DNA of 64,000 bases from Bacteroidaceae bacterium (GTDB taxonomy: Bacteria; Bacteroidota; Bacteroidia; Bacteroidales; Bacteroidaceae), in contig JAGCMB010000017.1 in assembly GCA_017646665.1 (NCBI GenBank), forward strand, positions 1-64,000, in the 5' to 3' direction. Both the position numbers and the translations under genes were made by a program. Below the pieces are notes generated by a model that had not been told where the DNA came from, made no database searches, and saw only the letters and a program-made list of their open reading frames with translations. Positions 1 through 64,000 of this stretch are shown one piece after another. The first letter of the stretch is position 1, and the number at the start of each line of letters is the position of its first letter.

Positions 1-2480
1 ATGTCGACCTCACTCTCTTTCGCTTCGCCCAATAGGTGCTTGCTGAAGAAGTCGGCCATCTTCCAGAAGAAGTACTCGTCCTTGGTCTCGAAACCGTGGC
101 GGTCACCGGGGAGTATGAGCATCTCAAATCGCTTGTTGGCGCGGATGAGTGCGTCTATCACGCGAGTGGTATTTGCAGGATGTACGTTATTGTCCATATC
201 ACCGGTTACCAGCAACAAATGACCTTTGAGGCGGCCTGCGAGCTCTTGGTTGGTGCTGATGTTGTATGAGAATGTTGTATCACATTCAACAATGCCGTCC
301 TTGTTCTTCTTCTCCTTTATATTCTCTTTGATACCGTGGTGCTTCTCGCTCCACCAATTGTTGTAGATGCGGTTGTCGTGGTTACCTGCGCACGATACAG
401 CAACCTTGAAGAAGTCGTTGTATGTGAGAATAGCCGCAGTTGACATGAAACCACCGCCTGAGTGTCCGTGAATACCTACATTGTTGCCGTCGATGAAGCT
501 GTGGCGTGCAATGAGCTGCTGTGCAGCAACTTTCTTGTCGGCAAGACCATAGTCGCGCAAGTTGCCGTAACCGAAGTTATGATACCACTTTGAACGGTTG
601 GGGTGTCCACCACGGTTGCCGACGGTGATGACAATAAATCCCATCTGTGCAAGGCGGTCGATGCGGTTCATGCCGCTTGACCAACTTTCGTTCACAGCTT
701 CGGTCTGTGGACCCGGGTATACATATTCAATGAGTGGATAACACTTTGTCGAGTCAAAGTCGAAAGGCTTGTACATTACGCCGTGAAGGTCTGTAATGCC
801 GTCTGCAGCCTTTACAGTGAAACGCTCGGGGAACTTATATCCGGCTGCAAACAGTTGTGAGAGGTCGGCAGTGCCAAGCTCAACGCTCTTCTTGCCGTTC
901 TTGCTATATACATGGTTCACGGGGGTTGTGTCCACGCGTGATGACGTTACAATAAAAGCCTCTCCATAGGCTGCCGGAATGAATGTACTGTTCATGTCGC
1001 TCTCGTCAATCTGCTTCAGGCCGCTACCGTCGAAATTTACGCTGTAGAGGTGCATGTAATATGGGTTCTCCTCCTTGTTATAACCGCAGGCGGTGAAGTA
1101 TATTTTCTTCTCCTTGTCGTTTACAACCAGCACATCCTCAACGTGGTATGCGCCATCGGTTATCGGGTTTACGAGTGTGCCGTCGGCGTTGTAGAGGTAG
1201 AGCATTGCCCAGCCCGTGCGCTCCGACCATTGGATGAACTGCTTGCCGTTGTTGACTGGGTATATTGGTTTGCTCTCGATACTTGTATTCATCTCCTCGT
1301 GCACAAGCATCTTTGTGGTGTCGAGGCTCATGTCATAATAGCAAACCTCAATCTTCTTCATATCGCGGCTGATGCGCTCAAAGTAGAAACCGTTGTTGTC
1401 GCCAAACCAAATGGCTTTTCGTGGGTTCTCATATCGTGTGAGGTGTGAGCCTGGTTTGCTGAACAGGCCTATGCGCTGCTGCTTGAACTGCTCTACATTG
1501 ATTGCCTTGCTTGTCTTGTTCTCAAAGTCGAACAACTCGACAGTCGTCTTTGGTGTCTCCTCGCCCGGCATCTGGTAGTAGTATGTCTCTAGCTTTGGAC
1601 GTGGAGTGCTCAATGAGTTGATGACCCACATCTTTGACAAAATTGAGTCGGCACGGTGTGTCATTACAAAGTGACGTGAGTCGGGGCTCCACAAGGCGTA
1701 TACGCGGTAACGCTTTGCAGTGTCAAGCTTCTCATCGAGTGAGTGGTATGCATAGCACCAGTTGGGACGGCCGTTGAAGGTGAGCTGGTGCTCGGTGACA
1801 GTACTGTCCTTGTCCCAATATCTCAGTTTGTCAAGGTCTTCACGCGACATGTACCAGAGGTTGTAGTTTTTCTCATATATGGCGAACTTTCCGTCGGGTG
1901 AAACGTTTGCCCAATCGGGGTATTTGGGGTAGAGGTCTTCAATCTCGTCCTTTGTGCGCTCAATGAGCTGCTTAGTCTTCATGTCATACTCAAAATAGAA
2001 GGTCTTGTTCTCCTTCTTGCCCTCGTTCTCCTTTATCTTGGTGCTGTCGTTGCGCTCGTGGCGTGGAAGCTGCTTGGGAACCTCGAGCTTTGATGCAATG
2101 TCGAAACGCACATAGCGGTCTTCGCGTATGATGCGGTTAATTCCAACGGGCAAGTGCTGTGCGTCATAGGGGTCACCTGTACGCATTGTAATCTCCTTGG
2201 CCAGCCACTCCATGTCCCAAAGTTCCTTCTTTGTGCCTTTCACCGCATCAACTACGTAGAAATTACGCTCCTTTGTGTCGCTCCATGCATAGATGAACTG
2301 TTTACCGTCGGCAAACCACACGGGTTGTACCCTTGTCTGTTTTACCATACGGGAAATCTTTCTTGGCGAGAAACGCTCTGCAAGTGCGTAGTTGGGGCGC
2401 ACATCGTTGCTCTCTTGTGCTTTAAGTGTGGTTGTTGCCAGCAGGGCGGGCAGAACCAGAAGTAATAGTGCTTTTTTCAT
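1..2480 (-). CDS. Dipeptidyl-peptidase IV family serine protease (3' end beyond window)
   Basis: Exported S9B prolyl oligopeptidase-type exopeptidase that removes X-Pro or X-Ala dipeptides from peptides in the periplasm. The start at 2480 opens with MKKALLLLVLPALLATTTLKAQ, a clear signal peptide. An N-terminal beta-propeller (roughly residues 60-540) is followed by an alpha/beta-hydrolase domain. The nucleophile elbow GHSGGG gives Ser674, GDMDNNVH gives Asp763 and GDRHGF gives His795, so the triad is complete. About 826 codons are visible and the stop lies outside the window, a few residues past the hydrolase domain. The start is only 7 bp after the stop of the serine dehydratase gene, so the two are probably co-transcribed. 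Family assignment is firm; exact substrate preference is inferred. Confidence 0.93.
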   Translation of the reverse strand, partial: MKKALLLLVLPALLATTTLKAQESNDVRPNYALAERFSPRKISRMVKQTRVQPVWFADGKQFIYAWSDTKERNFYVVDAVKGTKKELWDMEWLAKEITMRTGDPYDAQHLPVGINRIIREDRYVRFDIASKLEVPKQLPRHERNDSTKIKENEGKKENKTFYFEYDMKTKQLIERTKDEIEDLYPKYPDWANVSPDGKFAIYEKNYNLWYMSREDLDKLRYWDKDSTVTEHQLTFNGRPNWCYAYHSLDEKLDTAKRYRVYALWSPDSRHFVMTHRADSILSKMWVINSLSTPRPKLETYYYQMPGEETPKTTVELFDFENKTSKAINVEQFKQQRIGLFSKPGSHLTRYENPRKAIWFGDNNGFYFERISRDMKKIEVCYYDMSLDTTKMLVHEEMNTSIESKPIYPVNNGKQFIQWSERTGWAMLYLYNADGTLVNPITDGAYHVEDVLVVNDKEKKIYFTACGYNKEENPYYMHLYSVNFDGSGLKQIDESDMNSTFIPAAYGEAFIVTSSRVDTTPVNHVYSKNGKKSVELGTADLSQLFAAGYKFPERFTVKAADGITDLHGVMYKPFDFDSTKCYPLIEYVYPGPQTEAVNESWSSGMNRIDRLAQMGFIVITVGNRGGHPNRSKWYHNFGYGNLRDYGLADKKVAAQQLIARHSFIDGNNVGIHGHSGGGFMSTAAILTYNDFFKVAVSCAGNHDNRIYNNWWSEKHHGIKENIKEKKNKDGIVECDTTFSYNISTNQELAGRLKGHLLLVTGDMDNNVHPANTTRVIDALIRANKRFEMLILPGDRHGFETKDEYFFWKMADFFSKHLLGEAKESEVD

Positions 2481-2487
2481 TAATTTA

Positions 2488-3753
2488 TTATTTTGTGTTT
2501 TCGTTGTTTTTCTTTGTGAGGTGTAGCGTGTCGAGCATTTTCCTGAAACCACGACGTTTGCTGATATCTATTTTGGCAATTCCGCCGGTCGAGGTCTCTT
2601 TGTACAAGCTTGGCAGGTCGTGGCCTGTTTCCTTCATCACTTGCACAATGCGGTCATAGTCAATCTTGTGCTTGCCGTCTGAGAGTGCTGCGTAGGTGCA
2701 GGCGTCGAGTGCGCGTGATGCCGCGATGGCATTACGTTCAATGCAAGGCACTTGTACAAGGCCACAAAGCGGGTCGCATGTCAGGCCTAAGTGGTGCTCA
2801 AGTCCCATCTCTGCTGCATATTCAATTTGGTTTATGGTGCCACCGAACAGCTGGCAGGCTGCAGCAGCTGCCATAGCGCAGGCTACGCCAATCTCTCCTT
2901 GGCAGCCTACATCGGCTCCCGATATTGAGGCGTGTTCCTTTGCTACATTGCCAAAAAGGCCGGCTGTTGCAAGAGCGCGCAGAATTCGTGTGTCCGAGCA
3001 GTCGTGAGCGGTTGACAGATGGTAGAGTACCGCGGGCAATACTCCGCTTGAACCACAGGTGGGTGTGGTGACGATGGTGCTTCCGCTTGCGTTTTCCTCG
3101 CTTGTTGCAAGAGCGTATGCGTAGAGCTTTGCCTTGCTGCTCACAGCTGCATTGTAGGACATTGATTTGTTCAGGTATGTATTTGCCTTGCGCTGAATTC
3201 CAAGTCCGCCAGGCAACACTCCTTCGTTTTCAAGGCCACGTTTGATGGTGGCTTGCATTGTAGTCCACACTTCGCTAAGATAGTCCCAAATTGCAGGGCC
3301 TTCATATTTTTCAACATATTCCCAGAACGAGCAACCTGTTTCGTCGCACCAATCCATAATCTCGTGTATGGTTGTCAGTGGGTATATATCCTCCTCGTTC
3401 TTTGTTGTTTCTTCATTTGCAAGCTCACCACCGCCTATGCTGTATATTCTCCAACTGTCGATTACTTTACCCTCCTTGATACCCTCGAACAGCATACCGT
3501 TGGGGTGGAATGGCAAGAATATTTCGGGCTCCCATACGAGTTCTATGTTTGCAATCGGTTCAAGTACGGCTATAATGGCTTTGTCTGTCATATGTCCTTC
3601 GCCTGTGGCAGCAAGACTTCCATACAATGTTACACGGTATGTGTCGGGGGATGGGCAACGTTGCGCGAAGATCTTGGCTGCACGGTTAGGCCCCATTGTG
3701 TGGCTGCTCGAAGGGCCAAGGCCTATTCTGAAAAGTGAACGTAGAGATTTCAT
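2488..3753 (-). CDS. sdaA: L-serine ammonia-lyase, iron-sulfur dependent, single chain
   Basis: Converts L-serine to pyruvate and ammonia in the cytoplasm with a [4Fe-4S] cluster. The protein has 421 residues. The N-terminal GPSSSHTMGP motif (about residues 13-22) marks the beta domain, and TPTCGSSGVLPA (about 230-241) plus SGADVGCQGEIG mark the catalytic alpha domain. Cys284, Cys326 and Cys337 have the 42- and 11-residue spacing of the cluster ligands in characterised single-chain enzymes. It lies directly upstream of the dipeptidyl-peptidase gene; a peptidase that releases amino acids next to a serine-degrading enzyme fits amino-acid catabolism, but that link is inferred. No truncation is seen. 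Confidence 0.95.
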   Translation of the reverse strand: MKSLRSLFRIGLGPSSSHTMGPNRAAKIFAQRCPSPDTYRVTLYGSLAATGEGHMTDKAIIAVLEPIANIELVWEPEIFLPFHPNGMLFEGIKEGKVIDSWRIYSIGGGELANEETTKNEEDIYPLTTIHEIMDWCDETGCSFWEYVEKYEGPAIWDYLSEVWTTMQATIKRGLENEGVLPGGLGIQRKANTYLNKSMSYNAAVSSKAKLYAYALATSEENASGSTIVTTPTCGSSGVLPAVLYHLSTAHDCSDTRILRALATAGLFGNVAKEHASISGADVGCQGEIGVACAMAAAAACQLFGGTINQIEYAAEMGLEHHLGLTCDPLCGLVQVPCIERNAIAASRALDACTYAALSDGKHKIDYDRIVQVMKETGHDLPSLYKETSTGGIAKIDISKRRGFRKMLDTLHLTKKNNENTK

Positions 3754-3812
3754 TTTATTTGTTAATGTGGTTTTATAGGTGTTTTTTGTTATTCTCTTTT
3801 ATCGCTGTTAAA

Positions 3813-5441
3813 TCAGTCTATGAAGATTATACGTCCTTGTGGTGTGTTGTACTCTGAACCTATAATGCTGTCCAGACTCGCTTCAAGATAGTTTTGCAGA
3901 ATCTCCAAATCGGAACCCCAATATGTCGGATGTGGCTCGACATCCTTGAATATGCCAGAGCCTCCCATTTCAAGTATGAGATAATCCAATGAGGCCATTG
4001 TGTATTTGCGCGAGAGTTCAACCTCCTTGAACTCGCCACTCTGTTTGTCCAATATCTCGACATTGGATACGCGACGCTCTCCATTTCCTACGTGTGAAAA
4101 GAGTGAGCTCTCGGCATCCACTACGACTGGTGACGGTATTTTGGGGTTTACCTCGAAACGCAGTCCACTTACTTGCATAAAAACGCCGGCTTCATTCGGT
4201 AGTGAAGAAACGGAATATTCCAATACGTCGAGCAAATGTTCTCCGGTGATGCTGCCTGTGGCAATCATATCGCCAAAAGGCATTACATTGTATAAGTCGT
4301 TGAAAAGAATCTCGCCCATATTGATGTCTGCACGGATACCGCCTCCGTTTACAAGCGCAATGTCGGCACCGGTGAAAATTCGGAATGCGTCGGCGCAGAA
4401 ATCGCCGATGTTTGCTTCCTGTTTGCGTACAATACGTTCTCCATTTGCGTCGCGTATCGACAGGTCGACTTCGCTGTATCCGATGGTGAAATTACCGGCA
4501 CTCTTCACCTCTTCCTGGATTTTATTGACGAACTGTTTGGTGTTGCTGTCGGGTTGTATGTCGCTGTTCTCTATGTTTATGAGTGTTGAGTGTATTCCGC
4601 CTTCGGTGCAGATGATGAGTTTACCCACATTCTGGAAATTTGAACCCGACGAAGTGAGCAATATCGGTTTCCCCTCTCTGTTATTAACGTACATTGCTTC
4701 AATGATGTGGTGGTCGTGTCCGTCAATTACGGCATCCAGTCCTGTGGTTTGGGCTATAAGGCTTCTTGAATCAGGGTGTGTCGCGTCATTCTGGCTGTCG
4801 CCCAAATGTGATAGGGCTATGACATACTCCGCACCATCTTTACGCGCTTTGTCAATGAAGTATTGAGCGTTCAGGTAGAAATCGTCACGCATAAAGCTAT
4901 ATAGTGGATTGCCATCTTCATCGCTTAGGCTTGTAACCGTTCCGCTTGTAGTTGTGGTAAAACCGATATAGGCAACATCAACATTCCCATATCTGACAAT
5001 ATGGTAGGCAGGATAGGGGTATGTATCTGTTTGAACATTTTTGAGATTGGCGCATACTACTTTTGTATTCAACGAGTTTGTTATGTTGAACATTTGGGGA
5101 ATTCCATAGTCAAGCTCGTGGTTTCCCAGAACAACGGCATCATACCCGATATAATTCATAATCTTGACAATTTGTTCTCCCTTTGAGATAGCTCCAACAA
5201 GGCCACCGCTTGCAAAATCGCCACAAGACACAGTTGAAACATATTTGTTGTCGGACAAACATTGGTTGCGAATGGATGCAAGTATCGGATATCCATCAAC
5301 AGAACAGTGGACGTCGTTCTCGTATAAAATAACAATTGGTTTTGTCGGTAGATTTGAGTGTGTACTCTCTATATTGTCGTCGTTGCAAGCAACAAATATA
5401 AAGGAGAATGCAATGAAAAATAATTTAAAAAAGACTTTCAT
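3813..5441 (-). CDS. 5'-nucleotidase/UshA-family metallophosphoesterase lipoprotein
   Basis: Predicted lipid-anchored nucleotide phosphatase. The 542-residue protein begins with a lipoprotein signal whose lipobox FVAC places the anchored cysteine at residue 19. The N-terminal calcineurin-like metal site is visible as NDVH (Asp43/His45), GNHELDYG, ALSHLGDS and DGHDHH. The C-terminal 5'-nucleotidase domain has the substrate-site motif VNGGGIRAD. The usual UshA core length is matched. It reads in the same direction as sdaA with a 59-bp gap, so co-transcription is possible but not shown. It would release nucleosides and phosphate from extracellular nucleotides; the specific substrate cannot be read from the sequence. 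Confidence 0.9.
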   Translation of the reverse strand: MKVFFKLFFIAFSFIFVACNDDNIESTHSNLPTKPIVILYENDVHCSVDGYPILASIRNQCLSDNKYVSTVSCGDFASGGLVGAISKGEQIVKIMNYIGYDAVVLGNHELDYGIPQMFNITNSLNTKVVCANLKNVQTDTYPYPAYHIVRYGNVDVAYIGFTTTTSGTVTSLSDEDGNPLYSFMRDDFYLNAQYFIDKARKDGAEYVIALSHLGDSQNDATHPDSRSLIAQTTGLDAVIDGHDHHIIEAMYVNNREGKPILLTSSGSNFQNVGKLIICTEGGIHSTLINIENSDIQPDSNTKQFVNKIQEEVKSAGNFTIGYSEVDLSIRDANGERIVRKQEANIGDFCADAFRIFTGADIALVNGGGIRADINMGEILFNDLYNVMPFGDMIATGSITGEHLLDVLEYSVSSLPNEAGVFMQVSGLRFEVNPKIPSPVVVDAESSLFSHVGNGERRVSNVEILDKQSGEFKEVELSRKYTMASLDYLILEMGGSGIFKDVEPHPTYWGSDLEILQNYLEASLDSIIGSEYNTPQGRIIFID

Positions 5442-5705
5442 ATTAATCGGTTGAATTGCTTTTGATTTTGCCTTTTAAGCAGATTATTATTAAATTAGGT
5501 ATATTATTTTGCGAATATACGATTTCCATTTGATAATACGTGTATTTTGCGTGGTTTATTTCTTTTTTGTTTTCATTGCAAAATTGTAATTATTTGTGAA
5601 AAAATGCTCATGTTAACAAAATTTATAAATGTCCATTTGTTAAATGTTAACGCATTTTTGTAAAATTGCATTGACAATAATTAGTGTTATGTAAAAATAC
5701 AATGG
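5442..5705. other. AT-rich divergent intergenic region
   Basis: 264 bp between the divergent nucleotidase lipoprotein and the first beta-propeller gene, so promoters for both must lie here. No exact TTTG-N19/21-TAnnTTTG pair was found on either strand. A TATATTCG near 5515 (minus strand) is a possible -7 for the nucleotidase. An inverted repeat is annotated separately. Confidence 0.5.
5613..5643. promoter_or_regulatory. Inverted repeat TTAACAAA-N15-TTTGTTAA, possible operator
   Basis: Perfect 8-bp arms at 5613-5620 and 5636-5643 with a 15-bp spacer, 63 bp before the start of the first secreted beta-propeller gene. The placement suits a regulator site. The sequence is AT-rich, so chance occurrence is possible. 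Confidence 0.3.
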
Positions 5706-8700
5706 ATGAAAAGAGAAATAATAACTTTATTACTAACTGTCGGTATATTTAACTCTTATGCAATTGCCGGCAATAAAATAGTTACAGATACAGTTGCTAC
5801 AAGTGTAAAGCAACAAAAATATGACCCATATTTTGTAGAGGCTTTGCCGCTTGATGCTCCCGAGTGGATGGAACGTATTGCAGCCAATCCTTCGGGTGTG
5901 AACTTCAAGGAGATGCAGCAGTTGTACAACGAGTGGCGTGCTGCCGATGACGATGTGCGTGTGCGCACTGTTGACAATAAACAGGTTGTCAACTATTATC
6001 GCCGTTGGATGGCAGCCTATCGCGATTATGTTGCTCCAGACGGTAGCATTGAACTCCCGACAATGGAGCAGTATGCAGCGCAGGTCGATTCAATGAACCG
6101 CAAGGCAGCGGCAACAAGAAACGGTGACACGGAGCCCATCTGGCGTAATATAGGCCCTAACCGTACATATTCAAATGAAAATGGCGAGTTGAAACGCAAA
6201 GACTCGCAAGTGTGCGTGTTCCGAATTGCCGTTGCTCTCAGTGATAGCGCGACGCTCTATTGCGGAACTGAGTCGGGCGTTGTGTTCAAGACAACCGACC
6301 ACGGAACAAGTTGGCAGCCTTGTGCTCCACAGCACAATTTCGGAGGTTCAATTTTTAGTATTGCAGTGCACCCCACAGACAAGAATACCGTTTACGTTGG
6401 TGGTGGTCCCTGGCTTTGGAAAAGTACCGATGGTGGTGAAACCTGGAACCGTTGCGGCGGTATCAGTAACCGTGTGAATTCTATTAAGATTGACCCTACA
6501 AATACCGATTACATTACCGCTGCCGTGGGTAGCAAGCAAGAGGGCTCTTCGGCTGCCGGGTTTTTTATATCGTCCGACGGCGGTGCAAACTTCTCCTGCA
6601 CTCTGCGCGGAATCTGTTTCGACCACGAACTGCAACCCGGCAATCCCAATAGGGTATATCTCGTTCGTCGGGAGTCAGGTCCTTGGGCTGGGATATATAT
6701 GTCGGATAATGCCGGAATGAGCTGGCGGCAGTTGGAGCTCCCTGTATATATGATGATATGCGGTCGTCTGGCCGTGAGTGAGGCTCCTGGTGGCGAGAAT
6801 TATGTATATGCTCTTGTTACCTGCGATTCGTGGGGCTACGATGCCGGCCCGCAGGGTGGCAAGGGAACGCCGTATATCCTGATGTCAAAGGATGGTGGTG
6901 TCAGTTGGGAAGATCAGACCGACAAGGGCGGAAAATACTATGACATTACCTTCTCTCCAATTATGGACTCGGCCGGCGGACAGGGATTCTTTGATATGAT
7001 GATTGGTGCATCGGCACAGAATCCTGCACACGTGCTCTTTGGCCTTACATCGCTCTATCGTTCAACAGATGAGGGCGTGGCAAACTATCGTAACAATGCC
7101 ATTGGGGGGTATCAGCGCAGTGATTGGATGCATTGCGATATACAGGATATAGCCATTCACCCCTGTGGAGATACTTGGATATGTAACGATGGTGGAATAA
7201 AATATTCGCGTGATTTCTTTGAAACAAAGGGAGAGGATCGTTACGATGGTATATACGCTTCGGACTATCAGGGTCTGGGCGTTGGATGGAACGAGGATGT
7301 TATGGCTGCCGGCCGATGGCATAATGGTGATGTGGTGCACGCATCGACATACGGCGAGGGCAATTCCGTTCACGTCGGTGGCGTGGAAATAGCTACCGGA
7401 TATGTCATGAAGAGTAATCCTTGGAAGGTGTACTTTACCGATGCCTCAACGCGCATCATGCCACGCGAAATGGACGGCGCTATTGGCGAGGATTTCCGCA
7501 CTTGGTTTGCTGACAAGAAACCATACGAGGCTTTGCGCATAAACGGCGAGATTGCTACCGACCCACGCTATGCCCTGAAAGTATTCCTTCAGGATATGAC
7601 AGATACATGGGGTGGTTATCTCTCGTATGACGAGGGCGCGTCGTTCCAAAAGGTTTTTGACAGTGAGGGCGAGGATTTCTACAGTTATGAGTTCGCGCGC
7701 TCTAACCCCGACAGGGTGTATATTTCGGGCTGTTGGAATGTGTGGCGTTCCGACGACGGCGGCTTGACATTCAATGAGTGTACACAGCCCTTCCCAATCA
7801 CCGACGACTATATCCACTATACAAAGGTTGTCGTTGACCCCAACGACGAGAACCACTTGCTTGTGATATGCAACGACCGTTATGGCGCTGTCAGCGAGAG
7901 CTTTGACGGTGGTGACAGCTGGAGTGAGTACAACCTTGCGAACATTGCTGACAAGCGTGTGCATCAGATAATTCTTGTGGGCGACGAGTATAACAGCACT
8001 TACGTAACAAGCTACGACGGTGCGAGTGTCTACTTCCGCGACAATACAATGAGTGAATTCATTGATTATTCGAGCGGCCTTAACCCCGGTGCGCGAATTT
8101 CAAAAGTCGTACCATTCTACAAGGGTGGTGTCTTGCGTATGGCTACCGACCAGGGCTTGTGGGAAGCGCCTTTGTACCATCAGGATTTTATTCCTGTGGC
8201 ACAGCCTATGGCACTTAATCTTGGTAGCGGCAACCTCACGGCCAATCCGCAGAAAAGCGTGCAGTTCGACAGTTACAGTATCGTACGTCAGGACGAAAAT
8301 ACCCGTTGGCAGTGGAGCTTCTCGCCACAGCCGCAGTATGTGAGCGATGCCACGGTGCGCAATCCCATTGTAGTCTTTGGCAACCCGGGTAATTATGATG
8401 TTACCTTGACAGTGACAACCGCTGCCGGAACTTCGTCGCGCACCATAAAGAATATGATAACCATTGAGGGAGAAACATCTGTCAATGAGGCCAAGGTGGG
8501 CGAGGTCGGTATTGAAAAGACTGTGATTGATGTGGGTGAACCATTGGTTGTGCTTGCAACAGGTCTTATGGACGATGCACGTTTCACTGTACACGGAATG
8601 AAGGGCAATCTGCTGCATAGTGCGCCAATACCTGCGCGAGGAGAACGCGTGACAGTGGCTGTAAATGACCTGCCCCCGGGCGTATATATCTACTCAATAA

Positions 8701-8744
8701 GGAGCGCGACACAGAAATTCTTTGGACAATTCATAATAAAATAG
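5706..8744 (+). CDS. Secreted BNR/sortilin-type beta-propeller protein with PKD domain and T9SS-like tail
   Basis: Large exported protein (1012 residues) of unknown substrate. A signal peptide covers about residues 1-22. The body contains repeated Asp-box (BNR) motifs of the form S-T-D-G-G-x-x-W, for example STDGGETW and DGGVSW, typical of sortilin/VPS10-type beta-propellers. A PKD-like domain (NYDVTLTVTTAAG) follows near residue 890. The last 80 or so residues look like a type A sorting domain of the type IX secretion system, ending VYIYSI...FFGQFIIK. An out-of-frame ATG four bases upstream is ignored. It is the first of two adjacent paralogues (next gene after 5 bp), followed 11 bp later by a TonB-dependent receptor, so the three form a likely operon. 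Surface or secreted location is inferred from the tail. Confidence 0.85.
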   Translation: MKREIITLLLTVGIFNSYAIAGNKIVTDTVATSVKQQKYDPYFVEALPLDAPEWMERIAANPSGVNFKEMQQLYNEWRAADDDVRVRTVDNKQVVNYYRRWMAAYRDYVAPDGSIELPTMEQYAAQVDSMNRKAAATRNGDTEPIWRNIGPNRTYSNENGELKRKDSQVCVFRIAVALSDSATLYCGTESGVVFKTTDHGTSWQPCAPQHNFGGSIFSIAVHPTDKNTVYVGGGPWLWKSTDGGETWNRCGGISNRVNSIKIDPTNTDYITAAVGSKQEGSSAAGFFISSDGGANFSCTLRGICFDHELQPGNPNRVYLVRRESGPWAGIYMSDNAGMSWRQLELPVYMMICGRLAVSEAPGGENYVYALVTCDSWGYDAGPQGGKGTPYILMSKDGGVSWEDQTDKGGKYYDITFSPIMDSAGGQGFFDMMIGASAQNPAHVLFGLTSLYRSTDEGVANYRNNAIGGYQRSDWMHCDIQDIAIHPCGDTWICNDGGIKYSRDFFETKGEDRYDGIYASDYQGLGVGWNEDVMAAGRWHNGDVVHASTYGEGNSVHVGGVEIATGYVMKSNPWKVYFTDASTRIMPREMDGAIGEDFRTWFADKKPYEALRINGEIATDPRYALKVFLQDMTDTWGGYLSYDEGASFQKVFDSEGEDFYSYEFARSNPDRVYISGCWNVWRSDDGGLTFNECTQPFPITDDYIHYTKVVVDPNDENHLLVICNDRYGAVSESFDGGDSWSEYNLANIADKRVHQIILVGDEYNSTYVTSYDGASVYFRDNTMSEFIDYSSGLNPGARISKVVPFYKGGVLRMATDQGLWEAPLYHQDFIPVAQPMALNLGSGNLTANPQKSVQFDSYSIVRQDENTRWQWSFSPQPQYVSDATVRNPIVVFGNPGNYDVTLTVTTAAGTSSRTIKNMITIEGETSVNEAKVGEVGIEKTVIDVGEPLVVLATGLMDDARFTVHGMKGNLLHSAPIPARGERVTVAVNDLPPGVYIYSIRSATQKFFGQFIIK

Positions 8745-8749
8745 CAACT

Positions 8750-11700
8750 ATGAGAATAGGAAAAATAATACTGTCACTGCTTTGTATATCATCAATGTTT
8801 TGTGCGAATGCGCAGGAAAGCAGTGTGAACGATACATATTTTACCCCATATAAATTGAATTATTTGCCGGCCGGTTCGCCTGCTTGGATGGCGCAGCTTG
8901 CCAATCCGCAGGGGCTCGACTATAATGCGATGGTAGACAGTTTTGAGGTCTATCTGAGCAACACCCCTGGTGCGCGATACAAATCGCGCGATACAAAACA
9001 GGTTGTAAACCACTTCCGCCGTTTCCAGAAGGCCTATCTGCCTTTTGTGCAGGCCGATGGTATAATCAGGTTACCTTTGGCAAGTGCCTATCACAGCGAC
9101 ATTGACAATGCTGCCGAGGAGGTTCGTCAGGAGCGTGCACGAAAGCGTGCCGCAGGTCGCAATGCCGCAGCACCGGTTGAGTGGAATGTGATTTCGCCAA
9201 TCATAACATACGACTATCTGCACAAGAAACTATCTCCTGCCCAGTCGAATATCCAGCGTATGAGAGCATCGCGTTCCAATCCGAATGTACTCTATTGCGG
9301 TTCGGAAACGGGGCTTGTGTTCCGCTCGAGTGATAAGGGCGAGTCGTGGCAGCCTTGCAACGACGGCGAATGGATGGCCGGCGAGATAACAACCATAGAT
9401 ATAAGCAACACAAACCCCGACCGTGTGCTTGTGGGCGCAGGCGGTGTCTTTTGGATAAGCAATGACGGTGGCGTGAACTGGGAGAATATTACTCCGGCAA
9501 AGGCTACATACGCACGTACCAGCAATGCCTGTTTCCACCCAGGGAATGACAATATAATCCTTGCCGGTGACCGCGCGCAGCTATGGCGCTCAACCGATGG
9601 CGGCAAGTCGTGGGAGTGGATGCTCGGTGGAATGGTGTTCGATATAAGATACTCTGTGCAGAACCCTGATGTCTGCTATGTCGCTATTGAGCAGGAGAAC
9701 ACCGTGAAGATGTACAAGAGTGTTGACGGTGGCGCATCGTGGAATCTGCTCACTCTCGACGGCCAGCCGCTCATCAGTGCTCGCATTGGTTTGAGCGAGG
9801 CTCCCGGTGGTGAGGATTATGTATATCTTTGGGCTTGTCGCAGAAATCATCTGTCGCAACCCGGTCCTCTCTATTTCAGTGGCCCGCCATTGCTCTACAA
9901 GAGTACCGACGGTGGTGCGTCGTTTACCGTAACCGATCCTACATCACAGATGGAGGCTGTTGACAAGAAAGGTGGCCAGGGATATTACGACCTTGTATGT
10001 ACGGCATCGGCTACCGACCCCGAGGTTCTGCTTGTGGGTATAATACAGCTCTATCGCTCAACCGACGGAGGCAAGACACTTGAGAACGTTGGCGGTTACT
10101 ATGGCCGTTTTGACCTGCATTGCGATATGCAGTCCATCCAGACCAATGGTGCCGGCGATACTTGGCTCTCGACCGATGGCGGTGTCATTTACAGCAATGA
10201 CTTCTTTCTGGCCGATGCGCAGCCGAAGCTCAATGGTCTATATGCTTCGGAGATGTGGGGCTTTGACCAGGGCTGGAACGAGGATGTTATGGTGGGCGGA
10301 CGCAACCACAATGGCAATATGTCGCAGATTGACCGCTACAATGGAGTTACGCTCTTGATGCGTGGCTCGGAACGTCCCACAGGTTATGTGTTCCTCTCCA
10401 ATCCGCGCAAGATTGCTTTCAGCGATTCCGAGAATGTGCTTATGCCCGATGACTGGCGCGATGAATTCGTTCCCTTCCTCGACTACTGGACCTATCCCAA
10501 GGAGTCGTCGCAGCACGGCTTCTACTTCGAGTTCGACCCACGTTATGCGCAGTGCTTCTATATTGTGCAGGAGAGTGACCGTGTAGATGCCAACACTCTT
10601 TGGCGTACACGCGACGACGGTGCTTCGTTCTCCTCGGTATATACATTCGACGACCCCATAAATGCAATAGCCGTGTCGCGTTCGAACCCCGACAAGATTG
10701 TGGCTTCTACTTGGGGACGCATATACTGGTCGCTCGATGCCGGTGCGACATTCACGGAGTATAACCTCCCCGACGAAATGACATATAGCATCTGCTATAA
10801 ATTGGCCATTCACCCGACCGACGAGAATGAGATTTGGGTTGCCGACGGCAATGCGGGCGGTTTCTGGCGCACAGTGGACAATGGCGATAGCTGGGAGAAA
10901 ATAGACAATGGCCTCACGATTCCCAATTGGGAGGGCAAGGTGGAGAAACACAGTATCGGCCGTTTCTTCCTCACCGGCAACGAGAAGAATGCCGCCTATG
11001 CAATTGCCCACACATTAGGATACCTCAATGAGACTTACAGCACCACACGCGGCCGTGTGCTATACCGCGATGATACCACCGACGGGTGGATAAACATCAG
11101 CGATGGCTTGCCAAAGGTGGTAAACCTGAACCGTATGCTACCGTTCTACAAAGAGGGTGTGATACGTCTTGCGACAAACAATGGCATCTGGGAACGTGAA
11201 CTTGTTGACCCGCAGTTCAGGCCCATCGCGCAGCCAATGATTCTGAATGCAGGCTCGGGCGACAATACTCAGAGCGGCTATCCACGCGAAATAAAGCTCG
11301 ACAGTTACAGTATAGTAAACCAGAACGGTGCCGAGTGGCATTGGGATATTCATCCTGCGCCGCTCTCAATTAGTGCCGACAATGTGCGCAACCCGGTGAT
11401 AACTATTGCTCCTGACCAGACATACGATATTGCTTTGACGGTAACAACCCCAGCAGGTAGTGATACTAAATGTATAAAGGGAATGATAAAGGGTAGCAAG
11501 CCTGTACCAGATGCGACATCTGTTGCAGCGGTTATGCAGGGCAAGGATTTATTGCTCAGCAGTGGCAATGTGGTTGTCCGCGGTGATGATTTCCGCTTCG
11601 TCCCACGTGACCTTGATGGCGAAGTATCGTTAGAGATATATGATGCAAAGGGTAATATTGTGTACAGCGTAGTGTCGCAGAGTGAAATAGAGGTCAGTAC

Positions 11701-11785
11701 CGCAGGGTATAGTGCCGGTATATATTTCTATATGGCAACAGATGTAGCCGGTTTCAAAAAGACCGGTAAACTGCTTGTCAAGTAG
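8750..11785 (+). CDS. Secreted BNR/sortilin-type beta-propeller protein, paralogue of the preceding gene
   Basis: 1011 residues with the same architecture as its upstream neighbour: signal peptide ending in NAQ, a conserved N-terminal SRDTKQVVNHFRRF segment, Asp-box repeats (SSDKGESW, STDGGKSW, SVDGGASW), a PKD-like segment (TYDIALTVTTPAG) and a C-terminal sorting-like domain ending GYSAGIYFYMATD...GKLLVK. Shared blocks such as LSEAPGGEDYVY and GWNEDVM.GGR show that the two genes arose by tandem duplication. They have diverged strongly, so the duplication is old. The gap of 5 bp upstream and 11 bp downstream supports an operon with the TonB-dependent receptor. Function unknown; the propeller could bind a protein or glycan ligand. 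Confidence 0.85.
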   Translation: MRIGKIILSLLCISSMFCANAQESSVNDTYFTPYKLNYLPAGSPAWMAQLANPQGLDYNAMVDSFEVYLSNTPGARYKSRDTKQVVNHFRRFQKAYLPFVQADGIIRLPLASAYHSDIDNAAEEVRQERARKRAAGRNAAAPVEWNVISPIITYDYLHKKLSPAQSNIQRMRASRSNPNVLYCGSETGLVFRSSDKGESWQPCNDGEWMAGEITTIDISNTNPDRVLVGAGGVFWISNDGGVNWENITPAKATYARTSNACFHPGNDNIILAGDRAQLWRSTDGGKSWEWMLGGMVFDIRYSVQNPDVCYVAIEQENTVKMYKSVDGGASWNLLTLDGQPLISARIGLSEAPGGEDYVYLWACRRNHLSQPGPLYFSGPPLLYKSTDGGASFTVTDPTSQMEAVDKKGGQGYYDLVCTASATDPEVLLVGIIQLYRSTDGGKTLENVGGYYGRFDLHCDMQSIQTNGAGDTWLSTDGGVIYSNDFFLADAQPKLNGLYASEMWGFDQGWNEDVMVGGRNHNGNMSQIDRYNGVTLLMRGSERPTGYVFLSNPRKIAFSDSENVLMPDDWRDEFVPFLDYWTYPKESSQHGFYFEFDPRYAQCFYIVQESDRVDANTLWRTRDDGASFSSVYTFDDPINAIAVSRSNPDKIVASTWGRIYWSLDAGATFTEYNLPDEMTYSICYKLAIHPTDENEIWVADGNAGGFWRTVDNGDSWEKIDNGLTIPNWEGKVEKHSIGRFFLTGNEKNAAYAIAHTLGYLNETYSTTRGRVLYRDDTTDGWINISDGLPKVVNLNRMLPFYKEGVIRLATNNGIWERELVDPQFRPIAQPMILNAGSGDNTQSGYPREIKLDSYSIVNQNGAEWHWDIHPAPLSISADNVRNPVITIAPDQTYDIALTVTTPAGSDTKCIKGMIKGSKPVPDATSVAAVMQGKDLLLSSGNVVVRGDDFRFVPRDLDGEVSLEIYDAKGNIVYSVVSQSEIEVSTAGYSAGIYFYMATDVAGFKKTGKLLVK

Positions 11786-11796
11786 TTGATGATTTT

Positions 11797-14001
11797 ATGA
11801 AAAAGATACTGCTGTTGTTCTTGGTATTGCCTTCAGTTCTGTTCTCTTTGGCGCAGGATAGCCTCTCCTACAAGCTCGATGAGATTGTAGTGTCTGCAAC
11901 CCGTTGGTGTCGCGAGAGCCAGGCACAGCCCGTGAAGGTTACACGATTGTCGTTCGATGAGGCTAATGCCTTCAATCCGCAGACGGCAGCCGATGTGCTG
12001 GGGCTTACAGGTGAGGTCTTTGTCCAAAAAAGCCAGTATGGTGGTGGTAGTCCAATGATACGTGGCTTTGCCACCAACAGGCTGCTGTACAGCATTGATG
12101 GAGTGCGTATGAACACTGCAATATTCCGCTCGGGTAACATACAGAACGTAATATCGCTCGACCCCTTTGCTGTTGCCGACAGCGAGGTGCTTTTTGGTCC
12201 CGGTGCTGTGGGGTATGGCAGCGATGCAATTGGTGGAGCTATGGTCTTTTCTACCCTTGAACCACGTTTGTCTGTTGGGAATAATCCTCTCTATTATGGC
12301 TCAGCAACGGTGCGAACGGCAACGGCTTCGAGCGAACTCACGGCGCACGTTCACGCGGGAGTGGGGTGGAAACGTTGGGCATTGCTCACAAGTTTTACCT
12401 ACTCCTCCTTCGGCGATTTGAAACAGGGAATGCACGGTCCTGAAGAGTATGTTATGCCCTATGTTGTCGTTCCCGGCTTTGCAGCCGACGGTACGGTCGA
12501 GGATTTGGTAATTGACAATGTAGACAAACGCAAGCAGACACCAAGCGGCTATTCGCAATATAATTTTATGCAGAAGGTGCGCTACACACCCGGTGGTGGA
12601 TGGAATCTTGAATATGCATTTCATATTAGCGAAACGTCAGAGTATGCCCGCTACGACCGTCACCAGCGTCTACGCAATGGCTTGCCACGCTATGCCGAGT
12701 GGAATTATGGCCCGCAGTTCTGGATGATGAACCATCTGCGTGCCGAACATGTCGGTGGAGGTGTTGTGTACGACTCGATGAGGGTGAACCTGGCTTTGCA
12801 ACGTTTTGAAGAGAGCCGCATTAGCCGCGACCTCAACAAACCACGCCGCGAAACGCAGAGCGAGTCTGTCGACGCCTGGAGTGCCAACGTCGATTTCATA
12901 AAGTCGCTTTCCGACGGGCTTTCAATTTCATACGGTGCGGAGTATGTGCAGAATAATGTGCGTTCAAAAGGCGTGGCGACAGATATTGTGGCAAATACAA
13001 CAGAGCCTATGGCGGCGCGTTATCCGAATGCCGAGTGGTACAGCGCCGGTATCTTTGCGCAGGCCGAGTGGCATATTACCGACAGGCTTAATCTTGCAGC
13101 CGGAGTACGGTATAATCATTATTTTATAGATAACGACTTCTCCAACGTGGGGTTTGAAATACCTTTTGAACCCAAACAGTTCTCCTCGGCCGGTAGTGTG
13201 AGCGCGAATGTCGGGCTTAATTGGCGTCCATCGTCGGGCTGGCTCTTTCGCTTGAACTATGCTCGTGGTTTCCGTGCGCCCAATGTCGATGATATGGGAA
13301 AACTGTTTGATAGTGCCGACGGTTGTGTGACTGTTCCCAATCCGGCACTGAAACCCGAATATGCCGATAATGTGGAGCTTGGTATTGCAAAGCACATAGG
13401 CTCGTTCCTGAAATTTGATGTAACAGCCTATTATACCCACCTCACCGATGCTATTGTACGTCGCGATTTCCTCTTCAATGGTAGCCCCACAATGGAGTAT
13501 CAGGGTAGCGAGTGCCGTGTGCAGGCGTTGCAGAATGCTGCCACTGCAAATGTGTGGGGTGTTCAGGCCGCTGTAGATGCAAATTTAAAGTGGTTCTATG
13601 CCGATGCACGTGTCAGTTGGCAACGCGGCTTTGAGGAGATGGACAATGGCGATGTTTCACCCTCGCGTCACGTAGCACCGCTCTTTGGGCGCGTTGCTGT
13701 GGGTTTCAGGAACGAACGGTTGACAATTGAGGCTTATGCCGCTTTCCAGGCCGAGTGCGCCGCTGCCGATATGCCGGTAGAGGAGCGCGACAAAAAAGAA
13801 ATTTATGCACTCGATGCAGATGGTAATGCCTACTCTCCTGCCTGGTTTACGCTTAACTTGCGTGCCTCGTTGCAGCTGGAGCGTGGACTCTCGCTAAATG
13901 CGACGATTGAAAATATTGCCGACAAACGCTACCGCCCATACAGCTGTGGCATCAGTGCCCCTGGTAGGAATGTTACAATGAGCCTGACGTATAGTTTATA
14001 G
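11797..14001 (+). CDS. TonB-dependent outer membrane receptor
   Basis: Outer-membrane beta-barrel transporter of 734 residues. A signal peptide (about residues 1-20) precedes LDEIVVSATR, a TonB-box/plug start, then the plug motif MIRGFATNRLLYSIDGVRM and EVLFGPGAVGYGSDAIGGAM. The C-terminal part carries the RGFRAPNVDD and NPALKPEYADNVELGI motifs of the barrel and ends in LTYSL. The plug sequence is closest in style to haem/haemoglobin or cobalamin receptors rather than to SusC proteins, and no SusD gene follows. It is last in the operon with the two propeller proteins, which could capture the ligand that it imports. Ligand identity is an inference only. Confidence 0.9.
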   Translation: MKKILLLFLVLPSVLFSLAQDSLSYKLDEIVVSATRWCRESQAQPVKVTRLSFDEANAFNPQTAADVLGLTGEVFVQKSQYGGGSPMIRGFATNRLLYSIDGVRMNTAIFRSGNIQNVISLDPFAVADSEVLFGPGAVGYGSDAIGGAMVFSTLEPRLSVGNNPLYYGSATVRTATASSELTAHVHAGVGWKRWALLTSFTYSSFGDLKQGMHGPEEYVMPYVVVPGFAADGTVEDLVIDNVDKRKQTPSGYSQYNFMQKVRYTPGGGWNLEYAFHISETSEYARYDRHQRLRNGLPRYAEWNYGPQFWMMNHLRAEHVGGGVVYDSMRVNLALQRFEESRISRDLNKPRRETQSESVDAWSANVDFIKSLSDGLSISYGAEYVQNNVRSKGVATDIVANTTEPMAARYPNAEWYSAGIFAQAEWHITDRLNLAAGVRYNHYFIDNDFSNVGFEIPFEPKQFSSAGSVSANVGLNWRPSSGWLFRLNYARGFRAPNVDDMGKLFDSADGCVTVPNPALKPEYADNVELGIAKHIGSFLKFDVTAYYTHLTDAIVRRDFLFNGSPTMEYQGSECRVQALQNAATANVWGVQAAVDANLKWFYADARVSWQRGFEEMDNGDVSPSRHVAPLFGRVAVGFRNERLTIEAYAAFQAECAAADMPVEERDKKEIYALDADGNAYSPAWFTLNLRASLQLERGLSLNATIENIADKRYRPYSCGISAPGRNVTMSLTYSL

Positions 14002-14123
14002 TCTATGGAAAAAATGATGTAGTACCTGAATTTTCCTGGCGATGTTAATCTCTTATGTTGCCGAAATAGAATCTTTTTAGACCTCTGAAGAATTACATAA
14101 TTTAAATATAGGATTATATCTTG

Positions 14124-14153
14124 TTGAGTTTTAAGAACTTTTTCATATCTTCG
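14124..14153 (+). promoter_or_regulatory. Bacteroidetes-type promoter (TTG-N19-TATCTTCG)
   Basis: -33-like TTG at 14124-14126 and -7 element TATCTTCG at 14146-14153, separated by 19 bp. The ATG of the downstream reductase begins 4 bp later, so a transcript starting about 7 bp after the -7 element would be essentially leaderless. TTCG replaces the consensus TTTG. Confidence 0.55.
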
Positions 14154-14157
14154 CGCC

Positions 14158-15027
14158 ATGAAAAAGATACTTGTTACCGGTGCGAGCGGTTTTGTAGGTA
14201 GCCGCTTTGTGGCGCGTTGGCGCAATGAATATTCTGTTCTCACTCCATCACACGCAGAACTTGAAATTACTGACCGTGAGTCGGTCAACAGCTATTTTAT
14301 GCAGCACACACCCGATGTGGTGGTGCATCTTGCGGCGTTGTCGAACACCGGATATTGCGAGCAGAACCCCGATGAGAGCTATCGTGTGAATGTAGAGGGC
14401 GCAGCGAACATTGCGCGTGCTGCGGCTCTGTGCCGTGCAAAAATGATATTCTTTTCGAGTGACCAAGTGTATAACGGCAACCTCGAAAGCGGATTGCTAA
14501 ATGAAGATGTGCGTGTCGCGCCCGAGAATGTATATGGCCGTCATAAGCTCGAGGCCGAGGAGCGTGTGCTCTATTTCAACCCCAATACCGTTGTGTTGCG
14601 TGCAACGTGGATGTATGACCGTGAGCGCGAGGGTATGCCATCGCACGCCAATTTTGTGTTGAATATTGTCAGAGCGATAAAGGAACGCAAGCCAATAGTG
14701 TTCCCCGTGCGTGAGTATCGTGGTATTACCTGGGTACGTGAGGTGGTTGAATTTCTGCCTTTGACGTTCAATTTGCCATCGGGCGTATATAACTATGGTG
14801 CCGAGAATGATGTGAATACATACGAGGTGGCTTGCTGTTATTGCGAAATGCTTGCAGGCTTGCAGTCGGGCGCACTGCTGTCCCCCGATTATGACCGCTA
14901 TCCTGAGCACGAGCGTAATTTGTCTGTTTCCACCGATAAGATTTTCCGCGTATCCGGTGGCACAATCTGTTTTAGCAATACGATATCAGGGCTTCGGCTT
15001 TTCGTTGAGATTGGGAATGAATGTTGA
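14158..15027 (+). CDS. RmlD/SDR-family NAD(P)-dependent sugar-nucleotide reductase or epimerase
   Basis: Cytoplasmic extended short-chain dehydrogenase of 289 residues. The N-terminal GASGFVGSRF is the GxxGxxG dinucleotide motif; HLAALSNTGYCEQNP and FFSSDQVYNG are the segments typical of dTDP-4-dehydrorhamnose reductases; YGRHK supplies the catalytic Tyr-x-x-x-Lys. No rhamnose-pathway neighbours (rmlA, B, C) are present, so a role as dTDP-4-dehydrorhamnose reductase is not secured and it may act on another nucleotide sugar. It has its own promoter overlapping the start region and is separated from the TonB receptor by 156 bp. Confidence 0.8.
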   Translation: MKKILVTGASGFVGSRFVARWRNEYSVLTPSHAELEITDRESVNSYFMQHTPDVVVHLAALSNTGYCEQNPDESYRVNVEGAANIARAAALCRAKMIFFSSDQVYNGNLESGLLNEDVRVAPENVYGRHKLEAEERVLYFNPNTVVLRATWMYDREREGMPSHANFVLNIVRAIKERKPIVFPVREYRGITWVREVVEFLPLTFNLPSGVYNYGAENDVNTYEVACCYCEMLAGLQSGALLSPDYDRYPEHERNLSVSTDKIFRVSGGTICFSNTISGLRLFVEIGNEC

Positions 15028-15091
15028 TGTCGTGTATCGTCCTTTGTTTGAATGATATAAGAATGTTCCTTTGTGGGATTGTCAATTATTG

Positions 15092-15130
15092 TCCGCTCTT
15101 GTTGTGTTTTTAATATTAACAGGAGCGGTC
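15092..15130 (+). terminator. Stem-loop downstream of the reductase gene
   Basis: CCGCTCTTGTT (from 15093) pairs with AACAGGAGCGG (15118-15128), with one G-T wobble and a 14-nt loop. No clean T-run follows immediately, so efficient intrinsic termination is uncertain. It lies 65 bp after the stop codon. Confidence 0.4.
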
Positions 15131-15250
15131 AAGTCTTAAAAAGAACTATAAAATCTCCGTTTTATTACGCTAAAATCTTATTTTCAGCCTGTTAAGTGAT
15201 ATTTTGTGTATTTTTTTAGTTAAAAAATTTTTTGATTATATAAAAAGTTC

Positions 15251-15258
15251 TAATTTTG
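15251..15258 (+). promoter_or_regulatory. -7 element TAATTTTG of the kinase/FHA cluster promoter
   Basis: Exact TAnnTTTG at 15251-15258, 65 bp before the first gene of the cluster. The best TTTG upstream (15231-15234) is only 16 bp away, so the -33 element is weak or the promoter needs an activator. The surrounding 200 bp are strongly AT-rich. Confidence 0.55.
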
Positions 15259-15266
15259 CAAGACAC

Positions 15267-15285
15267 CTCCCTTTTGTTTCGGGAG
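15267..15285 (+). promoter_or_regulatory. Small hairpin in the 5' leader of the kinase/FHA cluster
   Basis: CTCCC (15267-15271) pairs with GGGAG (15281-15285) around a 9-nt loop, starting about 8 bp after the -7 element. It would sit at the very 5' end of the message and could stabilise it. Confidence 0.35.
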
Positions 15286-15322
15286 ATGATGAAAATATTA
15301 ATAAAAGAATAAGCATATTGTT

Positions 15323-16141
15323 ATGAGATGTGATAATTGTGGTTGGATGAATCCTGAAGGGGTTGAGTGTTGCCAAAAATGTAATCAGAAGTTGAAGGCT
15401 ATTCACGTTGAAGAGCCAAGTGTTGTCCGCGCACCAAAACCTGAACCAGCACAAGTGTCTGCTCCGGCAGTAATAAATTGTGATAAGTGTGGCCGTGAGT
15501 ATTCGTTGCAGATTCCGGCTTGCCCTCATTGTGGTTTCTCTAATCCTAAATTCAAGGAGAGTCCGGAACCCGTTGCCCCCAAGGCTTTTGATATGAACAA
15601 GACTGTTGCTTTTGGTGCCGGAATGGCTGCACCTCAGCCAGCAGCTCCTGTTGAAATGCCTCAGATTGCAGAGATGGACAAGAGTGAATTGAAAAAGACT
15701 ATGGTTGCCGGTAGAGAAACTCCGGCGACATCTCCTGTTCCCTCTACAATGCCTCCTTTTGCAACTCAGGACAAGAGTGAGCTTAAAAAGACTATGGTTG
15801 CCGGAAGGGAAACACCGTCAGCGCCACAGATGCCTCCTGTTGAAGCTCCACAATTTACACCTCCTGTAATAGAGCAGAGTGAACTCAAGAAGACAATGGC
15901 GGCTGGTGATTTGGCCTCTTTCCAGATTCCTGGCTACGTTGCTCCTAAAGTCGCTGACGCAGATTTGCAACATACCGTGATTGATGCTCCTGCCGTAGAT
16001 GCTGCTTTTGAATATAGCTTACAGTCTATGGATCACGGCACACAGAGTGTTGTGTCGTTGACTATAACTGCTTCGTCTGATATCTGTCTGAAGGCTGGTG
16101 ATATAATCCTTATCGCAGGAATGAGATACCGTGTCATTTAA
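15323..16141 (+). CDS. Double zinc-ribbon protein with five FHA-target-like Thr motifs
   Basis: 272 residues, no signal peptide, therefore cytoplasmic. Two zinc ribbons open the protein: CDNC...CCQKC (residues 3-20) and CDKC...CPHC (about 54-73). The middle is Pro/Ala-rich and carries DKSELKKTMVAGRETP twice (from residues 119 and 150) and a third variant EQSELKKTMAAG from 184. Related motifs occur as MNKTVAFG (Thr94) and LQHTVIDAP (Thr218). Thr94, 126, 157, 191 and 218 thus sit in a common [KH]-T-[MV] context. The C-terminal 60 residues look like a small beta-rich domain ending AGDIILIAGMRYRVI. The gene is first in the cluster, 10 bp before a kinase-FHA gene. I infer that the motifs are phosphorylated and bound by FHA domains. 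No named family recognised. Confidence 0.8.
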   Translation: MRCDNCGWMNPEGVECCQKCNQKLKAIHVEEPSVVRAPKPEPAQVSAPAVINCDKCGREYSLQIPACPHCGFSNPKFKESPEPVAPKAFDMNKTVAFGAGMAAPQPAAPVEMPQIAEMDKSELKKTMVAGRETPATSPVPSTMPPFATQDKSELKKTMVAGRETPSAPQMPPVEAPQFTPPVIEQSELKKTMAAGDLASFQIPGYVAPKVADADLQHTVIDAPAVDAAFEYSLQSMDHGTQSVVSLTITASSDICLKAGDIILIAGMRYRVI

Positions 16142-16151
16142 TCGTAACGAT

Positions 16152-17480
16152 ATGATGAACAAGACTGTAATACCTAAACGAATCGATTATTCGGATGGAC
16201 AGGTTGTCCTTTCTAAATATAAGATTATAAAAGCTCTTGGTGACGGAGCTTTTGGACAGGTATATAAGGTTTCGGACTTGCAGACGAACCAGGTATATGC
16301 TCTCAAGCTGTTGCGCTTGTGGGATGTTCCATCAGAAATTAGACAACCTCTCATTGACAGGTTCGATATGGAGTTCAAGACGGGCTTGATTCAAAGCCGT
16401 TATCTTGTTCATTCCTATGACTATGGCTTGCTTGAAGGTAATCCTTATATAGTAATGGAGTTCTGCTCGGGTGGCGACCTCTCGTCAAAAGTCGGCAAGA
16501 ATGATATTGATATATCAAAAGTATCGAGCGAGATTCTCGGTGGTTTGAACGACCTTCACTCCAATGGTAAGGTACACCGAGATTTGAAACCCGAGAATGT
16601 CCTCTTTAAGGCCGATGGAACAGCGGTGCTTGCCGATTTTGGTATTTGTGGCGACCGTAACAAACGAATGACCGAAAGAAATATCTTTGGAAAACCATAT
16701 CAAATATTCGGAACTTATGCGTATATGCCTCCCGAACAGGTGAACAGAGCCAGAGGCGAGGCAACTGTGTTGCCGACAACCGACGTGTTCTCTTTCGGAG
16801 TTATGCTGTATCAGTTGCTTACCGGTAAGTTGCCATTTGGCCCACTTGAAGACCAGAATGACCTTGTGCGTTATCAGAAACGCGGAAAGGCCGGTGATTG
16901 GGACCGTAACGCATTGATGTATGTGGAAAATGGAAGGGCTTGGGAAGTGGTTATTGAAGGATGTCTGCAACCTAACTTCAAGGAGCGATTCCAGAATGCA
17001 AATACAGTGTTGCGTCTTTTGCCGCAGTCGTCACATATAATGTCGCAGTCCGTGAGGCCGCAGGTCGTTGCTCCGGCACCAGTTGTTCCGCCAGCACCCC
17101 AGGCTCCGGCAGCCAATGCTTCTCTTGTATTGAAAATAATGCACGGCGAGGAGTTTGGCAAAATCTACAACTTGACACAGATGGCTGTGAGTACAAATAG
17201 AAAGCTCTTCACAATGGGCCGTACTTCACAAAACGATATACACATAGTGGAAACACAAAGCTCATATATCTCCCGTTTCCATTGCGTCTTGGAAACAGAT
17301 GCAAATTTCCGTGACTGGCGTATCATTGACGGACAGTGGCGTCCCGACGAGAGAGAGTGGGTGCGTTCGACCAACGGAACTTATGTCAATTCAACCGAGG
17401 TGACCGAGAAGGGCTTTTGGATGCAGGCCGGCGATATAATATCCATTGGTGATACAAAACTTAAACTTGAACAACAATAA
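16152..17480 (+). CDS. Ser/Thr protein kinase with C-terminal FHA domain
   Basis: Cytoplasmic Hanks-type kinase of 442 residues. With the ATG at 16152 the glycine loop GDGAFG starts at 31, the ATP lysine is Lys52 (YALKLL), the catalytic loop HRDLKPEN starts at 142 and DFG at 162; TYAYMPPEQ follows the activation segment. A Pro/Ala linker (about 303-322) leads to an FHA domain with GRTSQNDI (356-363), SRFH (374-377) and NGT (408-410). The N-terminus MMNKTVIPKR repeats the NKTV motif of the preceding zinc-ribbon protein, a likely autophosphorylation site. A GTG at 16131 would add seven residues but overlaps the upstream gene; ATG at 16152 is preferred. No transmembrane segment, unlike the second kinase of the cluster. 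Confidence 0.92.
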   Translation: MMNKTVIPKRIDYSDGQVVLSKYKIIKALGDGAFGQVYKVSDLQTNQVYALKLLRLWDVPSEIRQPLIDRFDMEFKTGLIQSRYLVHSYDYGLLEGNPYIVMEFCSGGDLSSKVGKNDIDISKVSSEILGGLNDLHSNGKVHRDLKPENVLFKADGTAVLADFGICGDRNKRMTERNIFGKPYQIFGTYAYMPPEQVNRARGEATVLPTTDVFSFGVMLYQLLTGKLPFGPLEDQNDLVRYQKRGKAGDWDRNALMYVENGRAWEVVIEGCLQPNFKERFQNANTVLRLLPQSSHIMSQSVRPQVVAPAPVVPPAPQAPAANASLVLKIMHGEEFGKIYNLTQMAVSTNRKLFTMGRTSQNDIHIVETQSSYISRFHCVLETDANFRDWRIIDGQWRPDEREWVRSTNGTYVNSTEVTEKGFWMQAGDIISIGDTKLKLEQQ

Positions 17481-17519
17481 ATTAAACAAACCTATTTATA
17501 AACCTAAACATTTATTACT

Positions 17520-19394
17520 ATGGCAGATCAAGTAAATTACAAACGCACATTGGCCGGTTCGGTAGGTGCTGGTGTAGGTGCTATTTTTAGTGCATCAGGT
17601 CGTACATATTACATCCTTGAGCACAAGACAACAACTGGTTATCACAATGCCGGTGACTCTGACAAGATTATCGTAGACCAGGTTGAGCTTGGTCGTGATT
17701 CAAGCTGTCAGGTACGTTTCGACGAGTCTTGCGAGACTGTTAGCCGCAAGCACGCAGCAATCGTACGCGAGGGCGATGGTTGGAAGATTATTCCACTTTC
17801 ACAGACAAATGCTACTTATGTAAACTCTGTTCCTGTTCAGGGTGAGAGAAAACTTAATTCAGGTGACGAGATTCGTCTTTCTTCACACGGTCCTGTTATG
17901 GGCTTCATCGTACCTCAGGGTGCAAGCAGCCTTGTTAAGAGCATCGGTATGACAGAGCGTATGAACCTCTTCCGCAAACAGGCACTTGCTCCTTATAAGA
18001 AAGGTTTGACAATTTTGACAGTTCTTCTTGCTATTGTTATCATCGGCTCAGTAGTTGCTGGTGTATTGGGTGGCCAGAAGATTGTTGAGCAGGGCAATGT
18101 TATTGCTGAACAGGGTAAGAACCTTGCTGTTCTTGAGGATCAGAGAGCTGAACTCGAGAAGGGCTTGTTGAACCAGAGAGATGAACTCGACAAGCAGTAT
18201 GAGAAGATTATGGAGCAGGAGGATTATGTAAATGACCTCCAGAAGCAGATTGAGGAGAAAGAGGCTGAGCGTCTTGCTGCTGAGCAGGCTATGGCTGAGG
18301 CTTCTGCTGCCGAGAGAGCTGCTCTCCAGGCACAGATTGATGCTGCAAATGAGGCTGCTGAGGCTGCAAAGAAGAACGCTGCCGCTGCTGCAAGCCAGCT
18401 CAGACAGTACAAGAAGGCTGCTGACGAGCAGAGTGCTGCAATCAAGGATCTCGAGAAGCAGATCAAGGAAACTGAAACAGCTATCGTAAAGGCTGAGGCT
18501 GCTCCTGCTGCTCCTGCTGCAGAGAAGGCTGCTGCTGTTGCCGAGAAGGCTGCTGCTCCTGCTGAAAATGCTTTGTTCTCTAACATCGAGGATTGCTACT
18601 CAGCTGTTTACTACGTCAAGATGGACAACGTACAGGTATATGACCGTTCAGGTACACTCAAATACCAGTTCGACATGACCGGTTTCGTTGGTGGTACAGG
18701 ATTTATGCTTGACGATGGTACATTCGTTACTGCACGTCGTGTTGTTGAGCCTTGGTTCTACTATACTTCAACTTCTATCGGTAGGGACGAGTATGGCCAG
18801 CACTGGACATTGGGCTACTTGCAGTACCTCACATACTACGGTTGGAAGATTGATGCTAACTTCACAGCATATTCTCCTGCAAAGACAAGCTTCAAGTTCA
18901 GAACAAGCGAAATGTCAACAAAGGAAATCACATCTAAGACAAAGGTTACAGATGTTGTTCCTGCAAAGCACGTCCGCAAGCTTGTTAAGTCTAACGCAAG
19001 AGATTTGTTCGTATATGACGACTCAAAGAATGACTGGGCTACACTTGGTAAGAGCGAGCAGCTTGCAAGCGTTAAGGGCTTGAAATCAGCTCCTGCAGCT
19101 TCTGTTACTCTTAACTCTGGTGAAGCAGTGGTTGCTCTTTGCTACCCATACAACGAGGGCTTCAAGAACTCTTTGAACGTTAACCCAGAATTGAGAAAGA
19201 ACACTGTTAACTCACCTGATTTGAACAATGTAGGTGTTATCGAGTTGGCTACAAAGCGTTACTACAAGGGCGCAGATGGTGCACCTGTTCTCGTTCAGAT
19301 TGACGGTGTATGGACTGTAGTAGGTATCCTTGGCCACACAGACTTGGAGTCAGACCGTGACTTCGCTGCGCCAATCAAGAATATCGCGCACTAA
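17520..19394 (+). CDS. FHA - transmembrane - coiled-coil protein with degenerate trypsin-like domain
   Basis: 624 residues. A cytoplasmic FHA domain (about 30-130) has LGRDSSC, SRKHA (75-79) and NATYVN in place of NGT. One membrane segment (about 163-185) follows, then a long Gln/Glu/Ala coiled coil (about 190-320), an Ala/Pro linker and a C-terminal trypsin/HtrA-like fold. There GGTGFMLDDGTFVTARRVV matches the region around the catalytic His, but Arg407 stands at the His position, and GADGAP (584-589) replaces GxSGGP, with Asp586 at the Ser position. ARDLFVY (around Asp495) may keep the Asp. The domain is therefore most likely a non-proteolytic binding module outside the inner membrane. Codon choice (AGA, CTC, AAG) resembles that of dnaK and suggests strong expression. 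A strong hairpin follows the stop. Confidence 0.85.
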   Translation: MADQVNYKRTLAGSVGAGVGAIFSASGRTYYILEHKTTTGYHNAGDSDKIIVDQVELGRDSSCQVRFDESCETVSRKHAAIVREGDGWKIIPLSQTNATYVNSVPVQGERKLNSGDEIRLSSHGPVMGFIVPQGASSLVKSIGMTERMNLFRKQALAPYKKGLTILTVLLAIVIIGSVVAGVLGGQKIVEQGNVIAEQGKNLAVLEDQRAELEKGLLNQRDELDKQYEKIMEQEDYVNDLQKQIEEKEAERLAAEQAMAEASAAERAALQAQIDAANEAAEAAKKNAAAAASQLRQYKKAADEQSAAIKDLEKQIKETETAIVKAEAAPAAPAAEKAAAVAEKAAAPAENALFSNIEDCYSAVYYVKMDNVQVYDRSGTLKYQFDMTGFVGGTGFMLDDGTFVTARRVVEPWFYYTSTSIGRDEYGQHWTLGYLQYLTYYGWKIDANFTAYSPAKTSFKFRTSEMSTKEITSKTKVTDVVPAKHVRKLVKSNARDLFVYDDSKNDWATLGKSEQLASVKGLKSAPAASVTLNSGEAVVALCYPYNEGFKNSLNVNPELRKNTVNSPDLNNVGVIELATKRYYKGADGAPVLVQIDGVWTVVGILGHTDLESDRDFAAPIKNIAH

Positions 19395-19448
19395 AAAAAA
19401 TAAATACCTTGATTTTTTGAATTAAGATTAGGGTATATACCTATAAAA

Positions 19449-19487
19449 GCGGTGGTGTCGTATCAAAATATTGCGACACCACTGCTC
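19449..19487 (+). terminator. Strong stem-loop after the FHA/pseudoprotease gene
   Basis: AGCGGTGGTGTCG (19449-19461) pairs with CGACACCACTGCT (19475-19487), 13 bp with one wobble, followed by a T-rich stretch at 19497-19502. It lies inside the gene cluster, 127 bp before the phosphatase gene. No canonical promoter is visible between it and that gene, so it may attenuate rather than end transcription. Confidence 0.7.
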
Positions 19488-19521
19488 CTACAAATATTTT
19501 TTATAATAAAATCATTAAAAA

Positions 19522-20538
19522 ATGAGAGTAAAACTGACCGCAGGGACAAACGTAGGTTGCGTTCGTACCAACAATGAAGATAATTTTATAACGAACATAG
19601 ATCTTAGTCGTCCCGATTGGTTCTTGCCTAAAGACGTATCCGAAGCCGTAAATCTGTGCGACGAAGGATGCGCTTTTGTCGTTGCTGATGGAATGGGTGG
19701 CTTGAACGCCGGAGAGGTCGCTTCGGCCATTGCAGTTGAGCACGTCAAGCAGGAATTTCTCAATGCCAACCTCAAGAAGATTGTAAAATCGGACAAGGAT
19801 GTTGAGAAGTTTATGCGTGAAATCGTAGAAAAAGCCGATGCTGCCATTAAAAAGAGAGTTGAAGAGGACTCTGAAACAAAGGGTATGGGTACTACTTTGA
19901 TTTTCGCTTGGGTTATCGGCCGTAAGGCTTATTTGTCGTGGTGTGGCGATAGTCGTGCCTATCTTTACAATCCTGCAAGTGGGTTGAAAAGAGTGTCAAA
20001 GGACCACTCTTATGTACAGGAGTTGGTCGATGCCGGCAAATTGGACGAAGATCTTGCTTTTGACCATCCGAACAGCAATATCATTACAAGATGTCTTGGT
20101 GATTTCAAAGACAGGGCAAAACCGGACTTTGCAACCGTTGCACTAAAAACAGGAGATAGAATTATGTTGTGCAGTGACGGTTTGTGTGGCTTGTGCAGAG
20201 ATGAGGAAATCAATGAAGTAATGAGAAATTTCTGCGAAGATATAGAGGTTTGTAAAAGGGAACTTATAAATGCTGCACTCAATGCCGGCGGTTATGATAA
20301 TGTTACAATTGCTCTTATGGAAGTGGTAGATGATGACAGTGCGGAAATTGCCGATACTTGTGATTTCTCTACAAAAAGGACAAAAAAGAAAAAGAAGAAC
20401 AAAAAAGGGGGCTCAGCATCTCTTTGGAAGATTCTTATTTTTATGATTATCCTATTGGTAATAATTGCTTTGGTTATGAAAAATACAGAATTGTTTGATG
20501 GAGGCATACGTGAAGCTATTACTAATGCTATTTCTTGA
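19522..20538 (+). CDS. PP2C-family Ser/Thr phosphatase with C-terminal membrane anchor
   Basis: 338 residues; removes phosphate from Ser/Thr residues placed by the cluster's kinases. The PPM metal-binding motifs are present: TNNEDN (17-21), VVADGMGG (53-60, Asp56), WCGDSRAYL, CSDGL and GGYDNVT. After the catalytic domain comes a very basic stretch (KRTKKKKKNKKG) and one membrane segment (about 301-319), leaving only about 19 residues beyond it. The enzyme is thus held at the inner membrane with its active site in the cytoplasm. It lies 38 bp before the second kinase gene. It plays the role that PppA plays in type VI secretion or Stp in Gram-positives; the partnership is inferred from position. 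Confidence 0.93.
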   Translation: MRVKLTAGTNVGCVRTNNEDNFITNIDLSRPDWFLPKDVSEAVNLCDEGCAFVVADGMGGLNAGEVASAIAVEHVKQEFLNANLKKIVKSDKDVEKFMREIVEKADAAIKKRVEEDSETKGMGTTLIFAWVIGRKAYLSWCGDSRAYLYNPASGLKRVSKDHSYVQELVDAGKLDEDLAFDHPNSNIITRCLGDFKDRAKPDFATVALKTGDRIMLCSDGLCGLCRDEEINEVMRNFCEDIEVCKRELINAALNAGGYDNVTIALMEVVDDDSAEIADTCDFSTKRTKKKKKNKKGGSASLWKILIFMIILLVIIALVMKNTELFDGGIREAITNAIS

Positions 20539-20576
20539 TATCATTCAATTCTACTAACAAATAAAACAATTCAAAA

Positions 20577-21596
20577 ATGCAAAACGTTGAAGGCGCCGTT
20601 TTTGACGGTAGATATTTATTGAAAGAGTTTAAAGGCAGCGGTAGTTTTGGCGAAGTGTGGTTGGCTGTTGACCAACAGACCGGAATAGAGGTTGCCATTA
20701 AGATATATATTGCAATGGATCCGCAGGGATTGGAGGACTTCATCAGGGAGTTCAGAATTTCATTCAATTTTAACCATCCTAATCTGTTGCACGCAAATTA
20801 TCTTGAGATTTGCAGGGATGACAACAACCGTCCTTACCTTGTTATGCCTTATTGTCCTCAAGGCTCGGCAAGTAAATACATTGGAAATATAACAGAAGAT
20901 GTCCTTTGGGTGTTCATCAGGGACGTGGCTGCCGGTTTGGCCTACCTGCACTCTCAGGAACCACCAATCATACACCAGGACATCAAACCCGACAATATTC
21001 TCATTGGTCCTAGCGGTGACTTTATGATTACCGACTTTGGTATAAGCAAGCAGGTGCGTTCAACCTTGCGCAAGAGTGCTGCACAGGTCGGTTCATCGGG
21101 TACAATTGCCTATATGGGACCCGAACACTTTGTAAACGGTTATTCTGCAATTAAAGCGAGTGACATTTGGGCTCTTGGAGCAACAATCTATGAGCTTGCT
21201 ATGGGTGATTTGCCATTTTGTGGCTATGGTGGTTCAATGTTGAACCACGGTGCTGATATGGCAGAACTTCCCGAGGCTGATTTCTCACGCGACCTTAACA
21301 AGATTATGCAGATTTGCTTGAGTAAGGAGACTTGGTCACGTCCGGCTGCAGAACAGCTTGCTGAGTATGCTGCAATGAAGGTGAAGGGCAAGAATCCTGA
21401 GCCATTGTGGCCCGAGGAGCAACAGCCTGAGCCTGTTGTTGAAACAGCTGCACCAGCAGTTGAGAACAACCAGGCAAACCAAAAAGCAAAGCCTGCAAAG
21501 AGTGGCGGTGGAGCCTTTTCTTGGTTCCTTGCAGCAGTCTTGGGCTTGGCTGCCGGTGCTGCAGCATCGTTGTATCTAGGCGGAATGCTTTTTTAA
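20577..21596 (+). CDS. Tail-anchored Ser/Thr protein kinase, non-RD type
   Basis: 339 residues. The kinase domain (about 12-265) has glycine loop GSGSFGEV (20-27), VAIK with Lys42, HQDIKPDN (133-140) and DFG (153-155), then GTIAYMGPEH. The catalytic loop reads HQD, not HRD, so regulation by activation-loop phosphorylation in the RD manner is unlikely. An acidic/Pro linker and a Lys/Gly-rich stretch lead to one membrane segment (about 314-336) at the extreme C-terminus, with no extracellular sensor domain. The protein is therefore anchored by its tail and must receive signals through a partner in the membrane, for example the FHA/pseudoprotease protein. Located between the phosphatase and the giant Ig-repeat gene. 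Confidence 0.92.
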   Translation: MQNVEGAVFDGRYLLKEFKGSGSFGEVWLAVDQQTGIEVAIKIYIAMDPQGLEDFIREFRISFNFNHPNLLHANYLEICRDDNNRPYLVMPYCPQGSASKYIGNITEDVLWVFIRDVAAGLAYLHSQEPPIIHQDIKPDNILIGPSGDFMITDFGISKQVRSTLRKSAAQVGSSGTIAYMGPEHFVNGYSAIKASDIWALGATIYELAMGDLPFCGYGGSMLNHGADMAELPEADFSRDLNKIMQICLSKETWSRPAAEQLAEYAAMKVKGKNPEPLWPEEQQPEPVVETAAPAVENNQANQKAKPAKSGGGAFSWFLAAVLGLAAGAAASLYLGGMLF

Positions 21597-21643
21597 AATG
21601 TGATAGTGACTAAAACATTATTACGGTTATAAACAGAAAAAAT

Positions 21644-24600
21644 ATGAAAGAATTTTGTAAGACAATATCCAAGCGAGCATTTTTGAGCCTTATGGCGCTT
21701 TTCTGTTCGCTGATAGTTGTTGCGCAGGAGGTAACAGTTACACCAGTGTTCAATGGCAATAGTGTCCAGAGCGCAGGTGTATATTATTCTGTCGTGGGAG
21801 CCCGAATTTCTCCTAACGTAGCAGTAAATACCCCCTATAAGATATCAGATGTAAAATTGACAGTCAAGCGTGATGGTGCCGTTATTTTAAATAACCATCC
21901 TAATGCGCCATTCGATGCAGCTGATGCCGGTCTTTATGAGTTGAGTGGAAATGTTACATTGACCTGGACCGAGAATGGTGCTACAAAGACCAAGTCGGTT
22001 GCGGTTCCTGTAACTAAAATCCAAATCATCAATCCTAAACTGACTTTGCAGAAAAATGCTTATGTCGTGGTTTCTGATGAGCCTTTTGGTGTGGATTTTG
22101 TTAGTGGAACAACTTTAGGTAGTTGGGAGATTGACTGGACAGTAGTTCCTGATGGAGCAAATGTAGAGGGTAACGCTTTAAACTTCACCTTCTCGCAAAT
22201 TAATAATTCTGATGAAATAGCCTGGCCGTTGTATACAGCCGATTGTAAGTATTATGTTGCCGGTACAGAATTGTATAGTAAGCAAGAAAACGTTACAGCA
22301 ATGGTTTATCCGGCACCAAAGTTTAATTACCTTGATTCAAAGAGTGTATTCAATACAGCCAAGGATACGACAATTACAATGGGCTTCAGTGTTGCCGGTG
22401 CGTACCCTGACGGATGGACTTACCAGTGGTTCAAGGATGGTGAAGCTATTACAGCACAGGAGAGTGGTAATGCCGATGTTCAACCATTTGAAATTCCTGC
22501 TATACAGACAAATAGCTTTACTCAGCGTTTTGAGGATTGGGTGTCTACAAATAAAGGATTGAATGGTGTATCCTCAAAACATTCATATACATTTGAAGCA
22601 TATAGCGGTGACGTGCTTACATTCGATTGGAGAGTAAGTAGCGAAGATGGATATGATTGGCTTAAAATAACTCTTGATGGACGTCAACTGTATTATAAGA
22701 GTGGAGTAGCCGAAGGTCGTCATAGCGAAACTATTACAACAGAAGGAGAACATACCCTTGAAGTGGAGTACATTAAGGACAATGGCGTTGGTGGAAACGA
22801 AGACTGTGGAGAAATCAAAAATATGCTTCTTGAAACAAAGAAAAGGAGATATGTCTACAAAGTCGTTGCGCAAAATCATTATACCGATGGTAGAGATTGG
22901 GGTACCTTTGAAAAGGAGTTTGTTGTAAATGTTTATCCCACAACAAGCATTGAGTACGTTTCGGATTCTGTTTACAATTTCTCACAAGAGAGTACATTCA
23001 CACTTGAGATTGCTACAGCTGGTGGTATGCAGGACGGTTGGAGATATTCTTGGAAAAAGAATGGCGAATTACTTGATTCAGAAGAGCCTAGCTTTGAATT
23101 TACAGCAACTCCTGAGGAGCAGTTCTTCGTGGATAGATATGAAGTGATTGCTGTCAACTATGCCGAGAATCATGACATCTTGGCTCAATATAGAAAAGAG
23201 TTTATCGTAAATGTATTCCCGGTTCCGACTGTAGATGTGCCTAAAGCATATTTCAACTATCTGGAGCTGGATACCACCATCAATCTTGAATTTGCAAAGA
23301 AGGGTGGTTTTCCACATGGTTGGGATGTCACTTGGAAAAAGAATGGTGTGGAGATGACATCCACTGCACCTGCGGCAGTACATACTAATAGCTATGGTGT
23401 AAAGACCAATACCATCTATTATATATCTCAGCCATACCACGATAAGGGTGTTGCTACATCGTGGTGTGTTGCCGATGGTGGTAACTCTTTGATATCGAAT
23501 GTTCAGCTGGAAACAGTTGCTAATGCATTTGATGTACGTCAGCAGTTTGCTTTTATCAGCAATGATAATGGAGCTACATACTATCTTTATCACGTAACTG
23601 AACAAAAGTATGTAAACAAAGAGGGCTCGCTCGACGAGCAACCGATAGATCCAATATATTTTAAGGATGCGGCATACGCTAATACTGTATTTATCTATTT
23701 CGATGAACAGCATCAAATAAATGTCAATAGTCTTCGTCATGTTGTTGTAGACAACTTCGGTACCCCAGATGGTGGAAACTCTTGTTTCCTTGAAGAGGTT
23801 GGTAGCCTGAATGTTAATGACCAAAATATTGAGGTTGCTTTGACACCAACAGGTATGCCTGTTGAGGATGTTTATGTTGCCCACGTGACAAATACGTTCT
23901 ATGGCAATGTATGGTTTGATAAAGAGTTCCATTTCTATGTCAATACATATCCTCATCCTGCGATTGAGTATACAACCGCTAGTGAATTCTACACAGCGAA
24001 TGATACAATTTTCCAGTTGGGTGTGCAGGTTGCCGGAGCTCGTGAGCAAGGTTGGATATACAAATGGATAAAGAACGGCTCTGTTGTAGCAGAGGATGCT
24101 AATAATACATTTGACGCTGAAGTAGCTCCTTCTGAAAGCGATTACTCGAATGTTTACACTGTAATTGCAACCAACAAAACAATGAATGGTGATACATTGA
24201 CTGTTCTAGAAAGAGAATTTGTTGTAAATGTATACCGTGAAGCTAGCATAAAGCACAAGAACGATAGACGTGTTTTCAATTATGCCAAAGAAACCGATGT
24301 TACTTTGGAGTTTGAGATATCTGGTGGTTACAGCGAAGGCTGGACATACGTTTGGCACAGGAACGGTGAGTTGCTTGACGAGTCCGGTAAACAGATTACC
24401 TATCGCGAGGTGCCAACAAATAAGCTTTTTACTAGTGAATATTCTGTAGTTGCAACAAATACGGCATTGAATGGCGATACATTGGCTGTTTGTCCAATAT
24501 CTTTTGATGTCAACATCTTCCCATTGACCAGTATAGAGTATACAACCGAAACCGAATTCAACACTGCTAAAAACGAAACATTTGTTTTGGGTGTACAGGT

Positions 24601-26545
24601 AGCCGGTGGCCGTGAGGCTGGTTGGGAGTACAAGTGGTCTAAGAATGATTTGATAATTGATGGTGATGAACCAACTCTCAATGCTGTTGAGAAAACCACA
24701 AAGAATATACAGAATAATACATATAAGGTTGTTGCAACCAACTTGGCTGAAAATGGCGACTTGTTGGCTGAATATACAAAAGAGTTTGTTGTGAATGTAT
24801 ATATTGCTCCAGACTTCTTTGAAACGAAAAAATTCCACGAACAAGTTGTCGGTGGCATTGAATTTGACCGTTCGGTAAATCACACCGGAGGTTATCCCGA
24901 TGGTTGGGAACTTATTTGGAAACGAAATGATCGCGACCTTCATTTTGATGGCAAGGAGTATCAATTCACAGAGGAGAATCCTAATGATGAAGGATATATT
25001 CTTGTAAAGTATACCGTACAGGCTATAAATAGATTTGAGAATGTTGTTTGGTATGATTCGATAATTGATTTCCCTGTGCGAGTATATCCACAAATAACCT
25101 TCGAAAATACCGAAACACCAGGTTCTTATGACTTGTACAATGAAACACTTGATCTCGGTGCCAACTACTACGGTGGTGTTGTAGATGGCGACAAGGGTTC
25201 TTGGACATTTGATTGGACAAAGAATGGTGCCCGTATGAATTGCGACGAGCCTGTCTTCACACACAACGCAAAGACAAACAACAGCGGTAGCATCATCAAT
25301 GATGTATACAAGGTTGTTGCAAAGCACTTTATTGGTGGTGACGAGGTTTGGAAGAAGGAGTTTACCTATAACATCGCAACCTATCCGTTGGCAAAAATCA
25401 AAGATGTAACCGGTCAGGATACAACTATCTGCGGCGGTAACAATGTTAAATTTGCAATAGATGTGAAATATGCCGATGTCAAGGGATGGTCATACAAGTG
25501 GACAAGAGATGGTGTGACCGTTGCCGGTAACAATACAACAGAATTGTCCGTAAAGGAGGATAATAATTCTGAAAACAACTCCGTGACACATACCTATGTC
25601 CTGACAGCTACAAATAAACATAATGGTAAAACTTGGGTAGAGGAGACTTATACTTTCGTTTCCACAATACGTCCAAAACTTATTGTTCCGGTTATGCAGG
25701 AATATGAAAAAATGCTCCGCGAGGGCGATTTTATTGAACTTGCCGTGAGCGATGGACGTGGTGGTTATCCCCAAGGATGGCAGTACACCTGGTATAACAG
25801 TCACGACTTTACAAACTGCATCACAGACCAGAATGCGGCTGCTTTGGACGAGTTTACGGATATTGAGGGGTACAATGATCAAAAAATGCATTCTCGTCCG
25901 GAGAAGTATATGTTGGTTGTCCAGAATGTGGATGTGAACAATAACACACCTGTACACTATGCCGATACAATCTATTTTGAGGTGACAATGCACCGTTGTC
26001 CACAAGAACCATTCGCATTGACGAAGAAGGGTAATGGCAGCTCAAATATCCTCATTGTGGATATGTTGAACGAGAAAGGTAATTCAGGACTCAAGAATGA
26101 AACCCTTGTAGACAATGATTATAAATTCGCTTTCGGTTACGATGCCGACAAGGAGATTTCTCGTACCGACTATACTCTCCGTTATCAGACATATACCAAA
26201 GACCAAATAAATAAGGATCCTTGGGTGTATGCATATTGGGAGTATGACGATGGTTATGTCTGCAAGACTGATAAGGTATACTTGGGTTCTCGCGCAGTAT
26301 CGGATGATATTACCGAGGATGTGATAGTTCTTGATAACAGTGGCTTCAAGGCTACATTGATGGAGCCAATGCCTGCAAGTGTCAGGGTTATAACATTCAA
26401 TGGTGCTGTCGTGAAACAGACTACTTATAGCGAGCAGGTTGAATTCGATGAGAAATTCGATTTGACAGGCTTGAATGGTGGTATGTACATTGTTGAGGTT
26501 TGCATTGGAAATAACAGAGAAGTGAACAAGATTTTTATTAAGTAA
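21644..26545 (+). CDS. Giant exported Ig-like repeat protein with T9SS-like C-terminal tail
   Basis: 1633 residues; signal peptide about 1-26. At least ten repeats of an Ig-like unit share the core G-W-x-[YV]-x-W-x-[KR]-[ND]-G and end with EF.VNVY. The cores lie near 22411, 23037, 23322, 24051, 24340, 24625, 24903, 25198, 25489 and 25777. The usual spacing is 278-295 bp (93-98 residues), but two intervals are 626 and 729 bp because extra modules are inserted after the KNG loop. One insert resembles a carbohydrate-binding beta-sandwich (residues about 290-400), the other contains NGATYYLYHVTEQKYV, a beta-trefoil-like phrase. The last 80 residues resemble a T9SS type A sorting domain ending GGMYIVEV...NKIFIK. 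Expected at the cell surface. It is the largest product of the kinase/FHA cluster; function unknown. Confidence 0.85.
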   Translation: MKEFCKTISKRAFLSLMALFCSLIVVAQEVTVTPVFNGNSVQSAGVYYSVVGARISPNVAVNTPYKISDVKLTVKRDGAVILNNHPNAPFDAADAGLYELSGNVTLTWTENGATKTKSVAVPVTKIQIINPKLTLQKNAYVVVSDEPFGVDFVSGTTLGSWEIDWTVVPDGANVEGNALNFTFSQINNSDEIAWPLYTADCKYYVAGTELYSKQENVTAMVYPAPKFNYLDSKSVFNTAKDTTITMGFSVAGAYPDGWTYQWFKDGEAITAQESGNADVQPFEIPAIQTNSFTQRFEDWVSTNKGLNGVSSKHSYTFEAYSGDVLTFDWRVSSEDGYDWLKITLDGRQLYYKSGVAEGRHSETITTEGEHTLEVEYIKDNGVGGNEDCGEIKNMLLETKKRRYVYKVVAQNHYTDGRDWGTFEKEFVVNVYPTTSIEYVSDSVYNFSQESTFTLEIATAGGMQDGWRYSWKKNGELLDSEEPSFEFTATPEEQFFVDRYEVIAVNYAENHDILAQYRKEFIVNVFPVPTVDVPKAYFNYLELDTTINLEFAKKGGFPHGWDVTWKKNGVEMTSTAPAAVHTNSYGVKTNTIYYISQPYHDKGVATSWCVADGGNSLISNVQLETVANAFDVRQQFAFISNDNGATYYLYHVTEQKYVNKEGSLDEQPIDPIYFKDAAYANTVFIYFDEQHQINVNSLRHVVVDNFGTPDGGNSCFLEEVGSLNVNDQNIEVALTPTGMPVEDVYVAHVTNTFYGNVWFDKEFHFYVNTYPHPAIEYTTASEFYTANDTIFQLGVQVAGAREQGWIYKWIKNGSVVAEDANNTFDAEVAPSESDYSNVYTVIATNKTMNGDTLTVLEREFVVNVYREASIKHKNDRRVFNYAKETDVTLEFEISGGYSEGWTYVWHRNGELLDESGKQITYREVPTNKLFTSEYSVVATNTALNGDTLAVCPISFDVNIFPLTSIEYTTETEFNTAKNETFVLGVQVAGGREAGWEYKWSKNDLIIDGDEPTLNAVEKTTKNIQNNTYKVVATNLAENGDLLAEYTKEFVVNVYIAPDFFETKKFHEQVVGGIEFDRSVNHTGGYPDGWELIWKRNDRDLHFDGKEYQFTEENPNDEGYILVKYTVQAINRFENVVWYDSIIDFPVRVYPQITFENTETPGSYDLYNETLDLGANYYGGVVDGDKGSWTFDWTKNGARMNCDEPVFTHNAKTNNSGSIINDVYKVVAKHFIGGDEVWKKEFTYNIATYPLAKIKDVTGQDTTICGGNNVKFAIDVKYADVKGWSYKWTRDGVTVAGNNTTELSVKEDNNSENNSVTHTYVLTATNKHNGKTWVEETYTFVSTIRPKLIVPVMQEYEKMLREGDFIELAVSDGRGGYPQGWQYTWYNSHDFTNCITDQNAAALDEFTDIEGYNDQKMHSRPEKYMLVVQNVDVNNNTPVHYADTIYFEVTMHRCPQEPFALTKKGNGSSNILIVDMLNEKGNSGLKNETLVDNDYKFAFGYDADKEISRTDYTLRYQTYTKDQINKDPWVYAYWEYDDGYVCKTDKVYLGSRAVSDDITEDVIVLDNSGFKATLMEPMPASVRVITFNGAVVKQTTYSEQVEFDEKFDLTGLNGGMYIVEVCIGNNREVNKIFIK

Positions 26546-26557
26546 TAGGATTAGGCA

Positions 26558-28180
26558 ATGAAAAACTATATAAAATATATAATCTGGTCGCTATCTCTAA
26601 TATGTTTTAGCACCTCGTATGCACAGGAAATGTCTTGGAAGGAGCGTCGCTTGTTCAATTTGAGCGTCTATAATGCTATAGAGGATTATGAACAATATGG
26701 TGTAATGTTCGACGAACGTGACGGACGTTATTTTACACGTATTTTCGATTCCAACGACATAATGATATACAATGACCTCTTGGGCCTCTCTGGCGAAAAG
26801 AGCCTGTCGGTTGAAAACTATGTTGCAACGCTCACAGAAGAAGCAGACCTTGTTGACCTTATCGTGAAGAATGTTGAGATTGGCCAGGTTTATCGTGACG
26901 GTGATACTTGGAAAATCGATGTTAAGTTTAACAAGGAGATGAGTTACTACAACAACAATGGTATACGTCTATCATCAACGGTCTACTATGGCGCTGAATA
27001 TAATATGAGCGCTACGTTTGCCTGGGATAGCCAGCGCCAGCGTGCAAAGCTTGTATCTCTTGACGGCGTGGTGGATAGTGCTGTTGAGCCTCTGCCCGAA
27101 GATTACATTGCAATTGAGCGTGCAAAGGTTGTCAACAAGGCCGGAGAGCAGGAACTTGACCCACGTGACCTTGAAGTGTTGTGCAATGGTAACAATCTGA
27201 AATTTGTTGATGTCTATAATCAGGCAGTGCTTCCATATTCTATCGCGGATGCGAAATTTGTGTATCCTACCGACAATGATATCAACATCAAGCCGGTAAA
27301 GGTTCAGGATATGGAAGGCCTGTACTACCTTAAGTACAGACCTACACACTGGAGAGTGAAGCTTAACTATGAGTTGTCATTGCTTGATAACTATAACATC
27401 CAGTTTAGCGATGATAGAATCAAGTCAACATCTTCATCGCACGAATTTGCTTTGGACTTCGGATACGTATTCCCGTCGTCAAGCAATTTTAAGGTAGGTA
27501 TCTTCCTTGGTGTCGGAGCTGCGATGAATAGTATCAATACAGAACTTGAGTCTTTGGATTATGTGACAGCAACAAATGGTCTGGCCGATATCGACCGTGA
27601 CGAGTATAACCGTCACTACTCATTGAAGAATATCAGACAGGAGTTCTCTTCTACCGATATTGTTATGCCTTTATATGTGGATATGGAGTATCGTTTCTCG
27701 AAATGGTTCTCAATGTATCTTGACCTTGGTGTAAAGGCTTACTTTAATGTGGCTTCGGGCGTGAACAGCTTTAAGGCCGATTATAGCACATATGGTGTAT
27801 ATTCAAAGTATGACAATCTTGTGCTTGATGAACGAAGCGGTATCAATGGCTTTACCAATGGTAGCACGCTTGACGAGAGCAATCTTATAAATGAGTTCAA
27901 ACCACAGGTGTTCTCAATTGATGCATTTGGCGGACTCGGCTTCAGAGCGACAATTGTGAAAGGCTTGCAACTTGCTTGTGGTGTGTCCTACCAATTGGGA
28001 TTGACCGATTATTTCGCACCTGTGGAAAATGTCGTGAAGAGTGATGGTAAGTTAGGTAATGCCCTGGTAGAGTATACTGCGGCTAATAACAAGGAGAATG
28101 TTCGTAATATGGTTGAAGCTGCAACATCTTTCAAGCGTCAGTCGCTTAAGTTGAATGTTGGCTTAATTTTAAAATTCTAA
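26558..28180 (+). CDS. Predicted outer-membrane beta-barrel protein of the kinase/FHA cluster
   Basis: 540 residues with a signal peptide (about 1-22, ending SYAQ). The N-terminal half is a globular region without recognised motifs. The C-terminal half shows alternating amphipathic strands with aromatic girdle residues, for example FKVGIFLGVGAAM and YVDMEYRFSKWFSMYLDLGVKAYF, and the chain ends in SLKLNVGLILKF, the typical terminal strand of an outer-membrane barrel. It follows the Ig-repeat gene by 12 bp and precedes a zinc-ribbon gene by 3 bp, so these are surely co-transcribed. It may anchor or help display the giant Ig protein, but that is inference. No named family recognised. Confidence 0.75.
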   Translation: MKNYIKYIIWSLSLICFSTSYAQEMSWKERRLFNLSVYNAIEDYEQYGVMFDERDGRYFTRIFDSNDIMIYNDLLGLSGEKSLSVENYVATLTEEADLVDLIVKNVEIGQVYRDGDTWKIDVKFNKEMSYYNNNGIRLSSTVYYGAEYNMSATFAWDSQRQRAKLVSLDGVVDSAVEPLPEDYIAIERAKVVNKAGEQELDPRDLEVLCNGNNLKFVDVYNQAVLPYSIADAKFVYPTDNDINIKPVKVQDMEGLYYLKYRPTHWRVKLNYELSLLDNYNIQFSDDRIKSTSSSHEFALDFGYVFPSSSNFKVGIFLGVGAAMNSINTELESLDYVTATNGLADIDRDEYNRHYSLKNIRQEFSSTDIVMPLYVDMEYRFSKWFSMYLDLGVKAYFNVASGVNSFKADYSTYGVYSKYDNLVLDERSGINGFTNGSTLDESNLINEFKPQVFSIDAFGGLGFRATIVKGLQLACGVSYQLGLTDYFAPVENVVKSDGKLGNALVEYTAANNKENVRNMVEAATSFKRQSLKLNVGLILKF

Positions 28181-28183
28181 AAG

Positions 28184-29116
28184 ATGGCAAATAAATTTAA
28201 ATGTAAAGATTGTAGACATTCATTTTCATTGAATGCTGGAAGTGAAAGTATATGCCCAAAATGTAAATCGGACAATATTGAACCGGTAAAGGGCTCAAAA
28301 TTCATTTGGAAACTGCTTTTGTTCATTGTTATGGCAGTAGTTGGTTTCTGTGCTACCGATGTACTCGTGTTGGGTAAATCAGGTGTCGGACTTGGAAAGG
28401 ACGTTACAGCGGTGGGTGTTTCTACCAATGACGTTTCAGCAGGTGCAGAAACCTCAACAGCAGATACTGTGGAGGTTGAAGGTACTGAAATTTCTGTTGA
28501 TGAGTCTGCATCAGCGGTTAATGAAACTTCAAAGCCTATGGAGCCAATCAATGCAGAATTTAATGTGTACGAGAAGAATCTTGCTGAAAATGGCTTTACA
28601 TTCTCTGTTGCAGTGCTTGCCGACTACGAGTCAGAGGTCGATTATTACAAGCTCTATTTGAAGGAGGATGATGAGAACCCTGTTCTGACATCAACCGATG
28701 GAACTTTCAAGAGTAATGAGTATTACACTGCCGACGGTAAGTATTTCATCCAGGCTTTCTACGAGAATGGCAATTCAACGCTTGTAAAGAGTATTGATGG
28801 CTTTGTGAAACCGGCCAAGGATGAGCCAAAGCAGGTTGCAAAACTTGAAATGAGCGAATTGCAGTCAAAGATTGACAAGTCATTCAAGAACCGTGGTGAC
28901 AGAAAGTGGTATGCAAGTGTCGGCAAGGGTGGTGACAAACGACTCGCTGACAAGATTACTGTAAAGAACACAACAAACGGCAAGACCTATACAAGTATTG
29001 CTGCGATGTTTGCCGATTGCTGGGTTTGTGCCAAGAAAATCAACGTCGAGAGCGTGACCTACAATGAGGCAAATAGCCGTTTGAATGCAATTACTATCAG
29101 TATCGTTAAAAAATAA
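28184..29116 (+). CDS. Zinc-ribbon membrane protein
   Basis: 310 residues. A short N-terminal zinc ribbon CKDC...CPKC (residues 7-28) faces the cytoplasm and is followed by one membrane segment (about 43-65, WKLLLFIVMAVVGFCATDVLVL). An acidic Ser/Thr-rich linker (about 70-125) leads to a folded outer domain of about 180 residues with FTFSVAVLADYESEVDYYKLYL and a C-terminal half rich in Lys. No known domain recognised. It is the second zinc-ribbon protein of the cluster, and its topology (cytoplasmic ribbon, periplasmic domain) suits signal passage across the inner membrane. The gene is 3 bp after the barrel gene and 3 bp before the next. Confidence 0.75.
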   Translation: MANKFKCKDCRHSFSLNAGSESICPKCKSDNIEPVKGSKFIWKLLLFIVMAVVGFCATDVLVLGKSGVGLGKDVTAVGVSTNDVSAGAETSTADTVEVEGTEISVDESASAVNETSKPMEPINAEFNVYEKNLAENGFTFSVAVLADYESEVDYYKLYLKEDDENPVLTSTDGTFKSNEYYTADGKYFIQAFYENGNSTLVKSIDGFVKPAKDEPKQVAKLEMSELQSKIDKSFKNRGDRKWYASVGKGGDKRLADKITVKNTTNGKTYTSIAAMFADCWVCAKKINVESVTYNEANSRLNAITISIVKK

Positions 29117-29119
29117 CAA

Positions 29120-29755
29120 ATGATGAAAAAATATTTGTGTTTAATCATTATGCTGTGCTCATTGTCTATCCCGACAATGGCACAGAATGATGTGACAAAG
29201 GGAAACCAGCCGTTCCGTTTCATTTATCTGGTGCACGACCACACTTCACCGGTCAGTACATTGATTAAGACACTTCGTGAGGTTGAAAGACACGCACGAC
29301 AGTATAATCAGATATGCCTTATATATATGGCAAACGGAAACAACTACTATCTTGCACAAATCAATACCGAGAAGGATAACCGTGACGATTTTGACAAGAT
29401 TCTCGAGGCTTTGAACAACAAACTTTCGCACGACGTGAACATTCAGGCCGACATTGTTTCTATTCTTGACCTTTTCAATGAATACGAAGTGGTGACCGAT
29501 GCCGGTGATTTGGTCTATAAATCGGTGGTACTTGACTTCTTCCTGACATCACATTTCTGTGACAATGGATATGCCGAAAAGTTTATTGTGCCTCTCTATC
29601 TGGCATTTGACGTGCCCAATTTGCCCAATAAATTTGAGTTCAATGTGTATGTGAACTCTGCGGGTAACGACAACTATGATTTCAGTGGTGAGAGAATCTT
29701 TGGAAATAAGAATTACAACTCGATAAATGAGAATGTTTTGATAATGGATTATTAA
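29120..29755 (+). CDS. Small secreted protein of unknown function
   Basis: 211 residues; signal peptide about 1-22 (ending TMAQN). The mature part starts with a hydrophobic strand FRFIYLVHDH followed by a helix and a second strand QICLIYMANG, giving an alternating alpha/beta pattern like a von Willebrand A or Rossmann-like fold, but without an evident metal site. There are two adjacent ATG codons (29120 and 29123); either may be used. It lies between the zinc-ribbon membrane protein and the VWA protein with 3- and 11-bp gaps, so a shared role in the envelope is likely. Function is not recognised. Confidence 0.7.
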   Translation: MMKKYLCLIIMLCSLSIPTMAQNDVTKGNQPFRFIYLVHDHTSPVSTLIKTLREVERHARQYNQICLIYMANGNNYYLAQINTEKDNRDDFDKILEALNNKLSHDVNIQADIVSILDLFNEYEVVTDAGDLVYKSVVLDFFLTSHFCDNGYAEKFIVPLYLAFDVPNLPNKFEFNVYVNSAGNDNYDFSGERIFGNKNYNSINENVLIMDY

Positions 29756-29766
29756 TTTGTTGATAT

Positions 29767-32157
29767 ATGAAAAGAGTATTTTATATCCTATTATTTGTTT
29801 TTGCGTATTCTTTGTCAGCTGTAGCGCAGATTGAGTTGCCCGACAAGGTGAGCGCTTTCCTTCCCGATTGTTTGAAAGAACGTCTTATTACAGAACGTAG
29901 CCTGTCAAAGATTTCAAAGGCCAACGGCTATGGACAAAACGCAAGTACAGGTGAGAAGAAGTTCTGGAATGTGTTCAGTGACAGAGCCGACAATTTGGTG
30001 TATTCGCAGCCTGCGAAGTCATCTAGCGTTGTTACAAAGTTGGTGTTCAACCAGCGAGTGAGAATTGCTCAAATCAAGAGTGGCTTTGCTCTTGTATATG
30101 AGGAGCCCAATATTGGCCTTGGATATCCTAACATCTCTCAGGACGCAAAAGCTAAAGGTGCACTAGGTTGGGTACCTATGGAAAATCTGCTTCTATGGCA
30201 TTCTTGCCCTGCAAACGACCACGGTATCTTGAACAAGGCTTTGCTTGTGCTTAACCTTAACAAGGCCGGCGGTGGCGATATTGAATTTATGTGTAAGAAC
30301 CCCGAGACAAAGGTAGGTGCCGAGAATATCGAGAGTACAATCGACTTCTACTTTGTGATGAAGAAAGACCCAAAGACCGGTCTTGTGCTTCTTGCTTCAC
30401 AGAGTTCTATGGAGGGTGACTCAGACCAGGTGTTGTATGGTTGGGTCGACAGCAGCTCCTATACTCCTTGGAACCAGCGTTCTTGTCTTGAGTACAACTG
30501 GGACCCCATTACAATCGAGGACCACTTGAAGGGAAAAACTGCCTCTTTCTATGAGGACAAGGAACTTACAGTGCTTGCTTCACCGGGATGTAAATATGGT
30601 GAGAACCAGGGTGGTTCGTTGGATACTCCATATCGTATAGATGGTCACCGTCTTCGTATGCCTATCCACGATAATGACAGCAATAACGATGACTTGTACA
30701 AGATTACATACTTTGCTTCACCCGACGGCTCTTATAACATCGAGGAGGCTGCAAAGCTCGAAGAAGAGAGAAACAGACTTATTGACAATGCTGTCAAGAA
30801 TACAAAGAATGTGAACCTGATTGTTGTTGTTGATGGTACAAAGTCAATGGATAAGCACTTCAAGATTCTTCACTCAGCTATTGTTGAGGCTTGTAAGCGT
30901 TATGTAAGTGACAAGTATAAGTTGCGTCTTGGTCTTGTCATTTATCGTGACTATCCCGATAAGGAGCACCTTTGCGATGTTGTGCCTTTGACAACTGTTG
31001 ACGACCCTCGTCTGACAGAATTCTTCAGAACAGGTGGCCCTTACGGTATCACTAGTACTCCCGGTGATGACTATCCCGAGGCTTTGTATGTGGGTTTGAA
31101 TGCTGCTCTTAACGCAGAGAAGATGCGTTATACCAAGGAAGAGAGTAACCTGCTTCTTGTAGTCGGTGACTGTGGTAACCGTTGGGACGATGCGCGTGAC
31201 CCCGACCTCGACAAGATAAAGAAGAAGATGCTCGAAAACAATATCAACCTTATCAGTTTCCAGGTTCACAACGAGGAAAGACCCGGTGTTGATGCTTGGC
31301 TCGACTTTAACTTGCAGATGACCGACCTTATCTTGAGTAACGTTGAGATGAAGTATTCTGAAACAGGTCAGAGCGGTGAGTTCGTGGAATCTTCCGACGG
31401 CAACGGATACGACTTCAATGTGAAAGAGGGTAGTGCATACTATGTTGCATCAATGCGTAACCCACAGGTTGGCGACTCTATGCCTATCATTGAACTCGAG
31501 AACCTTATTGCAAAGAATATAGAGGTGTTCTCCGGTGCTATCGGAAAGCAGTTGAACGCTCTTATCAACGGTTACAAAGTCAACAAGGACTCTTCATCTG
31601 TTGGTGGTCAGCGTTTCGACGAGAACTTCCTTAAGGGCAAGCTCGGTAGTGAGCGTTTCGAGGTGTTGAGAGCTGCAAGTACTCTTTGTGCGCTTTCAGG
31701 ATATACCTTGAAGAAAGACCCTGCATCAGGTGCTGATTTCTACAAGCCTGTAATCTTCATTGAGAAGGCTGAGTTCGAGAAGATGTTGAACCAGTTCCGT
31801 AAGGTATACGATGCTACACGCGGTAGCGATGAGCGTGAGGCATATATCGGTGCTATGAAGCAGTTGCTCAACAGTATGGTGCCCGATATGACTCCCGAGG
31901 AGATGAACAAGCTCGGTAACACATACATCACAAATCTTGTTGCCGGTTTGAACGTTTCTACACAGGCTCTTCAGGACCGTTCACTTGAGGATATCGGTGA
32001 CCCTAACGTTGTAAAGCCACAGGAGTTCAAGAGAATTGTGAGCTCTTTCAACCGTAAGTTTGAGATTCTTGACAACATCTATCGCTCAAGCTACGACTAT
32101 GTATTCACAGCAAATAACCAAACATATTATTGGATTCCTGTTGAGGAGTTGCCCTAA
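29767..32157 (+). CDS. Exported SH3-like/VWA-domain protein, TssR-like layout
   Basis: 796 residues with signal peptide (about 1-21). An SH3b-like segment (about 75-145, VYSQPAKSSSVVTKLVFNQ region ending GALGWVPMENL) is followed by a von Willebrand A domain at about 350-520. Its metal site is DGTKS (356-360), a variant of DxSxS with Thr in the second place, and GDCGNRWDD gives a second acidic cluster. A helical C-terminal third follows. Signal peptide plus SH3-like plus VWA order recalls TssR of the Bacteroidetes type VI system, but no other type VI gene is present, so the resemblance is only structural. It directly precedes the ABC transporter genes (12 bp). Probably a periplasmic or outer-membrane-associated scaffold of this cluster. 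Confidence 0.8.
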   Translation: MKRVFYILLFVFAYSLSAVAQIELPDKVSAFLPDCLKERLITERSLSKISKANGYGQNASTGEKKFWNVFSDRADNLVYSQPAKSSSVVTKLVFNQRVRIAQIKSGFALVYEEPNIGLGYPNISQDAKAKGALGWVPMENLLLWHSCPANDHGILNKALLVLNLNKAGGGDIEFMCKNPETKVGAENIESTIDFYFVMKKDPKTGLVLLASQSSMEGDSDQVLYGWVDSSSYTPWNQRSCLEYNWDPITIEDHLKGKTASFYEDKELTVLASPGCKYGENQGGSLDTPYRIDGHRLRMPIHDNDSNNDDLYKITYFASPDGSYNIEEAAKLEEERNRLIDNAVKNTKNVNLIVVVDGTKSMDKHFKILHSAIVEACKRYVSDKYKLRLGLVIYRDYPDKEHLCDVVPLTTVDDPRLTEFFRTGGPYGITSTPGDDYPEALYVGLNAALNAEKMRYTKEESNLLLVVGDCGNRWDDARDPDLDKIKKKMLENNINLISFQVHNEERPGVDAWLDFNLQMTDLILSNVEMKYSETGQSGEFVESSDGNGYDFNVKEGSAYYVASMRNPQVGDSMPIIELENLIAKNIEVFSGAIGKQLNALINGYKVNKDSSSVGGQRFDENFLKGKLGSERFEVLRAASTLCALSGYTLKKDPASGADFYKPVIFIEKAEFEKMLNQFRKVYDATRGSDEREAYIGAMKQLLNSMVPDMTPEEMNKLGNTYITNLVAGLNVSTQALQDRSLEDIGDPNVVKPQEFKRIVSSFNRKFEILDNIYRSSYDYVFTANNQTYYWIPVEELP

Positions 32158-32169
32158 AAAAGATATTTT

Positions 32170-33045
32170 ATGAAGAAATTGTTTGAAATAAAGAACCTGC
32201 GTTGCTCTTATGACAAGAAGTATGTCGAGGGTGCATCGAAAGTCGTTCTTGAAATAAATAATCTGGTCATACCACGCGGTAAGAAAATCTTTATTGTAGG
32301 TGAGTCGGGTGTCGGCAAGAGTACAATCCTTGAGACACTTGGTTTGATGAACAACACTATTGTGCCCGATGCCAATGCTACCTTCCGTTTCTATGATAAA
32401 GACGAGAATCCAAAGGACTTGGCTGCATTGTGGGGTATGAACAGTGACAAGAAATTGTCAAACTTCCGTCTGCAGAACTATAGCTTCATATTCCAGAGTA
32501 CAAATATGATGCATAACTTTACAGCATACGAGAATGTGACATTTACACGTATGTTGCAGGGCTTTACAAAGTTCTCTTGTTTCCGTCGTGCCCGCAAGTT
32601 GCTCGATGAGCTAGGCCTTGAGCACGTTGATGAGTCGCGTATGGCACACGAACTCTCGGGTGGTCAGCAGCAGCGTCTTGCATTTGCTCGTGCAATCCTG
32701 CCCGACTTCTCGGTTCTATTTGGTGACGAGCCCACAGGTAACCTCGACGGCGTGAATGCGGTAAAGGTGATGGAGATTCTATCCAAGAAGATGACTGAAC
32801 TTGACGAGGCGTCTGCAATTATAGTTACTCACGATATGCATCTTGCAGTGACTTTTGCTGATGTTATCATCAAAATCAGAAAACAGGTGCGTGAGAAGAA
32901 ACGTCCTACCGACGAGGATGTGACATATGGAGTTATTGATGAGTCTTGTGTATTTACTCCACACAACGAGGATTTCGATGGTTGGACAAATGGCTCAAGT
33001 ATCTTCCCGACAAATGTCTTTGAAGATTTCTTACGTAGAAAATAA
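32170..33045 (+). CDS. ABC transporter ATP-binding protein, LolD/MacB type
   Basis: 291 residues, cytoplasmic. Walker A GESGVGKST (about 43-51), Q-loop in FIFQSTNMMHNF, signature LSGGQQQR, Walker B VLFGDEPT followed by GNLD and the switch His in VTHDMH. The EPTGNLD phrase is characteristic of the LolD/MacB/FtsE group, which drives mechanotransmission or lipoprotein release rather than import. A C-terminal extension of about 55 residues beyond the usual end carries no motif. It pairs with the FtsX-like permease 27 bp downstream. In the type VI threonine-phosphorylation pathway a LolD/LolE-like pair (TagT/TagS) acts upstream of the kinase; an equivalent task here is inferred. Confidence 0.93.
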   Translation: MKKLFEIKNLRCSYDKKYVEGASKVVLEINNLVIPRGKKIFIVGESGVGKSTILETLGLMNNTIVPDANATFRFYDKDENPKDLAALWGMNSDKKLSNFRLQNYSFIFQSTNMMHNFTAYENVTFTRMLQGFTKFSCFRRARKLLDELGLEHVDESRMAHELSGGQQQRLAFARAILPDFSVLFGDEPTGNLDGVNAVKVMEILSKKMTELDEASAIIVTHDMHLAVTFADVIIKIRKQVREKKRPTDEDVTYGVIDESCVFTPHNEDFDGWTNGSSIFPTNVFEDFLRRK

Positions 33046-33072
33046 GGATAACTTGTTGAAATTGCATACAAT

Positions 33073-34632
33073 ATGGTAAAAGAATATCTAAAATTGTTGG
33101 CGCAACGCGAGAGCAAGGTGGTGCTTGGTAAGTACTACTCCAATATGTGGATTCTCGCAATTGTGTTCATTGCTACATTTGTATCCATTGCTTTCAGTAA
33201 TGGAAGTATGATATATCTTGAGGAGAAAATGAACGACCCATTTACAAACTGGGTCGACATTCCAAAGGATAATGAGAACTCGAACTTTGACCGTTTCAAG
33301 TCGGTTCTTGAGGACGAGGAGATCTGCAAGCAGTTCTCTATTAAACGTGTTCAGTATGATTACTATCTCTCATTGAATATTTTCAACAGGGAGAATAATA
33401 GTACTCACTATCTGCGTTGCCGTTATTTCGGTGATATGGACTCTACCGAGATTGTAAATGCCATTCTTGCCGAGGATAACATTGTGAATGATTGTCGCAT
33501 CGACCGCAGCGTGCAGATCAACAACTCGTTGGGTGTTATAATGACTGCCGATGCTATTCAGCGTCTTGGTTACTCAACAGACAGTCTGCCTACCTATGTG
33601 AACTATTGTGCTGCGAATATGTTTGCCGACTCACTGTTTGGCGTTACATTGCACAATGGCAAGTATCTTCCAATGCCTCTGCCTGTGCTTGCCGTAGTAA
33701 AGAGATTGCCTTCGAACTTGGACTTCATCGCATCGAGCCGTTTGTATAACGATATCTCAAATCAGGTTTTTGAGTTGAAGTCACATCCTGAATATCTCGA
33801 GAATATTCTCTTTAGCGTGAAGAACGGATATGAGGAAACTTTCAAGCAGAAACTAAAAGAGATTGATGTTCCTGAAGGTGTTCCCGCTATGACAATCTAT
33901 CCGGCAGTCAAGGGTTCTCACAGCAACATCAAGAACTGGCGTAATGATGAATTGTTCCAGATTTATTTCGGTTATGACAAACTGCCCGACAGCTTCTACA
34001 TTGATATCTGCAATAAGATTACAGCAACTTGTGATGCTGAAGCAGTGAAACGTGTGTATGGCTATGTAGAGAATAAGACATACCCGGGTGCCGGTGAGTT
34101 CCTCTCTGTAACATTCTCGTCACTCGATGCAATCCGTGCTTTCGAGAAGTTTGCAAAAGATAACTACGACGTGAGAATCGATATGTCATTGGTGAACTCT
34201 AAGGAGAACTTCAACGCTGTCAGCGTTATGGCGAACATCCTTTCTTGGGCAATGATTATCTTCTCAATCATCTGTATCGTAATGTTCATTGTGAATATGT
34301 TGCAGAGTTACTTCCAGAAGGTTAAGCGTAATATGGGTACATTCAAGGCGTTCGGTATCAACTCTTCTGAACTTATCAGAGTGTACGTGTTTATTATGTT
34401 GGCTATTGTGGTTGTAGCAATCCTTATGGCTCTTGCCGTTTCTTGGATGGCCGAACTGACAATGCCTATATTCGGATTTGTAAGGGAAGGTGGCTTCAAC
34501 TACCTCTCACTCTGGAATGAGAAGACAATGTGGTCTATCGGTATCATTGTGCTTTGTACAGTTGTGACAGTATGTCTTGTAATGAGCAAACTGTTGAAGC
34601 AGACTCCTGGTGATTTGATTTATGACAGATAA
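33073..34632 (+). CDS. ABC transporter permease, FtsX/MacB fold
   Basis: 519 residues. One N-terminal membrane segment (about 27-47), a large periplasmic domain of roughly 330 residues and three C-terminal membrane segments (about 382-408, 435-465 and 475-497) give the FtsX/MacB topology. The phrase MGTFKAFGINSSELIRVYVF in the coupling region is typical of the family. Length is above the usual 400 because of the enlarged periplasmic domain. It ends the 12-gene cluster and is followed 22 bp later by a strong bidirectional terminator. With the ATPase upstream it would form a homodimeric mechanotransmitter that could pass envelope signals to, or be controlled by, the kinase/FHA proteins; this link is inferred. 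Confidence 0.9.
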   Translation: MVKEYLKLLAQRESKVVLGKYYSNMWILAIVFIATFVSIAFSNGSMIYLEEKMNDPFTNWVDIPKDNENSNFDRFKSVLEDEEICKQFSIKRVQYDYYLSLNIFNRENNSTHYLRCRYFGDMDSTEIVNAILAEDNIVNDCRIDRSVQINNSLGVIMTADAIQRLGYSTDSLPTYVNYCAANMFADSLFGVTLHNGKYLPMPLPVLAVVKRLPSNLDFIASSRLYNDISNQVFELKSHPEYLENILFSVKNGYEETFKQKLKEIDVPEGVPAMTIYPAVKGSHSNIKNWRNDELFQIYFGYDKLPDSFYIDICNKITATCDAEAVKRVYGYVENKTYPGAGEFLSVTFSSLDAIRAFEKFAKDNYDVRIDMSLVNSKENFNAVSVMANILSWAMIIFSIICIVMFIVNMLQSYFQKVKRNMGTFKAFGINSSELIRVYVFIMLAIVVVAILMALAVSWMAELTMPIFGFVREGGFNYLSLWNEKTMWSIGIIVLCTVVTVCLVMSKLLKQTPGDLIYDR

Positions 34633-34653
34633 TTTGTCGTAACTACAATAAAT

Positions 34654-34692
34654 AAACATAGCGGCGTGTATACCATACACGCCGCTATGTTT
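34654..34692. terminator. Bidirectional intrinsic terminator between convergent genes
   Basis: Arms AAACATAGCGGCGTGTA and its exact complement (17 bp) flank a 5-nt loop TACCA, with A/T tails on both sides. It separates the ABC permease (plus) from the DUF4250 gene (minus). Its stem core AGCGGCGTGT recurs in the dnaK terminator. Confidence 0.88.
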
Positions 34693-34731
34693 TATAATGA
34701 GCAGTCGGGTGACTTCGGTGCCAACTGTTTC

Positions 34732-34908
34732 TTACCAGAACTTGTTGTTCTCTGCGCTGTACTCAAAGCCCACGCTACGCAGCTTCTCTTCCAGTTCTTT
34801 GCGGTCTACATCAAGGTCGGCGCAAAGCTCGTCGAGTGAGCTGTAACGGTCGCGCAAGTACATGTTTACTGTGCTGAAAAGCATCATAGGGTCATTTGGC
34901 AACTCCAT
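34732..34908 (-). CDS. DUF4250 domain-containing protein
   Basis: Small cytoplasmic protein of 58 residues starting MELPNDPMMLFSTVNMYLRD. The pattern LP.DP.MLFS..N..LRD.Y.SLDELC followed by KLRSVGFEY is the DUF4250 signature. The ATG at 34908 is chosen because family members begin with M-x-L-P; a longer frame up to 34971 would run into the neighbouring lipoprotein gene. The gap to that gene's stop is 10 bp, so the two are co-transcribed from the promoter at 35323-35353. Function of the family is unknown. Confidence 0.88.
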   Translation of the reverse strand: MELPNDPMMLFSTVNMYLRDRYSSLDELCADLDVDRKELEEKLRSVGFEYSAENNKFW

Positions 34909-34918
34909 AAAACATTTT

Positions 34919-35287
34919 TTATTCTTCAACAATGGTTTCAATAGCTTCAAAGAAACCCTCAATGCCGCCACCTAGTTCATTTGCGAAATTCTCAATGTTC
35001 TCACTCCATTTGTTTAGAGTCTTCTTGGTCATAAAGCCCTTGATACGGCCCTTCTGACGTCCGAACTCTTTCAACTCCTCCTTTGTATACTCTTGCTCTT
35101 TGAACTCCTTCGCGAGTTTTGCATACTCTTCGGCAACCTCTTCCCAATCCTCCTCTGTATATTCTTTGTAGTTTTTCTCTATCTTGTCGGCAAGTTTCTT
35201 AAGGTCCTTGATGGTGCCTTTGGGCGTGTCACAGGCAAAAAGTGTTGTAGATGTAAAGAATACAACTAAAAATAGTAACTTTTTCAT
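34919..35287 (-). CDS. Small helical lipoprotein
   Basis: 122 residues. A lipoprotein signal ends in LFAC (cysteine at about residue 19), then a highly charged Lys/Glu-rich helical region (about 25-95) and a Gly/Glu C-terminus. It resembles the DUF6565 type of small Bacteroidales lipoproteins, but that name is tentative. Envelope-anchored; no enzymatic motif. It is the first gene of a two-gene unit with DUF4250 and has an excellent promoter 36-66 bp upstream. Confidence 0.78.
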   Translation of the reverse strand: MKKLLFLVVFFTSTTLFACDTPKGTIKDLKKLADKIEKNYKEYTEEDWEEVAEEYAKLAKEFKEQEYTKEELKEFGRQKGRIKGFMTKKTLNKWSENIENFANELGGGIEGFFEAIETIVEE

Positions 35288-35322
35288 ATATGCTAATTAA
35301 AAAAATGTATTACTGAGCTATG

Positions 35323-35353
35323 CAAATGTAAGTAAAAGTAGCCGAAGCGCAAA
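35323..35353 (-). promoter_or_regulatory. Consensus Bacteroidetes promoter (TTTG-N19-TACATTTG)
   Basis: On the minus strand TTTG (35350-35353) and TACATTTG (35323-35330) are separated by exactly 19 bp. It drives the small lipoprotein and DUF4250 genes. Confidence 0.85.
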
Positions 35354-35412
35354 GCCTGTAGTTGAAAATGTCGTTTATAGTCTTGCTGTGTGCCTGTTTG
35401 ATATGGCGGATA

Positions 35413-35448
35413 AAACATCAGCGGCGTGTGCACACGCCGCTGATGTTT
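35413..35448 (-). terminator. dnaK terminator, perfect 36-bp palindrome
   Basis: AAACATCAGCGGCGTGTG followed directly by its exact complement, 22 bp after the dnaK stop. The terminal loop must open a few pairs. It shares the AGCGGCGTGT stem core with the terminator at 34654. Confidence 0.85.
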
Positions 35449-35470
35449 GTTTATGAAAGGTTCTGTTTTC

Positions 35471-37375
35471 TTACTTTACCTCCTCGAATTCAGCATCCTG
35501 AACATCGTCGTTCTGCTGCTGGTTGTTGCTCTGCTGCTGGCTGCCCTGTGCACCCTGTGCGCCCTGAGCACCGCTCTGTGCGTACATCTCGGCGCTGGCT
35601 GTCTGCCAAGCGTTGTTCAACTCTGCCATTGCTGCATCAATGCCTGCGAGGTCCTGAGCCTTGTGAGCCTCCTCGAGTTTCTGCACTGCTGCCTCGATTG
35701 GAGCCTTCTTGTCGGCTGGAATCTTGTCACCGAGTTCGTTCAACTGGTTCTTTGTCTGGAACACCATTGAGTCTGCCTGATTGAGCTTGTCAATCTTCTC
35801 GCGCTCCTTCTTGTCGGCATCGGCATTTGCCTCAGCCTCCTGCTTCATACGCTCGATTTCCTCCTTGCTCAAGCCCGATGATGCCTCGATGCGGATTGCC
35901 TGCTCCTTACCTGTTGCCTTGTCTTTTGCAGATACCTTGAGGATACCGTTTGCGTCGATGTCGAATGTTACCTCAATCTGTGGAACACCGCGGCGTGCCG
36001 GAGCGATACCTGTGAGGTTGAACTGACCGATAGACTTGTTCTGGTTTGCCATAGGACGCTCACCCTGGAGTACGTGGATGGTAACCTCGGTCTGGTTGTC
36101 GGCTGCAGTTGAGAATGTCTCGCTCTTCTTGCAAGGGATTGTAGTGTTGGCGTCGATAAGCTTTGTCATTACACCACCAAGTGTCTCGATACCCATTGAA
36201 AGTGGAGTAACGTCGAGCAAAACGATGTCACCTACACCGCCTTCGTTATTGAGGATAGCACCCTGGATTGCAGCACCCACTGCAACAACCTCGTCAGGGT
36301 TAACGCCCTTTGAAGGAGCCTTGCCGAAGAAATCTTCAACGACCTTCTGGACTGCAGGGATACGTGTTGAACCACCTACAAGGATAACTTCGTCAATGTC
36401 GGCGTTGTTCAAACCTGCATCGCTCATAGCCTTCTTGCAAGGCTCAAGACAAGCCTGGATGAGGTTGTGTGCCAATGACTCGAACTTTGCACGTGTCAAA
36501 GTCTTTACAAGGTGCTTTGGCATGCCGTTTACGGCTGTGATGTAAGGGAGGTTGATTTCGGTTGATGTTGTTGATGACAACTCGATCTTAGCCTTCTCGG
36601 CAGCCTCCTTCAAACGCTGGAGTGCCATTGGGTCTGCTGTGAGGTCTGCACCCTCCTCGGCCTTGAACTCGCTTGCAAGCCAGTCGATGATTACCTGGTC
36701 GAAGTCGTCACCACCAAGGTGTGTATCACCGTTTGTAGAGAGAACCTCGAACACGCCGCCGCCGAACTCAAGGATTGAAATATCGAATGTACCACCACCA
36801 AGGTCGAATACTGCAATCTTCATATCCTTGTTTGACTTGTCAACGCCATAAGCAAGAGCTGCAGCTGTTGGCTCGTTCACGATACGCTTTACCTCAAGAC
36901 CTGCAATTTGGCCGGCCTCTTTTGTTGCCTGACGCTGTGAGTCGCTGAAGTAAGCAGGAACAGTGATGACAGCTTCTGTAACCTCCTGGCCAAGATACTC
37001 CTCGGCAGTCTTCTTCATCTTCTGAAGAATCATTGCTGAAATCTCCTGTGGAGTGTAAAGGCGGCCATCTATGTCGACGCGTGGCATATTGTTCTCCTCA
37101 ACAACCTTGTAAGGTACACGTGAAATCTCCTTGCTCACCTGTGCCCAGTTCTCACCCATAAAACGCTTGATAGAGAAGATTGTGCGCTGTGGGTTTGTAA
37201 CAGCCTGACGCTTTGCAGGGTCACCAATCTTGCGCTCGCCATTGTTGTCAAAAGCGACAATTGATGGAGTGGTGCGCTTGCCCTCGCTGTTTGTGATTAC
37301 TACAGGCTCATTGCCCTCAAAAACTGCAACACATGAGTTTGTTGTACCTAAGTCGATACCAATAATTTTTCCCAT
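35471..37375 (-). CDS. dnaK: Molecular chaperone DnaK (Hsp70)
   Basis: 634 residues; ATP-driven cytoplasmic chaperone. The start [16 protein letters not shown], the ATPase signatures [18 protein letters not shown] and [14 protein letters not shown], the substrate-domain phrase [17 protein letters not shown] and the Gln/Gly-rich tail ending [12 protein letters not shown] are all as expected for a bacterial DnaK. Length is normal. It is a single-gene unit here; grpE and dnaJ are not adjacent. No CIRCE-like or consensus promoter pair was found in the 422 bp upstream, so its heat-shock control cannot be read from sequence. Confidence 0.98.
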
Positions 37376-37797
37376 AATTCTATTATTTTATTTATTATTT
37401 GTTTTTCTGTTTTTTTGCGACCGTTTTGCAGCCGCTTCCGATAGATATAAAACAAAGTCTGTGCCAAAGGGTTTTGTTGTAGTGTTACTTTGTCATACTA
37501 TGCTTTTGTGGCACTTTTTTCTGTCAATGACGGTAAGAAAGTGTGACAATGTGTCATATTGTTGTGCTTCTTGGCGCAGAGTGACAATTTTGCATTGTGT
37601 TGTTTCGCCTGATCTGCTTTTTGCTTTTGTCCGATTTTCCAAAAAAAAGTAATCCGGCTTGTGCCTGCACCGTTGCATTTCTGTTTTTTTTGTATTACTT
37701 TTGTGAAAATGTATATTGCGCAGTCTATGCCGTGCGGTATACTGATGAAAGAAATTATAATATTAAGATATTTATCAACTTTTAATCGTTCAGTAAA
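37376..37797. other. Intergenic region between divergent dnaK and carboxynorspermidine dehydrogenase genes
   Basis: 422 bp, AT-rich with long T tracts. It holds the promoter annotated at 37673-37703 for the plus-strand gene. Short frames on both strands show no coding character or family resemblance. A dnaK promoter must lie here but was not identified. Confidence 0.6.
37673..37703 (+). promoter_or_regulatory. Bacteroidetes promoter (TTG-N20-TACTTTTG)
   Basis: TTG at 37673-37675, TACTTTTG at 37696-37703, 20 bp apart, 95 bp before the carboxynorspermidine dehydrogenase start. Confidence 0.7.
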
Positions 37798-39030
37798 ATG
37801 GGAAAAGTTCTGATTATAGGAGCCGGAGGCGTGGCTACTGTTGCGGCGCATAAAGTGTGCCAGAATACAGAGGTGTTTACCGAAATAATGATTGCCAGTC
37901 GTACAAAAAAGAAGTGCGATGCATTGGCTGACGTGCTTAACAAAAAGTACGGAACAAACGTGCAGACAGCACAGGTGGATGCGGACAGTGTGGAACAGCT
38001 TGTGGAACTGCTTGGCTCATACAAGCCCGATATCGTGATGAATCTGGCCTTGCCTTATCAGGACCTCACTATTATGGAGGCTTGTCTGCAGACAGGTTGC
38101 AACTATCTGGATACCGCCAACTATGAACCCAAGGATGAGGCTCACTTCGAGTACAGTTGGCAGTGGGCTTATCGCGAACGCTTCGAGAAAGCCGGTCTTT
38201 GCGCCATTCTGGGTTGCGGATTCGACCCGGGTGTGACCAGTGTGTTTACAGCTTATGCTGCAAAGCACTATTTCGACGAAATCCACTACCTTGATATCGT
38301 AGATTGCAATGCCGGAAACCATCATAAGGCATTCGCAACCAACTTCAATCCCGAAATCAATATCCGTGAAATCACTCAGAAGGGACTTTACTACGAGAAT
38401 GGAAAGTATATTGAGACCGAACCGATGGAGATACATCAGCCAATCACATATCCCAATGTAGGTCCACGCGAAAGCTATCTTTTGCATCACGAGGAGATTG
38501 AGAGTCTTGTAATCAACTTCCCGACAATAAAACGCGCCCGTTTCTGGATGACCTTCGGCCAGCAGTATCTCACCTATTTGGATGTGATTCAGAATATAGG
38601 TATGAGCCGCATTGACGAGGTTGAGTACAAGGCACCCAAGGCCGACGGTACAGGCGAAGAGGTTGTAAAGATTGTTCCTCTTCAGTTCTTGAAGGCTGTG
38701 CTCCCTAATCCGCAGGATTTGGGCGAGAACTACGAGGGTGAGACATCTATCGGTTGCCGCATCCGTGGTATCAAGGATGGCGAGGAGCATACATACTATG
38801 TATATAACAACTGTAGCCACCAGGAGGCGTACAAGGAAACCGGTATGCAGGGTGTTAGTTACACAACAGGTGTTCCTGCAATGATTGGTGCAATGATGTT
38901 CCTCAAGGGTATTTGGTGCAAACCCGGTGTTTGGAACGTAGAACAGTTCGACCCGGATCCATTTATGGAGCAACTCAACCAGAAGGGATTGCCTTGGCAT
39001 GAGGAGTTTGACAAGGATCTTGAACTTTGA
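37798..39030 (+). CDS. Carboxynorspermidine dehydrogenase (saccharopine dehydrogenase family)
   Basis: 410 residues, cytoplasmic. It reductively condenses L-aspartate beta-semialdehyde with a diamine (putrescine or diaminopropane) to carboxy(nor)spermidine, which NspC later decarboxylates. The N-terminal VLIIGAGGVATVAAHK is the NADPH motif; NLALPYQDLTIMEACLQTG, LDTANYEP and GCGFDPGVTSVF are the segments that mark this family apart from lysine-pathway saccharopine reductases. Length is normal. The decarboxylase gene is not in the window. RecA follows 52 bp later, but a small hairpin lies between. Confidence 0.9.
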   Translation: MGKVLIIGAGGVATVAAHKVCQNTEVFTEIMIASRTKKKCDALADVLNKKYGTNVQTAQVDADSVEQLVELLGSYKPDIVMNLALPYQDLTIMEACLQTGCNYLDTANYEPKDEAHFEYSWQWAYRERFEKAGLCAILGCGFDPGVTSVFTAYAAKHYFDEIHYLDIVDCNAGNHHKAFATNFNPEINIREITQKGLYYENGKYIETEPMEIHQPITYPNVGPRESYLLHHEEIESLVINFPTIKRARFWMTFGQQYLTYLDVIQNIGMSRIDEVEYKAPKADGTGEEVVKIVPLQFLKAVLPNPQDLGENYEGETSIGCRIRGIKDGEEHTYYVYNNCSHQEAYKETGMQGVSYTTGVPAMIGAMMFLKGIWCKPGVWNVEQFDPDPFMEQLNQKGLPWHEEFDKDLEL

Positions 39031-39043
39031 TATTGAATAGCGG

Positions 39044-39056
39044 GGCGAGGCTCGCC
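39044..39056 (+). terminator. Short GC hairpin between carboxynorspermidine dehydrogenase and recA
   Basis: GGCGA/TCGCC around a 3-nt loop, followed by TCATTTT. An overlapping alternative stem GAGGC/GCCTC exists. Weak terminator or recA leader structure. Confidence 0.4.
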
Positions 39057-39082
39057 TCATTTTAAAACAACTATAGAAGATT

Positions 39083-40120
39083 ATGGCAAAAAAAGAAGAA
39101 CTTGACAACATCGCCGGCAATGAAAAGCTACGTGCTTTGCAGGCAGCGATGGATAAAATAGAGAAAAACTTCGGCAAGGGTTCTATTATGAAGCTTGGCG
39201 ATGATAATTTTGAGGATGTAGATGTCATTCCCACCGGTTCTGTCGGTTTGAATGCTGCGCTTGGTGTCGGTGGATTTCCACGTGGCCGTATAATCGAGAT
39301 TTACGGTCCAGAATCATCGGGTAAGACAACACTCGCAATCCACGCTATTGCCGAGGCGCAGAAGATGGGCGGTATTGCTGCTATCATTGATGCGGAACAC
39401 GCCTTTGACCGTTTCTACGCACAGAAATTGGGCGTTGATATTGATAATCTGTTGATTTCACAGCCCGATTGTGGTGAGCAGGCACTTGAGATTGCCGAGC
39501 AGCTCATACGTTCATCGGCTATTGATATTATTGTTATCGACTCTGTTGCGGCACTTACTCCAAAGGCCGAAATCGAGGGCGAAATGGGCGACAACAAGGT
39601 GGGCTTGCAGGCTCGTCTTATGTCACAGGCATTGCGTAAGCTCACATCGGCTATTAGCAAAACCAAGACAACCTGTATCTTCATCAACCAGTTGCGTGAG
39701 AAGATTGGCGTAATGTTCGGTAATCCCGAGACAACAACCGGTGGTAATGCGCTTAAGTTCTATTCATCGGTTCGCCTCGATATCCGTCGCGTGAGCCAGT
39801 TGAAGGATGGTGAGGACGCTATCGGTAACTCTGTACGTGTTAAGGTTGTAAAGAACAAGGTTGCTCCTCCGTTCCGCAAGGCCGAGTTCGATATTATGTT
39901 CGGCGAGGGTATCTCACGCACAGGCGAAATCGTTGACTTGGGTGTACAGTATGGCATCATCAAGAAGAGTGGCTCATTCTTTAGCTATAACGATACCAAG
40001 CTTGCTCAGGGACGTGACCGCACAAAGGCGCTCATTGCCGACAATCCCGAACTTGCCGAGGAACTCGAAGCAAAGATAGCCGAAGCTATCAAAGGCAACG
40101 TCGAGGCTGTGGCAGAGTAA
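39083..40120 (+). CDS. recA: Recombinase RecA
   Basis: 345 residues. Forms ATP-dependent filaments on single-stranded DNA, drives strand exchange and triggers SOS cleavage. Walker [10 protein letters not shown], the [14 protein letters not shown] Walker B ([12 protein letters not shown]), the loop-1/2 region [19 protein letters not shown] and [30 protein letters not shown] are intact. No intein. No SOS-box-like palindrome was recognised upstream. RecJ and RecQ lie 14 kb downstream in the same window. Confidence 0.98.
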
Positions 40121-40149
40121 ATATGAATTTGTAATTTAAATATTATACT

Positions 40150-41337
40150 ATGAAGAAAAATCTTTTATTGGCTGCGCTTGCTTTCGTTGGCTTTGGCGCG
40201 GTGGCACAGGAGAACGCTCCTGAATTTACAGTTGTGAAGGAGAACCCTATTACAAGCATCAAGAACCAGAACCAGGCGGGTACTTGCTGGTGCTATTCAT
40301 CATTGGCTTTCATTGAGTCAGAGCTTTTGCGTATGGGCAAGGGTGAGTTTGACTTCTCTGAAATGTTCATCGTTCACAACACCTACCTCGACCGTGCAGA
40401 CAAGGCTGTCCGCACTCACGGTGATGTTTCTTTCTCACAGGGTGGTTCATTCTATGACGTAATCTATGGTATGGAAACATTCGGTCTTGTTCCCGAGGCT
40501 GAGATGCGTCCCGGTGTAATGTACGGCAAGGAACTCAGCAACCACAACGAGTTGTCAGCTGTGAGCGATGCTGTCGTTGCAGCAATTGCAAAGGGTAAGC
40601 ACCGCAGTTTGCAGGTTGATCCTCAGGGTCAGCCACTCTGGAAGAAGGCTATCGAGGCTGTTCACGACATCTATCTTGGCGAGCGTCCCGAGAAGTTTAC
40701 CTACAATGGCAAGGAGTATACTCCAAAGTCATTCTACCAGTCACTCGGTTTGAATGCAGAGGATTATATCTCTTTGACATCTTACACACACCACCCATTC
40801 TACAAGCCTTTCGTTCTTGAGATTCAGGACAACTGGCGTTGGGCACAGTCATACAACCTTCCTATCGATGAGTTTATGCAGGTGTTTGACAACGCTATTA
40901 TGGAGGGTTATACCATTGCTTGGGGTAGCGACGTGAGCGAGAAGGGCTTTACACGCGATGGCAAGGCTTATATGCCCGATGCAGCAAAGAGCGCAGACCT
41001 CGAAGGCTCAGATATGGCAAAGTGGCTCAAACTCAGCGATGAGGAGAAGAAGAACACTCCAAAGCCATCAACCGAGAAGTGGTGTACACAGGAGGAGCGT
41101 CAGATTGCTTACGACAACTGGGAAACAACTGACGACCACGGTATGCAGATTTTCGGTATCGCAAAGGATAAGGACGGTGTAGAGTACTACATGGTCAAGA
41201 ACTCTTGGGGCGAGGCCGGTACATACAAGGGTATCTGGTATGCATCTAAGGCTTTTGCACGCTACAAGACTATGAACATCGTTGTTCACAAGAACGCTAT
41301 TCCAAAGGAGATACGTAAGAAGTTGGGTATCAAGTAA
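40150..41337 (+). CDS. Exported C1-family cysteine peptidase (bleomycin hydrolase-like)
   Basis: 395 residues with signal peptide (about 1-20, ending AVAQ), so periplasmic or outer-membrane exposed. Papain-type active site: NQNQAGTCWCYSS gives the oxyanion Gln and Cys46, DDHGMQIFG gives His330 and VKNSWGE gives Asn351. The long insert between Cys and His (about 280 residues) and the order of motifs fit the C1B aminopeptidase C/bleomycin hydrolase group, though the chain is shorter than the usual 450. A 114-bp segment of this gene, covering His and Asn, has a diverged relic copy at 47494-47607. A clear terminator follows. Confidence 0.9.
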   Translation: MKKNLLLAALAFVGFGAVAQENAPEFTVVKENPITSIKNQNQAGTCWCYSSLAFIESELLRMGKGEFDFSEMFIVHNTYLDRADKAVRTHGDVSFSQGGSFYDVIYGMETFGLVPEAEMRPGVMYGKELSNHNELSAVSDAVVAAIAKGKHRSLQVDPQGQPLWKKAIEAVHDIYLGERPEKFTYNGKEYTPKSFYQSLGLNAEDYISLTSYTHHPFYKPFVLEIQDNWRWAQSYNLPIDEFMQVFDNAIMEGYTIAWGSDVSEKGFTRDGKAYMPDAAKSADLEGSDMAKWLKLSDEEKKNTPKPSTEKWCTQEERQIAYDNWETTDDHGMQIFGIAKDKDGVEYYMVKNSWGEAGTYKGIWYASKAFARYKTMNIVVHKNAIPKEIRKKLGIK

Positions 41338-41360
41338 TATATCCTTTCTTGAAAATACAA

Positions 41361-41393
41361 GGCGGCTCACATTTGTGTGTCGCCTTTTTGTTT
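41361..41393 (+). terminator. Intrinsic terminator of the C1 peptidase gene
   Basis: GGCGGCTCACA pairs with TGTGTGTCGCC (one mismatch, one wobble) and is followed by TTTTTGTTTGG. Confidence 0.85.
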
Positions 41394-41481
41394 GGCATTT
41401 GCTTGTAGTATGAGGTTCTTGGAAAAGTGGTAGACTTTATGTTTCTTTCATGCTTGTTTTAGTATATTTTTTGGGGTAGAA

Positions 41482-41643
41482 CTCGAATATAAACTGCACT
41501 CGCAGTAATAAATATTCAAGCAAGCTTGATATTTCTCGCTCGTTTGTTGCTATATTTGAGTTGGGTCTCGAGTATAAACTGCACTCGCAGTAATAAATAT
41601 TCAAGCAAGCTTGATATTTCTCGCTCGTTTGTTGCTATATTTG
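41482..41643. repeat. Tandem 77-bp direct repeat (period 85 bp) containing promoter and inverted repeat
   Basis: Copies at 41482-41558 and 41567-41643 differ at one base (CTCGAATA versus CTCGAGTA). Each contains TCAAGC-AA-GCTTGA, extendable to AAATAT(T)CAAGC/GCTTGATATTT, plus ACTGC-ACTC-GCAGT, and each ends in TATATTTG, an exact -7 promoter element. The region 41338-41688 holds only the terminator and this repeat. Confidence 0.9.
41594..41643 (+). promoter_or_regulatory. Proximal promoter with inverted-repeat operator for the DUF3857 gene pair
   Basis: -7 element TATATTTG at 41636-41643, 45 bp before the start of the first DUF3857 gene. No TTTG lies 19-21 bp upstream; the -33 region is instead occupied by the inverted repeat (41594-41618). 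That arrangement suggests control by a DNA-binding regulator. The distal copy has the same parts. Confidence 0.6.
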
Positions 41644-41688
41644 CAACACCCTTTAAACACTTATTAGAAACATTAAAACGTGCTGTAT

Positions 41689-43677
41689 ATGATTTCTTGT
41701 GCAAGAAAACTTTTTGTGGCGTTGATGTTGCCGGTGTTGTGCACCCTTTTTTCATTTGAAGCATCGGCGCAGGTCGAGAACAGGAAAATTGGAAAGCCAA
41801 CCAAGGAAGAGATGGAGATGACTGTTTATGCTGCCGACTCTTCGGCTGCGGCTGTGGTGCTTTATAAGGAGACTTATATCGATTACGATTGGATGCGCGA
41901 GGATTTCCAGGTTACGTACAGATATAAAAGACGTGTGAAGATTCTCAAAGAGGAGGGATTGGATTACGCAAACGGCGAGATCCTTTATATTGACAAGAAA
42001 GGTCGCAGTGAGCGCGTGTCGGGGCTTGAGGCTTCGGCTTATAATCTGAACGACGGTAAGGTCGTGCGTACAAAGATGAAGGATGAGAACGTATACACCG
42101 AGCGTTTGTCCGACAATGTGATGCAGATAAAATATGCAGTACCACAGGTGAGAGTGGGTAGTGTGGTGGAGATTGAGTACAAGATCGTATCGGACTACTA
42201 TTTCCAACCAAGAGACTGGTATGCGCAGGAGAGCATTCCTGTGCGCCTTGCCGAGCTTGAACTGCTTTTACCCGAGTTTCTCACCTTCAATATCGAGAAT
42301 CACGGACATTCTCCGTTGAGCGTATCAATGGAACCGGTGAATATGAATATGTCTATTGGCAGTGGCCTGATGCCGTGTGCTGCCGAGAAACGCAAATATG
42401 TGGGTGAATATCTCCCTGCAATTGGTGGCGAACCCTATGTGTGGTGCCCATTGGACTACTTTACCCAGGTGAACATGGAGTTCAAGGGCTATGAGATTCC
42501 AGGTCTGCTGCATAAATCCTACTCGGGCAGTTGGGAGCAGATTGACAAGGCTTTGTTCGAAGATGCCGACTTTGGTGGGCGCATGAAGGCTGCGAATCCA
42601 TTGCGTGCCGAAATGAATGCCCTGTGCATCGATACATTGCCGTCGGTAGAGGCAAAGACCGTAGCACTGTTCACCCTTCTCAAGAACCGTGTGAAGTGGA
42701 ACGGCAAGTATGCCCTCTTCGGCAGGGGATTCAAGGAGGTGTTGAAGGATGGTACAGGTGATAATGCCGATATCAACTTCATGCTCATCAGCATGCTTGC
42801 CGATGCCGGCGTCAAAGCCTATCCTGTAGTCATGAGTTGCCGTGACGAGAAATCCTTGCCCTATTCGCACCCAAGTATTGACCGCCTGTCGACCTTTGTG
42901 GTGGCTGTTCTTGACGGTGACTCAAGAATCATGTATGTTGATGCCTCATCGGAGTATGGGTATGTGGATGTGCTCTCTCCGCGTCTTATGACAGGCCGTG
43001 CAAGGCTCATGATGCCCGACAACTGCCAATGGCTGAACCTGCAGCAGGTCGGCTCGCACTCAGTGAGCAGGAGAATACAGGCAACACTTGGTGGCGATGG
43101 CCGCATTGACGGTGTTATGTCTACATACTATTACGGAATAGAGGCTGCCGACAAGCGTGAGGCTTATTTCGCTGCAAAGGACAGCGCCGATTATGTGAAG
43201 TCTGTTGCCGAGAACTATGAACTGGAGGTTACCTCTTACAACAATGTCTCAATGGACGAGTATACACCTTCTGTGCGTGAGGTGGTTGGTTTTAGCAAGA
43301 GCGCCGAGGTGAATGGCGAATACATATACCTTAACCCTATGTTTTTTGCGCATGTCGAGACTTCACCGTTCATCAGCGAGAAGCGCGAGTTGCCGGTGGA
43401 GTTTCCTAACCAGTACAAGTATACCATGAATGTGCTGCTCGATATTCCTGAGGGATATGTGCTGGAGGACAAGCCCGAGTCGGGCAGGATTACAATTGCC
43501 GACAACGGCAGTTCGCTGCTCTACAGCGTTTCTCAGATGGAGAACAAGATTGTCCTTAAGTATGTGTTCGATATCAGCAAGATGGTATATCTGCCGTCCG
43601 ATTATTCCGAGCTCAAAATGTTCTGGGACATTGTTGCCGAGAAGAACAATGCAATGTTGGTATTGAAAAAGCAGTAA
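41689..43677 (+). CDS. DUF3857/transglutaminase-fold exported protein, catalytically degenerate
   Basis: 662 residues with signal peptide (ending EASAQ). The N-terminal DUF3857 beta-sandwich has AVPQVRVGSVVEIEYKI; a transglutaminase-like domain (about 270-420) follows, then a C-terminal beta region. At the catalytic cysteine the family reads GDCxD, but here GTGDNADINFML has Asn359, and the His-bearing phrase is replaced by LSTFVVAV; only the VDAS acidic position is kept. It is thus probably inactive as an enzyme. ATG at 41689 is preferred to a GTG three codons earlier because it gives a normal signal peptide. A complete paralogue follows 4 bp later. Envelope role unknown. Confidence 0.85.
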   Translation: MISCARKLFVALMLPVLCTLFSFEASAQVENRKIGKPTKEEMEMTVYAADSSAAAVVLYKETYIDYDWMREDFQVTYRYKRRVKILKEEGLDYANGEILYIDKKGRSERVSGLEASAYNLNDGKVVRTKMKDENVYTERLSDNVMQIKYAVPQVRVGSVVEIEYKIVSDYYFQPRDWYAQESIPVRLAELELLLPEFLTFNIENHGHSPLSVSMEPVNMNMSIGSGLMPCAAEKRKYVGEYLPAIGGEPYVWCPLDYFTQVNMEFKGYEIPGLLHKSYSGSWEQIDKALFEDADFGGRMKAANPLRAEMNALCIDTLPSVEAKTVALFTLLKNRVKWNGKYALFGRGFKEVLKDGTGDNADINFMLISMLADAGVKAYPVVMSCRDEKSLPYSHPSIDRLSTFVVAVLDGDSRIMYVDASSEYGYVDVLSPRLMTGRARLMMPDNCQWLNLQQVGSHSVSRRIQATLGGDGRIDGVMSTYYYGIEAADKREAYFAAKDSADYVKSVAENYELEVTSYNNVSMDEYTPSVREVVGFSKSAEVNGEYIYLNPMFFAHVETSPFISEKRELPVEFPNQYKYTMNVLLDIPEGYVLEDKPESGRITIADNGSSLLYSVSQMENKIVLKYVFDISKMVYLPSDYSELKMFWDIVAEKNNAMLVLKKQ

Positions 43678-43681
43678 TGCC

Positions 43682-45532
43682 ATGAAGAATTTCCTTTTGT
43701 CTTTGCTGCTGTTGATATTGCCGTTCATTGCTGCCGCGCAGGTGTATTCTGTGGTCGAGGAGTACGTGACCGATGTCAGGTACATTTCAAAGACAGAAAT
43801 GGTGTGCAAGGAGCGCCGTGTAATAACGGTTCTTGACAAACGGGGGCTCTCGGCGGCCAATCTGCTTATAAGCCTGAACAAGGGCTATTCCACATTAGGG
43901 CGTTTTTCGGGGTCCATGACCGATTCGCAAGGGACGCTTCTGTGCAAGATAAAGAAGAGTGACCTGGAGTATACCGAGTACTCCGAAATGCTTGCCGATG
44001 ATGCGTGTAGCTACTTCTACACATGTGAGCCGCCACACTATCCTTTCACGGTGACATATGAATGGGAAGAGAAGCACTGCAATGGAATAGCGTGGCTGCC
44101 TACATTCGTTCCCCAAGGTAACAGCAACCAGCAGGTGTACAAGGCACGTTATCATATTGAGGCATCGCCCGGGCTCGACTTTAGGTATAAGTTCTTCAAT
44201 GTATCGGCAAACGTTGAGGAGGGTATTGGCGACAAGGGAGGTCGTGTGCTTGACATATGCATGGATAGCCTGCCTGCTTTGCATACGGAGCCTCTCTCTC
44301 CGGCATCGTACGAGATTTTCCCCCACGCATATATAGTTCCTGCAACATTTGTCTTTGGCGGTTACAATGGCAGTTATGAGACTTGGGCAGCCTATGGCAG
44401 TTGGCTCTTTTCTTTGATGGAGGACAGGGATGTCCTGCCGCAGAACGTTGTGGCTGAACTGAAACAAAAGACCGCTTCCTGCAGCACTCCGCGCGAGAAG
44501 GTGCAAGTTGTGTGCGATATTCTGGCGGCAACCACGCGTTATGTCAGCATTCAGTTGGGTGTGGGCGGAATGCAGCCTGCTCCTGCCGCCGAGGTCTGCC
44601 GCACCGGTTATGGCGATTGCAAGGCGTTGGTCAACTATGCGCGCGCTATGTTGGGGGAGTTGGGTATCGAGTCCAATTATGTGGTGATAAATACCGAAAG
44701 GGAGAATATCACAAGGGATTTTGTCAACGGCTCACAGTTCAACCATGCAATTCTTCAGGTTCCGCTCGATGGTGATACCCTTTGGGTGGAGTGTACTAAC
44801 CCCACGCTTCCTTTGGGCTACCTGCACGATGGCATTGCCGGGCACGATGCATTGATTGTCACTGCAATGGGTGGCAAACTGTGCCGTTTGCCTTCATATA
44901 CCCATTCACAGACAGTGCAGCAGAACAATGTGGCGATTGCGCTTGCCAATGATGGGAGTGCCACAGTTGGAATGCAACGTGAATGCAGCGGTGCCAAATA
45001 TGAGGGTCTGCATTTCTTTTCAAAGCTTACAAAGGTTGAGCAGCGCGACTATCTGCGTTCGTGCCTGAATATGCCAAATGCCGAGGTTACGGCTATTTCT
45101 TATAATGAGAATAGGGAAGGTGTTCCGTCGTGCGCCGTCACTTGTTTGGCCACTGTAGCAAGGTATGTAACAAAAAGCGGTAGCCGTTTCTTTGTTCCGC
45201 TCAATCCGCTGAAGGGTGTGTCGCAGTTGCCGGCAGGTGATGACCGTCGCACCGATGTGGTTATAAAGAGTGGAACCGTCTATGTCGACAATGTTGAGAT
45301 TGTGTTGCCCGACGGTTTCATGGTCGAGTCATTGCTGCAGCCAATCAATATATCGTCGTCTATTGCTTCTTTTGAGGTGGACGCAGTGCAGGATGGTAAT
45401 GTGGTACGCATTTCTCAAAAACTCAGTTTCAACAAAGGACGCTACTCCAAGGAACTTTATGCCGAACTGCGCTCTGTTGTCAAGGCGCTGTACGATGTCT
45501 CTGCCTCCAAGGTCGTTGTAAGGAAACAGTAG
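43682..45532 (+). CDS. DUF3857/transglutaminase-fold exported protein, catalytic Cys and His present
   Basis: 616 residues, signal peptide about 1-19 (IAAAQ). N-terminal DUF3857 domain, then a transglutaminase core: GYGDCKALVNYA supplies Cys313 and SQFNHAIL His355; the third position reads LWVECTNP, where an Asp is usual, so Glu may take its place. C-terminal beta domain ends with LYDVSASKVVVRKQ. Paralogue of the gene 4 bp upstream, with which it shares order and length. The pair looks like an active enzyme with an inactive partner. Substrate (protein cross-link, peptide or polysaccharide) cannot be read from sequence. Confidence 0.87.
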   Translation: MKNFLLSLLLLILPFIAAAQVYSVVEEYVTDVRYISKTEMVCKERRVITVLDKRGLSAANLLISLNKGYSTLGRFSGSMTDSQGTLLCKIKKSDLEYTEYSEMLADDACSYFYTCEPPHYPFTVTYEWEEKHCNGIAWLPTFVPQGNSNQQVYKARYHIEASPGLDFRYKFFNVSANVEEGIGDKGGRVLDICMDSLPALHTEPLSPASYEIFPHAYIVPATFVFGGYNGSYETWAAYGSWLFSLMEDRDVLPQNVVAELKQKTASCSTPREKVQVVCDILAATTRYVSIQLGVGGMQPAPAAEVCRTGYGDCKALVNYARAMLGELGIESNYVVINTERENITRDFVNGSQFNHAILQVPLDGDTLWVECTNPTLPLGYLHDGIAGHDALIVTAMGGKLCRLPSYTHSQTVQQNNVAIALANDGSATVGMQRECSGAKYEGLHFFSKLTKVEQRDYLRSCLNMPNAEVTAISYNENREGVPSCAVTCLATVARYVTKSGSRFFVPLNPLKGVSQLPAGDDRRTDVVIKSGTVYVDNVEIVLPDGFMVESLLQPINISSSIASFEVDAVQDGNVVRISQKLSFNKGRYSKELYAELRSVVKALYDVSASKVVVRKQ

Positions 45533-45739
45533 AATATTCTCCGTTGTCTTCAGGTGTCCTGGCACAATCCGGCGAAAATGCTTGAAATTTGTGTGGTGCT
45601 TCTCATTTTCTTCACAATCTCCGTTTTGTTCAAATTCTTCCTTTTGAAGTGAACTTTTTGTAAAAATAGGTTAAATTTTCTGTTCTAAATAGCGCTCTTT
45701 TTCTCAATAATTGCACAAATGGGGTTAAAATGTGCAATT

Positions 45740-45773
45740 TTTGAAAAAGCTTTCCCTTTTTGCAATATTTTTG
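45740..45773 (+). promoter_or_regulatory. Bacteroidetes promoter (TTTG-N22-TATTTTTG)
   Basis: TTTG at 45740-45743 and TATTTTTG at 45766-45773. It overlaps the 5' part of the longest frame of the next gene, which argues for that gene's start at 45813. Confidence 0.65.
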
Positions 45774-45812
45774 CAGCGGTTAAGAAGAACAGAATATTTT
45801 AAATACTTATAT

Positions 45813-47471
45813 ATGGTTCACTTTTTAAATTACATTGACAAAGCAATCAAGAAGAACTGGAACAAACCCGCAGTGTCGAATTACGGTGGCAAGACATATA
45901 CCTATGGTGAAATGGCAGCATCTATGGAGAAGATGCATCTGTTGTTCGAAAAATGTGGAATTAAAAAGGGTGATAAGATAGCACTTTGTGCGAAGAACTC
46001 GGCAGAGTGGTGTATCTCATTCCTTGCAATAGTATCATACGACGCGGTGGCAATTCCTCTTTTGCCCGATTTTCTCCCAAGTAATGTAGCCGACCTCACA
46101 CGTCTGTCGGGTAGCAGAATGTTGATGCTCGACAGCAATATATATGACGCTCTTTCTCGTGACGGCGTGTTGCCCCAGTTCGATTCGTTCGATAAATTCC
46201 TTGGACTTGTCGATGTGGTGTCGTTGGACGCAGTGGCAGGCTCGTCAAAGGAGCTTGTCAAGATGTGTGGCGATGCAAAGAGTATATTTTCAAAGAAATT
46301 CCCAAGCGGCGTGGTTGCAAAGGATGTCGACTATTGCAAGGACGAGGTTGAAAGCCTTGCCCTCATCAGCTATACCTCGGGAACAAGCAGCGCTCCTAAG
46401 GGTGTTATGCTGCGTGCGAAGTCAATCTCCGGTAACATAGAGGTTGCGCGCAGGTTGATATGTCAAAAAGAGGACGGCAAGGTGTTGTCAATGCTTCCTT
46501 TGGCGCACATCATGGGCCTCTCCTTCGACTTTATATTTACACTTGCCGGCGGATGTCATTTGAATATCCTCACAACAAAGCCGACACCGGCACGTCTGCT
46601 CTCGGCATTGGCCGATGTTAAGCCATTTATGTTCATCACAGTGCCTTTGCTCATTGAGAAAATCTTCCGTTCAAAGGTTATCCCTGTTCTCAGGAAGCCT
46701 GCAATGCGCTTTATGCTTTCTGTCCCCGGTTTGCGCTCCCTCATTATTAGAAAGATACGCTCGAAAGTGCTCTCTGTCTTTGGCGAGAACATTGAGTATG
46801 CAGGTCTTTTCGTCGGTGGTGCAGCTATTGGAAAGGATGTCGACGATGTGATGCAGCTGCTCAAGATTCCTTATGTCGTAGGTTATGGAATGACCGAATG
46901 TGGTCCTCTCATTAGCTACAAGGGCTGGTCACATCCTATGATTGGTAACAGCGGAGATGTCGCAGCTCCAACAATAGAGGCGCGCATCGACTCTCCCCAT
47001 CCTGCACGAATTCCAGGTGAAATTCAGGTGCGTGGCGATGTTGTTACCGAAGGTTATTACAATAACCCCGAAGCGACAGAGGCTGCTTTCACCAGCGACG
47101 GTTGGCTCAAGACCGGTGATATGGCAATACGCGACCGCAAAGGCCACATCTACATAAAAGGCCGTTGCAAGAATATGATTCTTACCGGTAGCGGACAGAA
47201 TATCTACCCCGAGGAGATAGAGGAGATGATAAACAGTTTGCCTATGGTTGTAGAGTCGTTGGTCGTGAGCCGTAAGTTTGCTATTGTGGCATTGGTGGTA
47301 GTAGACAAGGATGCCGTTGACAGCGACGAGAAACGTGCCGAGGTCGAGCGTCAAGTCTTTGCGCTGAATGCAAAATTGCCTTCATATAGTCAAATCAGTA
47401 TATGCGAACAGCGCACCGAACCTTTTGCAAAGACACCAAAACAGAGTATCAAACGATTTATGTATAATTAA
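45813..47471 (+). CDS. AMP-binding long-chain acyl-CoA synthetase-like protein
   Basis: 552 residues; activates a carboxylate, probably a fatty acid, as acyl-AMP and then the CoA thioester, in the cytoplasm or at the inner membrane face. The ATP motif SYTSGTSSAPKGVML, the adenylate motif GYGMTECGPL, LKTGDMAIRDRKGHIYIKGR and TGSGQNIYPEEIEE are all present, as is the C-terminal lysine context TPKQSIKRFMYN. A frame from 45732 would add 27 residues, but a promoter lies inside that stretch; MVHFLNYIDKAIKKNW is the natural start. It stands alone, with its own promoter. Substrate chain length is inferred from family only. Confidence 0.88.
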   Translation: MVHFLNYIDKAIKKNWNKPAVSNYGGKTYTYGEMAASMEKMHLLFEKCGIKKGDKIALCAKNSAEWCISFLAIVSYDAVAIPLLPDFLPSNVADLTRLSGSRMLMLDSNIYDALSRDGVLPQFDSFDKFLGLVDVVSLDAVAGSSKELVKMCGDAKSIFSKKFPSGVVAKDVDYCKDEVESLALISYTSGTSSAPKGVMLRAKSISGNIEVARRLICQKEDGKVLSMLPLAHIMGLSFDFIFTLAGGCHLNILTTKPTPARLLSALADVKPFMFITVPLLIEKIFRSKVIPVLRKPAMRFMLSVPGLRSLIIRKIRSKVLSVFGENIEYAGLFVGGAAIGKDVDDVMQLLKIPYVVGYGMTECGPLISYKGWSHPMIGNSGDVAAPTIEARIDSPHPARIPGEIQVRGDVVTEGYYNNPEATEAAFTSDGWLKTGDMAIRDRKGHIYIKGRCKNMILTGSGQNIYPEEIEEMINSLPMVVESLVVSRKFAIVALVVVDKDAVDSDEKRAEVERQVFALNAKLPSYSQISICEQRTEPFAKTPKQSIKRFMYN

Positions 47472-47493
47472 TCTGATACGCATATACTTTGTA

Positions 47494-47607
47494 ACGACAA
47501 TTGGGAAACAACTGACGACCACGGTATGCAGATTTTTGGTATTGCAAAGGACAAAGATGGTGTAGAGTGTTATATGGTTAAGAACTCTTGGGGCGAGGCC
47601 GGTACAT
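47494..47607 (+). pseudogene. Relic of a C1 cysteine peptidase gene
   Basis: 114 bp align without gaps to 41111-41224 of the intact C1 peptidase gene, with 10 mismatches. Eight are synonymous third-position changes and the other two change one Tyr codon to Cys. The relic keeps the His (DDHGMQIF) and Asn (KNSWGE) active-site segments, but nothing homologous flanks it. It starts 22 bp after the acyl-CoA synthetase stop. The pattern indicates decay of a once-functional paralogue or an imported homologue rather than a fresh copy. Confidence 0.85.
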
Positions 47608-47667
47608 TTGAGCTATCTTTTTCTTTTCCAGATTTTTTTATCAAAAATTCCATGAGCTGTATTTTGA

Positions 47668-47699
47668 TTTGTCTTTTAATTTTTAAAAAACTATATTTG
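47668..47699 (+). promoter_or_regulatory. Consensus promoter of the STAS/ABC operon (TTTG-N20-TATATTTG)
   Basis: TTTG at 47668-47671 and TATATTTG at 47692-47699, 20 bp apart, 38 bp before the first STAS gene. Both boxes are exact. Confidence 0.85.
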
Positions 47700-47737
47700 C
47701 AAATTAATAAGACAATTACAAATGACAGTATATGTGT

Positions 47738-48031
47738 ATGGATGATAATTTTAAGACACATAAAGTGTATATAGACTATCCTTTGAATGCCTCAAGCCTG
47801 AAGGATATGGAGGGGTGTATAACTTCGTTGGAACTTGCAGTAGGCGATGTGGTGGTTGTCGATTGCACCGGTATGGATTATATTTGCAGTTCGGGCCTCC
47901 GCTTCTTTCTTAAACTTTACCATGATACTGCAGCAAAAGGTGGTAAGATGATTATCAGAGGTCTGCATCCGCTTGTGAAGGGTGTATTCGATATGTCGGG
48001 CTTCAGTCATATTTTCAATATAGAGGATTGA
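47738..48031 (+). CDS. STAS-domain anti-sigma factor antagonist (first copy)
   Basis: 97-residue single-domain STAS protein, cytoplasmic. The phospho-acceptor loop reads DYICSSGLRFF, with the Ser-Ser-Gly-Leu typical of SpoIIAA/RsbV antagonists, and the C-terminal GVFDMSGFSHIFNI helix matches. ATG at 47738 is preferred to the ATG two codons earlier (47732). In partner switching the unphosphorylated STAS protein binds the anti-sigma kinase; the kinase and its phosphatase are fused in the fifth gene of this operon. It resembles the STAS gene at 53517, so the operon starts and ends with one. Confidence 0.9.
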   Translation: MDDNFKTHKVYIDYPLNASSLKDMEGCITSLELAVGDVVVVDCTGMDYICSSGLRFFLKLYHDTAAKGGKMIIRGLHPLVKGVFDMSGFSHIFNIED

Positions 48032-48043
48032 TTGAGGTTCCTC

Positions 48044-49117
48044 ATGTATAAATTGTGTTATATATTACAAGTCCTGCTCCTTTGTGTGTTTTTCGGTGGA
48101 GCTCTGTCGGCGTGTTCCGATAAAAAGCTCTATAGTACACCCGAAGATCTCGCCGGTGAGAAGGTGGGTTTGCTGAATGTGGAACTGCCGCAGGATTCGC
48201 TTCTTGATATAATGCCCGGTGCTGAATTAGAGGAGTATGGAAAGTTTATGCAACTTTTTCTTGACCTGAATACCGGTAGATGTGATGCTGCAGTTGTTGA
48301 CAGTGCCATGGCAGTAGAGATTACTGGCAGGAATTCAGAGTATGTATTGATAGGCAATGTCTGCGGTTCATGCTACCAAGCTGTTGTTCATGAAAGCAGG
48401 TGTATGCACAGAGTGCAATATGGCATTACCTCTCTCGGTTGGTGGGAAAACTGGAAAATAAGGCTCGAAAGGGGACTGTTGAACGCTGATGCTGCGTCTC
48501 TTCTGCTGAAAGGTCTTTATACAACGATTGTAATATTCTTCTTTGCTGCGATATTTGCTGTATTGCTTGCAGCACTACTCACCTATATGGCAATAAAGCA
48601 CAAATGGGTGTATATATATAAGCCGCTTAGCTGGATGGTATCTGTGCTGCACGATATACCTCCGGTTGTACTTATGATGTTCTTTTACTACGTCGTGTTT
48701 GTGTCATCGGGGCTCAGTGGAGTGGTTGTTTCCATAATCGCTCTTGGTATATATACTTCGGGGAGTCTTTATAAGATTTTCAAGATACATATAATGCAGG
48801 TCGGTAAGGAGCAGCGCGAGTCGGCATTTATGCTCGGTCTTAAAGAGAGGCAGGTCTACCGTTATGTGATACTCCCTCAGGCTCTAAAGAGTTCTATGCC
48901 TTTGATTGCCGGTGAACTCAAACTGTTGCTGCGTTCTACATCTTATGCAGGCTACATTGCACAGAAGGACCTTGTAAAGGCTGCCGATGCTATCCAATCC
49001 GATACATTGGAGGCTTTTATACCGTTGCTTGTAGTCTCACTTCTATATCTGCTCCTCTCATGGGCAATAACAGAACTGTTGTATTGGTTGTACAAAAAAC
49101 TTTTTGTTCATGGTTGA
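48044..49117 (+). CDS. ABC permease fused to an N-terminal binding-protein-like lipoprotein segment
   Basis: 357 residues from the ATG at 48044. The N-terminus is a lipoprotein-like signal (GGALSAC) followed by about 110 residues that resemble one lobe of a family-3 solute-binding protein (YSTPEDLAGEKVGLL, GRCDAAVVDSAMA). From about residue 150 the chain is a polar amino-acid-type permease with about five membrane segments and the coupling loop ESAFMLGLKERQVYRYVILPQALKSS. A TTG 12 bp upstream is not needed. The stop overlaps the ATPase start by 8 bp. Fusion of a partial binding lobe to the permease, with a separate NMT1-type binding protein downstream, suggests a sensing rather than simple uptake role. 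Confidence 0.85.
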   Translation: MYKLCYILQVLLLCVFFGGALSACSDKKLYSTPEDLAGEKVGLLNVELPQDSLLDIMPGAELEEYGKFMQLFLDLNTGRCDAAVVDSAMAVEITGRNSEYVLIGNVCGSCYQAVVHESRCMHRVQYGITSLGWWENWKIRLERGLLNADAASLLLKGLYTTIVIFFFAAIFAVLLAALLTYMAIKHKWVYIYKPLSWMVSVLHDIPPVVLMMFFYYVVFVSSGLSGVVVSIIALGIYTSGSLYKIFKIHIMQVGKEQRESAFMLGLKERQVYRYVILPQALKSSMPLIAGELKLLLRSTSYAGYIAQKDLVKAADAIQSDTLEAFIPLLVVSLLYLLLSWAITELLYWLYKKLFVHG

Positions 49118-50204
49118 AGTATCGGAACTTAAAAAAACATTCGGTGGCAGAACCGTTCTCAACGGAATCTCCTTTACCTTGGGTGAGCACGATACGCTAT
49201 GTGTCGTAGGTCCTACGGGTTGTGGCAAGAGTACCCTTCTGCGTTGCGTTGCCGGTCTTGAGGAACCTGATTCGGGTAGTGTGGTTATAAATGGTGAACC
49301 CCGCAGACTCCTTTCCAAAGGAGGCGTACATAGCATTGGAATGGTGTTTCAGTCCTACAATCTTTTTCCACATCTAGATGTTCTGAATAATGTGATGCTT
49401 GCTCCTGTGCGTGTCCTTGGAATGTCTAAAAAGAGTGCCGAGGAACTGGCTATGAAAAAACTGGAGCTGGTAGGTCTTGCCGAGAAAGCTTCGGCCAATG
49501 TAGAGAGCCTTTCGGCCGGGCAACGCCAGCGCGTGGCTATAGCCCGCTGTCTTGCTATGGAGCCGTCTTTGTTGCTCCTGGATGAACCAACATCGGCTCT
49601 TGACCAGGTAATGGTGAGCGAGATGCAATGTCTTGTGCGCGACCTTTCCAAGAGGGGGATGGCAATGATTATTGTTACGCACGATCTGCAATTCGCACGT
49701 GAGGTCGGAAATCATGTGATTTTTATGAACGAAGGTGTTGTCTATGAGCAGGGAACGCCCGAAGAGGTTTTCGATTCGCCCAAAAAGGAACAGACAAATG
49801 TCTTTGTGAATACTATACTCGACTATAGTTATCAGATACATTCACACAAGTACGACCTTTATGAACTGCAGGCCGGGATGATACAGTTCTGCAAACGTCA
49901 TTCTCTCGGGAAAGCGGTCCAGTTCCGTGTACAATTGCTTGCCGAAGAGGTTCTGAATGTTATCCCGTTGAATCTCGGTACTGTTGAACTTGCCTTGCGC
50001 TATTCCAAGAAGAATGGTGCCATATCCCTTGAACTCCTAATGCCGCAAGGGGTAAGGGCTATATTCGGTACTTCGGAGTTGGAGTATGATGAGATAAGTA
50101 TGAGCATTGTAAGGGGCTTGTGTGATGGAATAGATGAACTGTTGGAGGGTGATGCCGCATCTCCCCGTTTGCGTGTGCGCTTTCAACTTAAAGAAATGAA
50201 TTGA
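49110..50204 (+). CDS. ABC ATPase (GlnQ type) with C-terminal GHKL-like extension
   Basis: 364 residues from the ATG at 49110. Walker A GPTGCGKST, Q-loop FQSYNLF, signature SLSAGQRQR, Walker B LLLLDEPTSALD and switch VTHDL are those of polar amino-acid importer ATPases, which normally end near residue 245. About 110 further residues follow, containing VQLLAEEVLNVIPLN, which resembles the N-box of HATPase/RsbW-type kinases; no clear G1 box (DxGxG) follows, so ATP binding by this part is doubtful. Because the operon also encodes a real anti-sigma kinase and two STAS proteins, the extension may bind a STAS partner. That is inference. Confidence 0.88.
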   Translation: MVEVSELKKTFGGRTVLNGISFTLGEHDTLCVVGPTGCGKSTLLRCVAGLEEPDSGSVVINGEPRRLLSKGGVHSIGMVFQSYNLFPHLDVLNNVMLAPVRVLGMSKKSAEELAMKKLELVGLAEKASANVESLSAGQRQRVAIARCLAMEPSLLLLDEPTSALDQVMVSEMQCLVRDLSKRGMAMIIVTHDLQFAREVGNHVIFMNEGVVYEQGTPEEVFDSPKKEQTNVFVNTILDYSYQIHSHKYDLYELQAGMIQFCKRHSLGKAVQFRVQLLAEEVLNVIPLNLGTVELALRYSKKNGAISLELLMPQGVRAIFGTSELEYDEISMSIVRGLCDGIDELLEGDAASPRLRVRFQLKEMN

Positions 50205-50212
50205 CGATTGTT

Positions 50213-51154
50213 ATGAGGCTATTTATAAGATTTCTGTTGCTTCTGTTGCCTTTGCAACTTTCAGCACAGACCCGCATAGTGTTTACTCCGCAGTGGACGG
50301 CCCAAAGCCAGTTCGCAGGCTATTATGTAGCTCTTGAGAAAGGTTTTTATAAAAGTGTCGGTCTTGATGTGGAGATTGTCCACCCATCGGTGTCGTCTCC
50401 TGCAGTGAACCGTATCAAGAACGGAACCAGTGACATTGTGACAATGCAGCTTCTCAATGCAATGTCCGAGGTCAGTAATGGTCTTGAACTTGTGAATCTT
50501 ATGCAGACATCACAGCATTCGGGTCTGCAGGTTATATCAAAGGATAAGAGTATCCGTACATTCGAGGATTTGCGCGGGAAACGTGTCGGTATATGGAAAG
50601 CCGGTTTTGGCGAACTTGCGAAGATGCCCGATTACGACCTGAATCTCGGAATCGAGTGGGTCCCGTTCATACAGAATATCAATCTCTTTATATCCGGCGC
50701 TATCGATGCTACTTTGGCAATGAGCTATAGCGAAGCCCTCAAAATAAAGGCTGCTGGCTTTGATGATGTGTCTGTTATCCCTTTTACAGGGACAGTCTAT
50801 GACTTTCCGGACGACGGGTTATATACGACCCGCAGCTACTATGAAAAGAACAGGAAAAATGTAGATGCTTTTGTGGAAGCATCGCGTCGAGGTTGGGAGT
50901 GGGCACGGGAAAATGTTGATGAAACTGTCAGAATTGTGCTGAAATATACTACAAAAGAGAATATTGCTACCAATTATGTAATGCAGAAATGGATGCTGGA
51001 AGATGTTCTGAAACTGCAGTGTCCTCTAGGTAGCGATTATCCTACTTTCAGGTTGGAAAAGAAGGATTTCAGGCGTCTTGATTCTGTAGCTCTCGAAAAG
51101 GGTATTATCAGCAGGAGTGTGAGATATGAAGAGATGAAAGGAGGCGTGAGATGA
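50213..51154 (+). CDS. NMT1/THI5-like periplasmic solute-binding protein
   Basis: 313 residues with signal peptide (about 1-19, ending LSAQ). The mature start IVFTPQWTAQSQFAGYYVALEKGFY and DLRGKRVGIWKAGFGE are hallmarks of the NMT1/SsuA/ThiY family, which binds pyrimidines, sulfonates or related small molecules. The ligand cannot be told from sequence. ATG at 50213 is used; a TTG at 50201 overlaps the previous stop. Its stop overlaps the next gene by 4 bp (ATGA), so its product and the sensor phosphatase are made together. An NMT1-type binding protein beside a GlnP-type permease is an unusual mix. Confidence 0.88.
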   Translation: MRLFIRFLLLLLPLQLSAQTRIVFTPQWTAQSQFAGYYVALEKGFYKSVGLDVEIVHPSVSSPAVNRIKNGTSDIVTMQLLNAMSEVSNGLELVNLMQTSQHSGLQVISKDKSIRTFEDLRGKRVGIWKAGFGELAKMPDYDLNLGIEWVPFIQNINLFISGAIDATLAMSYSEALKIKAAGFDDVSVIPFTGTVYDFPDDGLYTTRSYYEKNRKNVDAFVEASRRGWEWARENVDETVRIVLKYTTKENIATNYVMQKWMLEDVLKLQCPLGSDYPTFRLEKKDFRRLDSVALEKGIISRSVRYEEMKGGVR

Positions 51155-53496
51155 ATATCAGGTTTGGTCGGTATATACATTCGTTTTCGACAAAGTTGAG
51201 CTTCTATATACTGCTTGTCGTGGCGTTGATTTTTGTAGCCGGTTTTGTGTGGAATTACAGGAGCTCACGTGACTTTGTCTCCAATGAGGCCGTTGAACGT
51301 GTCCAAGCATCTCTTGACGGGGCTGTTATGAAGATTGACAATGTTCTCAATTCTGTCGAGACGGCAGTGAAGAATATGTCATGGGTGGTTGCTGATAACA
51401 TTGATGACCCGGAAAGTATGTATAGACTCACGAGGATGATGCTCGTTGACAATTCTTTTATCATTGGAAGTGCCGTGGCATTCGAGCCGAACTACTTTGA
51501 GGAAAAAGGGCACTATTTCTCTCCTTACTCCTATCGTGTGGGTGATAGTATCTATAACAAACAATTGGGGCGTGAGGAGTATGATTATCATTACGATGAC
51601 TGGTACCTGATTCCGAAGATTCTTGGGAAACCATATTGGAGCGAACCTTATTTCGATGAAGGTGGCGCAGATATGATGATGACGACGTATTCTTTCCCTT
51701 TGTATGATGATGAAGGGAAACTGTTCGCAATCTTTACAGCCGATGTATCTTTGGATTGGTTTGCCGACCAGGTGAACTGCATAAGCCCTTATGAGAATTC
51801 CTACAACATAATGATAAGCCGTGGAGGAACATTTATTGTACATAGTGACAAGAGTGTTGTACTCAATGAGACATTCTTTATCTCATCTTCTGCTATTGGC
51901 GACAGCCGCTTCAAGGAGGTGGGACATAAGATGCAGGCCGGTGAGAGAGGGGTTGCTACGTTTGAACGTGACGGGCAGGAATTCTACTTCGTCTATGCTC
52001 CAATAAAGACCACCGGCTGGTCTGTTGCCGTGTCGTGTCTATACTCCGAAGTCTTTGCCGGTGTTGACAGTATGAGAAACAATATGTTCTGGATTGCTGC
52101 TTTTGTGCTTGTGATAATGGCTGTTTTATGTTATGTGACAATATTCCGTCTTACAGCTCCGCTGGCGCAGTTTGCCCAATCGGCCAACGACATTGCACAT
52201 GGTAATTTCTCGGCACGTCTTCCGCGTGTGAAGAGCAGGAACGAAATGAGAATGCTCAGGGATTCTTTTGATTATATGCAGAGGTCTCTTATTAAATATA
52301 CCGAGGAACTCAAGACAACTGTTGCAAACAATGAACGTATCGAGAGTGAACTGCGTATCGCTCGCGAGATACAGCTGGGTATGATTCCCAAGATTTTCCC
52401 TCCTTTCCCCGAGAGGAAGGACATTGACCTGTATGCTATGCTTGTTCCGGCAAAGGAAGTGGGCGGCGACCTGTACGATTTTTTCATTGAGGATGAGAAA
52501 CTGTATTTTATCATAGGTGATGTTTCTGGCAAGGGTGTACCGGCATCGCTGGTGATGGCTGTGACCTGTCGTCTTTTCAGGACTGTAGCATCTCATGTCA
52601 GTGACCCGGCAGAGATTGTCGCTTCTCTCAACAATGCGTTGGCCGAGTCGAACGAAAGTAATATGTTCTGTACATTCTTCTTGGGAATACTCGACTTGCA
52701 GAGCGGCAAGCTCCTCTATTGCAATGCAGGGCATAATGCTCCGCTGCTTGTTGCTCCTGGTGGCATCGTGACGCCTCTTGATGTAAAACCCAATCTGCCG
52801 TTAGGCGTAATTGGCGGTTTTCCGTATGTACCCCAAGAAACGATGTTGGAGAAAGGAACTCTGTTGTTCCTATATACCGATGGCGTGACCGAGGCCGAGA
52901 ATCCTGCAAAAGAGTTATACTCAGATGCGCGTCTGAAGGAGGTGCTTGCTGCAGCAAACAGCGATGTAAGGAGCCTTGTCAATGATGTGAAGTCCAGTGT
53001 TGATACCTATGCCGCCGGTACTGAGCAGAGTGATGACATCACAATCCTGTGTCTGAGATGCAATGCGGAGGAGGATTGTATGTGTGAGGTTGAAAAGGAG
53101 CTGCATCTGGTAAACGAACTGTCCGAAATAGCCAAACTGCCTCTCCTTGTAGGTGAGCTTGCTTCGGAATTCAATTTTTCCGAAGAACAGGTTTTCAACT
53201 TCAACCTGGTACTTGAGGAGGCTGTTACTAATGTTGTGATGTATGCCTACCCCGAAGGCAAGAGTGGTTCTATAGACCTTGTTGCCAAGTGTGACGGTAA
53301 GAGTGTGATGTTTGTTGTCTCCGACTCCGGTAAACCTTTTGACCCGACTCTGGTGCCCGATGCCGACGTGACATTGCCGGCTGAAGAGCGACGTGTCGGT
53401 GGGCTTGGTATATTCCTCATCAGGCAGATAATGGATTCTGTTGAATATCGTCGCAACGGGGGTATGAATGTCCTTGTTATGAGCAAAAAAATCTGA
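51151..53496 (+). CDS. dCache-HAMP-SpoIIE phosphatase with C-terminal anti-sigma-type HATPase
   Basis: 781 residues, inner membrane. Membrane segment 1 (about 17-36), periplasmic dCache sensor (about 37-305, with DDWYLIPKILGKPYWSEPYFD), membrane segment 2 (about 311-332), HAMP (to about 390), a SpoIIE/RsbU-type PP2C domain (about 415-635: KEVGGDLYDFF, GDVSGKGVPASL, YTDGVTEAEN, QSDDITIL) and an RsbW-like HATPase domain (about 655-781: LEEAVTNVVMYAYPEG, DSGKPFDP, GGLGIFLIRQ). One chain thus holds both phosphatase and kinase for STAS proteins, and the sensor presumably sets the balance. The STAS gene follows 20 bp later. No sigma factor is encoded nearby. Confidence 0.93.
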   Translation: MNIRFGRYIHSFSTKLSFYILLVVALIFVAGFVWNYRSSRDFVSNEAVERVQASLDGAVMKIDNVLNSVETAVKNMSWVVADNIDDPESMYRLTRMMLVDNSFIIGSAVAFEPNYFEEKGHYFSPYSYRVGDSIYNKQLGREEYDYHYDDWYLIPKILGKPYWSEPYFDEGGADMMMTTYSFPLYDDEGKLFAIFTADVSLDWFADQVNCISPYENSYNIMISRGGTFIVHSDKSVVLNETFFISSSAIGDSRFKEVGHKMQAGERGVATFERDGQEFYFVYAPIKTTGWSVAVSCLYSEVFAGVDSMRNNMFWIAAFVLVIMAVLCYVTIFRLTAPLAQFAQSANDIAHGNFSARLPRVKSRNEMRMLRDSFDYMQRSLIKYTEELKTTVANNERIESELRIAREIQLGMIPKIFPPFPERKDIDLYAMLVPAKEVGGDLYDFFIEDEKLYFIIGDVSGKGVPASLVMAVTCRLFRTVASHVSDPAEIVASLNNALAESNESNMFCTFFLGILDLQSGKLLYCNAGHNAPLLVAPGGIVTPLDVKPNLPLGVIGGFPYVPQETMLEKGTLLFLYTDGVTEAENPAKELYSDARLKEVLAAANSDVRSLVNDVKSSVDTYAAGTEQSDDITILCLRCNAEEDCMCEVEKELHLVNELSEIAKLPLLVGELASEFNFSEEQVFNFNLVLEEAVTNVVMYAYPEGKSGSIDLVAKCDGKSVMFVVSDSGKPFDPTLVPDADVTLPAEERRVGGLGIFLIRQIMDSVEYRRNGGMNVLVMSKKI

Positions 53497-53516
53497 AACA
53501 ATAAAAATAAACGATT

Positions 53517-53819
53517 ATGGTAGTCAATATATTGAATGAAGGCGATGCCAAAGTGATTGTGATAGATGGCCGTCTTGACACTGTTACCGCACCGGAACTC
53601 GAAAGGAGTATTGCTCCTTTGCTTGCCGAAAAATCGCAGACTGTGGTTTTCGAGTGTAAAGGTTTGGAGTATGTCAGTAGCTCGGGTCTTCGTGTTGTTC
53701 TTTCATCTTATAAGTCTGTTGTTTCCAACGGTGGAAAGTTTATGCTTCGCAATCTTTCCAAAGATGTGCGTTCGGTCTTTGACCTAACAGGCTTTTCCCG
53801 AATTTTGACAATAGAATAG
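53517..53819 (+). CDS. STAS-domain anti-sigma factor antagonist (second copy)
   Basis: 100 residues, cytoplasmic. NEGDAKVIVIDGRLDTVTAP and EYVSSSGLRVVLSSYK are classic for the RsbV/SpoIIAA family; the Ser after YVS is the phosphorylation site. The C-terminal SVFDLTGFSRILTI matches the first STAS protein of the operon. Adjacent to the phosphatase/kinase gene, which is its likely partner. Ends the operon. Confidence 0.92.
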   Translation: MVVNILNEGDAKVIVIDGRLDTVTAPELERSIAPLLAEKSQTVVFECKGLEYVSSSGLRVVLSSYKSVVSNGGKFMLRNLSKDVRSVFDLTGFSRILTIE

Positions 53820-53844
53820 CCTTGAGGTCGTTTCGGGTAGTTCG

Positions 53845-53867
53845 TTTGTACCGCGACGCGGTACAAA
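53845..53867. repeat. Perfect palindrome TTTGTACCGCG-A-CGCGGTACAAA
   Basis: 11-bp arms around one base, 26 bp after the second STAS gene. No T-run follows. Could be an mRNA 3'-end structure, a dispersed palindromic repeat unit or an operator. Confidence 0.7.
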
Positions 53868-54035
53868 TCCTGCGCGTACCTTGCCGTATGTATAAATGTG
53901 AAAGGGGAGTGCGTGATGAACTTTCCGAGAAGATGATGTGTGGGTATATGTTAGCCCTTGCATAATTGGCAGCGTATTGTTGCAACTCTGTTGTTTGGCC
54001 CTGGCGCAGATACGATGGCTTGTAATGCTTAAAAA

Positions 54036-54078
54036 ACATTGATTCTGTAAAAAAAATTACGGAATCAATGTCTTTTTT
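54036..54078 (+). terminator. Intrinsic terminator downstream of the STAS/ABC operon
   Basis: ACATTGATTCTGTAA pairs with TTACGGAATCAATGT (15 bp, one wobble) around a 6-nt A-rich loop, then CTTTTTT. Confidence 0.85.
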
Positions 54079-54190
54079 ATAACACTTTTCCGTATCTTTA
54101 CAGATTGAGAGAATTATCTTGCGCTTAATGGGGCTTTTTTGCTCCAGCCTCTTTGCCATACGAAGGGTTGGCGTGCGCTTTTCGGCATCT

Positions 54191-54223
54191 TTTGTCTGTT
54201 GAACGGGATGAGTGTTACTTTTG
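54191..54223 (+). promoter_or_regulatory. Consensus promoter of recJ-recQ-cstA (TTTG-N21-TACTTTTG)
   Basis: TTTG at 54191-54194 and TACTTTTG at 54216-54223, 21 bp apart, 50 bp before the recJ start. Confidence 0.8.
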
Positions 54224-54272
54224 TTAATGAAGATGGTTCTCGCTATGCAATGAAAAAATAAAAACAATATAT

Positions 54273-55997
54273 ATGGGACAGAAATGGAAATATCAACCTC
54301 TTACGCAGGAGCAGGGCGATTTGGCTGCAAGGCTGTCGTCCGAACTGGAGCTTAGTCCGGTGCTGTGCTCGCTGCTTGTAAAGCGAGGTATCACTTCTGT
54401 TGCCGAAGCAAGGAACTTTTTCCGTCCAAAGCTGAGCCTGCTCCATAATCCGTTCCTGATGAACGATATGGATATTGCAGTTGCCCGGTTGAACAAAGCT
54501 CTTGGAAAGAAAGAGCGCATACTCGTCTATGGCGATTATGATGTCGATGGCACTACGGCCGTGGCTTTGGTCTATAAGTTTCTGCAACAGTTCTCGTCAA
54601 ATATTGACTATTACATCCCCGACCGCAACGAGGATGGATATGGAATCTCCAAGCGTGGTGTCGACTACGCCTATTCGACAGGTGTAAAACTCATCATCGT
54701 GCTCGACTGCGGTATCAAAGCCGTGGAGGAGATAGCCTACGCCAAGTCATTGGGTATAGACTTCATTGTGTGCGACCATCACGTCCCCGATGAACAGTTG
54801 CCTTGCGCCGTGGCAATCCTCAATCCCAAGCGTCCGGGTTCAACCTACCCCTATCCACACCTCTCGGGTTGTGGTGTCGGCTTCAAGTTCATGCAGGCTT
54901 TTGCTATGGATAACGGCATCCCTGCCGACCAACTATATCCCTTGCTCGACCTTGTTGCGGTAAGTATCGCATCCGACCTTGTACCCATTATGGGCGAGAA
55001 CCGTATTCTTGCCTATCACGGTATAAAACAACTCAATCACAGTCCAAGTACTGGACTAAAAGCCATCATCAATGTCTGCGGCCTGAACGAGAAGGAGATC
55101 AACATCAATGATATAATTTTCAAGATAGGCCCTCGTATCAATGCCTCAGGACGAGTGCAGCAGGGCAAGGTGGCTGTTGATTTGCTCATCGAGAACAACC
55201 TGAAGGCTGCTTTGGAAATGAGCTATCAGATAAATGAGATGAACGAGGCACGCAAGGAGCTCGACAAGAGCATGACCGAGGAGGCAAACCGTATTGTCGA
55301 GGGTCTTGAGAGCTTTGACGAACGTCGTGCCATAGTTATTTTCAACCCCGACTGGCATCGTGGTGTCATTGGCATTGTGGCGTCGCGTCTCACCGAGGTC
55401 TACCATCGTCCGGCGGTTGTCATCACCTGTACCGGCGAATTGGCTACAGGCTCGGCACGTTCGGTAACAGGCTTTGATGTCTACAAGGCAATGGAGAGCT
55501 GTCGCGATTTGCTCGATAATTTCGGTGGCCACACATACGCAGCCGGTTTCTCGTTGAAGGTCGAGAATATCGAGGCCTTTGCAAAGCGTTTCGAGGATTT
55601 TGTTTCCGATAACATCCTCCCCGAGCAGACAGCGCCTGTCATTGAGATTGATGCTGATATAGAATTCCAGCAGATAACCCGCCGTTTCTTCAACGACCTA
55701 AAGAAATTCGCTCCCCACGGCCCCGAAAATGCCAAGCCAATCTTCTGTACGCACAATGTCTGCGATTACGGAACAAGCAAGGTGGTGGGTCGCCGTCAGG
55801 AACATATAAAGCTTGAACTTGTCGACAATAAATCGAATACAATCCTTAATGGAATTGCTTTCGGACAGAGCCGTCAGGCAAAATATATAAAGTCGAAACA
55901 GTCTTTTGATATCTGCTACACTCTCGAAGACAACGCCTATAAACACGGCGAGGTGCAGTTGCAGATAGAGAGCATCAATACAAAAGTTACACGATAA
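54273..55997 (+). CDS. recJ: Single-stranded-DNA-specific exonuclease RecJ
   Basis: 574 residues. 5'-3' exonuclease on single-stranded DNA in recombination and repair. DHH-family motifs: YGDYDVDGTTA, LDCGIKAVEE, VCDHHVPDE (the DHH itself), then DHHA1 with FNPDWHRGVIGIVASRL and NFGGHTYAAGFSL. A C-terminal OB-like region follows. Length is normal. First of a tight three-gene operon; recQ starts 5 bp after its stop, and RecJ and RecQ are known to act together in resecting DNA at stalled forks. Confidence 0.97.
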   Translation: MGQKWKYQPLTQEQGDLAARLSSELELSPVLCSLLVKRGITSVAEARNFFRPKLSLLHNPFLMNDMDIAVARLNKALGKKERILVYGDYDVDGTTAVALVYKFLQQFSSNIDYYIPDRNEDGYGISKRGVDYAYSTGVKLIIVLDCGIKAVEEIAYAKSLGIDFIVCDHHVPDEQLPCAVAILNPKRPGSTYPYPHLSGCGVGFKFMQAFAMDNGIPADQLYPLLDLVAVSIASDLVPIMGENRILAYHGIKQLNHSPSTGLKAIINVCGLNEKEININDIIFKIGPRINASGRVQQGKVAVDLLIENNLKAALEMSYQINEMNEARKELDKSMTEEANRIVEGLESFDERRAIVIFNPDWHRGVIGIVASRLTEVYHRPAVVITCTGELATGSARSVTGFDVYKAMESCRDLLDNFGGHTYAAGFSLKVENIEAFAKRFEDFVSDNILPEQTAPVIEIDADIEFQQITRRFFNDLKKFAPHGPENAKPIFCTHNVCDYGTSKVVGRRQEHIKLELVDNKSNTILNGIAFGQSRQAKYIKSKQSFDICYTLEDNAYKHGEVQLQIESINTKVTR

Positions 55998-56002
55998 AAC
56001 CG

Positions 56003-57895
56003 ATGAAATATCGCGAAATCCTTAAGACATATTGGGGATATGACGATTTTCGCGGTATACAGCGCGATATAATCGAGAGCATAGGCCGAGGGCAGGATAC
56101 CCTCGGCCTTATGCCCACCGGTGGGGGCAAGAGCATAACCTTCCAGGTACCCACGCTCGCCGGCGATGGTCTTTGCATAGTCGTCACTCCGCTTATCGCG
56201 CTGATGAAAGACCAGGTGGCCAATCTGCGTAGTCGTGGCATAAAGGCATTGGCAATTCACACCGGAATGAAAACCTCCGAGGTGGTCACCGCGCTCGAGA
56301 ACTGTATCTTTGGCGACTATAAATTCCTGTATATATCACCTGAGCGCATCGGCTCGGAACTTTTTCTCAAAAAGATAAGACGTGTTGACGTGAGCCTTAT
56401 AACCGTTGACGAGGCACACTGTATATCGCAATGGGGGCACGATTTCCGTCCGGCATACAGACGCATCAGTGAACTGCGTGACCTCTTCCCCAATGCTCCG
56501 CTTCTTGCCCTTACGGCTACAGCCACCCCCGAGGTGGTCGATGATATACAGCAGCAACTGAACTTCCGTGCAAAGAACTGCTACCGTATGAGCTTTGGGC
56601 GCAAGAACCTTGCATACGTCGTGCGTTACACCGAGAATAAGGCAGCCGAACTGCTACACATACTTGGCCGTGTCTCAGGCTCGGCAATCGTTTACACCCT
56701 TAATCGTAAAAAGACAAAGGAGGTCTGCGAATTTCTCACGGCCAATGGTATCACTGCCGAATATTATCACGCAGGGCTCTCGCCCGAAAGCAAGGATGCC
56801 AAGGAAGAGGCTTGGAAAACGGGTAAGGCACGCGTTATGGTGTCTACCAATGCATTTGGTATGGGAATCGATAAGCCCGACGTACGTCTGGTTGTACATA
56901 TCGACCTTCCCAGCTCTATCGAGGCCTATTTTCAAGAGGCCGGACGTGCCGGTCGCGACGGCAAAAAGGCATACGCCGTCACCCTTTTCAGCCGCATTGA
57001 CAAACAGGTCGTTTCCCGTCGTCTGTCCGACAACTATCCCCCGCAGGAGTTCATCCGCGAGGTATATGACGAAATCTGCTACTATTATAATATGGCTCTG
57101 GGCGATGGCCTTGACTGTACTTTTGAATTCTCGTTGGGCGATTTCTGCAAGAAGTATCACCGCCCGACCTTGCAGACCGACAGCGCTCTGCGCCTACTCA
57201 CCCGAATGGGATATATTGAGTATGTCGAGGAGATGGAATATGCCTCCCGTGTACGTTTCATTGTCGACAAGGACTCGCTTTACCGTTTTAGGGGATTGCC
57301 ACCTGATTACGAACTGCTTATAAATGCTATACTGCGCAATTATAGCGGTCTTTTCAACGATTTTGCTTTTATTGATGAACGCTATCTCTCGCGTGTGACC
57401 AAGTTGTCGCGTCATCGTATGTACGAAATACTTGTATCGCTTCATAGCAAGCGCATAGTCCAATATGCACCGTCCAAAAAGTGCCCTATAATAACCTTCA
57501 CCCGCCATCGTGTCCTTGGTGACGACCTTCGTTTCGAGCAAGCAGTCTACGATGAACGCAAGGCAATCTTTGGCGACAGGCTCAATTCCATTATAAAATA
57601 TGCCACCTCACTCGATAAATGTCGCAGTGTGATGTTGCTGGAGTATTTTGGCGAGAAGGAAGCTGCCTCTTGTGGATGCTGTGATGTCTGCACCGATGAA
57701 CGTGCACGTGCTGCAGTGGAAAAGCCCCTGCCTCTTCAAGGTATCATGCAGTTGCTCTCCGATGGCGGGATGCATCCGCTCGAGGAACTTGACTCCTTGG
57801 GACTTACTCGTGTCGAAATGAAACGTCTTCTGCGTGAACTATGTGACGAAGAGAAGATAATTATATACGGAGATAAAATAAAGATTAATAAATGA
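56003..57895 (+). CDS. recQ: ATP-dependent DNA helicase RecQ
   Basis: 630 residues; 3'-5' DNA helicase. Walker A MPTGGGKSITFQVP, DEAHCISQWGHDFRPAY (motif II plus the RecQ aromatic loop), TATATPEVV, and motif VI FQEAGRAGRDGK are intact. The zinc-binding part ends in ASCGCCDVC. After the RQC winged helix the C-terminus is short and no evident HRDC domain is present; instead about 60 residues end with IIIYGDKIKINK. Many Bacteroidetes RecQ paralogues share this short form. Tightly coupled with recJ and a downstream transporter gene. Confidence 0.96.
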   Translation: MKYREILKTYWGYDDFRGIQRDIIESIGRGQDTLGLMPTGGGKSITFQVPTLAGDGLCIVVTPLIALMKDQVANLRSRGIKALAIHTGMKTSEVVTALENCIFGDYKFLYISPERIGSELFLKKIRRVDVSLITVDEAHCISQWGHDFRPAYRRISELRDLFPNAPLLALTATATPEVVDDIQQQLNFRAKNCYRMSFGRKNLAYVVRYTENKAAELLHILGRVSGSAIVYTLNRKKTKEVCEFLTANGITAEYYHAGLSPESKDAKEEAWKTGKARVMVSTNAFGMGIDKPDVRLVVHIDLPSSIEAYFQEAGRAGRDGKKAYAVTLFSRIDKQVVSRRLSDNYPPQEFIREVYDEICYYYNMALGDGLDCTFEFSLGDFCKKYHRPTLQTDSALRLLTRMGYIEYVEEMEYASRVRFIVDKDSLYRFRGLPPDYELLINAILRNYSGLFNDFAFIDERYLSRVTKLSRHRMYEILVSLHSKRIVQYAPSKKCPIITFTRHRVLGDDLRFEQAVYDERKAIFGDRLNSIIKYATSLDKCRSVMLLEYFGEKEAASCGCCDVCTDERARAAVEKPLPLQGIMQLLSDGGMHPLEELDSLGLTRVEMKRLLRELCDEEKIIIYGDKIKINK

Positions 57896-57902
57896 TTATA
57901 CT

Positions 57903-59360
57903 ATGATAACATTCCTTGTTTGCCTTGCGACACTTGTGATTTCATATTTCACCTACGGTAAATATCTTGAAAAGACTTGTGAGATAAACCCTGCAAATCC
58001 TGTACCGTCAAAGACTATGTACGATGGTGTCGATTATCTTCCTTTGCCACGTTGGAAGGTTTTTCTCATCCAATTGCTCAATATCGCAGGTCTTGGCCCA
58101 ATCTTCGGAGCACTGCTTGGTGCTGCCTATGGCCCGGTAGCATTCCTGTGGATAACACTCGGTGGTATATTTATGGGTGCGATGCACGATTTTATATCAG
58201 GTGTAATATCACTGAAGAATAATGGCCTGAGCCTGCCCGAAATCATAGGCAAGTATCTTGGTAACGGAACAAAAGTATTTATGCGAATGTTCTCACTGTT
58301 CCTTATGGTGCTTGTGGGTGCAGTGTTTATGTCGCAGCCGGCAGAACTCATTGCATCCAACATCTCATTGCCCTCGCTCGAGGTTGTTGCATTTGGCACT
58401 ACAACGTGGGAACTCTTTGCTGTGCTTACTGTAATACTCGTCTATTATATTCTGGCAACCTTGCTGCCCATAGACAAGGTGATAGGCCGTTTCTACCCGA
58501 TATTCGGTGTTGCATTGCTCATTATGGCATTGAGTATCCTTTTCATTCTTTTGACCAAGAGCGATGTCTATACAATACCCGAACTCACATCGTTGAGCAA
58601 TGGCATTGCCGACCCGCAAAAATTCCCCATCGTGCCAATGCTTTTCACAACCATCGCCTGTGGCGCATTGTCGGGATTCCACGCCACACAATCGCCAATG
58701 ATGGCGCGTTGTATGACCTCGGAGAAACAGGCACGCAGCATATTCTTCGGAGCTATGATTGCCGAGAGCATCATTGCCCTAATCTGGGCTGCCATAGGTA
58801 TGGCATTCTGGGGCGGAGTAGAGGGGCTGAACGCTGCTATTGCCGAATATGGTGGCAGTGCGGCCAAGATGGTTGATGTTATAACAGATACCGCTCTTGG
58901 CTCTGCTGTTGCAGCCTGTGTCCTTGTGGGGGTAGTGGGTTGTGCCGTGACCTCCGGCGATACAGCTTTCCGCTGTGCAAGACTTATTGTTTCCGATATG
59001 TTCGGAATCTCACAAAAGAGCCTTTTCAAACGAGTCCTTGTCTCGTTGCCGCTGTTCGCAGTAGCCCTTTTGATGATTTTTGCCCTTCCTTTCCAGACTA
59101 TATGGAGCTACTTCGCGTGGTGCAATCAGACTTTGGCAGTGCTCACCCTGTGGTGTATTACAGTGTATCTGTTCCGCATTAAGAAACCTGTTGTCATTGG
59201 TGCAGTGCCGGCGTTGATAATGACATACGTCTGTTCGTCCTATATCTTCATTTCGCCAATGATGTGTGGAATGGAAGACCGCGTGTTGGCCTATCTCCTT
59301 GGTGGCGTGCTCACGGTTGTTGTTTCCGTTGTCGTGTTCTTTAAGGCAAAGAGAGGCTGA
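57903..59360 (+). CDS. CstA-family (carbon starvation protein A) transporter
   Basis: 485 residues, inner membrane, about 12-13 hydrophobic segments. Characteristic phrases: YGKYLEKTCEINP, YLPLPRWKVFLIQLLNIAGLGP, GGIFMGAMHDFISG and GALSGFHATQSPMMARCM. Family members import pyruvate or peptides during carbon limitation. It is shorter than E. coli CstA (about 700), as is usual for the compact form. The start is 7 bp after recQ, so it is transcribed with recJ-recQ; the functional link is unclear. A strong bidirectional terminator follows. Confidence 0.92.
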   Translation: MITFLVCLATLVISYFTYGKYLEKTCEINPANPVPSKTMYDGVDYLPLPRWKVFLIQLLNIAGLGPIFGALLGAAYGPVAFLWITLGGIFMGAMHDFISGVISLKNNGLSLPEIIGKYLGNGTKVFMRMFSLFLMVLVGAVFMSQPAELIASNISLPSLEVVAFGTTTWELFAVLTVILVYYILATLLPIDKVIGRFYPIFGVALLIMALSILFILLTKSDVYTIPELTSLSNGIADPQKFPIVPMLFTTIACGALSGFHATQSPMMARCMTSEKQARSIFFGAMIAESIIALIWAAIGMAFWGGVEGLNAAIAEYGGSAAKMVDVITDTALGSAVAACVLVGVVGCAVTSGDTAFRCARLIVSDMFGISQKSLFKRVLVSLPLFAVALLMIFALPFQTIWSYFAWCNQTLAVLTLWCITVYLFRIKKPVVIGAVPALIMTYVCSSYIFISPMMCGMEDRVLAYLLGGVLTVVVSVVVFFKAKRG

Positions 59361-59406
59361 GCGCGACGTGTAGTCAGTACCCGTTGGGTTTGAACCGTAA
59401 GTAAAT

Positions 59407-59446
59407 AAAAAATGACATCAACTTCACGAAGTTGATGTCATTTTTT
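59407..59446. terminator. Bidirectional intrinsic terminator, 18-bp perfect stem
   Basis: AAAAAATGACATCAACTT and its exact complement around a 4-nt loop, with A and T tails on both strands. It separates the CstA-like gene (plus) from the Ala/Lys-rich gene (minus). Confidence 0.93.
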
Positions 59447-59461
59447 ATTGTTAAAGTGTAA

Positions 59462-60058
59462 TTACTTCTTTGCAGCCTCTTTGCGCATCTTCTCAGCTTC
59501 CTTGTTCTGCTTCTCAATCTTCTTAGCCTGCTTCTTAGCCTCTTTCTCTGCAGCCTTAGCAGCGTTAGCCTCTGCCTTTGCGTCAGCCTTGCTACCTGCA
59601 GCCTTCTCACCAGCCCCCTTTACAGCAGCCTTGCTTGGAGCAGCCTTCTCGCCTGCGCCCTTAGCACCAGCAACCTTGATAGCCTCCTTTGCACCAGCAC
59701 CCTTTACAGCGGCTTTGCCTGGAGCAGCCTTCTCACCTGCAGCCTTGCCACAAGCCTCTTTCTCGGCAGCTCTTGCACCAGCAGCCTTAGGACCTGCAAG
59801 CTTTACAGCCTCTTTTGGACCAGCCTCTCTCTTTGCAGCCTTGCCACAAGCCTCTTTCTTTGCTGCCTTCTCGCCAGCAGCCTTAGCACCTGCTACCTTG
59901 ATAGCCTCTTTTGCGCCAGCGCCCTTAACAGCAGCCTTCTCGCCTGCAGCGGCGTTTACGCATTTCTCACACTTAACTTCCTTCTCACTAACCTCCTGTG
60001 CATTAACAGTTGCGCCAAAAGCAACAACCAATGCGAACATCAAAAATTTAACTTTCAT
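59462..60058 (-). CDS. Exported Ala/Lys/Gly-rich repeat protein
   Basis: 198 residues; signal peptide about 1-20 (ATVNAQ). The mature protein is almost wholly Ala, Lys, Gly and Glu. Units of the type AVKGAGAKEAIKVAGAK, GEKAA, GPKEAVKLAGPKAAG and EACGKAA recur with variation; a CEKC pair lies just after the signal and Cys also occurs in the EACGKAA units. The last 45 residues form a charged helix (KEAKKQAKKIEKQNKEAEK). The composition recalls histone H1-like or Lys-rich surface proteins, yet the signal peptide puts it outside the cytoplasm. Monocistronic, with its own promoter and terminator. No family recognised; coding is supported by start, signal, promoter and terminator together. Confidence 0.75.
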   Translation of the reverse strand: MKVKFLMFALVVAFGATVNAQEVSEKEVKCEKCVNAAAGEKAAVKGAGAKEAIKVAGAKAAGEKAAKKEACGKAAKREAGPKEAVKLAGPKAAGARAAEKEACGKAAGEKAAPGKAAVKGAGAKEAIKVAGAKGAGEKAAPSKAAVKGAGEKAAGSKADAKAEANAAKAAEKEAKKQAKKIEKQNKEAEKMRKEAAKK

Positions 60059-60148
60059 CGTATATATATATTGTAAAAAAAGTATATCCCTCGTGATATG
60101 AATCCTTTATAAAAAAAGAAATTCAAGCAGATTTCTTAAAACGGAGCG

Positions 60149-60179
60149 CGAAATTACTCTTTTTTAACAATATAGCAAA
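60149..60179 (-). promoter_or_regulatory. Bacteroidetes-type promoter (TTTG-N19-TAATTTCG)
   Basis: On the minus strand TTTG (60176-60179) and TAATTTCG (60149-60156) lie 19 bp apart, giving a leader of about 85 nt for the Ala/Lys-rich protein gene. As at 14146, TTCG replaces TTTG. Confidence 0.6.
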
Positions 60180-60298
60180 ATCTATTTGCCAAAAAGTGTA
60201 TAAATGATGAAAAAAAATTACAATTTAGACGAAAAACAGGGATTTGCTTAGAGTTTTTGTCTACAAAATCAACAAAATACGCCAATTCCGTAGATTTC

Positions 60299-61504
60299 TT
60301 AAATCTTCCATTTCCCGCGTGTGAAGTCGGGTATTTCCACCGGTGCACCGCCATTGTTTGCCGATGTGTCGGTCAGTTCAACAAGGCTGCTCCATAGTGC
60401 TGCATCATACACGTTTATGTCAAGTGGAAGTCCGTTGCGCAAGCAGTGTATCAGACGGCAGTCCATTGCATAGTCAATCCAGCGTCTGCCACACAATTCT
60501 GTTCCACGTTCCTTGTATTCAGCAACAAACGGATGCTTGTATCTCTCCATTAGTTCCTCACACTCACCGCCGGTTATCATATTCTCGCTCTCGGGCGCAA
60601 AGGCATACATCGGTACAGGATATTTCTGTGCAAAACCCTCTGTTCCGCTCACAAGGAACGAACGGCTGTATGGGCGCGGTAACGATATGCAGTGCTGTAC
60701 AAGAATTGTCTTTCCTTTCTCGGTCGTTATAAGCGAACTGTTCATTGTGCCGTTGAGGCTATCCTTGTCACCGACACGCATTGACGAAACGGAAACAATA
60801 CTCTTCATCCTGTCGCCACGGTTGATGTCCATTGCAAGAGCTACCGGGCCAAGGCCGTGTGTAGGGTATGGATTTCCGTTGTGTCTGCCCATAAAATCCA
60901 CCTGCCAGTTACTCCATTTGCGTTCGCCGTTGTCGTTTGATGATATGCGTTCGCGCAGGTCGTGCAAGTATGAGCCTTCGGCGTGAATAATCTCGCCCAG
61001 CACTCCTTGCTGTACCATATTTATGGTACACAGCTCAAATTCGTCGTAGCAACAGTTCTCCAACATTATGCAGTGGCGCTGCATAGCTTCGGCAGTGTCT
61101 ACCAGCCTCCAACAATCGGCAATTGTCGTTGCTGCCGGAACCTCCGTCGCCACGTGCTTGCCATTTTGCATTGCATACACAGCAATATCGGCGTGACTTG
61201 CCCAGTCGGTGCATATATAGACAAGGTCTACATTGGGTAGCTCGCACAATTTTTTCCACCCGTCCTTACCTGTGAATGTAACAGGTGCAGCGTGCCCCGA
61301 TTTCGCAATTATCCCGTTGGCATCGTTTATGTTTTCCTCAACAAGGTCACACAAAGCAACAACCTCGCAACCGTCAATGTGCATCATACGGTGTACGGCG
61401 CGTTTTGCGCGCACGCCAAGCCCCACAAAGCCTATTCTTACATATTCAATAGGCTCACATCTTAGTTGTAGGACACTATTCCCTGTGTTGTTGCTATTAT
61501 CCAT
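60299..61504 (-). CDS. GH109-type Gfo/Idh/MocA-family protein (putative alpha-N-acetylgalactosaminidase)
   Basis: 401 residues from the ATG at 61504. The N-terminal NAD motif reads RIGFVGLGVRAKRAVHRM. The family-specific phrases HVATEVPAATT, CWRLVDTAEAMQRHCIMLENCCYDEFEL and GEIIHAEGSYLHDLRER match glycoside hydrolase family 109, which splits terminal alpha-GalNAc by an NAD-dependent elimination mechanism. No signal peptide is seen, whereas many relatives carry one, so it may act in the cytoplasm on imported sugars. An ATG at 61534 would add ten residues without resemblance to the family. Followed by no partner gene. Confidence 0.85.
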   Translation of the reverse strand: MDNSNNTGNSVLQLRCEPIEYVRIGFVGLGVRAKRAVHRMMHIDGCEVVALCDLVEENINDANGIIAKSGHAAPVTFTGKDGWKKLCELPNVDLVYICTDWASHADIAVYAMQNGKHVATEVPAATTIADCWRLVDTAEAMQRHCIMLENCCYDEFELCTINMVQQGVLGEIIHAEGSYLHDLRERISSNDNGERKWSNWQVDFMGRHNGNPYPTHGLGPVALAMDINRGDRMKSIVSVSSMRVGDKDSLNGTMNSSLITTEKGKTILVQHCISLPRPYSRSFLVSGTEGFAQKYPVPMYAFAPESENMITGGECEELMERYKHPFVAEYKERGTELCGRRWIDYAMDCRLIHCLRNGLPLDINVYDAALWSSLVELTDTSANNGGAPVEIPDFTRGKWKI

Positions 61505-61551
61505 TGTTCTTTGTTTGCCTTTGCAAAATAACAAAAAATCTACCGGCTTTT

Positions 61552-64000
61552 CTACAAATTTCTCAGTTTTTCTTTAGCCACTTTGTTTCCGGCTCTTGCC
61601 GCTTCGTAATATAGGTCCTTGGCCAGGCTCTTGTCGCGTGACACTCCCTTTCCTTCGTAGTAGTAATCGGCCATACGTCTTGTACCTTCGTGGTTGCCGG
61701 CCTCTGAAAGAGCCTTGGCAAATCTATAAGCCTCCTTGTATCTCTTTTCACCGTCAAGGTACTCAAACATATATATCATTGCCTTTTCATTGCCTAAATC
61801 GGCCGCCGCCTCCATATATCCGAAACCATTCTTGCCATTCTTAATCAGCAGTTCGGCATACTCGAACAGGGCAGTAGGCTCTTGTAGTTCAGCAGCCTGT
61901 TTCAGCAACTTTTCGCTCTTTTGGCTCTCCTGCTCCACATTTTTCCCATCGCGATAGCGGTGCGACATCTCAAGCAGCGCACGTGGCTCATTGTTAGCGA
62001 CAGCCTTTTCTAACCATTGTTGAGCAAGCGAGTCGTTTCGCTCAATTATATCACCCTTTTCCAAAGCCATAGCAAACTCATATTGCGCAGTGCCATAGTT
62101 GCGTTTTGCCGCTTCGAACAGGAACTTCATCGATGCAGTCGGGTTTTTCCCCACGCCCTTGCCGTCGCGGTAACAGAGCGAAACATAATACATTGCCGGA
62201 GCATATTTATATTGCACAAGTTCGGCAAAAATAGTCACGGCATCCCTGTAGTTGCCTTTGTTGAAGTAGATTACACCCTTCTGGTGCTCCCAGGCGCAGG
62301 CAGCCTCCTCTTCCGGAGTCAGTGTCCTCTCTTTCTGTTCGGCTTTCTGCAGTGGTTGTACATTCTGCTTTTCGCTTGCACCGTTGAGTCTTGTTGTCGT
62401 TATGGCGTTATTGCTGTAGAGTGATGTCCCGTATCGTCCTGTAACATCCACAACAATATTGCAGCAGTTGTTTGTGTTGTAGAGCTCTACAATGGCCTCG
62501 CCATTTTCGTTTATCTCAACCTGGGGCACCCAAATGAGTGTACGGCGGTAGTCATTCTTCTGTGGCTGCATCTTGCTGTAGTCGGGCGAGTAGAACTGCT
62601 TGCTTTCGCTGTATCCCTGCACCAATGTATAGCGCAACGAGCTACCCGTAGCTGCAAATTCAGGCACAATGGTTCTGTCCTTTTCACCCTCTTTATAAGG
62701 GATAAGGCAGGCCACATAGTTGGGGTTTATCGGGTAGTTTATTCCACTACCGCCGGTTTCGCTTATGGCACTGTGGAAACGGTGGCTCTCGGGGCAACCG
62801 TCAATGCCGTTGCCTGCAAAGAGATACATCTGTGACAGGAAACCAAGATAGAATTTATGCATTGCAATCTTGTTGTCGAGCATATTTGCAAGCGGTGCCC
62901 AATAGGTGTCGCGGTTCTCGAACTGTTCGCGTGTCTTGGCATCGCTGCGTATGACAATCTCCTTGAAGTTCGTCATCTTGTCGGCATCGGGCAGTCCGCG
63001 CAAGTACTCCTTGTCGGGCTGTGGCACGGTGTACGGGCTGTACTCGCCAAGCACCACCATCAGTTGCACCCAATAGGCCCAGTTGTAGTTGTGTCGTTTC
63101 ATTGCGCTTGTCACAACATCGGCTGCAGTGAGCGTGTGGTCATACTCCTGCTTTTTGGTGATGGCAATAGCCTCTTTGCCCAGTCGCATATTGCCAATGT
63201 ATTTTGTCATAGTGCGTTCCTCTTCGGCAATGGAGATAATCTGTCCAATGTCGTGTACAATGGTTCTTTCGCCTAAGATAGGGTCTTTATCATCAATCTC
63301 ACCCGGCACTTCATATACAAGTGCATCGTCTTTTATATTCTGATATATTTCATCCTCGTAGGTGTTAAACTCGTTGATGAATGTGACATCCTGTGCATAC
63401 TCCCACTCGTCAAGATAGTTGAATCTCATTTCGCTGTGTGGCGGGCGTTCATTTATCTCTTTTTTACGTTTTTCCACCACGTCCACCGATGAGAGCATAT
63501 ATTCAAAAGGATTCATTCTCACAATGCTGTCGGCAGTGCTCTTTGACATTGCCTCTCCCAAGTGACGCTCCCAATAGTCATAGAGGCGGAAGTCGGGCGA
63601 GTAGTAGCGGTCGAGCGCAAACTGGTACGATATGTTCTCGCTGTGCTTGAATGTCGTCTGTGGACGCAGTGTCGCAATACGTGTACCGTAGAAATCGTCG
63701 AACTCAATCATAAATCCACCAACGCTGTCAGTGCGGAATGTCGTTGTCTCAATCTTTCCGCTGTCGCCCTCAATGTCCACGCGTGTGAGGTTATATGTCT
63801 GTGGGGTTAGCTTTGCACTTCCATAGCTGCCAATCTCGGTGCTCTGGCGTTTCTGGTAGAACTTGCCCTTCAGCGAGATACCACGTTCAATAGGCTGCAT
63901 ATCCTCAATCTTGCTGCGTGTGAGCATATGCCAGTTATACGATGTCCATCCGTGTGTGAGCATAAGCAGCTCCAGCTGCTCCTTGCGATTGCTGTTTTCA
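61552..64000 (-). CDS. Large envelope protein with C-terminal Sel1 repeats (5' part beyond window)
   Basis: At least 815 residues are visible and the frame is still open at the window end, so the N-terminus is missing. The visible part begins NRKEQLELLMLTHGWTSYNW, a phrase shared with large Bacteroidetes MG2/alpha-2-macroglobulin-like envelope proteins. A middle region with beta-strand character includes RRTLIWVPQVEINENGEAIVELYN. From about 260 residues before the end come at least six Sel1/TPR-like repeats of about 36 residues (YYVSLCYRDGKGVGKN, EMSHRYRDGKNVEQE, MADYYYEGKGVSRD). The combination of a macroglobulin-like body with Sel1 repeats is unusual. Function unknown; likely periplasmic. 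Confidence 0.8.
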   Translation of the reverse strand, partial: ENSNRKEQLELLMLTHGWTSYNWHMLTRSKIEDMQPIERGISLKGKFYQKRQSTEIGSYGSAKLTPQTYNLTRVDIEGDSGKIETTTFRTDSVGGFMIEFDDFYGTRIATLRPQTTFKHSENISYQFALDRYYSPDFRLYDYWERHLGEAMSKSTADSIVRMNPFEYMLSSVDVVEKRKKEINERPPHSEMRFNYLDEWEYAQDVTFINEFNTYEDEIYQNIKDDALVYEVPGEIDDKDPILGERTIVHDIGQIISIAEEERTMTKYIGNMRLGKEAIAITKKQEYDHTLTAADVVTSAMKRHNYNWAYWVQLMVVLGEYSPYTVPQPDKEYLRGLPDADKMTNFKEIVIRSDAKTREQFENRDTYWAPLANMLDNKIAMHKFYLGFLSQMYLFAGNGIDGCPESHRFHSAISETGGSGINYPINPNYVACLIPYKEGEKDRTIVPEFAATGSSLRYTLVQGYSESKQFYSPDYSKMQPQKNDYRRTLIWVPQVEINENGEAIVELYNTNNCCNIVVDVTGRYGTSLYSNNAITTTRLNGASEKQNVQPLQKAEQKERTLTPEEEAACAWEHQKGVIYFNKGNYRDAVTIFAELVQYKYAPAMYYVSLCYRDGKGVGKNPTASMKFLFEAAKRNYGTAQYEFAMALEKGDIIERNDSLAQQWLEKAVANNEPRALLEMSHRYRDGKNVEQESQKSEKLLKQAAELQEPTALFEYAELLIKNGKNGFGYMEAAADLGNEKAMIYMFEYLDGEKRYKEAYRFAKALSEAGNHEGTRRMADYYYEGKGVSRDKSLAKDLYYEAARAGNKVAKEKLRNL

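What the first reader, a model, noticed from the sequence alone, without database searches (positions are those of the whole stretch)
15323..34632. Stand-alone threonine-phosphorylation/FHA envelope system of 12 genes
Seen: two Hanks kinases, a membrane PP2C phosphatase, two FHA proteins, two zinc-ribbon proteins, an Ig-repeat surface protein, a barrel protein, a secreted protein, an SH3-like/VWA protein and a LolD/FtsX-type ABC pair, all on one strand and mostly with gaps under 50 bp. Known: in type VI secretion of Pseudomonas, TagQRST (including a LolD/LolE-like ABC pair), PpkA, PppA and Fha1 form a threonine-phosphorylation pathway that reacts to envelope damage. Inference: the window holds an analogous pathway without a secretion apparatus, in which envelope components signal to FHA proteins inside. 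I do not know a described system with this set.
Basis: partly seen in the sequence, partly recalled or inferred. Interest (0 to 1): 0.92.

Follow-up and report, generated by a model that had tools for sequence, protein, structure and literature searches.

The report
Stand-alone relative of injection-system anchor
Twelve neighbouring genes in a likely gut Bacteroidales genome encode a relative of an anchoring protein of the type VI injection machine, although that machine's sheath gene was not detected there; the core of the block recurs in the same order in more than two dozen related genomes, and it would let the cell act on a giant surface protein through an ATP-driven envelope complex switched by protein phosphorylation.

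Summary
In detail: twelve same-strand genes, 10 of 11 gaps under 50 bp. The "secreted protein" has a predicted VWA fold, the barrel is predicted as NTF2-like plus OmpA-like, and the FHA-protease lacks catalytic Ser and His. Barrel, VWA2 and TssR recur in 29 of 29 long Bacteroidales loci, ABC and FtsX in 28, with a large ORF beside them in 27. Kinase, PP2C and FHA are less constant (27, 23, 22); around ten more distant loci they were found in 0, 0 and 1. The sheath gene TssC was not detected in the window's genome nor in 30 of 31 other locus genomes. Two distant stand-alone loci also carry a TssP homologue. This runs against the published statement that membrane-complex homologues are not detected outside T6SS loci. 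In two same-genus genomes the flanking genes adjoin without the locus. Function is unproven; I propose an ABC-powered, threonine-phosphorylation-gated envelope complex acting on a giant surface protein.

The parts
15323..16141 (+). G01: zinc-ribbon protein with clustered Thr-Val/Met motifs, a possible phospho-threonine scaffold
   Evidence: Zn-ribbon DZR 1e-5, below cut-off; 6 T[VM] against 1.74 in shuffles, 0.26% of shuffles as high; of five orthologues two similar, two weaker (7-8%), one none
16131..17480 (+). G02: Hanks kinase with C-terminal FHA domain
   Evidence: Pkinase 7e-39, FHA 2e-13; HRDLKPEN and DFG present; no TM-like stretch
17520..19394 (+). G03: FHA domain, TM at 165-183, long middle stretch, trypsin-like domain without catalytic Ser and His
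   Evidence: FHA 4e-15; Ser position is Asp in 18 of 18 rows of this branch, His position Arg in 17 of 18
19522..20538 (+). G04: PP2C phosphatase with C-terminal TM
   Evidence: PP2C_2 6e-15; ADGMGG, CSDGL, DNVT motifs; TM 301-319
20577..21596 (+). G05: Hanks kinase with a C-terminal TM-like stretch
   Evidence: Pkinase 2e-43; HQDIKPDN and DFG; 317-335, score 1.86
21644..26545 (+). G06: 1633-aa repeat protein, probable surface protein and T9SS cargo
   Evidence: Por_Secre_tail 2e-4, below cut-off; hydrophobic N-terminus; SprA found in the genome
26558..28180 (+). G07: predicted NTF2-like domain plus OmpA-like 8-strand barrel
28184..29116 (+). G08: zinc ribbon, TM-like stretch, C-terminal domains likely periplasmic
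   Evidence: TM-like 35-53, score 1.72, marginal; family alignment A4 with optional ribbon; no significant match to TssP
29120..29755 (+). G09: predicted VWA-fold protein, likely secreted
29767..32157 (+). G10: TssR homologue (N-barrel, VWA, C-terminal domain), likely secreted
   Evidence: Pfam TssR domains; hhalign to seven T6SS TssR 100%, E 1e-42, 724 columns; hydrophobic N-terminus
32170..33045 (+). G11: ABC ATPase of the LolD/MacB kind
   Evidence: ABC_tran 1e-20; MacB 1e-35 and LolD 5e-33 in PDB
33073..34632 (+). G12: FtsX-type permease, four TM-like stretches with a large domain after the first
   Evidence: FtsX 3e-8; TM-like from 23, 389, 439, 486

Best explanation
The locus encodes a conserved module, built on a TssR homologue and an FtsX-type ABC pair, that is likely to span both membranes, to be switched by threonine phosphorylation and to act on a giant surface protein. 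Proposed arrangement: G11/G12 would use ATP to move the large outer domain of G12; G10, G09 and G08 would couple it in the periplasm; G07 would be the outer-membrane end; G06, probably exported by T9SS, would be the client at the surface. In the cytosol the kinases G02/G05 and phosphatase G04 would set the state of threonines on G01 and on the N-terminus of G03; FHA domains of G02 and G03 would read them, and G03, which has one membrane stretch and ends in a dead protease fold, would pass the state to the periplasm. Shown: gene content, sequence homologies, conservation of the order, TssC not detected. Predicted: folds and membrane stretches. Inferred: the complex, its topology, direction of signalling, client and energy use.
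For: Core order in 28 of 29 long loci. An FtsX profile, not seeded on TssR, found 4 of 296 phylum genomes, and all 4 have TssR-ABC-FtsX in a row; one is the window itself and one was known already, so two (G804, G706) are new. TssR homology 1e-42. TssC not detected in 31 of 32 genomes with the locus, with 5 of 198 order genomes as positive control. An ORF of 550 aa or more beside barrel or FtsX in 27 of 29; T9SS tails or SprB repeats in those of distant loci L100, L103, L081. SprA in own genome. Kinase and PP2C motifs present; Thr10 of G03 in 18 of 18 rows.
Against: No experiment and no complex model. The T9SS tail of G06 is below the Pfam cut-off, and two of seven scanned large neighbours had no family hit. 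Kinase, PP2C and FHA are not constant. The 32 loci were seeded on TssR, and some profiles were built from the same loci. L080 has a TssR homologue with no ABC gene beside it. G08 could not be tied to TssP.
Confidence: 0.5

Rival explanations
1. An envelope-stress sensor like TagQRST-PpkA: surface protein or barrel senses damage or contact, the ABC pair relays it, the kinases fire and FHA proteins answer inside the cell.
For: Same kind of parts (kinase with TM, PP2C, FHA, FtsX-type ABC pair). TagQRST-PpkA senses outer-membrane damage in Pseudomonas (PMC11881912, passages). An FGE-sulfatase domain, recalled for TagR, lies by one distant locus.
Against: I saw no cytosolic output gene that is constant in the loci; no kinase was found by ten distant loci; no FGE-sulfatase hit in the twelve proteins and no clear lipobox by eye.
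Confidence: 0.25
2. A degenerate or split T6SSiii whose sheath genes lie elsewhere or were missed.
For: TssR homologue present; T6SSiii loci are often split (PMC10781749 section 11); the genome is 92% complete.
Against: TssC not detected in 31 of 32 locus genomes; seven T6SS TssR form their own clade at 100/100; ABC-FtsX, barrel and VWA2 are not among the published T6SSiii parts.
Confidence: 0.04
3. An anti-phage defence island of kinase-kinase-phosphatase (KKP) or TerY/GAP1-N2 kind.
For: Two kinases and a PP2C; patchy presence (1 of 151 family genomes); empty sites in two same-genus genomes.
Against: PADLOC scan of ten of the twelve proteins gave hits on kinases, PP2C and G03 only, none on the envelope proteins; the core is envelope-type machinery.
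Confidence: 0.06
4. An exporter: the ABC-FtsX pair with the periplasmic and outer-membrane parts moves a lipoprotein, lipid or peptide out, MacB- or Lol-like, and the surface protein is incidental.
For: ATPase closest to MacB and LolD among PDB sequences; four TM-like stretches in FtsX layout.
Against: A large ORF is adjacent in 27 of 29 loci; the barrel model resembles OmpA, not a wide channel.
Confidence: 0.15

Closest known systems
TssNQOPR membrane complex of Bacteroidota T6SSiii (PMC10781749)
   Same: TssR homologue with matching domains; TssP homologue beside it in distant stand-alone loci L100 and L101
   Different: TssC not detected in 31 of 32 genomes, no TssN or TssO Pfam hit in the twelve proteins; an ABC-FtsX pair, a barrel, a second VWA protein and a large surface protein instead
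TagQRST-PpkA-PppA-Fha pathway of Pseudomonas H1-T6SS
   Same: Kinase with TM stretch, PP2C, FHA, FtsX-type ABC pair
   Different: No T6SS output, no FGE-sulfatase domain, no clear lipoprotein; TssR, VWA2 and barrel in their place
Type VII ABC systems: LolCDE, MacAB, FtsEX
   Same: ABC ATPase and four-TM FtsX permease with a large domain after TM1
   Different: Partners are VWA/TssR proteins; the permease profile has no PDB sequence match at E 1
KKP kinase-kinase-phosphatase module (PMC11341870, search listing only)
   Same: Two kinases and one phosphatase
   Different: FHA proteins and envelope core; no defence evidence
GAP1-N2 GTPase-centric systems with kinase, PP2C and vWA (PMC7159879, passages)
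   Same: Kinase, PP2C, vWA linked
   Different: No such GTPase hit; VWA proteins are likely secreted here

Membership tests
T6SSiii | TssC sheath gene in the genome | tested here: not met
   Own genome none; 1 of 32 locus genomes (G155, another contig), with 5 of 198 order genomes positive
T6SSiii | TssR homologue | tested here: met
   Pfam TssR domains, hhalign 1e-42
T6SSiii | TssN and TssO at the locus | tested here: not met
   No such Pfam hit in the twelve proteins up to E 0.1
T6SSiii | TssP at the locus | tested here: inconclusive
   G08 against TssP not significant (1.2%, E 0.044); TssP homologues only in distant loci L100, L101
T6SSiii | TssQ at the locus | not tested
   No TssQ model was used
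TagQRST-PpkA-PppA-Fha | membrane Thr kinase, PP2C and FHA protein | tested here: met
   activity and target residue not tested
TagQRST-PpkA-PppA-Fha | FtsX-type ABC pair | tested here: met
   homology to TagS/TagT themselves not tested
TagQRST-PpkA-PppA-Fha | TagR with FGE-sulfatase domain (domain of TagR is recalled) | tested here: not met
   No PF03781 hit in the twelve
TagQRST-PpkA-PppA-Fha | T6SS as output | tested here: not met
Type VII ABC transporters | ABC ATPase plus four-TM FtsX permease with a large domain after TM1 | tested here: met
   (TM by hydropathy only)
KKP defence | protection against phage by two kinases and a phosphatase | not testable with these tools
   PADLOC on ten of twelve proteins: hits only on kinases, PP2C and G03
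GAP1-N2 vWA systems | GTPase partner | tested here: not met
   No such Pfam hit in the twelve

The most novel reading that the evidence does not exclude
This is an undescribed class of Bacteroidota envelope machine, built from a TssR protein, a second VWA protein, an OmpA-like barrel and an FtsX-type ABC pair, that manages giant exported surface proteins. It is the stand-alone system from which T6SSiii drew TssR and TssP for its membrane anchor, and gut Bacteroidales have put it under a complete threonine-phosphorylation switch.
Probability: 0.45. Interest if true: 0.87.

Novelty: categorically new. Interest (0 to 1): 0.78.

Why it matters
[quoted passage not shown] their abstract says no homologues are detected outside T6SS loci (PMC10781749). 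Here TssR homologues, and in two distant loci TssP homologues, sit with an ABC-FtsX pair, mostly in genomes where TssC is not detected. That makes the origin of the anchor directly testable. It also offers a self-contained phosphorylation circuit in Bacteroidota with two kinases, one phosphatase, FHA readers and candidate targets in one gene block.

Tried and rejected
VipB PF05943 as a T6SS marker was uninformative: 0 of 198 Bacteroidales, so the zeros mean nothing; I replaced it by TssC PF17541, which rings in 5 of 198. G08 as TssP: hhalign 1.2%, E 0.044 and 0.3% against one sequence, not significant. A fixed phospho-motif [KR]T[MVIL].[AP]G shared across families: no G01-G05 relative in the loci has it, while one TssR copy and five unassigned proteins do; only a T[VM] excess in G01 held, and not in all orthologues. 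Viral contigs: 6 pattern stretches, no relative. Plasmids: no match. PDB by sequence: no G12 match at E 1, for G10 only five hits at E 0.025 or worse. Direction of descent: the tree has no outgroup, so whether T6SS took TssR or gave it is open.

Literature searched for a prior description; none of the listings names this system, but only open-licence PMC papers are held.
Full report
What is there. The twelve genes lie at 15323-34632 on the + strand, with 10 of 11 gaps under 50 bp, 295 bp upstream to an RmlD-type gene and 838 bp downstream to dnaK. G+C of the block's 2-kb windows is 0.40-0.46, against 0.44-0.52 in the flanks except one window at 0.41, so the shift is modest. The nearest protein to G10 is 98% identical and named from a Bacteroidaceae MAG; that the window itself is gut Bacteroidales is inferred from this and from the named loci.

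Conservation. A TssR-seeded scan of named genomes gave 32 loci, titled as Bacteroidaceae, Muribaculaceae, Prevotella, Alistipes and other Bacteroidales. Of these, 29 are over 14 kb; L002, L026 and L027 are short and were left out of counts. With the window's own sequences as queries, barrel, G09 and G10 are found in 29 of 29, ABC and FtsX in 28 of 29 (L007 is cut by its contig end), and G08 in 15 of 29. With profiles, several built partly from these same loci, G08 rises to 29 of 29; kinase is 27, PP2C 23, FHA 22, and all three together 22 of 29 (the PP2C profile is one sequence, so its count is a lower bound). An ORF of 550 aa or more adjoins barrel or FtsX in 27 of 29, by size alone. Of eight such proteins scanned, L003, L004 and L006 have weak T9SS tails (L003 and L004 also strong Ig or PKD repeats), L013 and L022 have BACON, L009 a weak PKD hit, and L014 and L031 no family.

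Independent and distant tests. The FtsX profile, not seeded on TssR, matched 4 of 296 phylum genomes and each has TssR-ABC-FtsX in a row; one is the window itself, G572 was known, and G804 and G706 are new. TssR_VWA matched 19 of 198 order genomes: two T6SS TssR (G200, G324), four stand-alone (G000, G237, G294, G336), and 13 weak VWA hits that I did not follow. Profile A1 matched 12 of 295 class genomes: G000, four stand-alone (G617, G439, G639, G572), five T6SS type, two weak and not followed. In ten distant stand-alone stretches an ABC gene is beside a TssR gene in nine, not in L080; the L081 fusion shows an ABC domain but no FtsX Pfam hit. Kinase, PP2C and FHA profiles hit in 0, 0 and 1 of the ten; three of these contigs are under 16 kb. 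Barrel relatives of L100, L101 and L103 match G07 at 97.4%, E 1e-11; G09 relatives of L100 and L101 at 86.7%, E 4e-6, over 107 columns. Distant loci L100, L103 and L081 hold large proteins with T9SS tails, L103 also SprB repeats.

T6SS. TssC was not detected in the window's genome (92% complete) and is in 1 of 32 locus genomes, on another contig. In the order and class samples it is in 1 of 8 stand-alone genomes (G617, other contig) and in 7 of 7 genomes with T6SS-type TssR. Three further TssC genomes (G227, G280, G357) gave no TssR_VWA match. Only one sheath marker was used; G804 and G706 were not tested.

Relation to the T6SS anchor. In a tree of 38 TssR rows (31 stand-alone, 7 T6SS; ten of the 29 long loci were left out to keep it small) the T6SS rows form one clade at 100/100, and group at 100/99 with stand-alone L100, L101 and L102. 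L102, L103 and one L010 copy are flagged as long rows of unsure place, and one T6SS row as odd in composition. L100 and L101 also carry TssP homologues (8e-22 and 3e-31 with a seven-sequence TssP profile; profile-profile 99.4%, 4e-21), though part of that score may come from the widespread PKD fold. Without an outgroup the direction is not settled; recruitment by T6SS is my inference. The published survey reported no membrane-complex homologues outside T6SS loci (PMC10781749: abstract, passages and section 11 seen), from 1253 complete genomes; most loci here are MAGs, which may explain the gap.

Mobility. The TssR query matched 1 of 151 same-family genomes, and none of the eight other same-genus ones in that draw. 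In G663 (dnaK 99% identical) dnaK is followed within about 770 bp by the RmlD gene (88.6%) and then, with one extra ORF, by the next window genes in order; in G046 an RmlD homologue (61.8%) lies about 160 bp from dnaK. So at these two sites the block is missing. Of the ten stretches fetched, two more (G665, G664) have the RmlD gene within 5 kb but other genes between, two were too short, and four differ. Gain and loss both fit.

How it may work. Constant parts point to an ABC-driven envelope complex; the variable part is a complete phosphorylation switch. G03 would join the two sides: FHA inside, dead protease fold outside, and an N-terminal Thr10 kept in 18 of 18 rows, which recalls GarA/OdhI, where the FHA domain binds the protein's own phosphothreonine (recalled). 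G01 has an excess of T[VM] motifs (6 against 1.74 expected; orthologues: two at 0.2-0.3% of shuffles, two at 7-8%, one with none). The client is likely the giant surface protein: SprA, recalled as the T9SS channel, is in the genome. Each of these functional steps is inference.

Rivals. A TagQRST-like sensor is the strongest rival; passages of PMC11881912 support damage sensing by that pathway. A split T6SS is nearly excluded. Defence is not supported by PADLOC, which was run on ten of the twelve proteins. An exporter remains possible.

Verdict. Membership in T6SSiii and in the TagQRST pathway each fails a tested feature; type VII ABC membership is met but covers only two genes. I found no description of this system in eight searches of a partial library, so I rate it categorically new with that limit.

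Noticed in passing
L077:2825-9682 (G237): SrfB (PF07520, 8e-215) and Virul_Fac (PF10139, 8e-148) genes, with one 329-aa gene between, lie directly beside the FtsX-ABC-TssR genes; a subtilase follows. Possible partnership of SrfBC with this module.
   Followed up: no
L077:14647-16125 and L079:9864-11249: TssR paralogues of 492 and 461 aa that match the N- and C-terminal parts of TssR but not the VWA part, next to full-length copies.
   Followed up: partly
L078:1550-2887 (G237): Protein with an FGE-sulfatase domain (2e-18), the domain recalled for TagR, near a stand-alone TssR cluster.
   Followed up: no
L003:18105-19625, L012:2721-4169: Double-FHA proteins with a trypsin domain keeping His, Asp and Ser, in loci that otherwise match the window: seemingly active and dead versions of the FHA-protease exist.
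   Followed up: partly
L042:3023-5545 against window G10: In the stand-alone profile the VWA metal-site motif DGTxSM is invariant over 14 rows; in this one T6SS TssR the aligned residues differ, so metal binding may be lost there.
   Followed up: no
window 5706-11785: Two adjacent about 1010-aa Sortilin/Vps10-type BNR-repeat proteins upstream, one with PKD and one with a weak T9SS tail.
   Followed up: no
window 48032-53496: NMT1/THI5-type ABC import genes followed by a Cache-HAMP-SpoIIE-HATPase protein, an unusual regulator beside a transporter.
   Followed up: no
L012:4193-5872: A TonB_C-domain protein (6e-15) among the FHA and kinase genes of an Alistipes locus.
   Followed up: no
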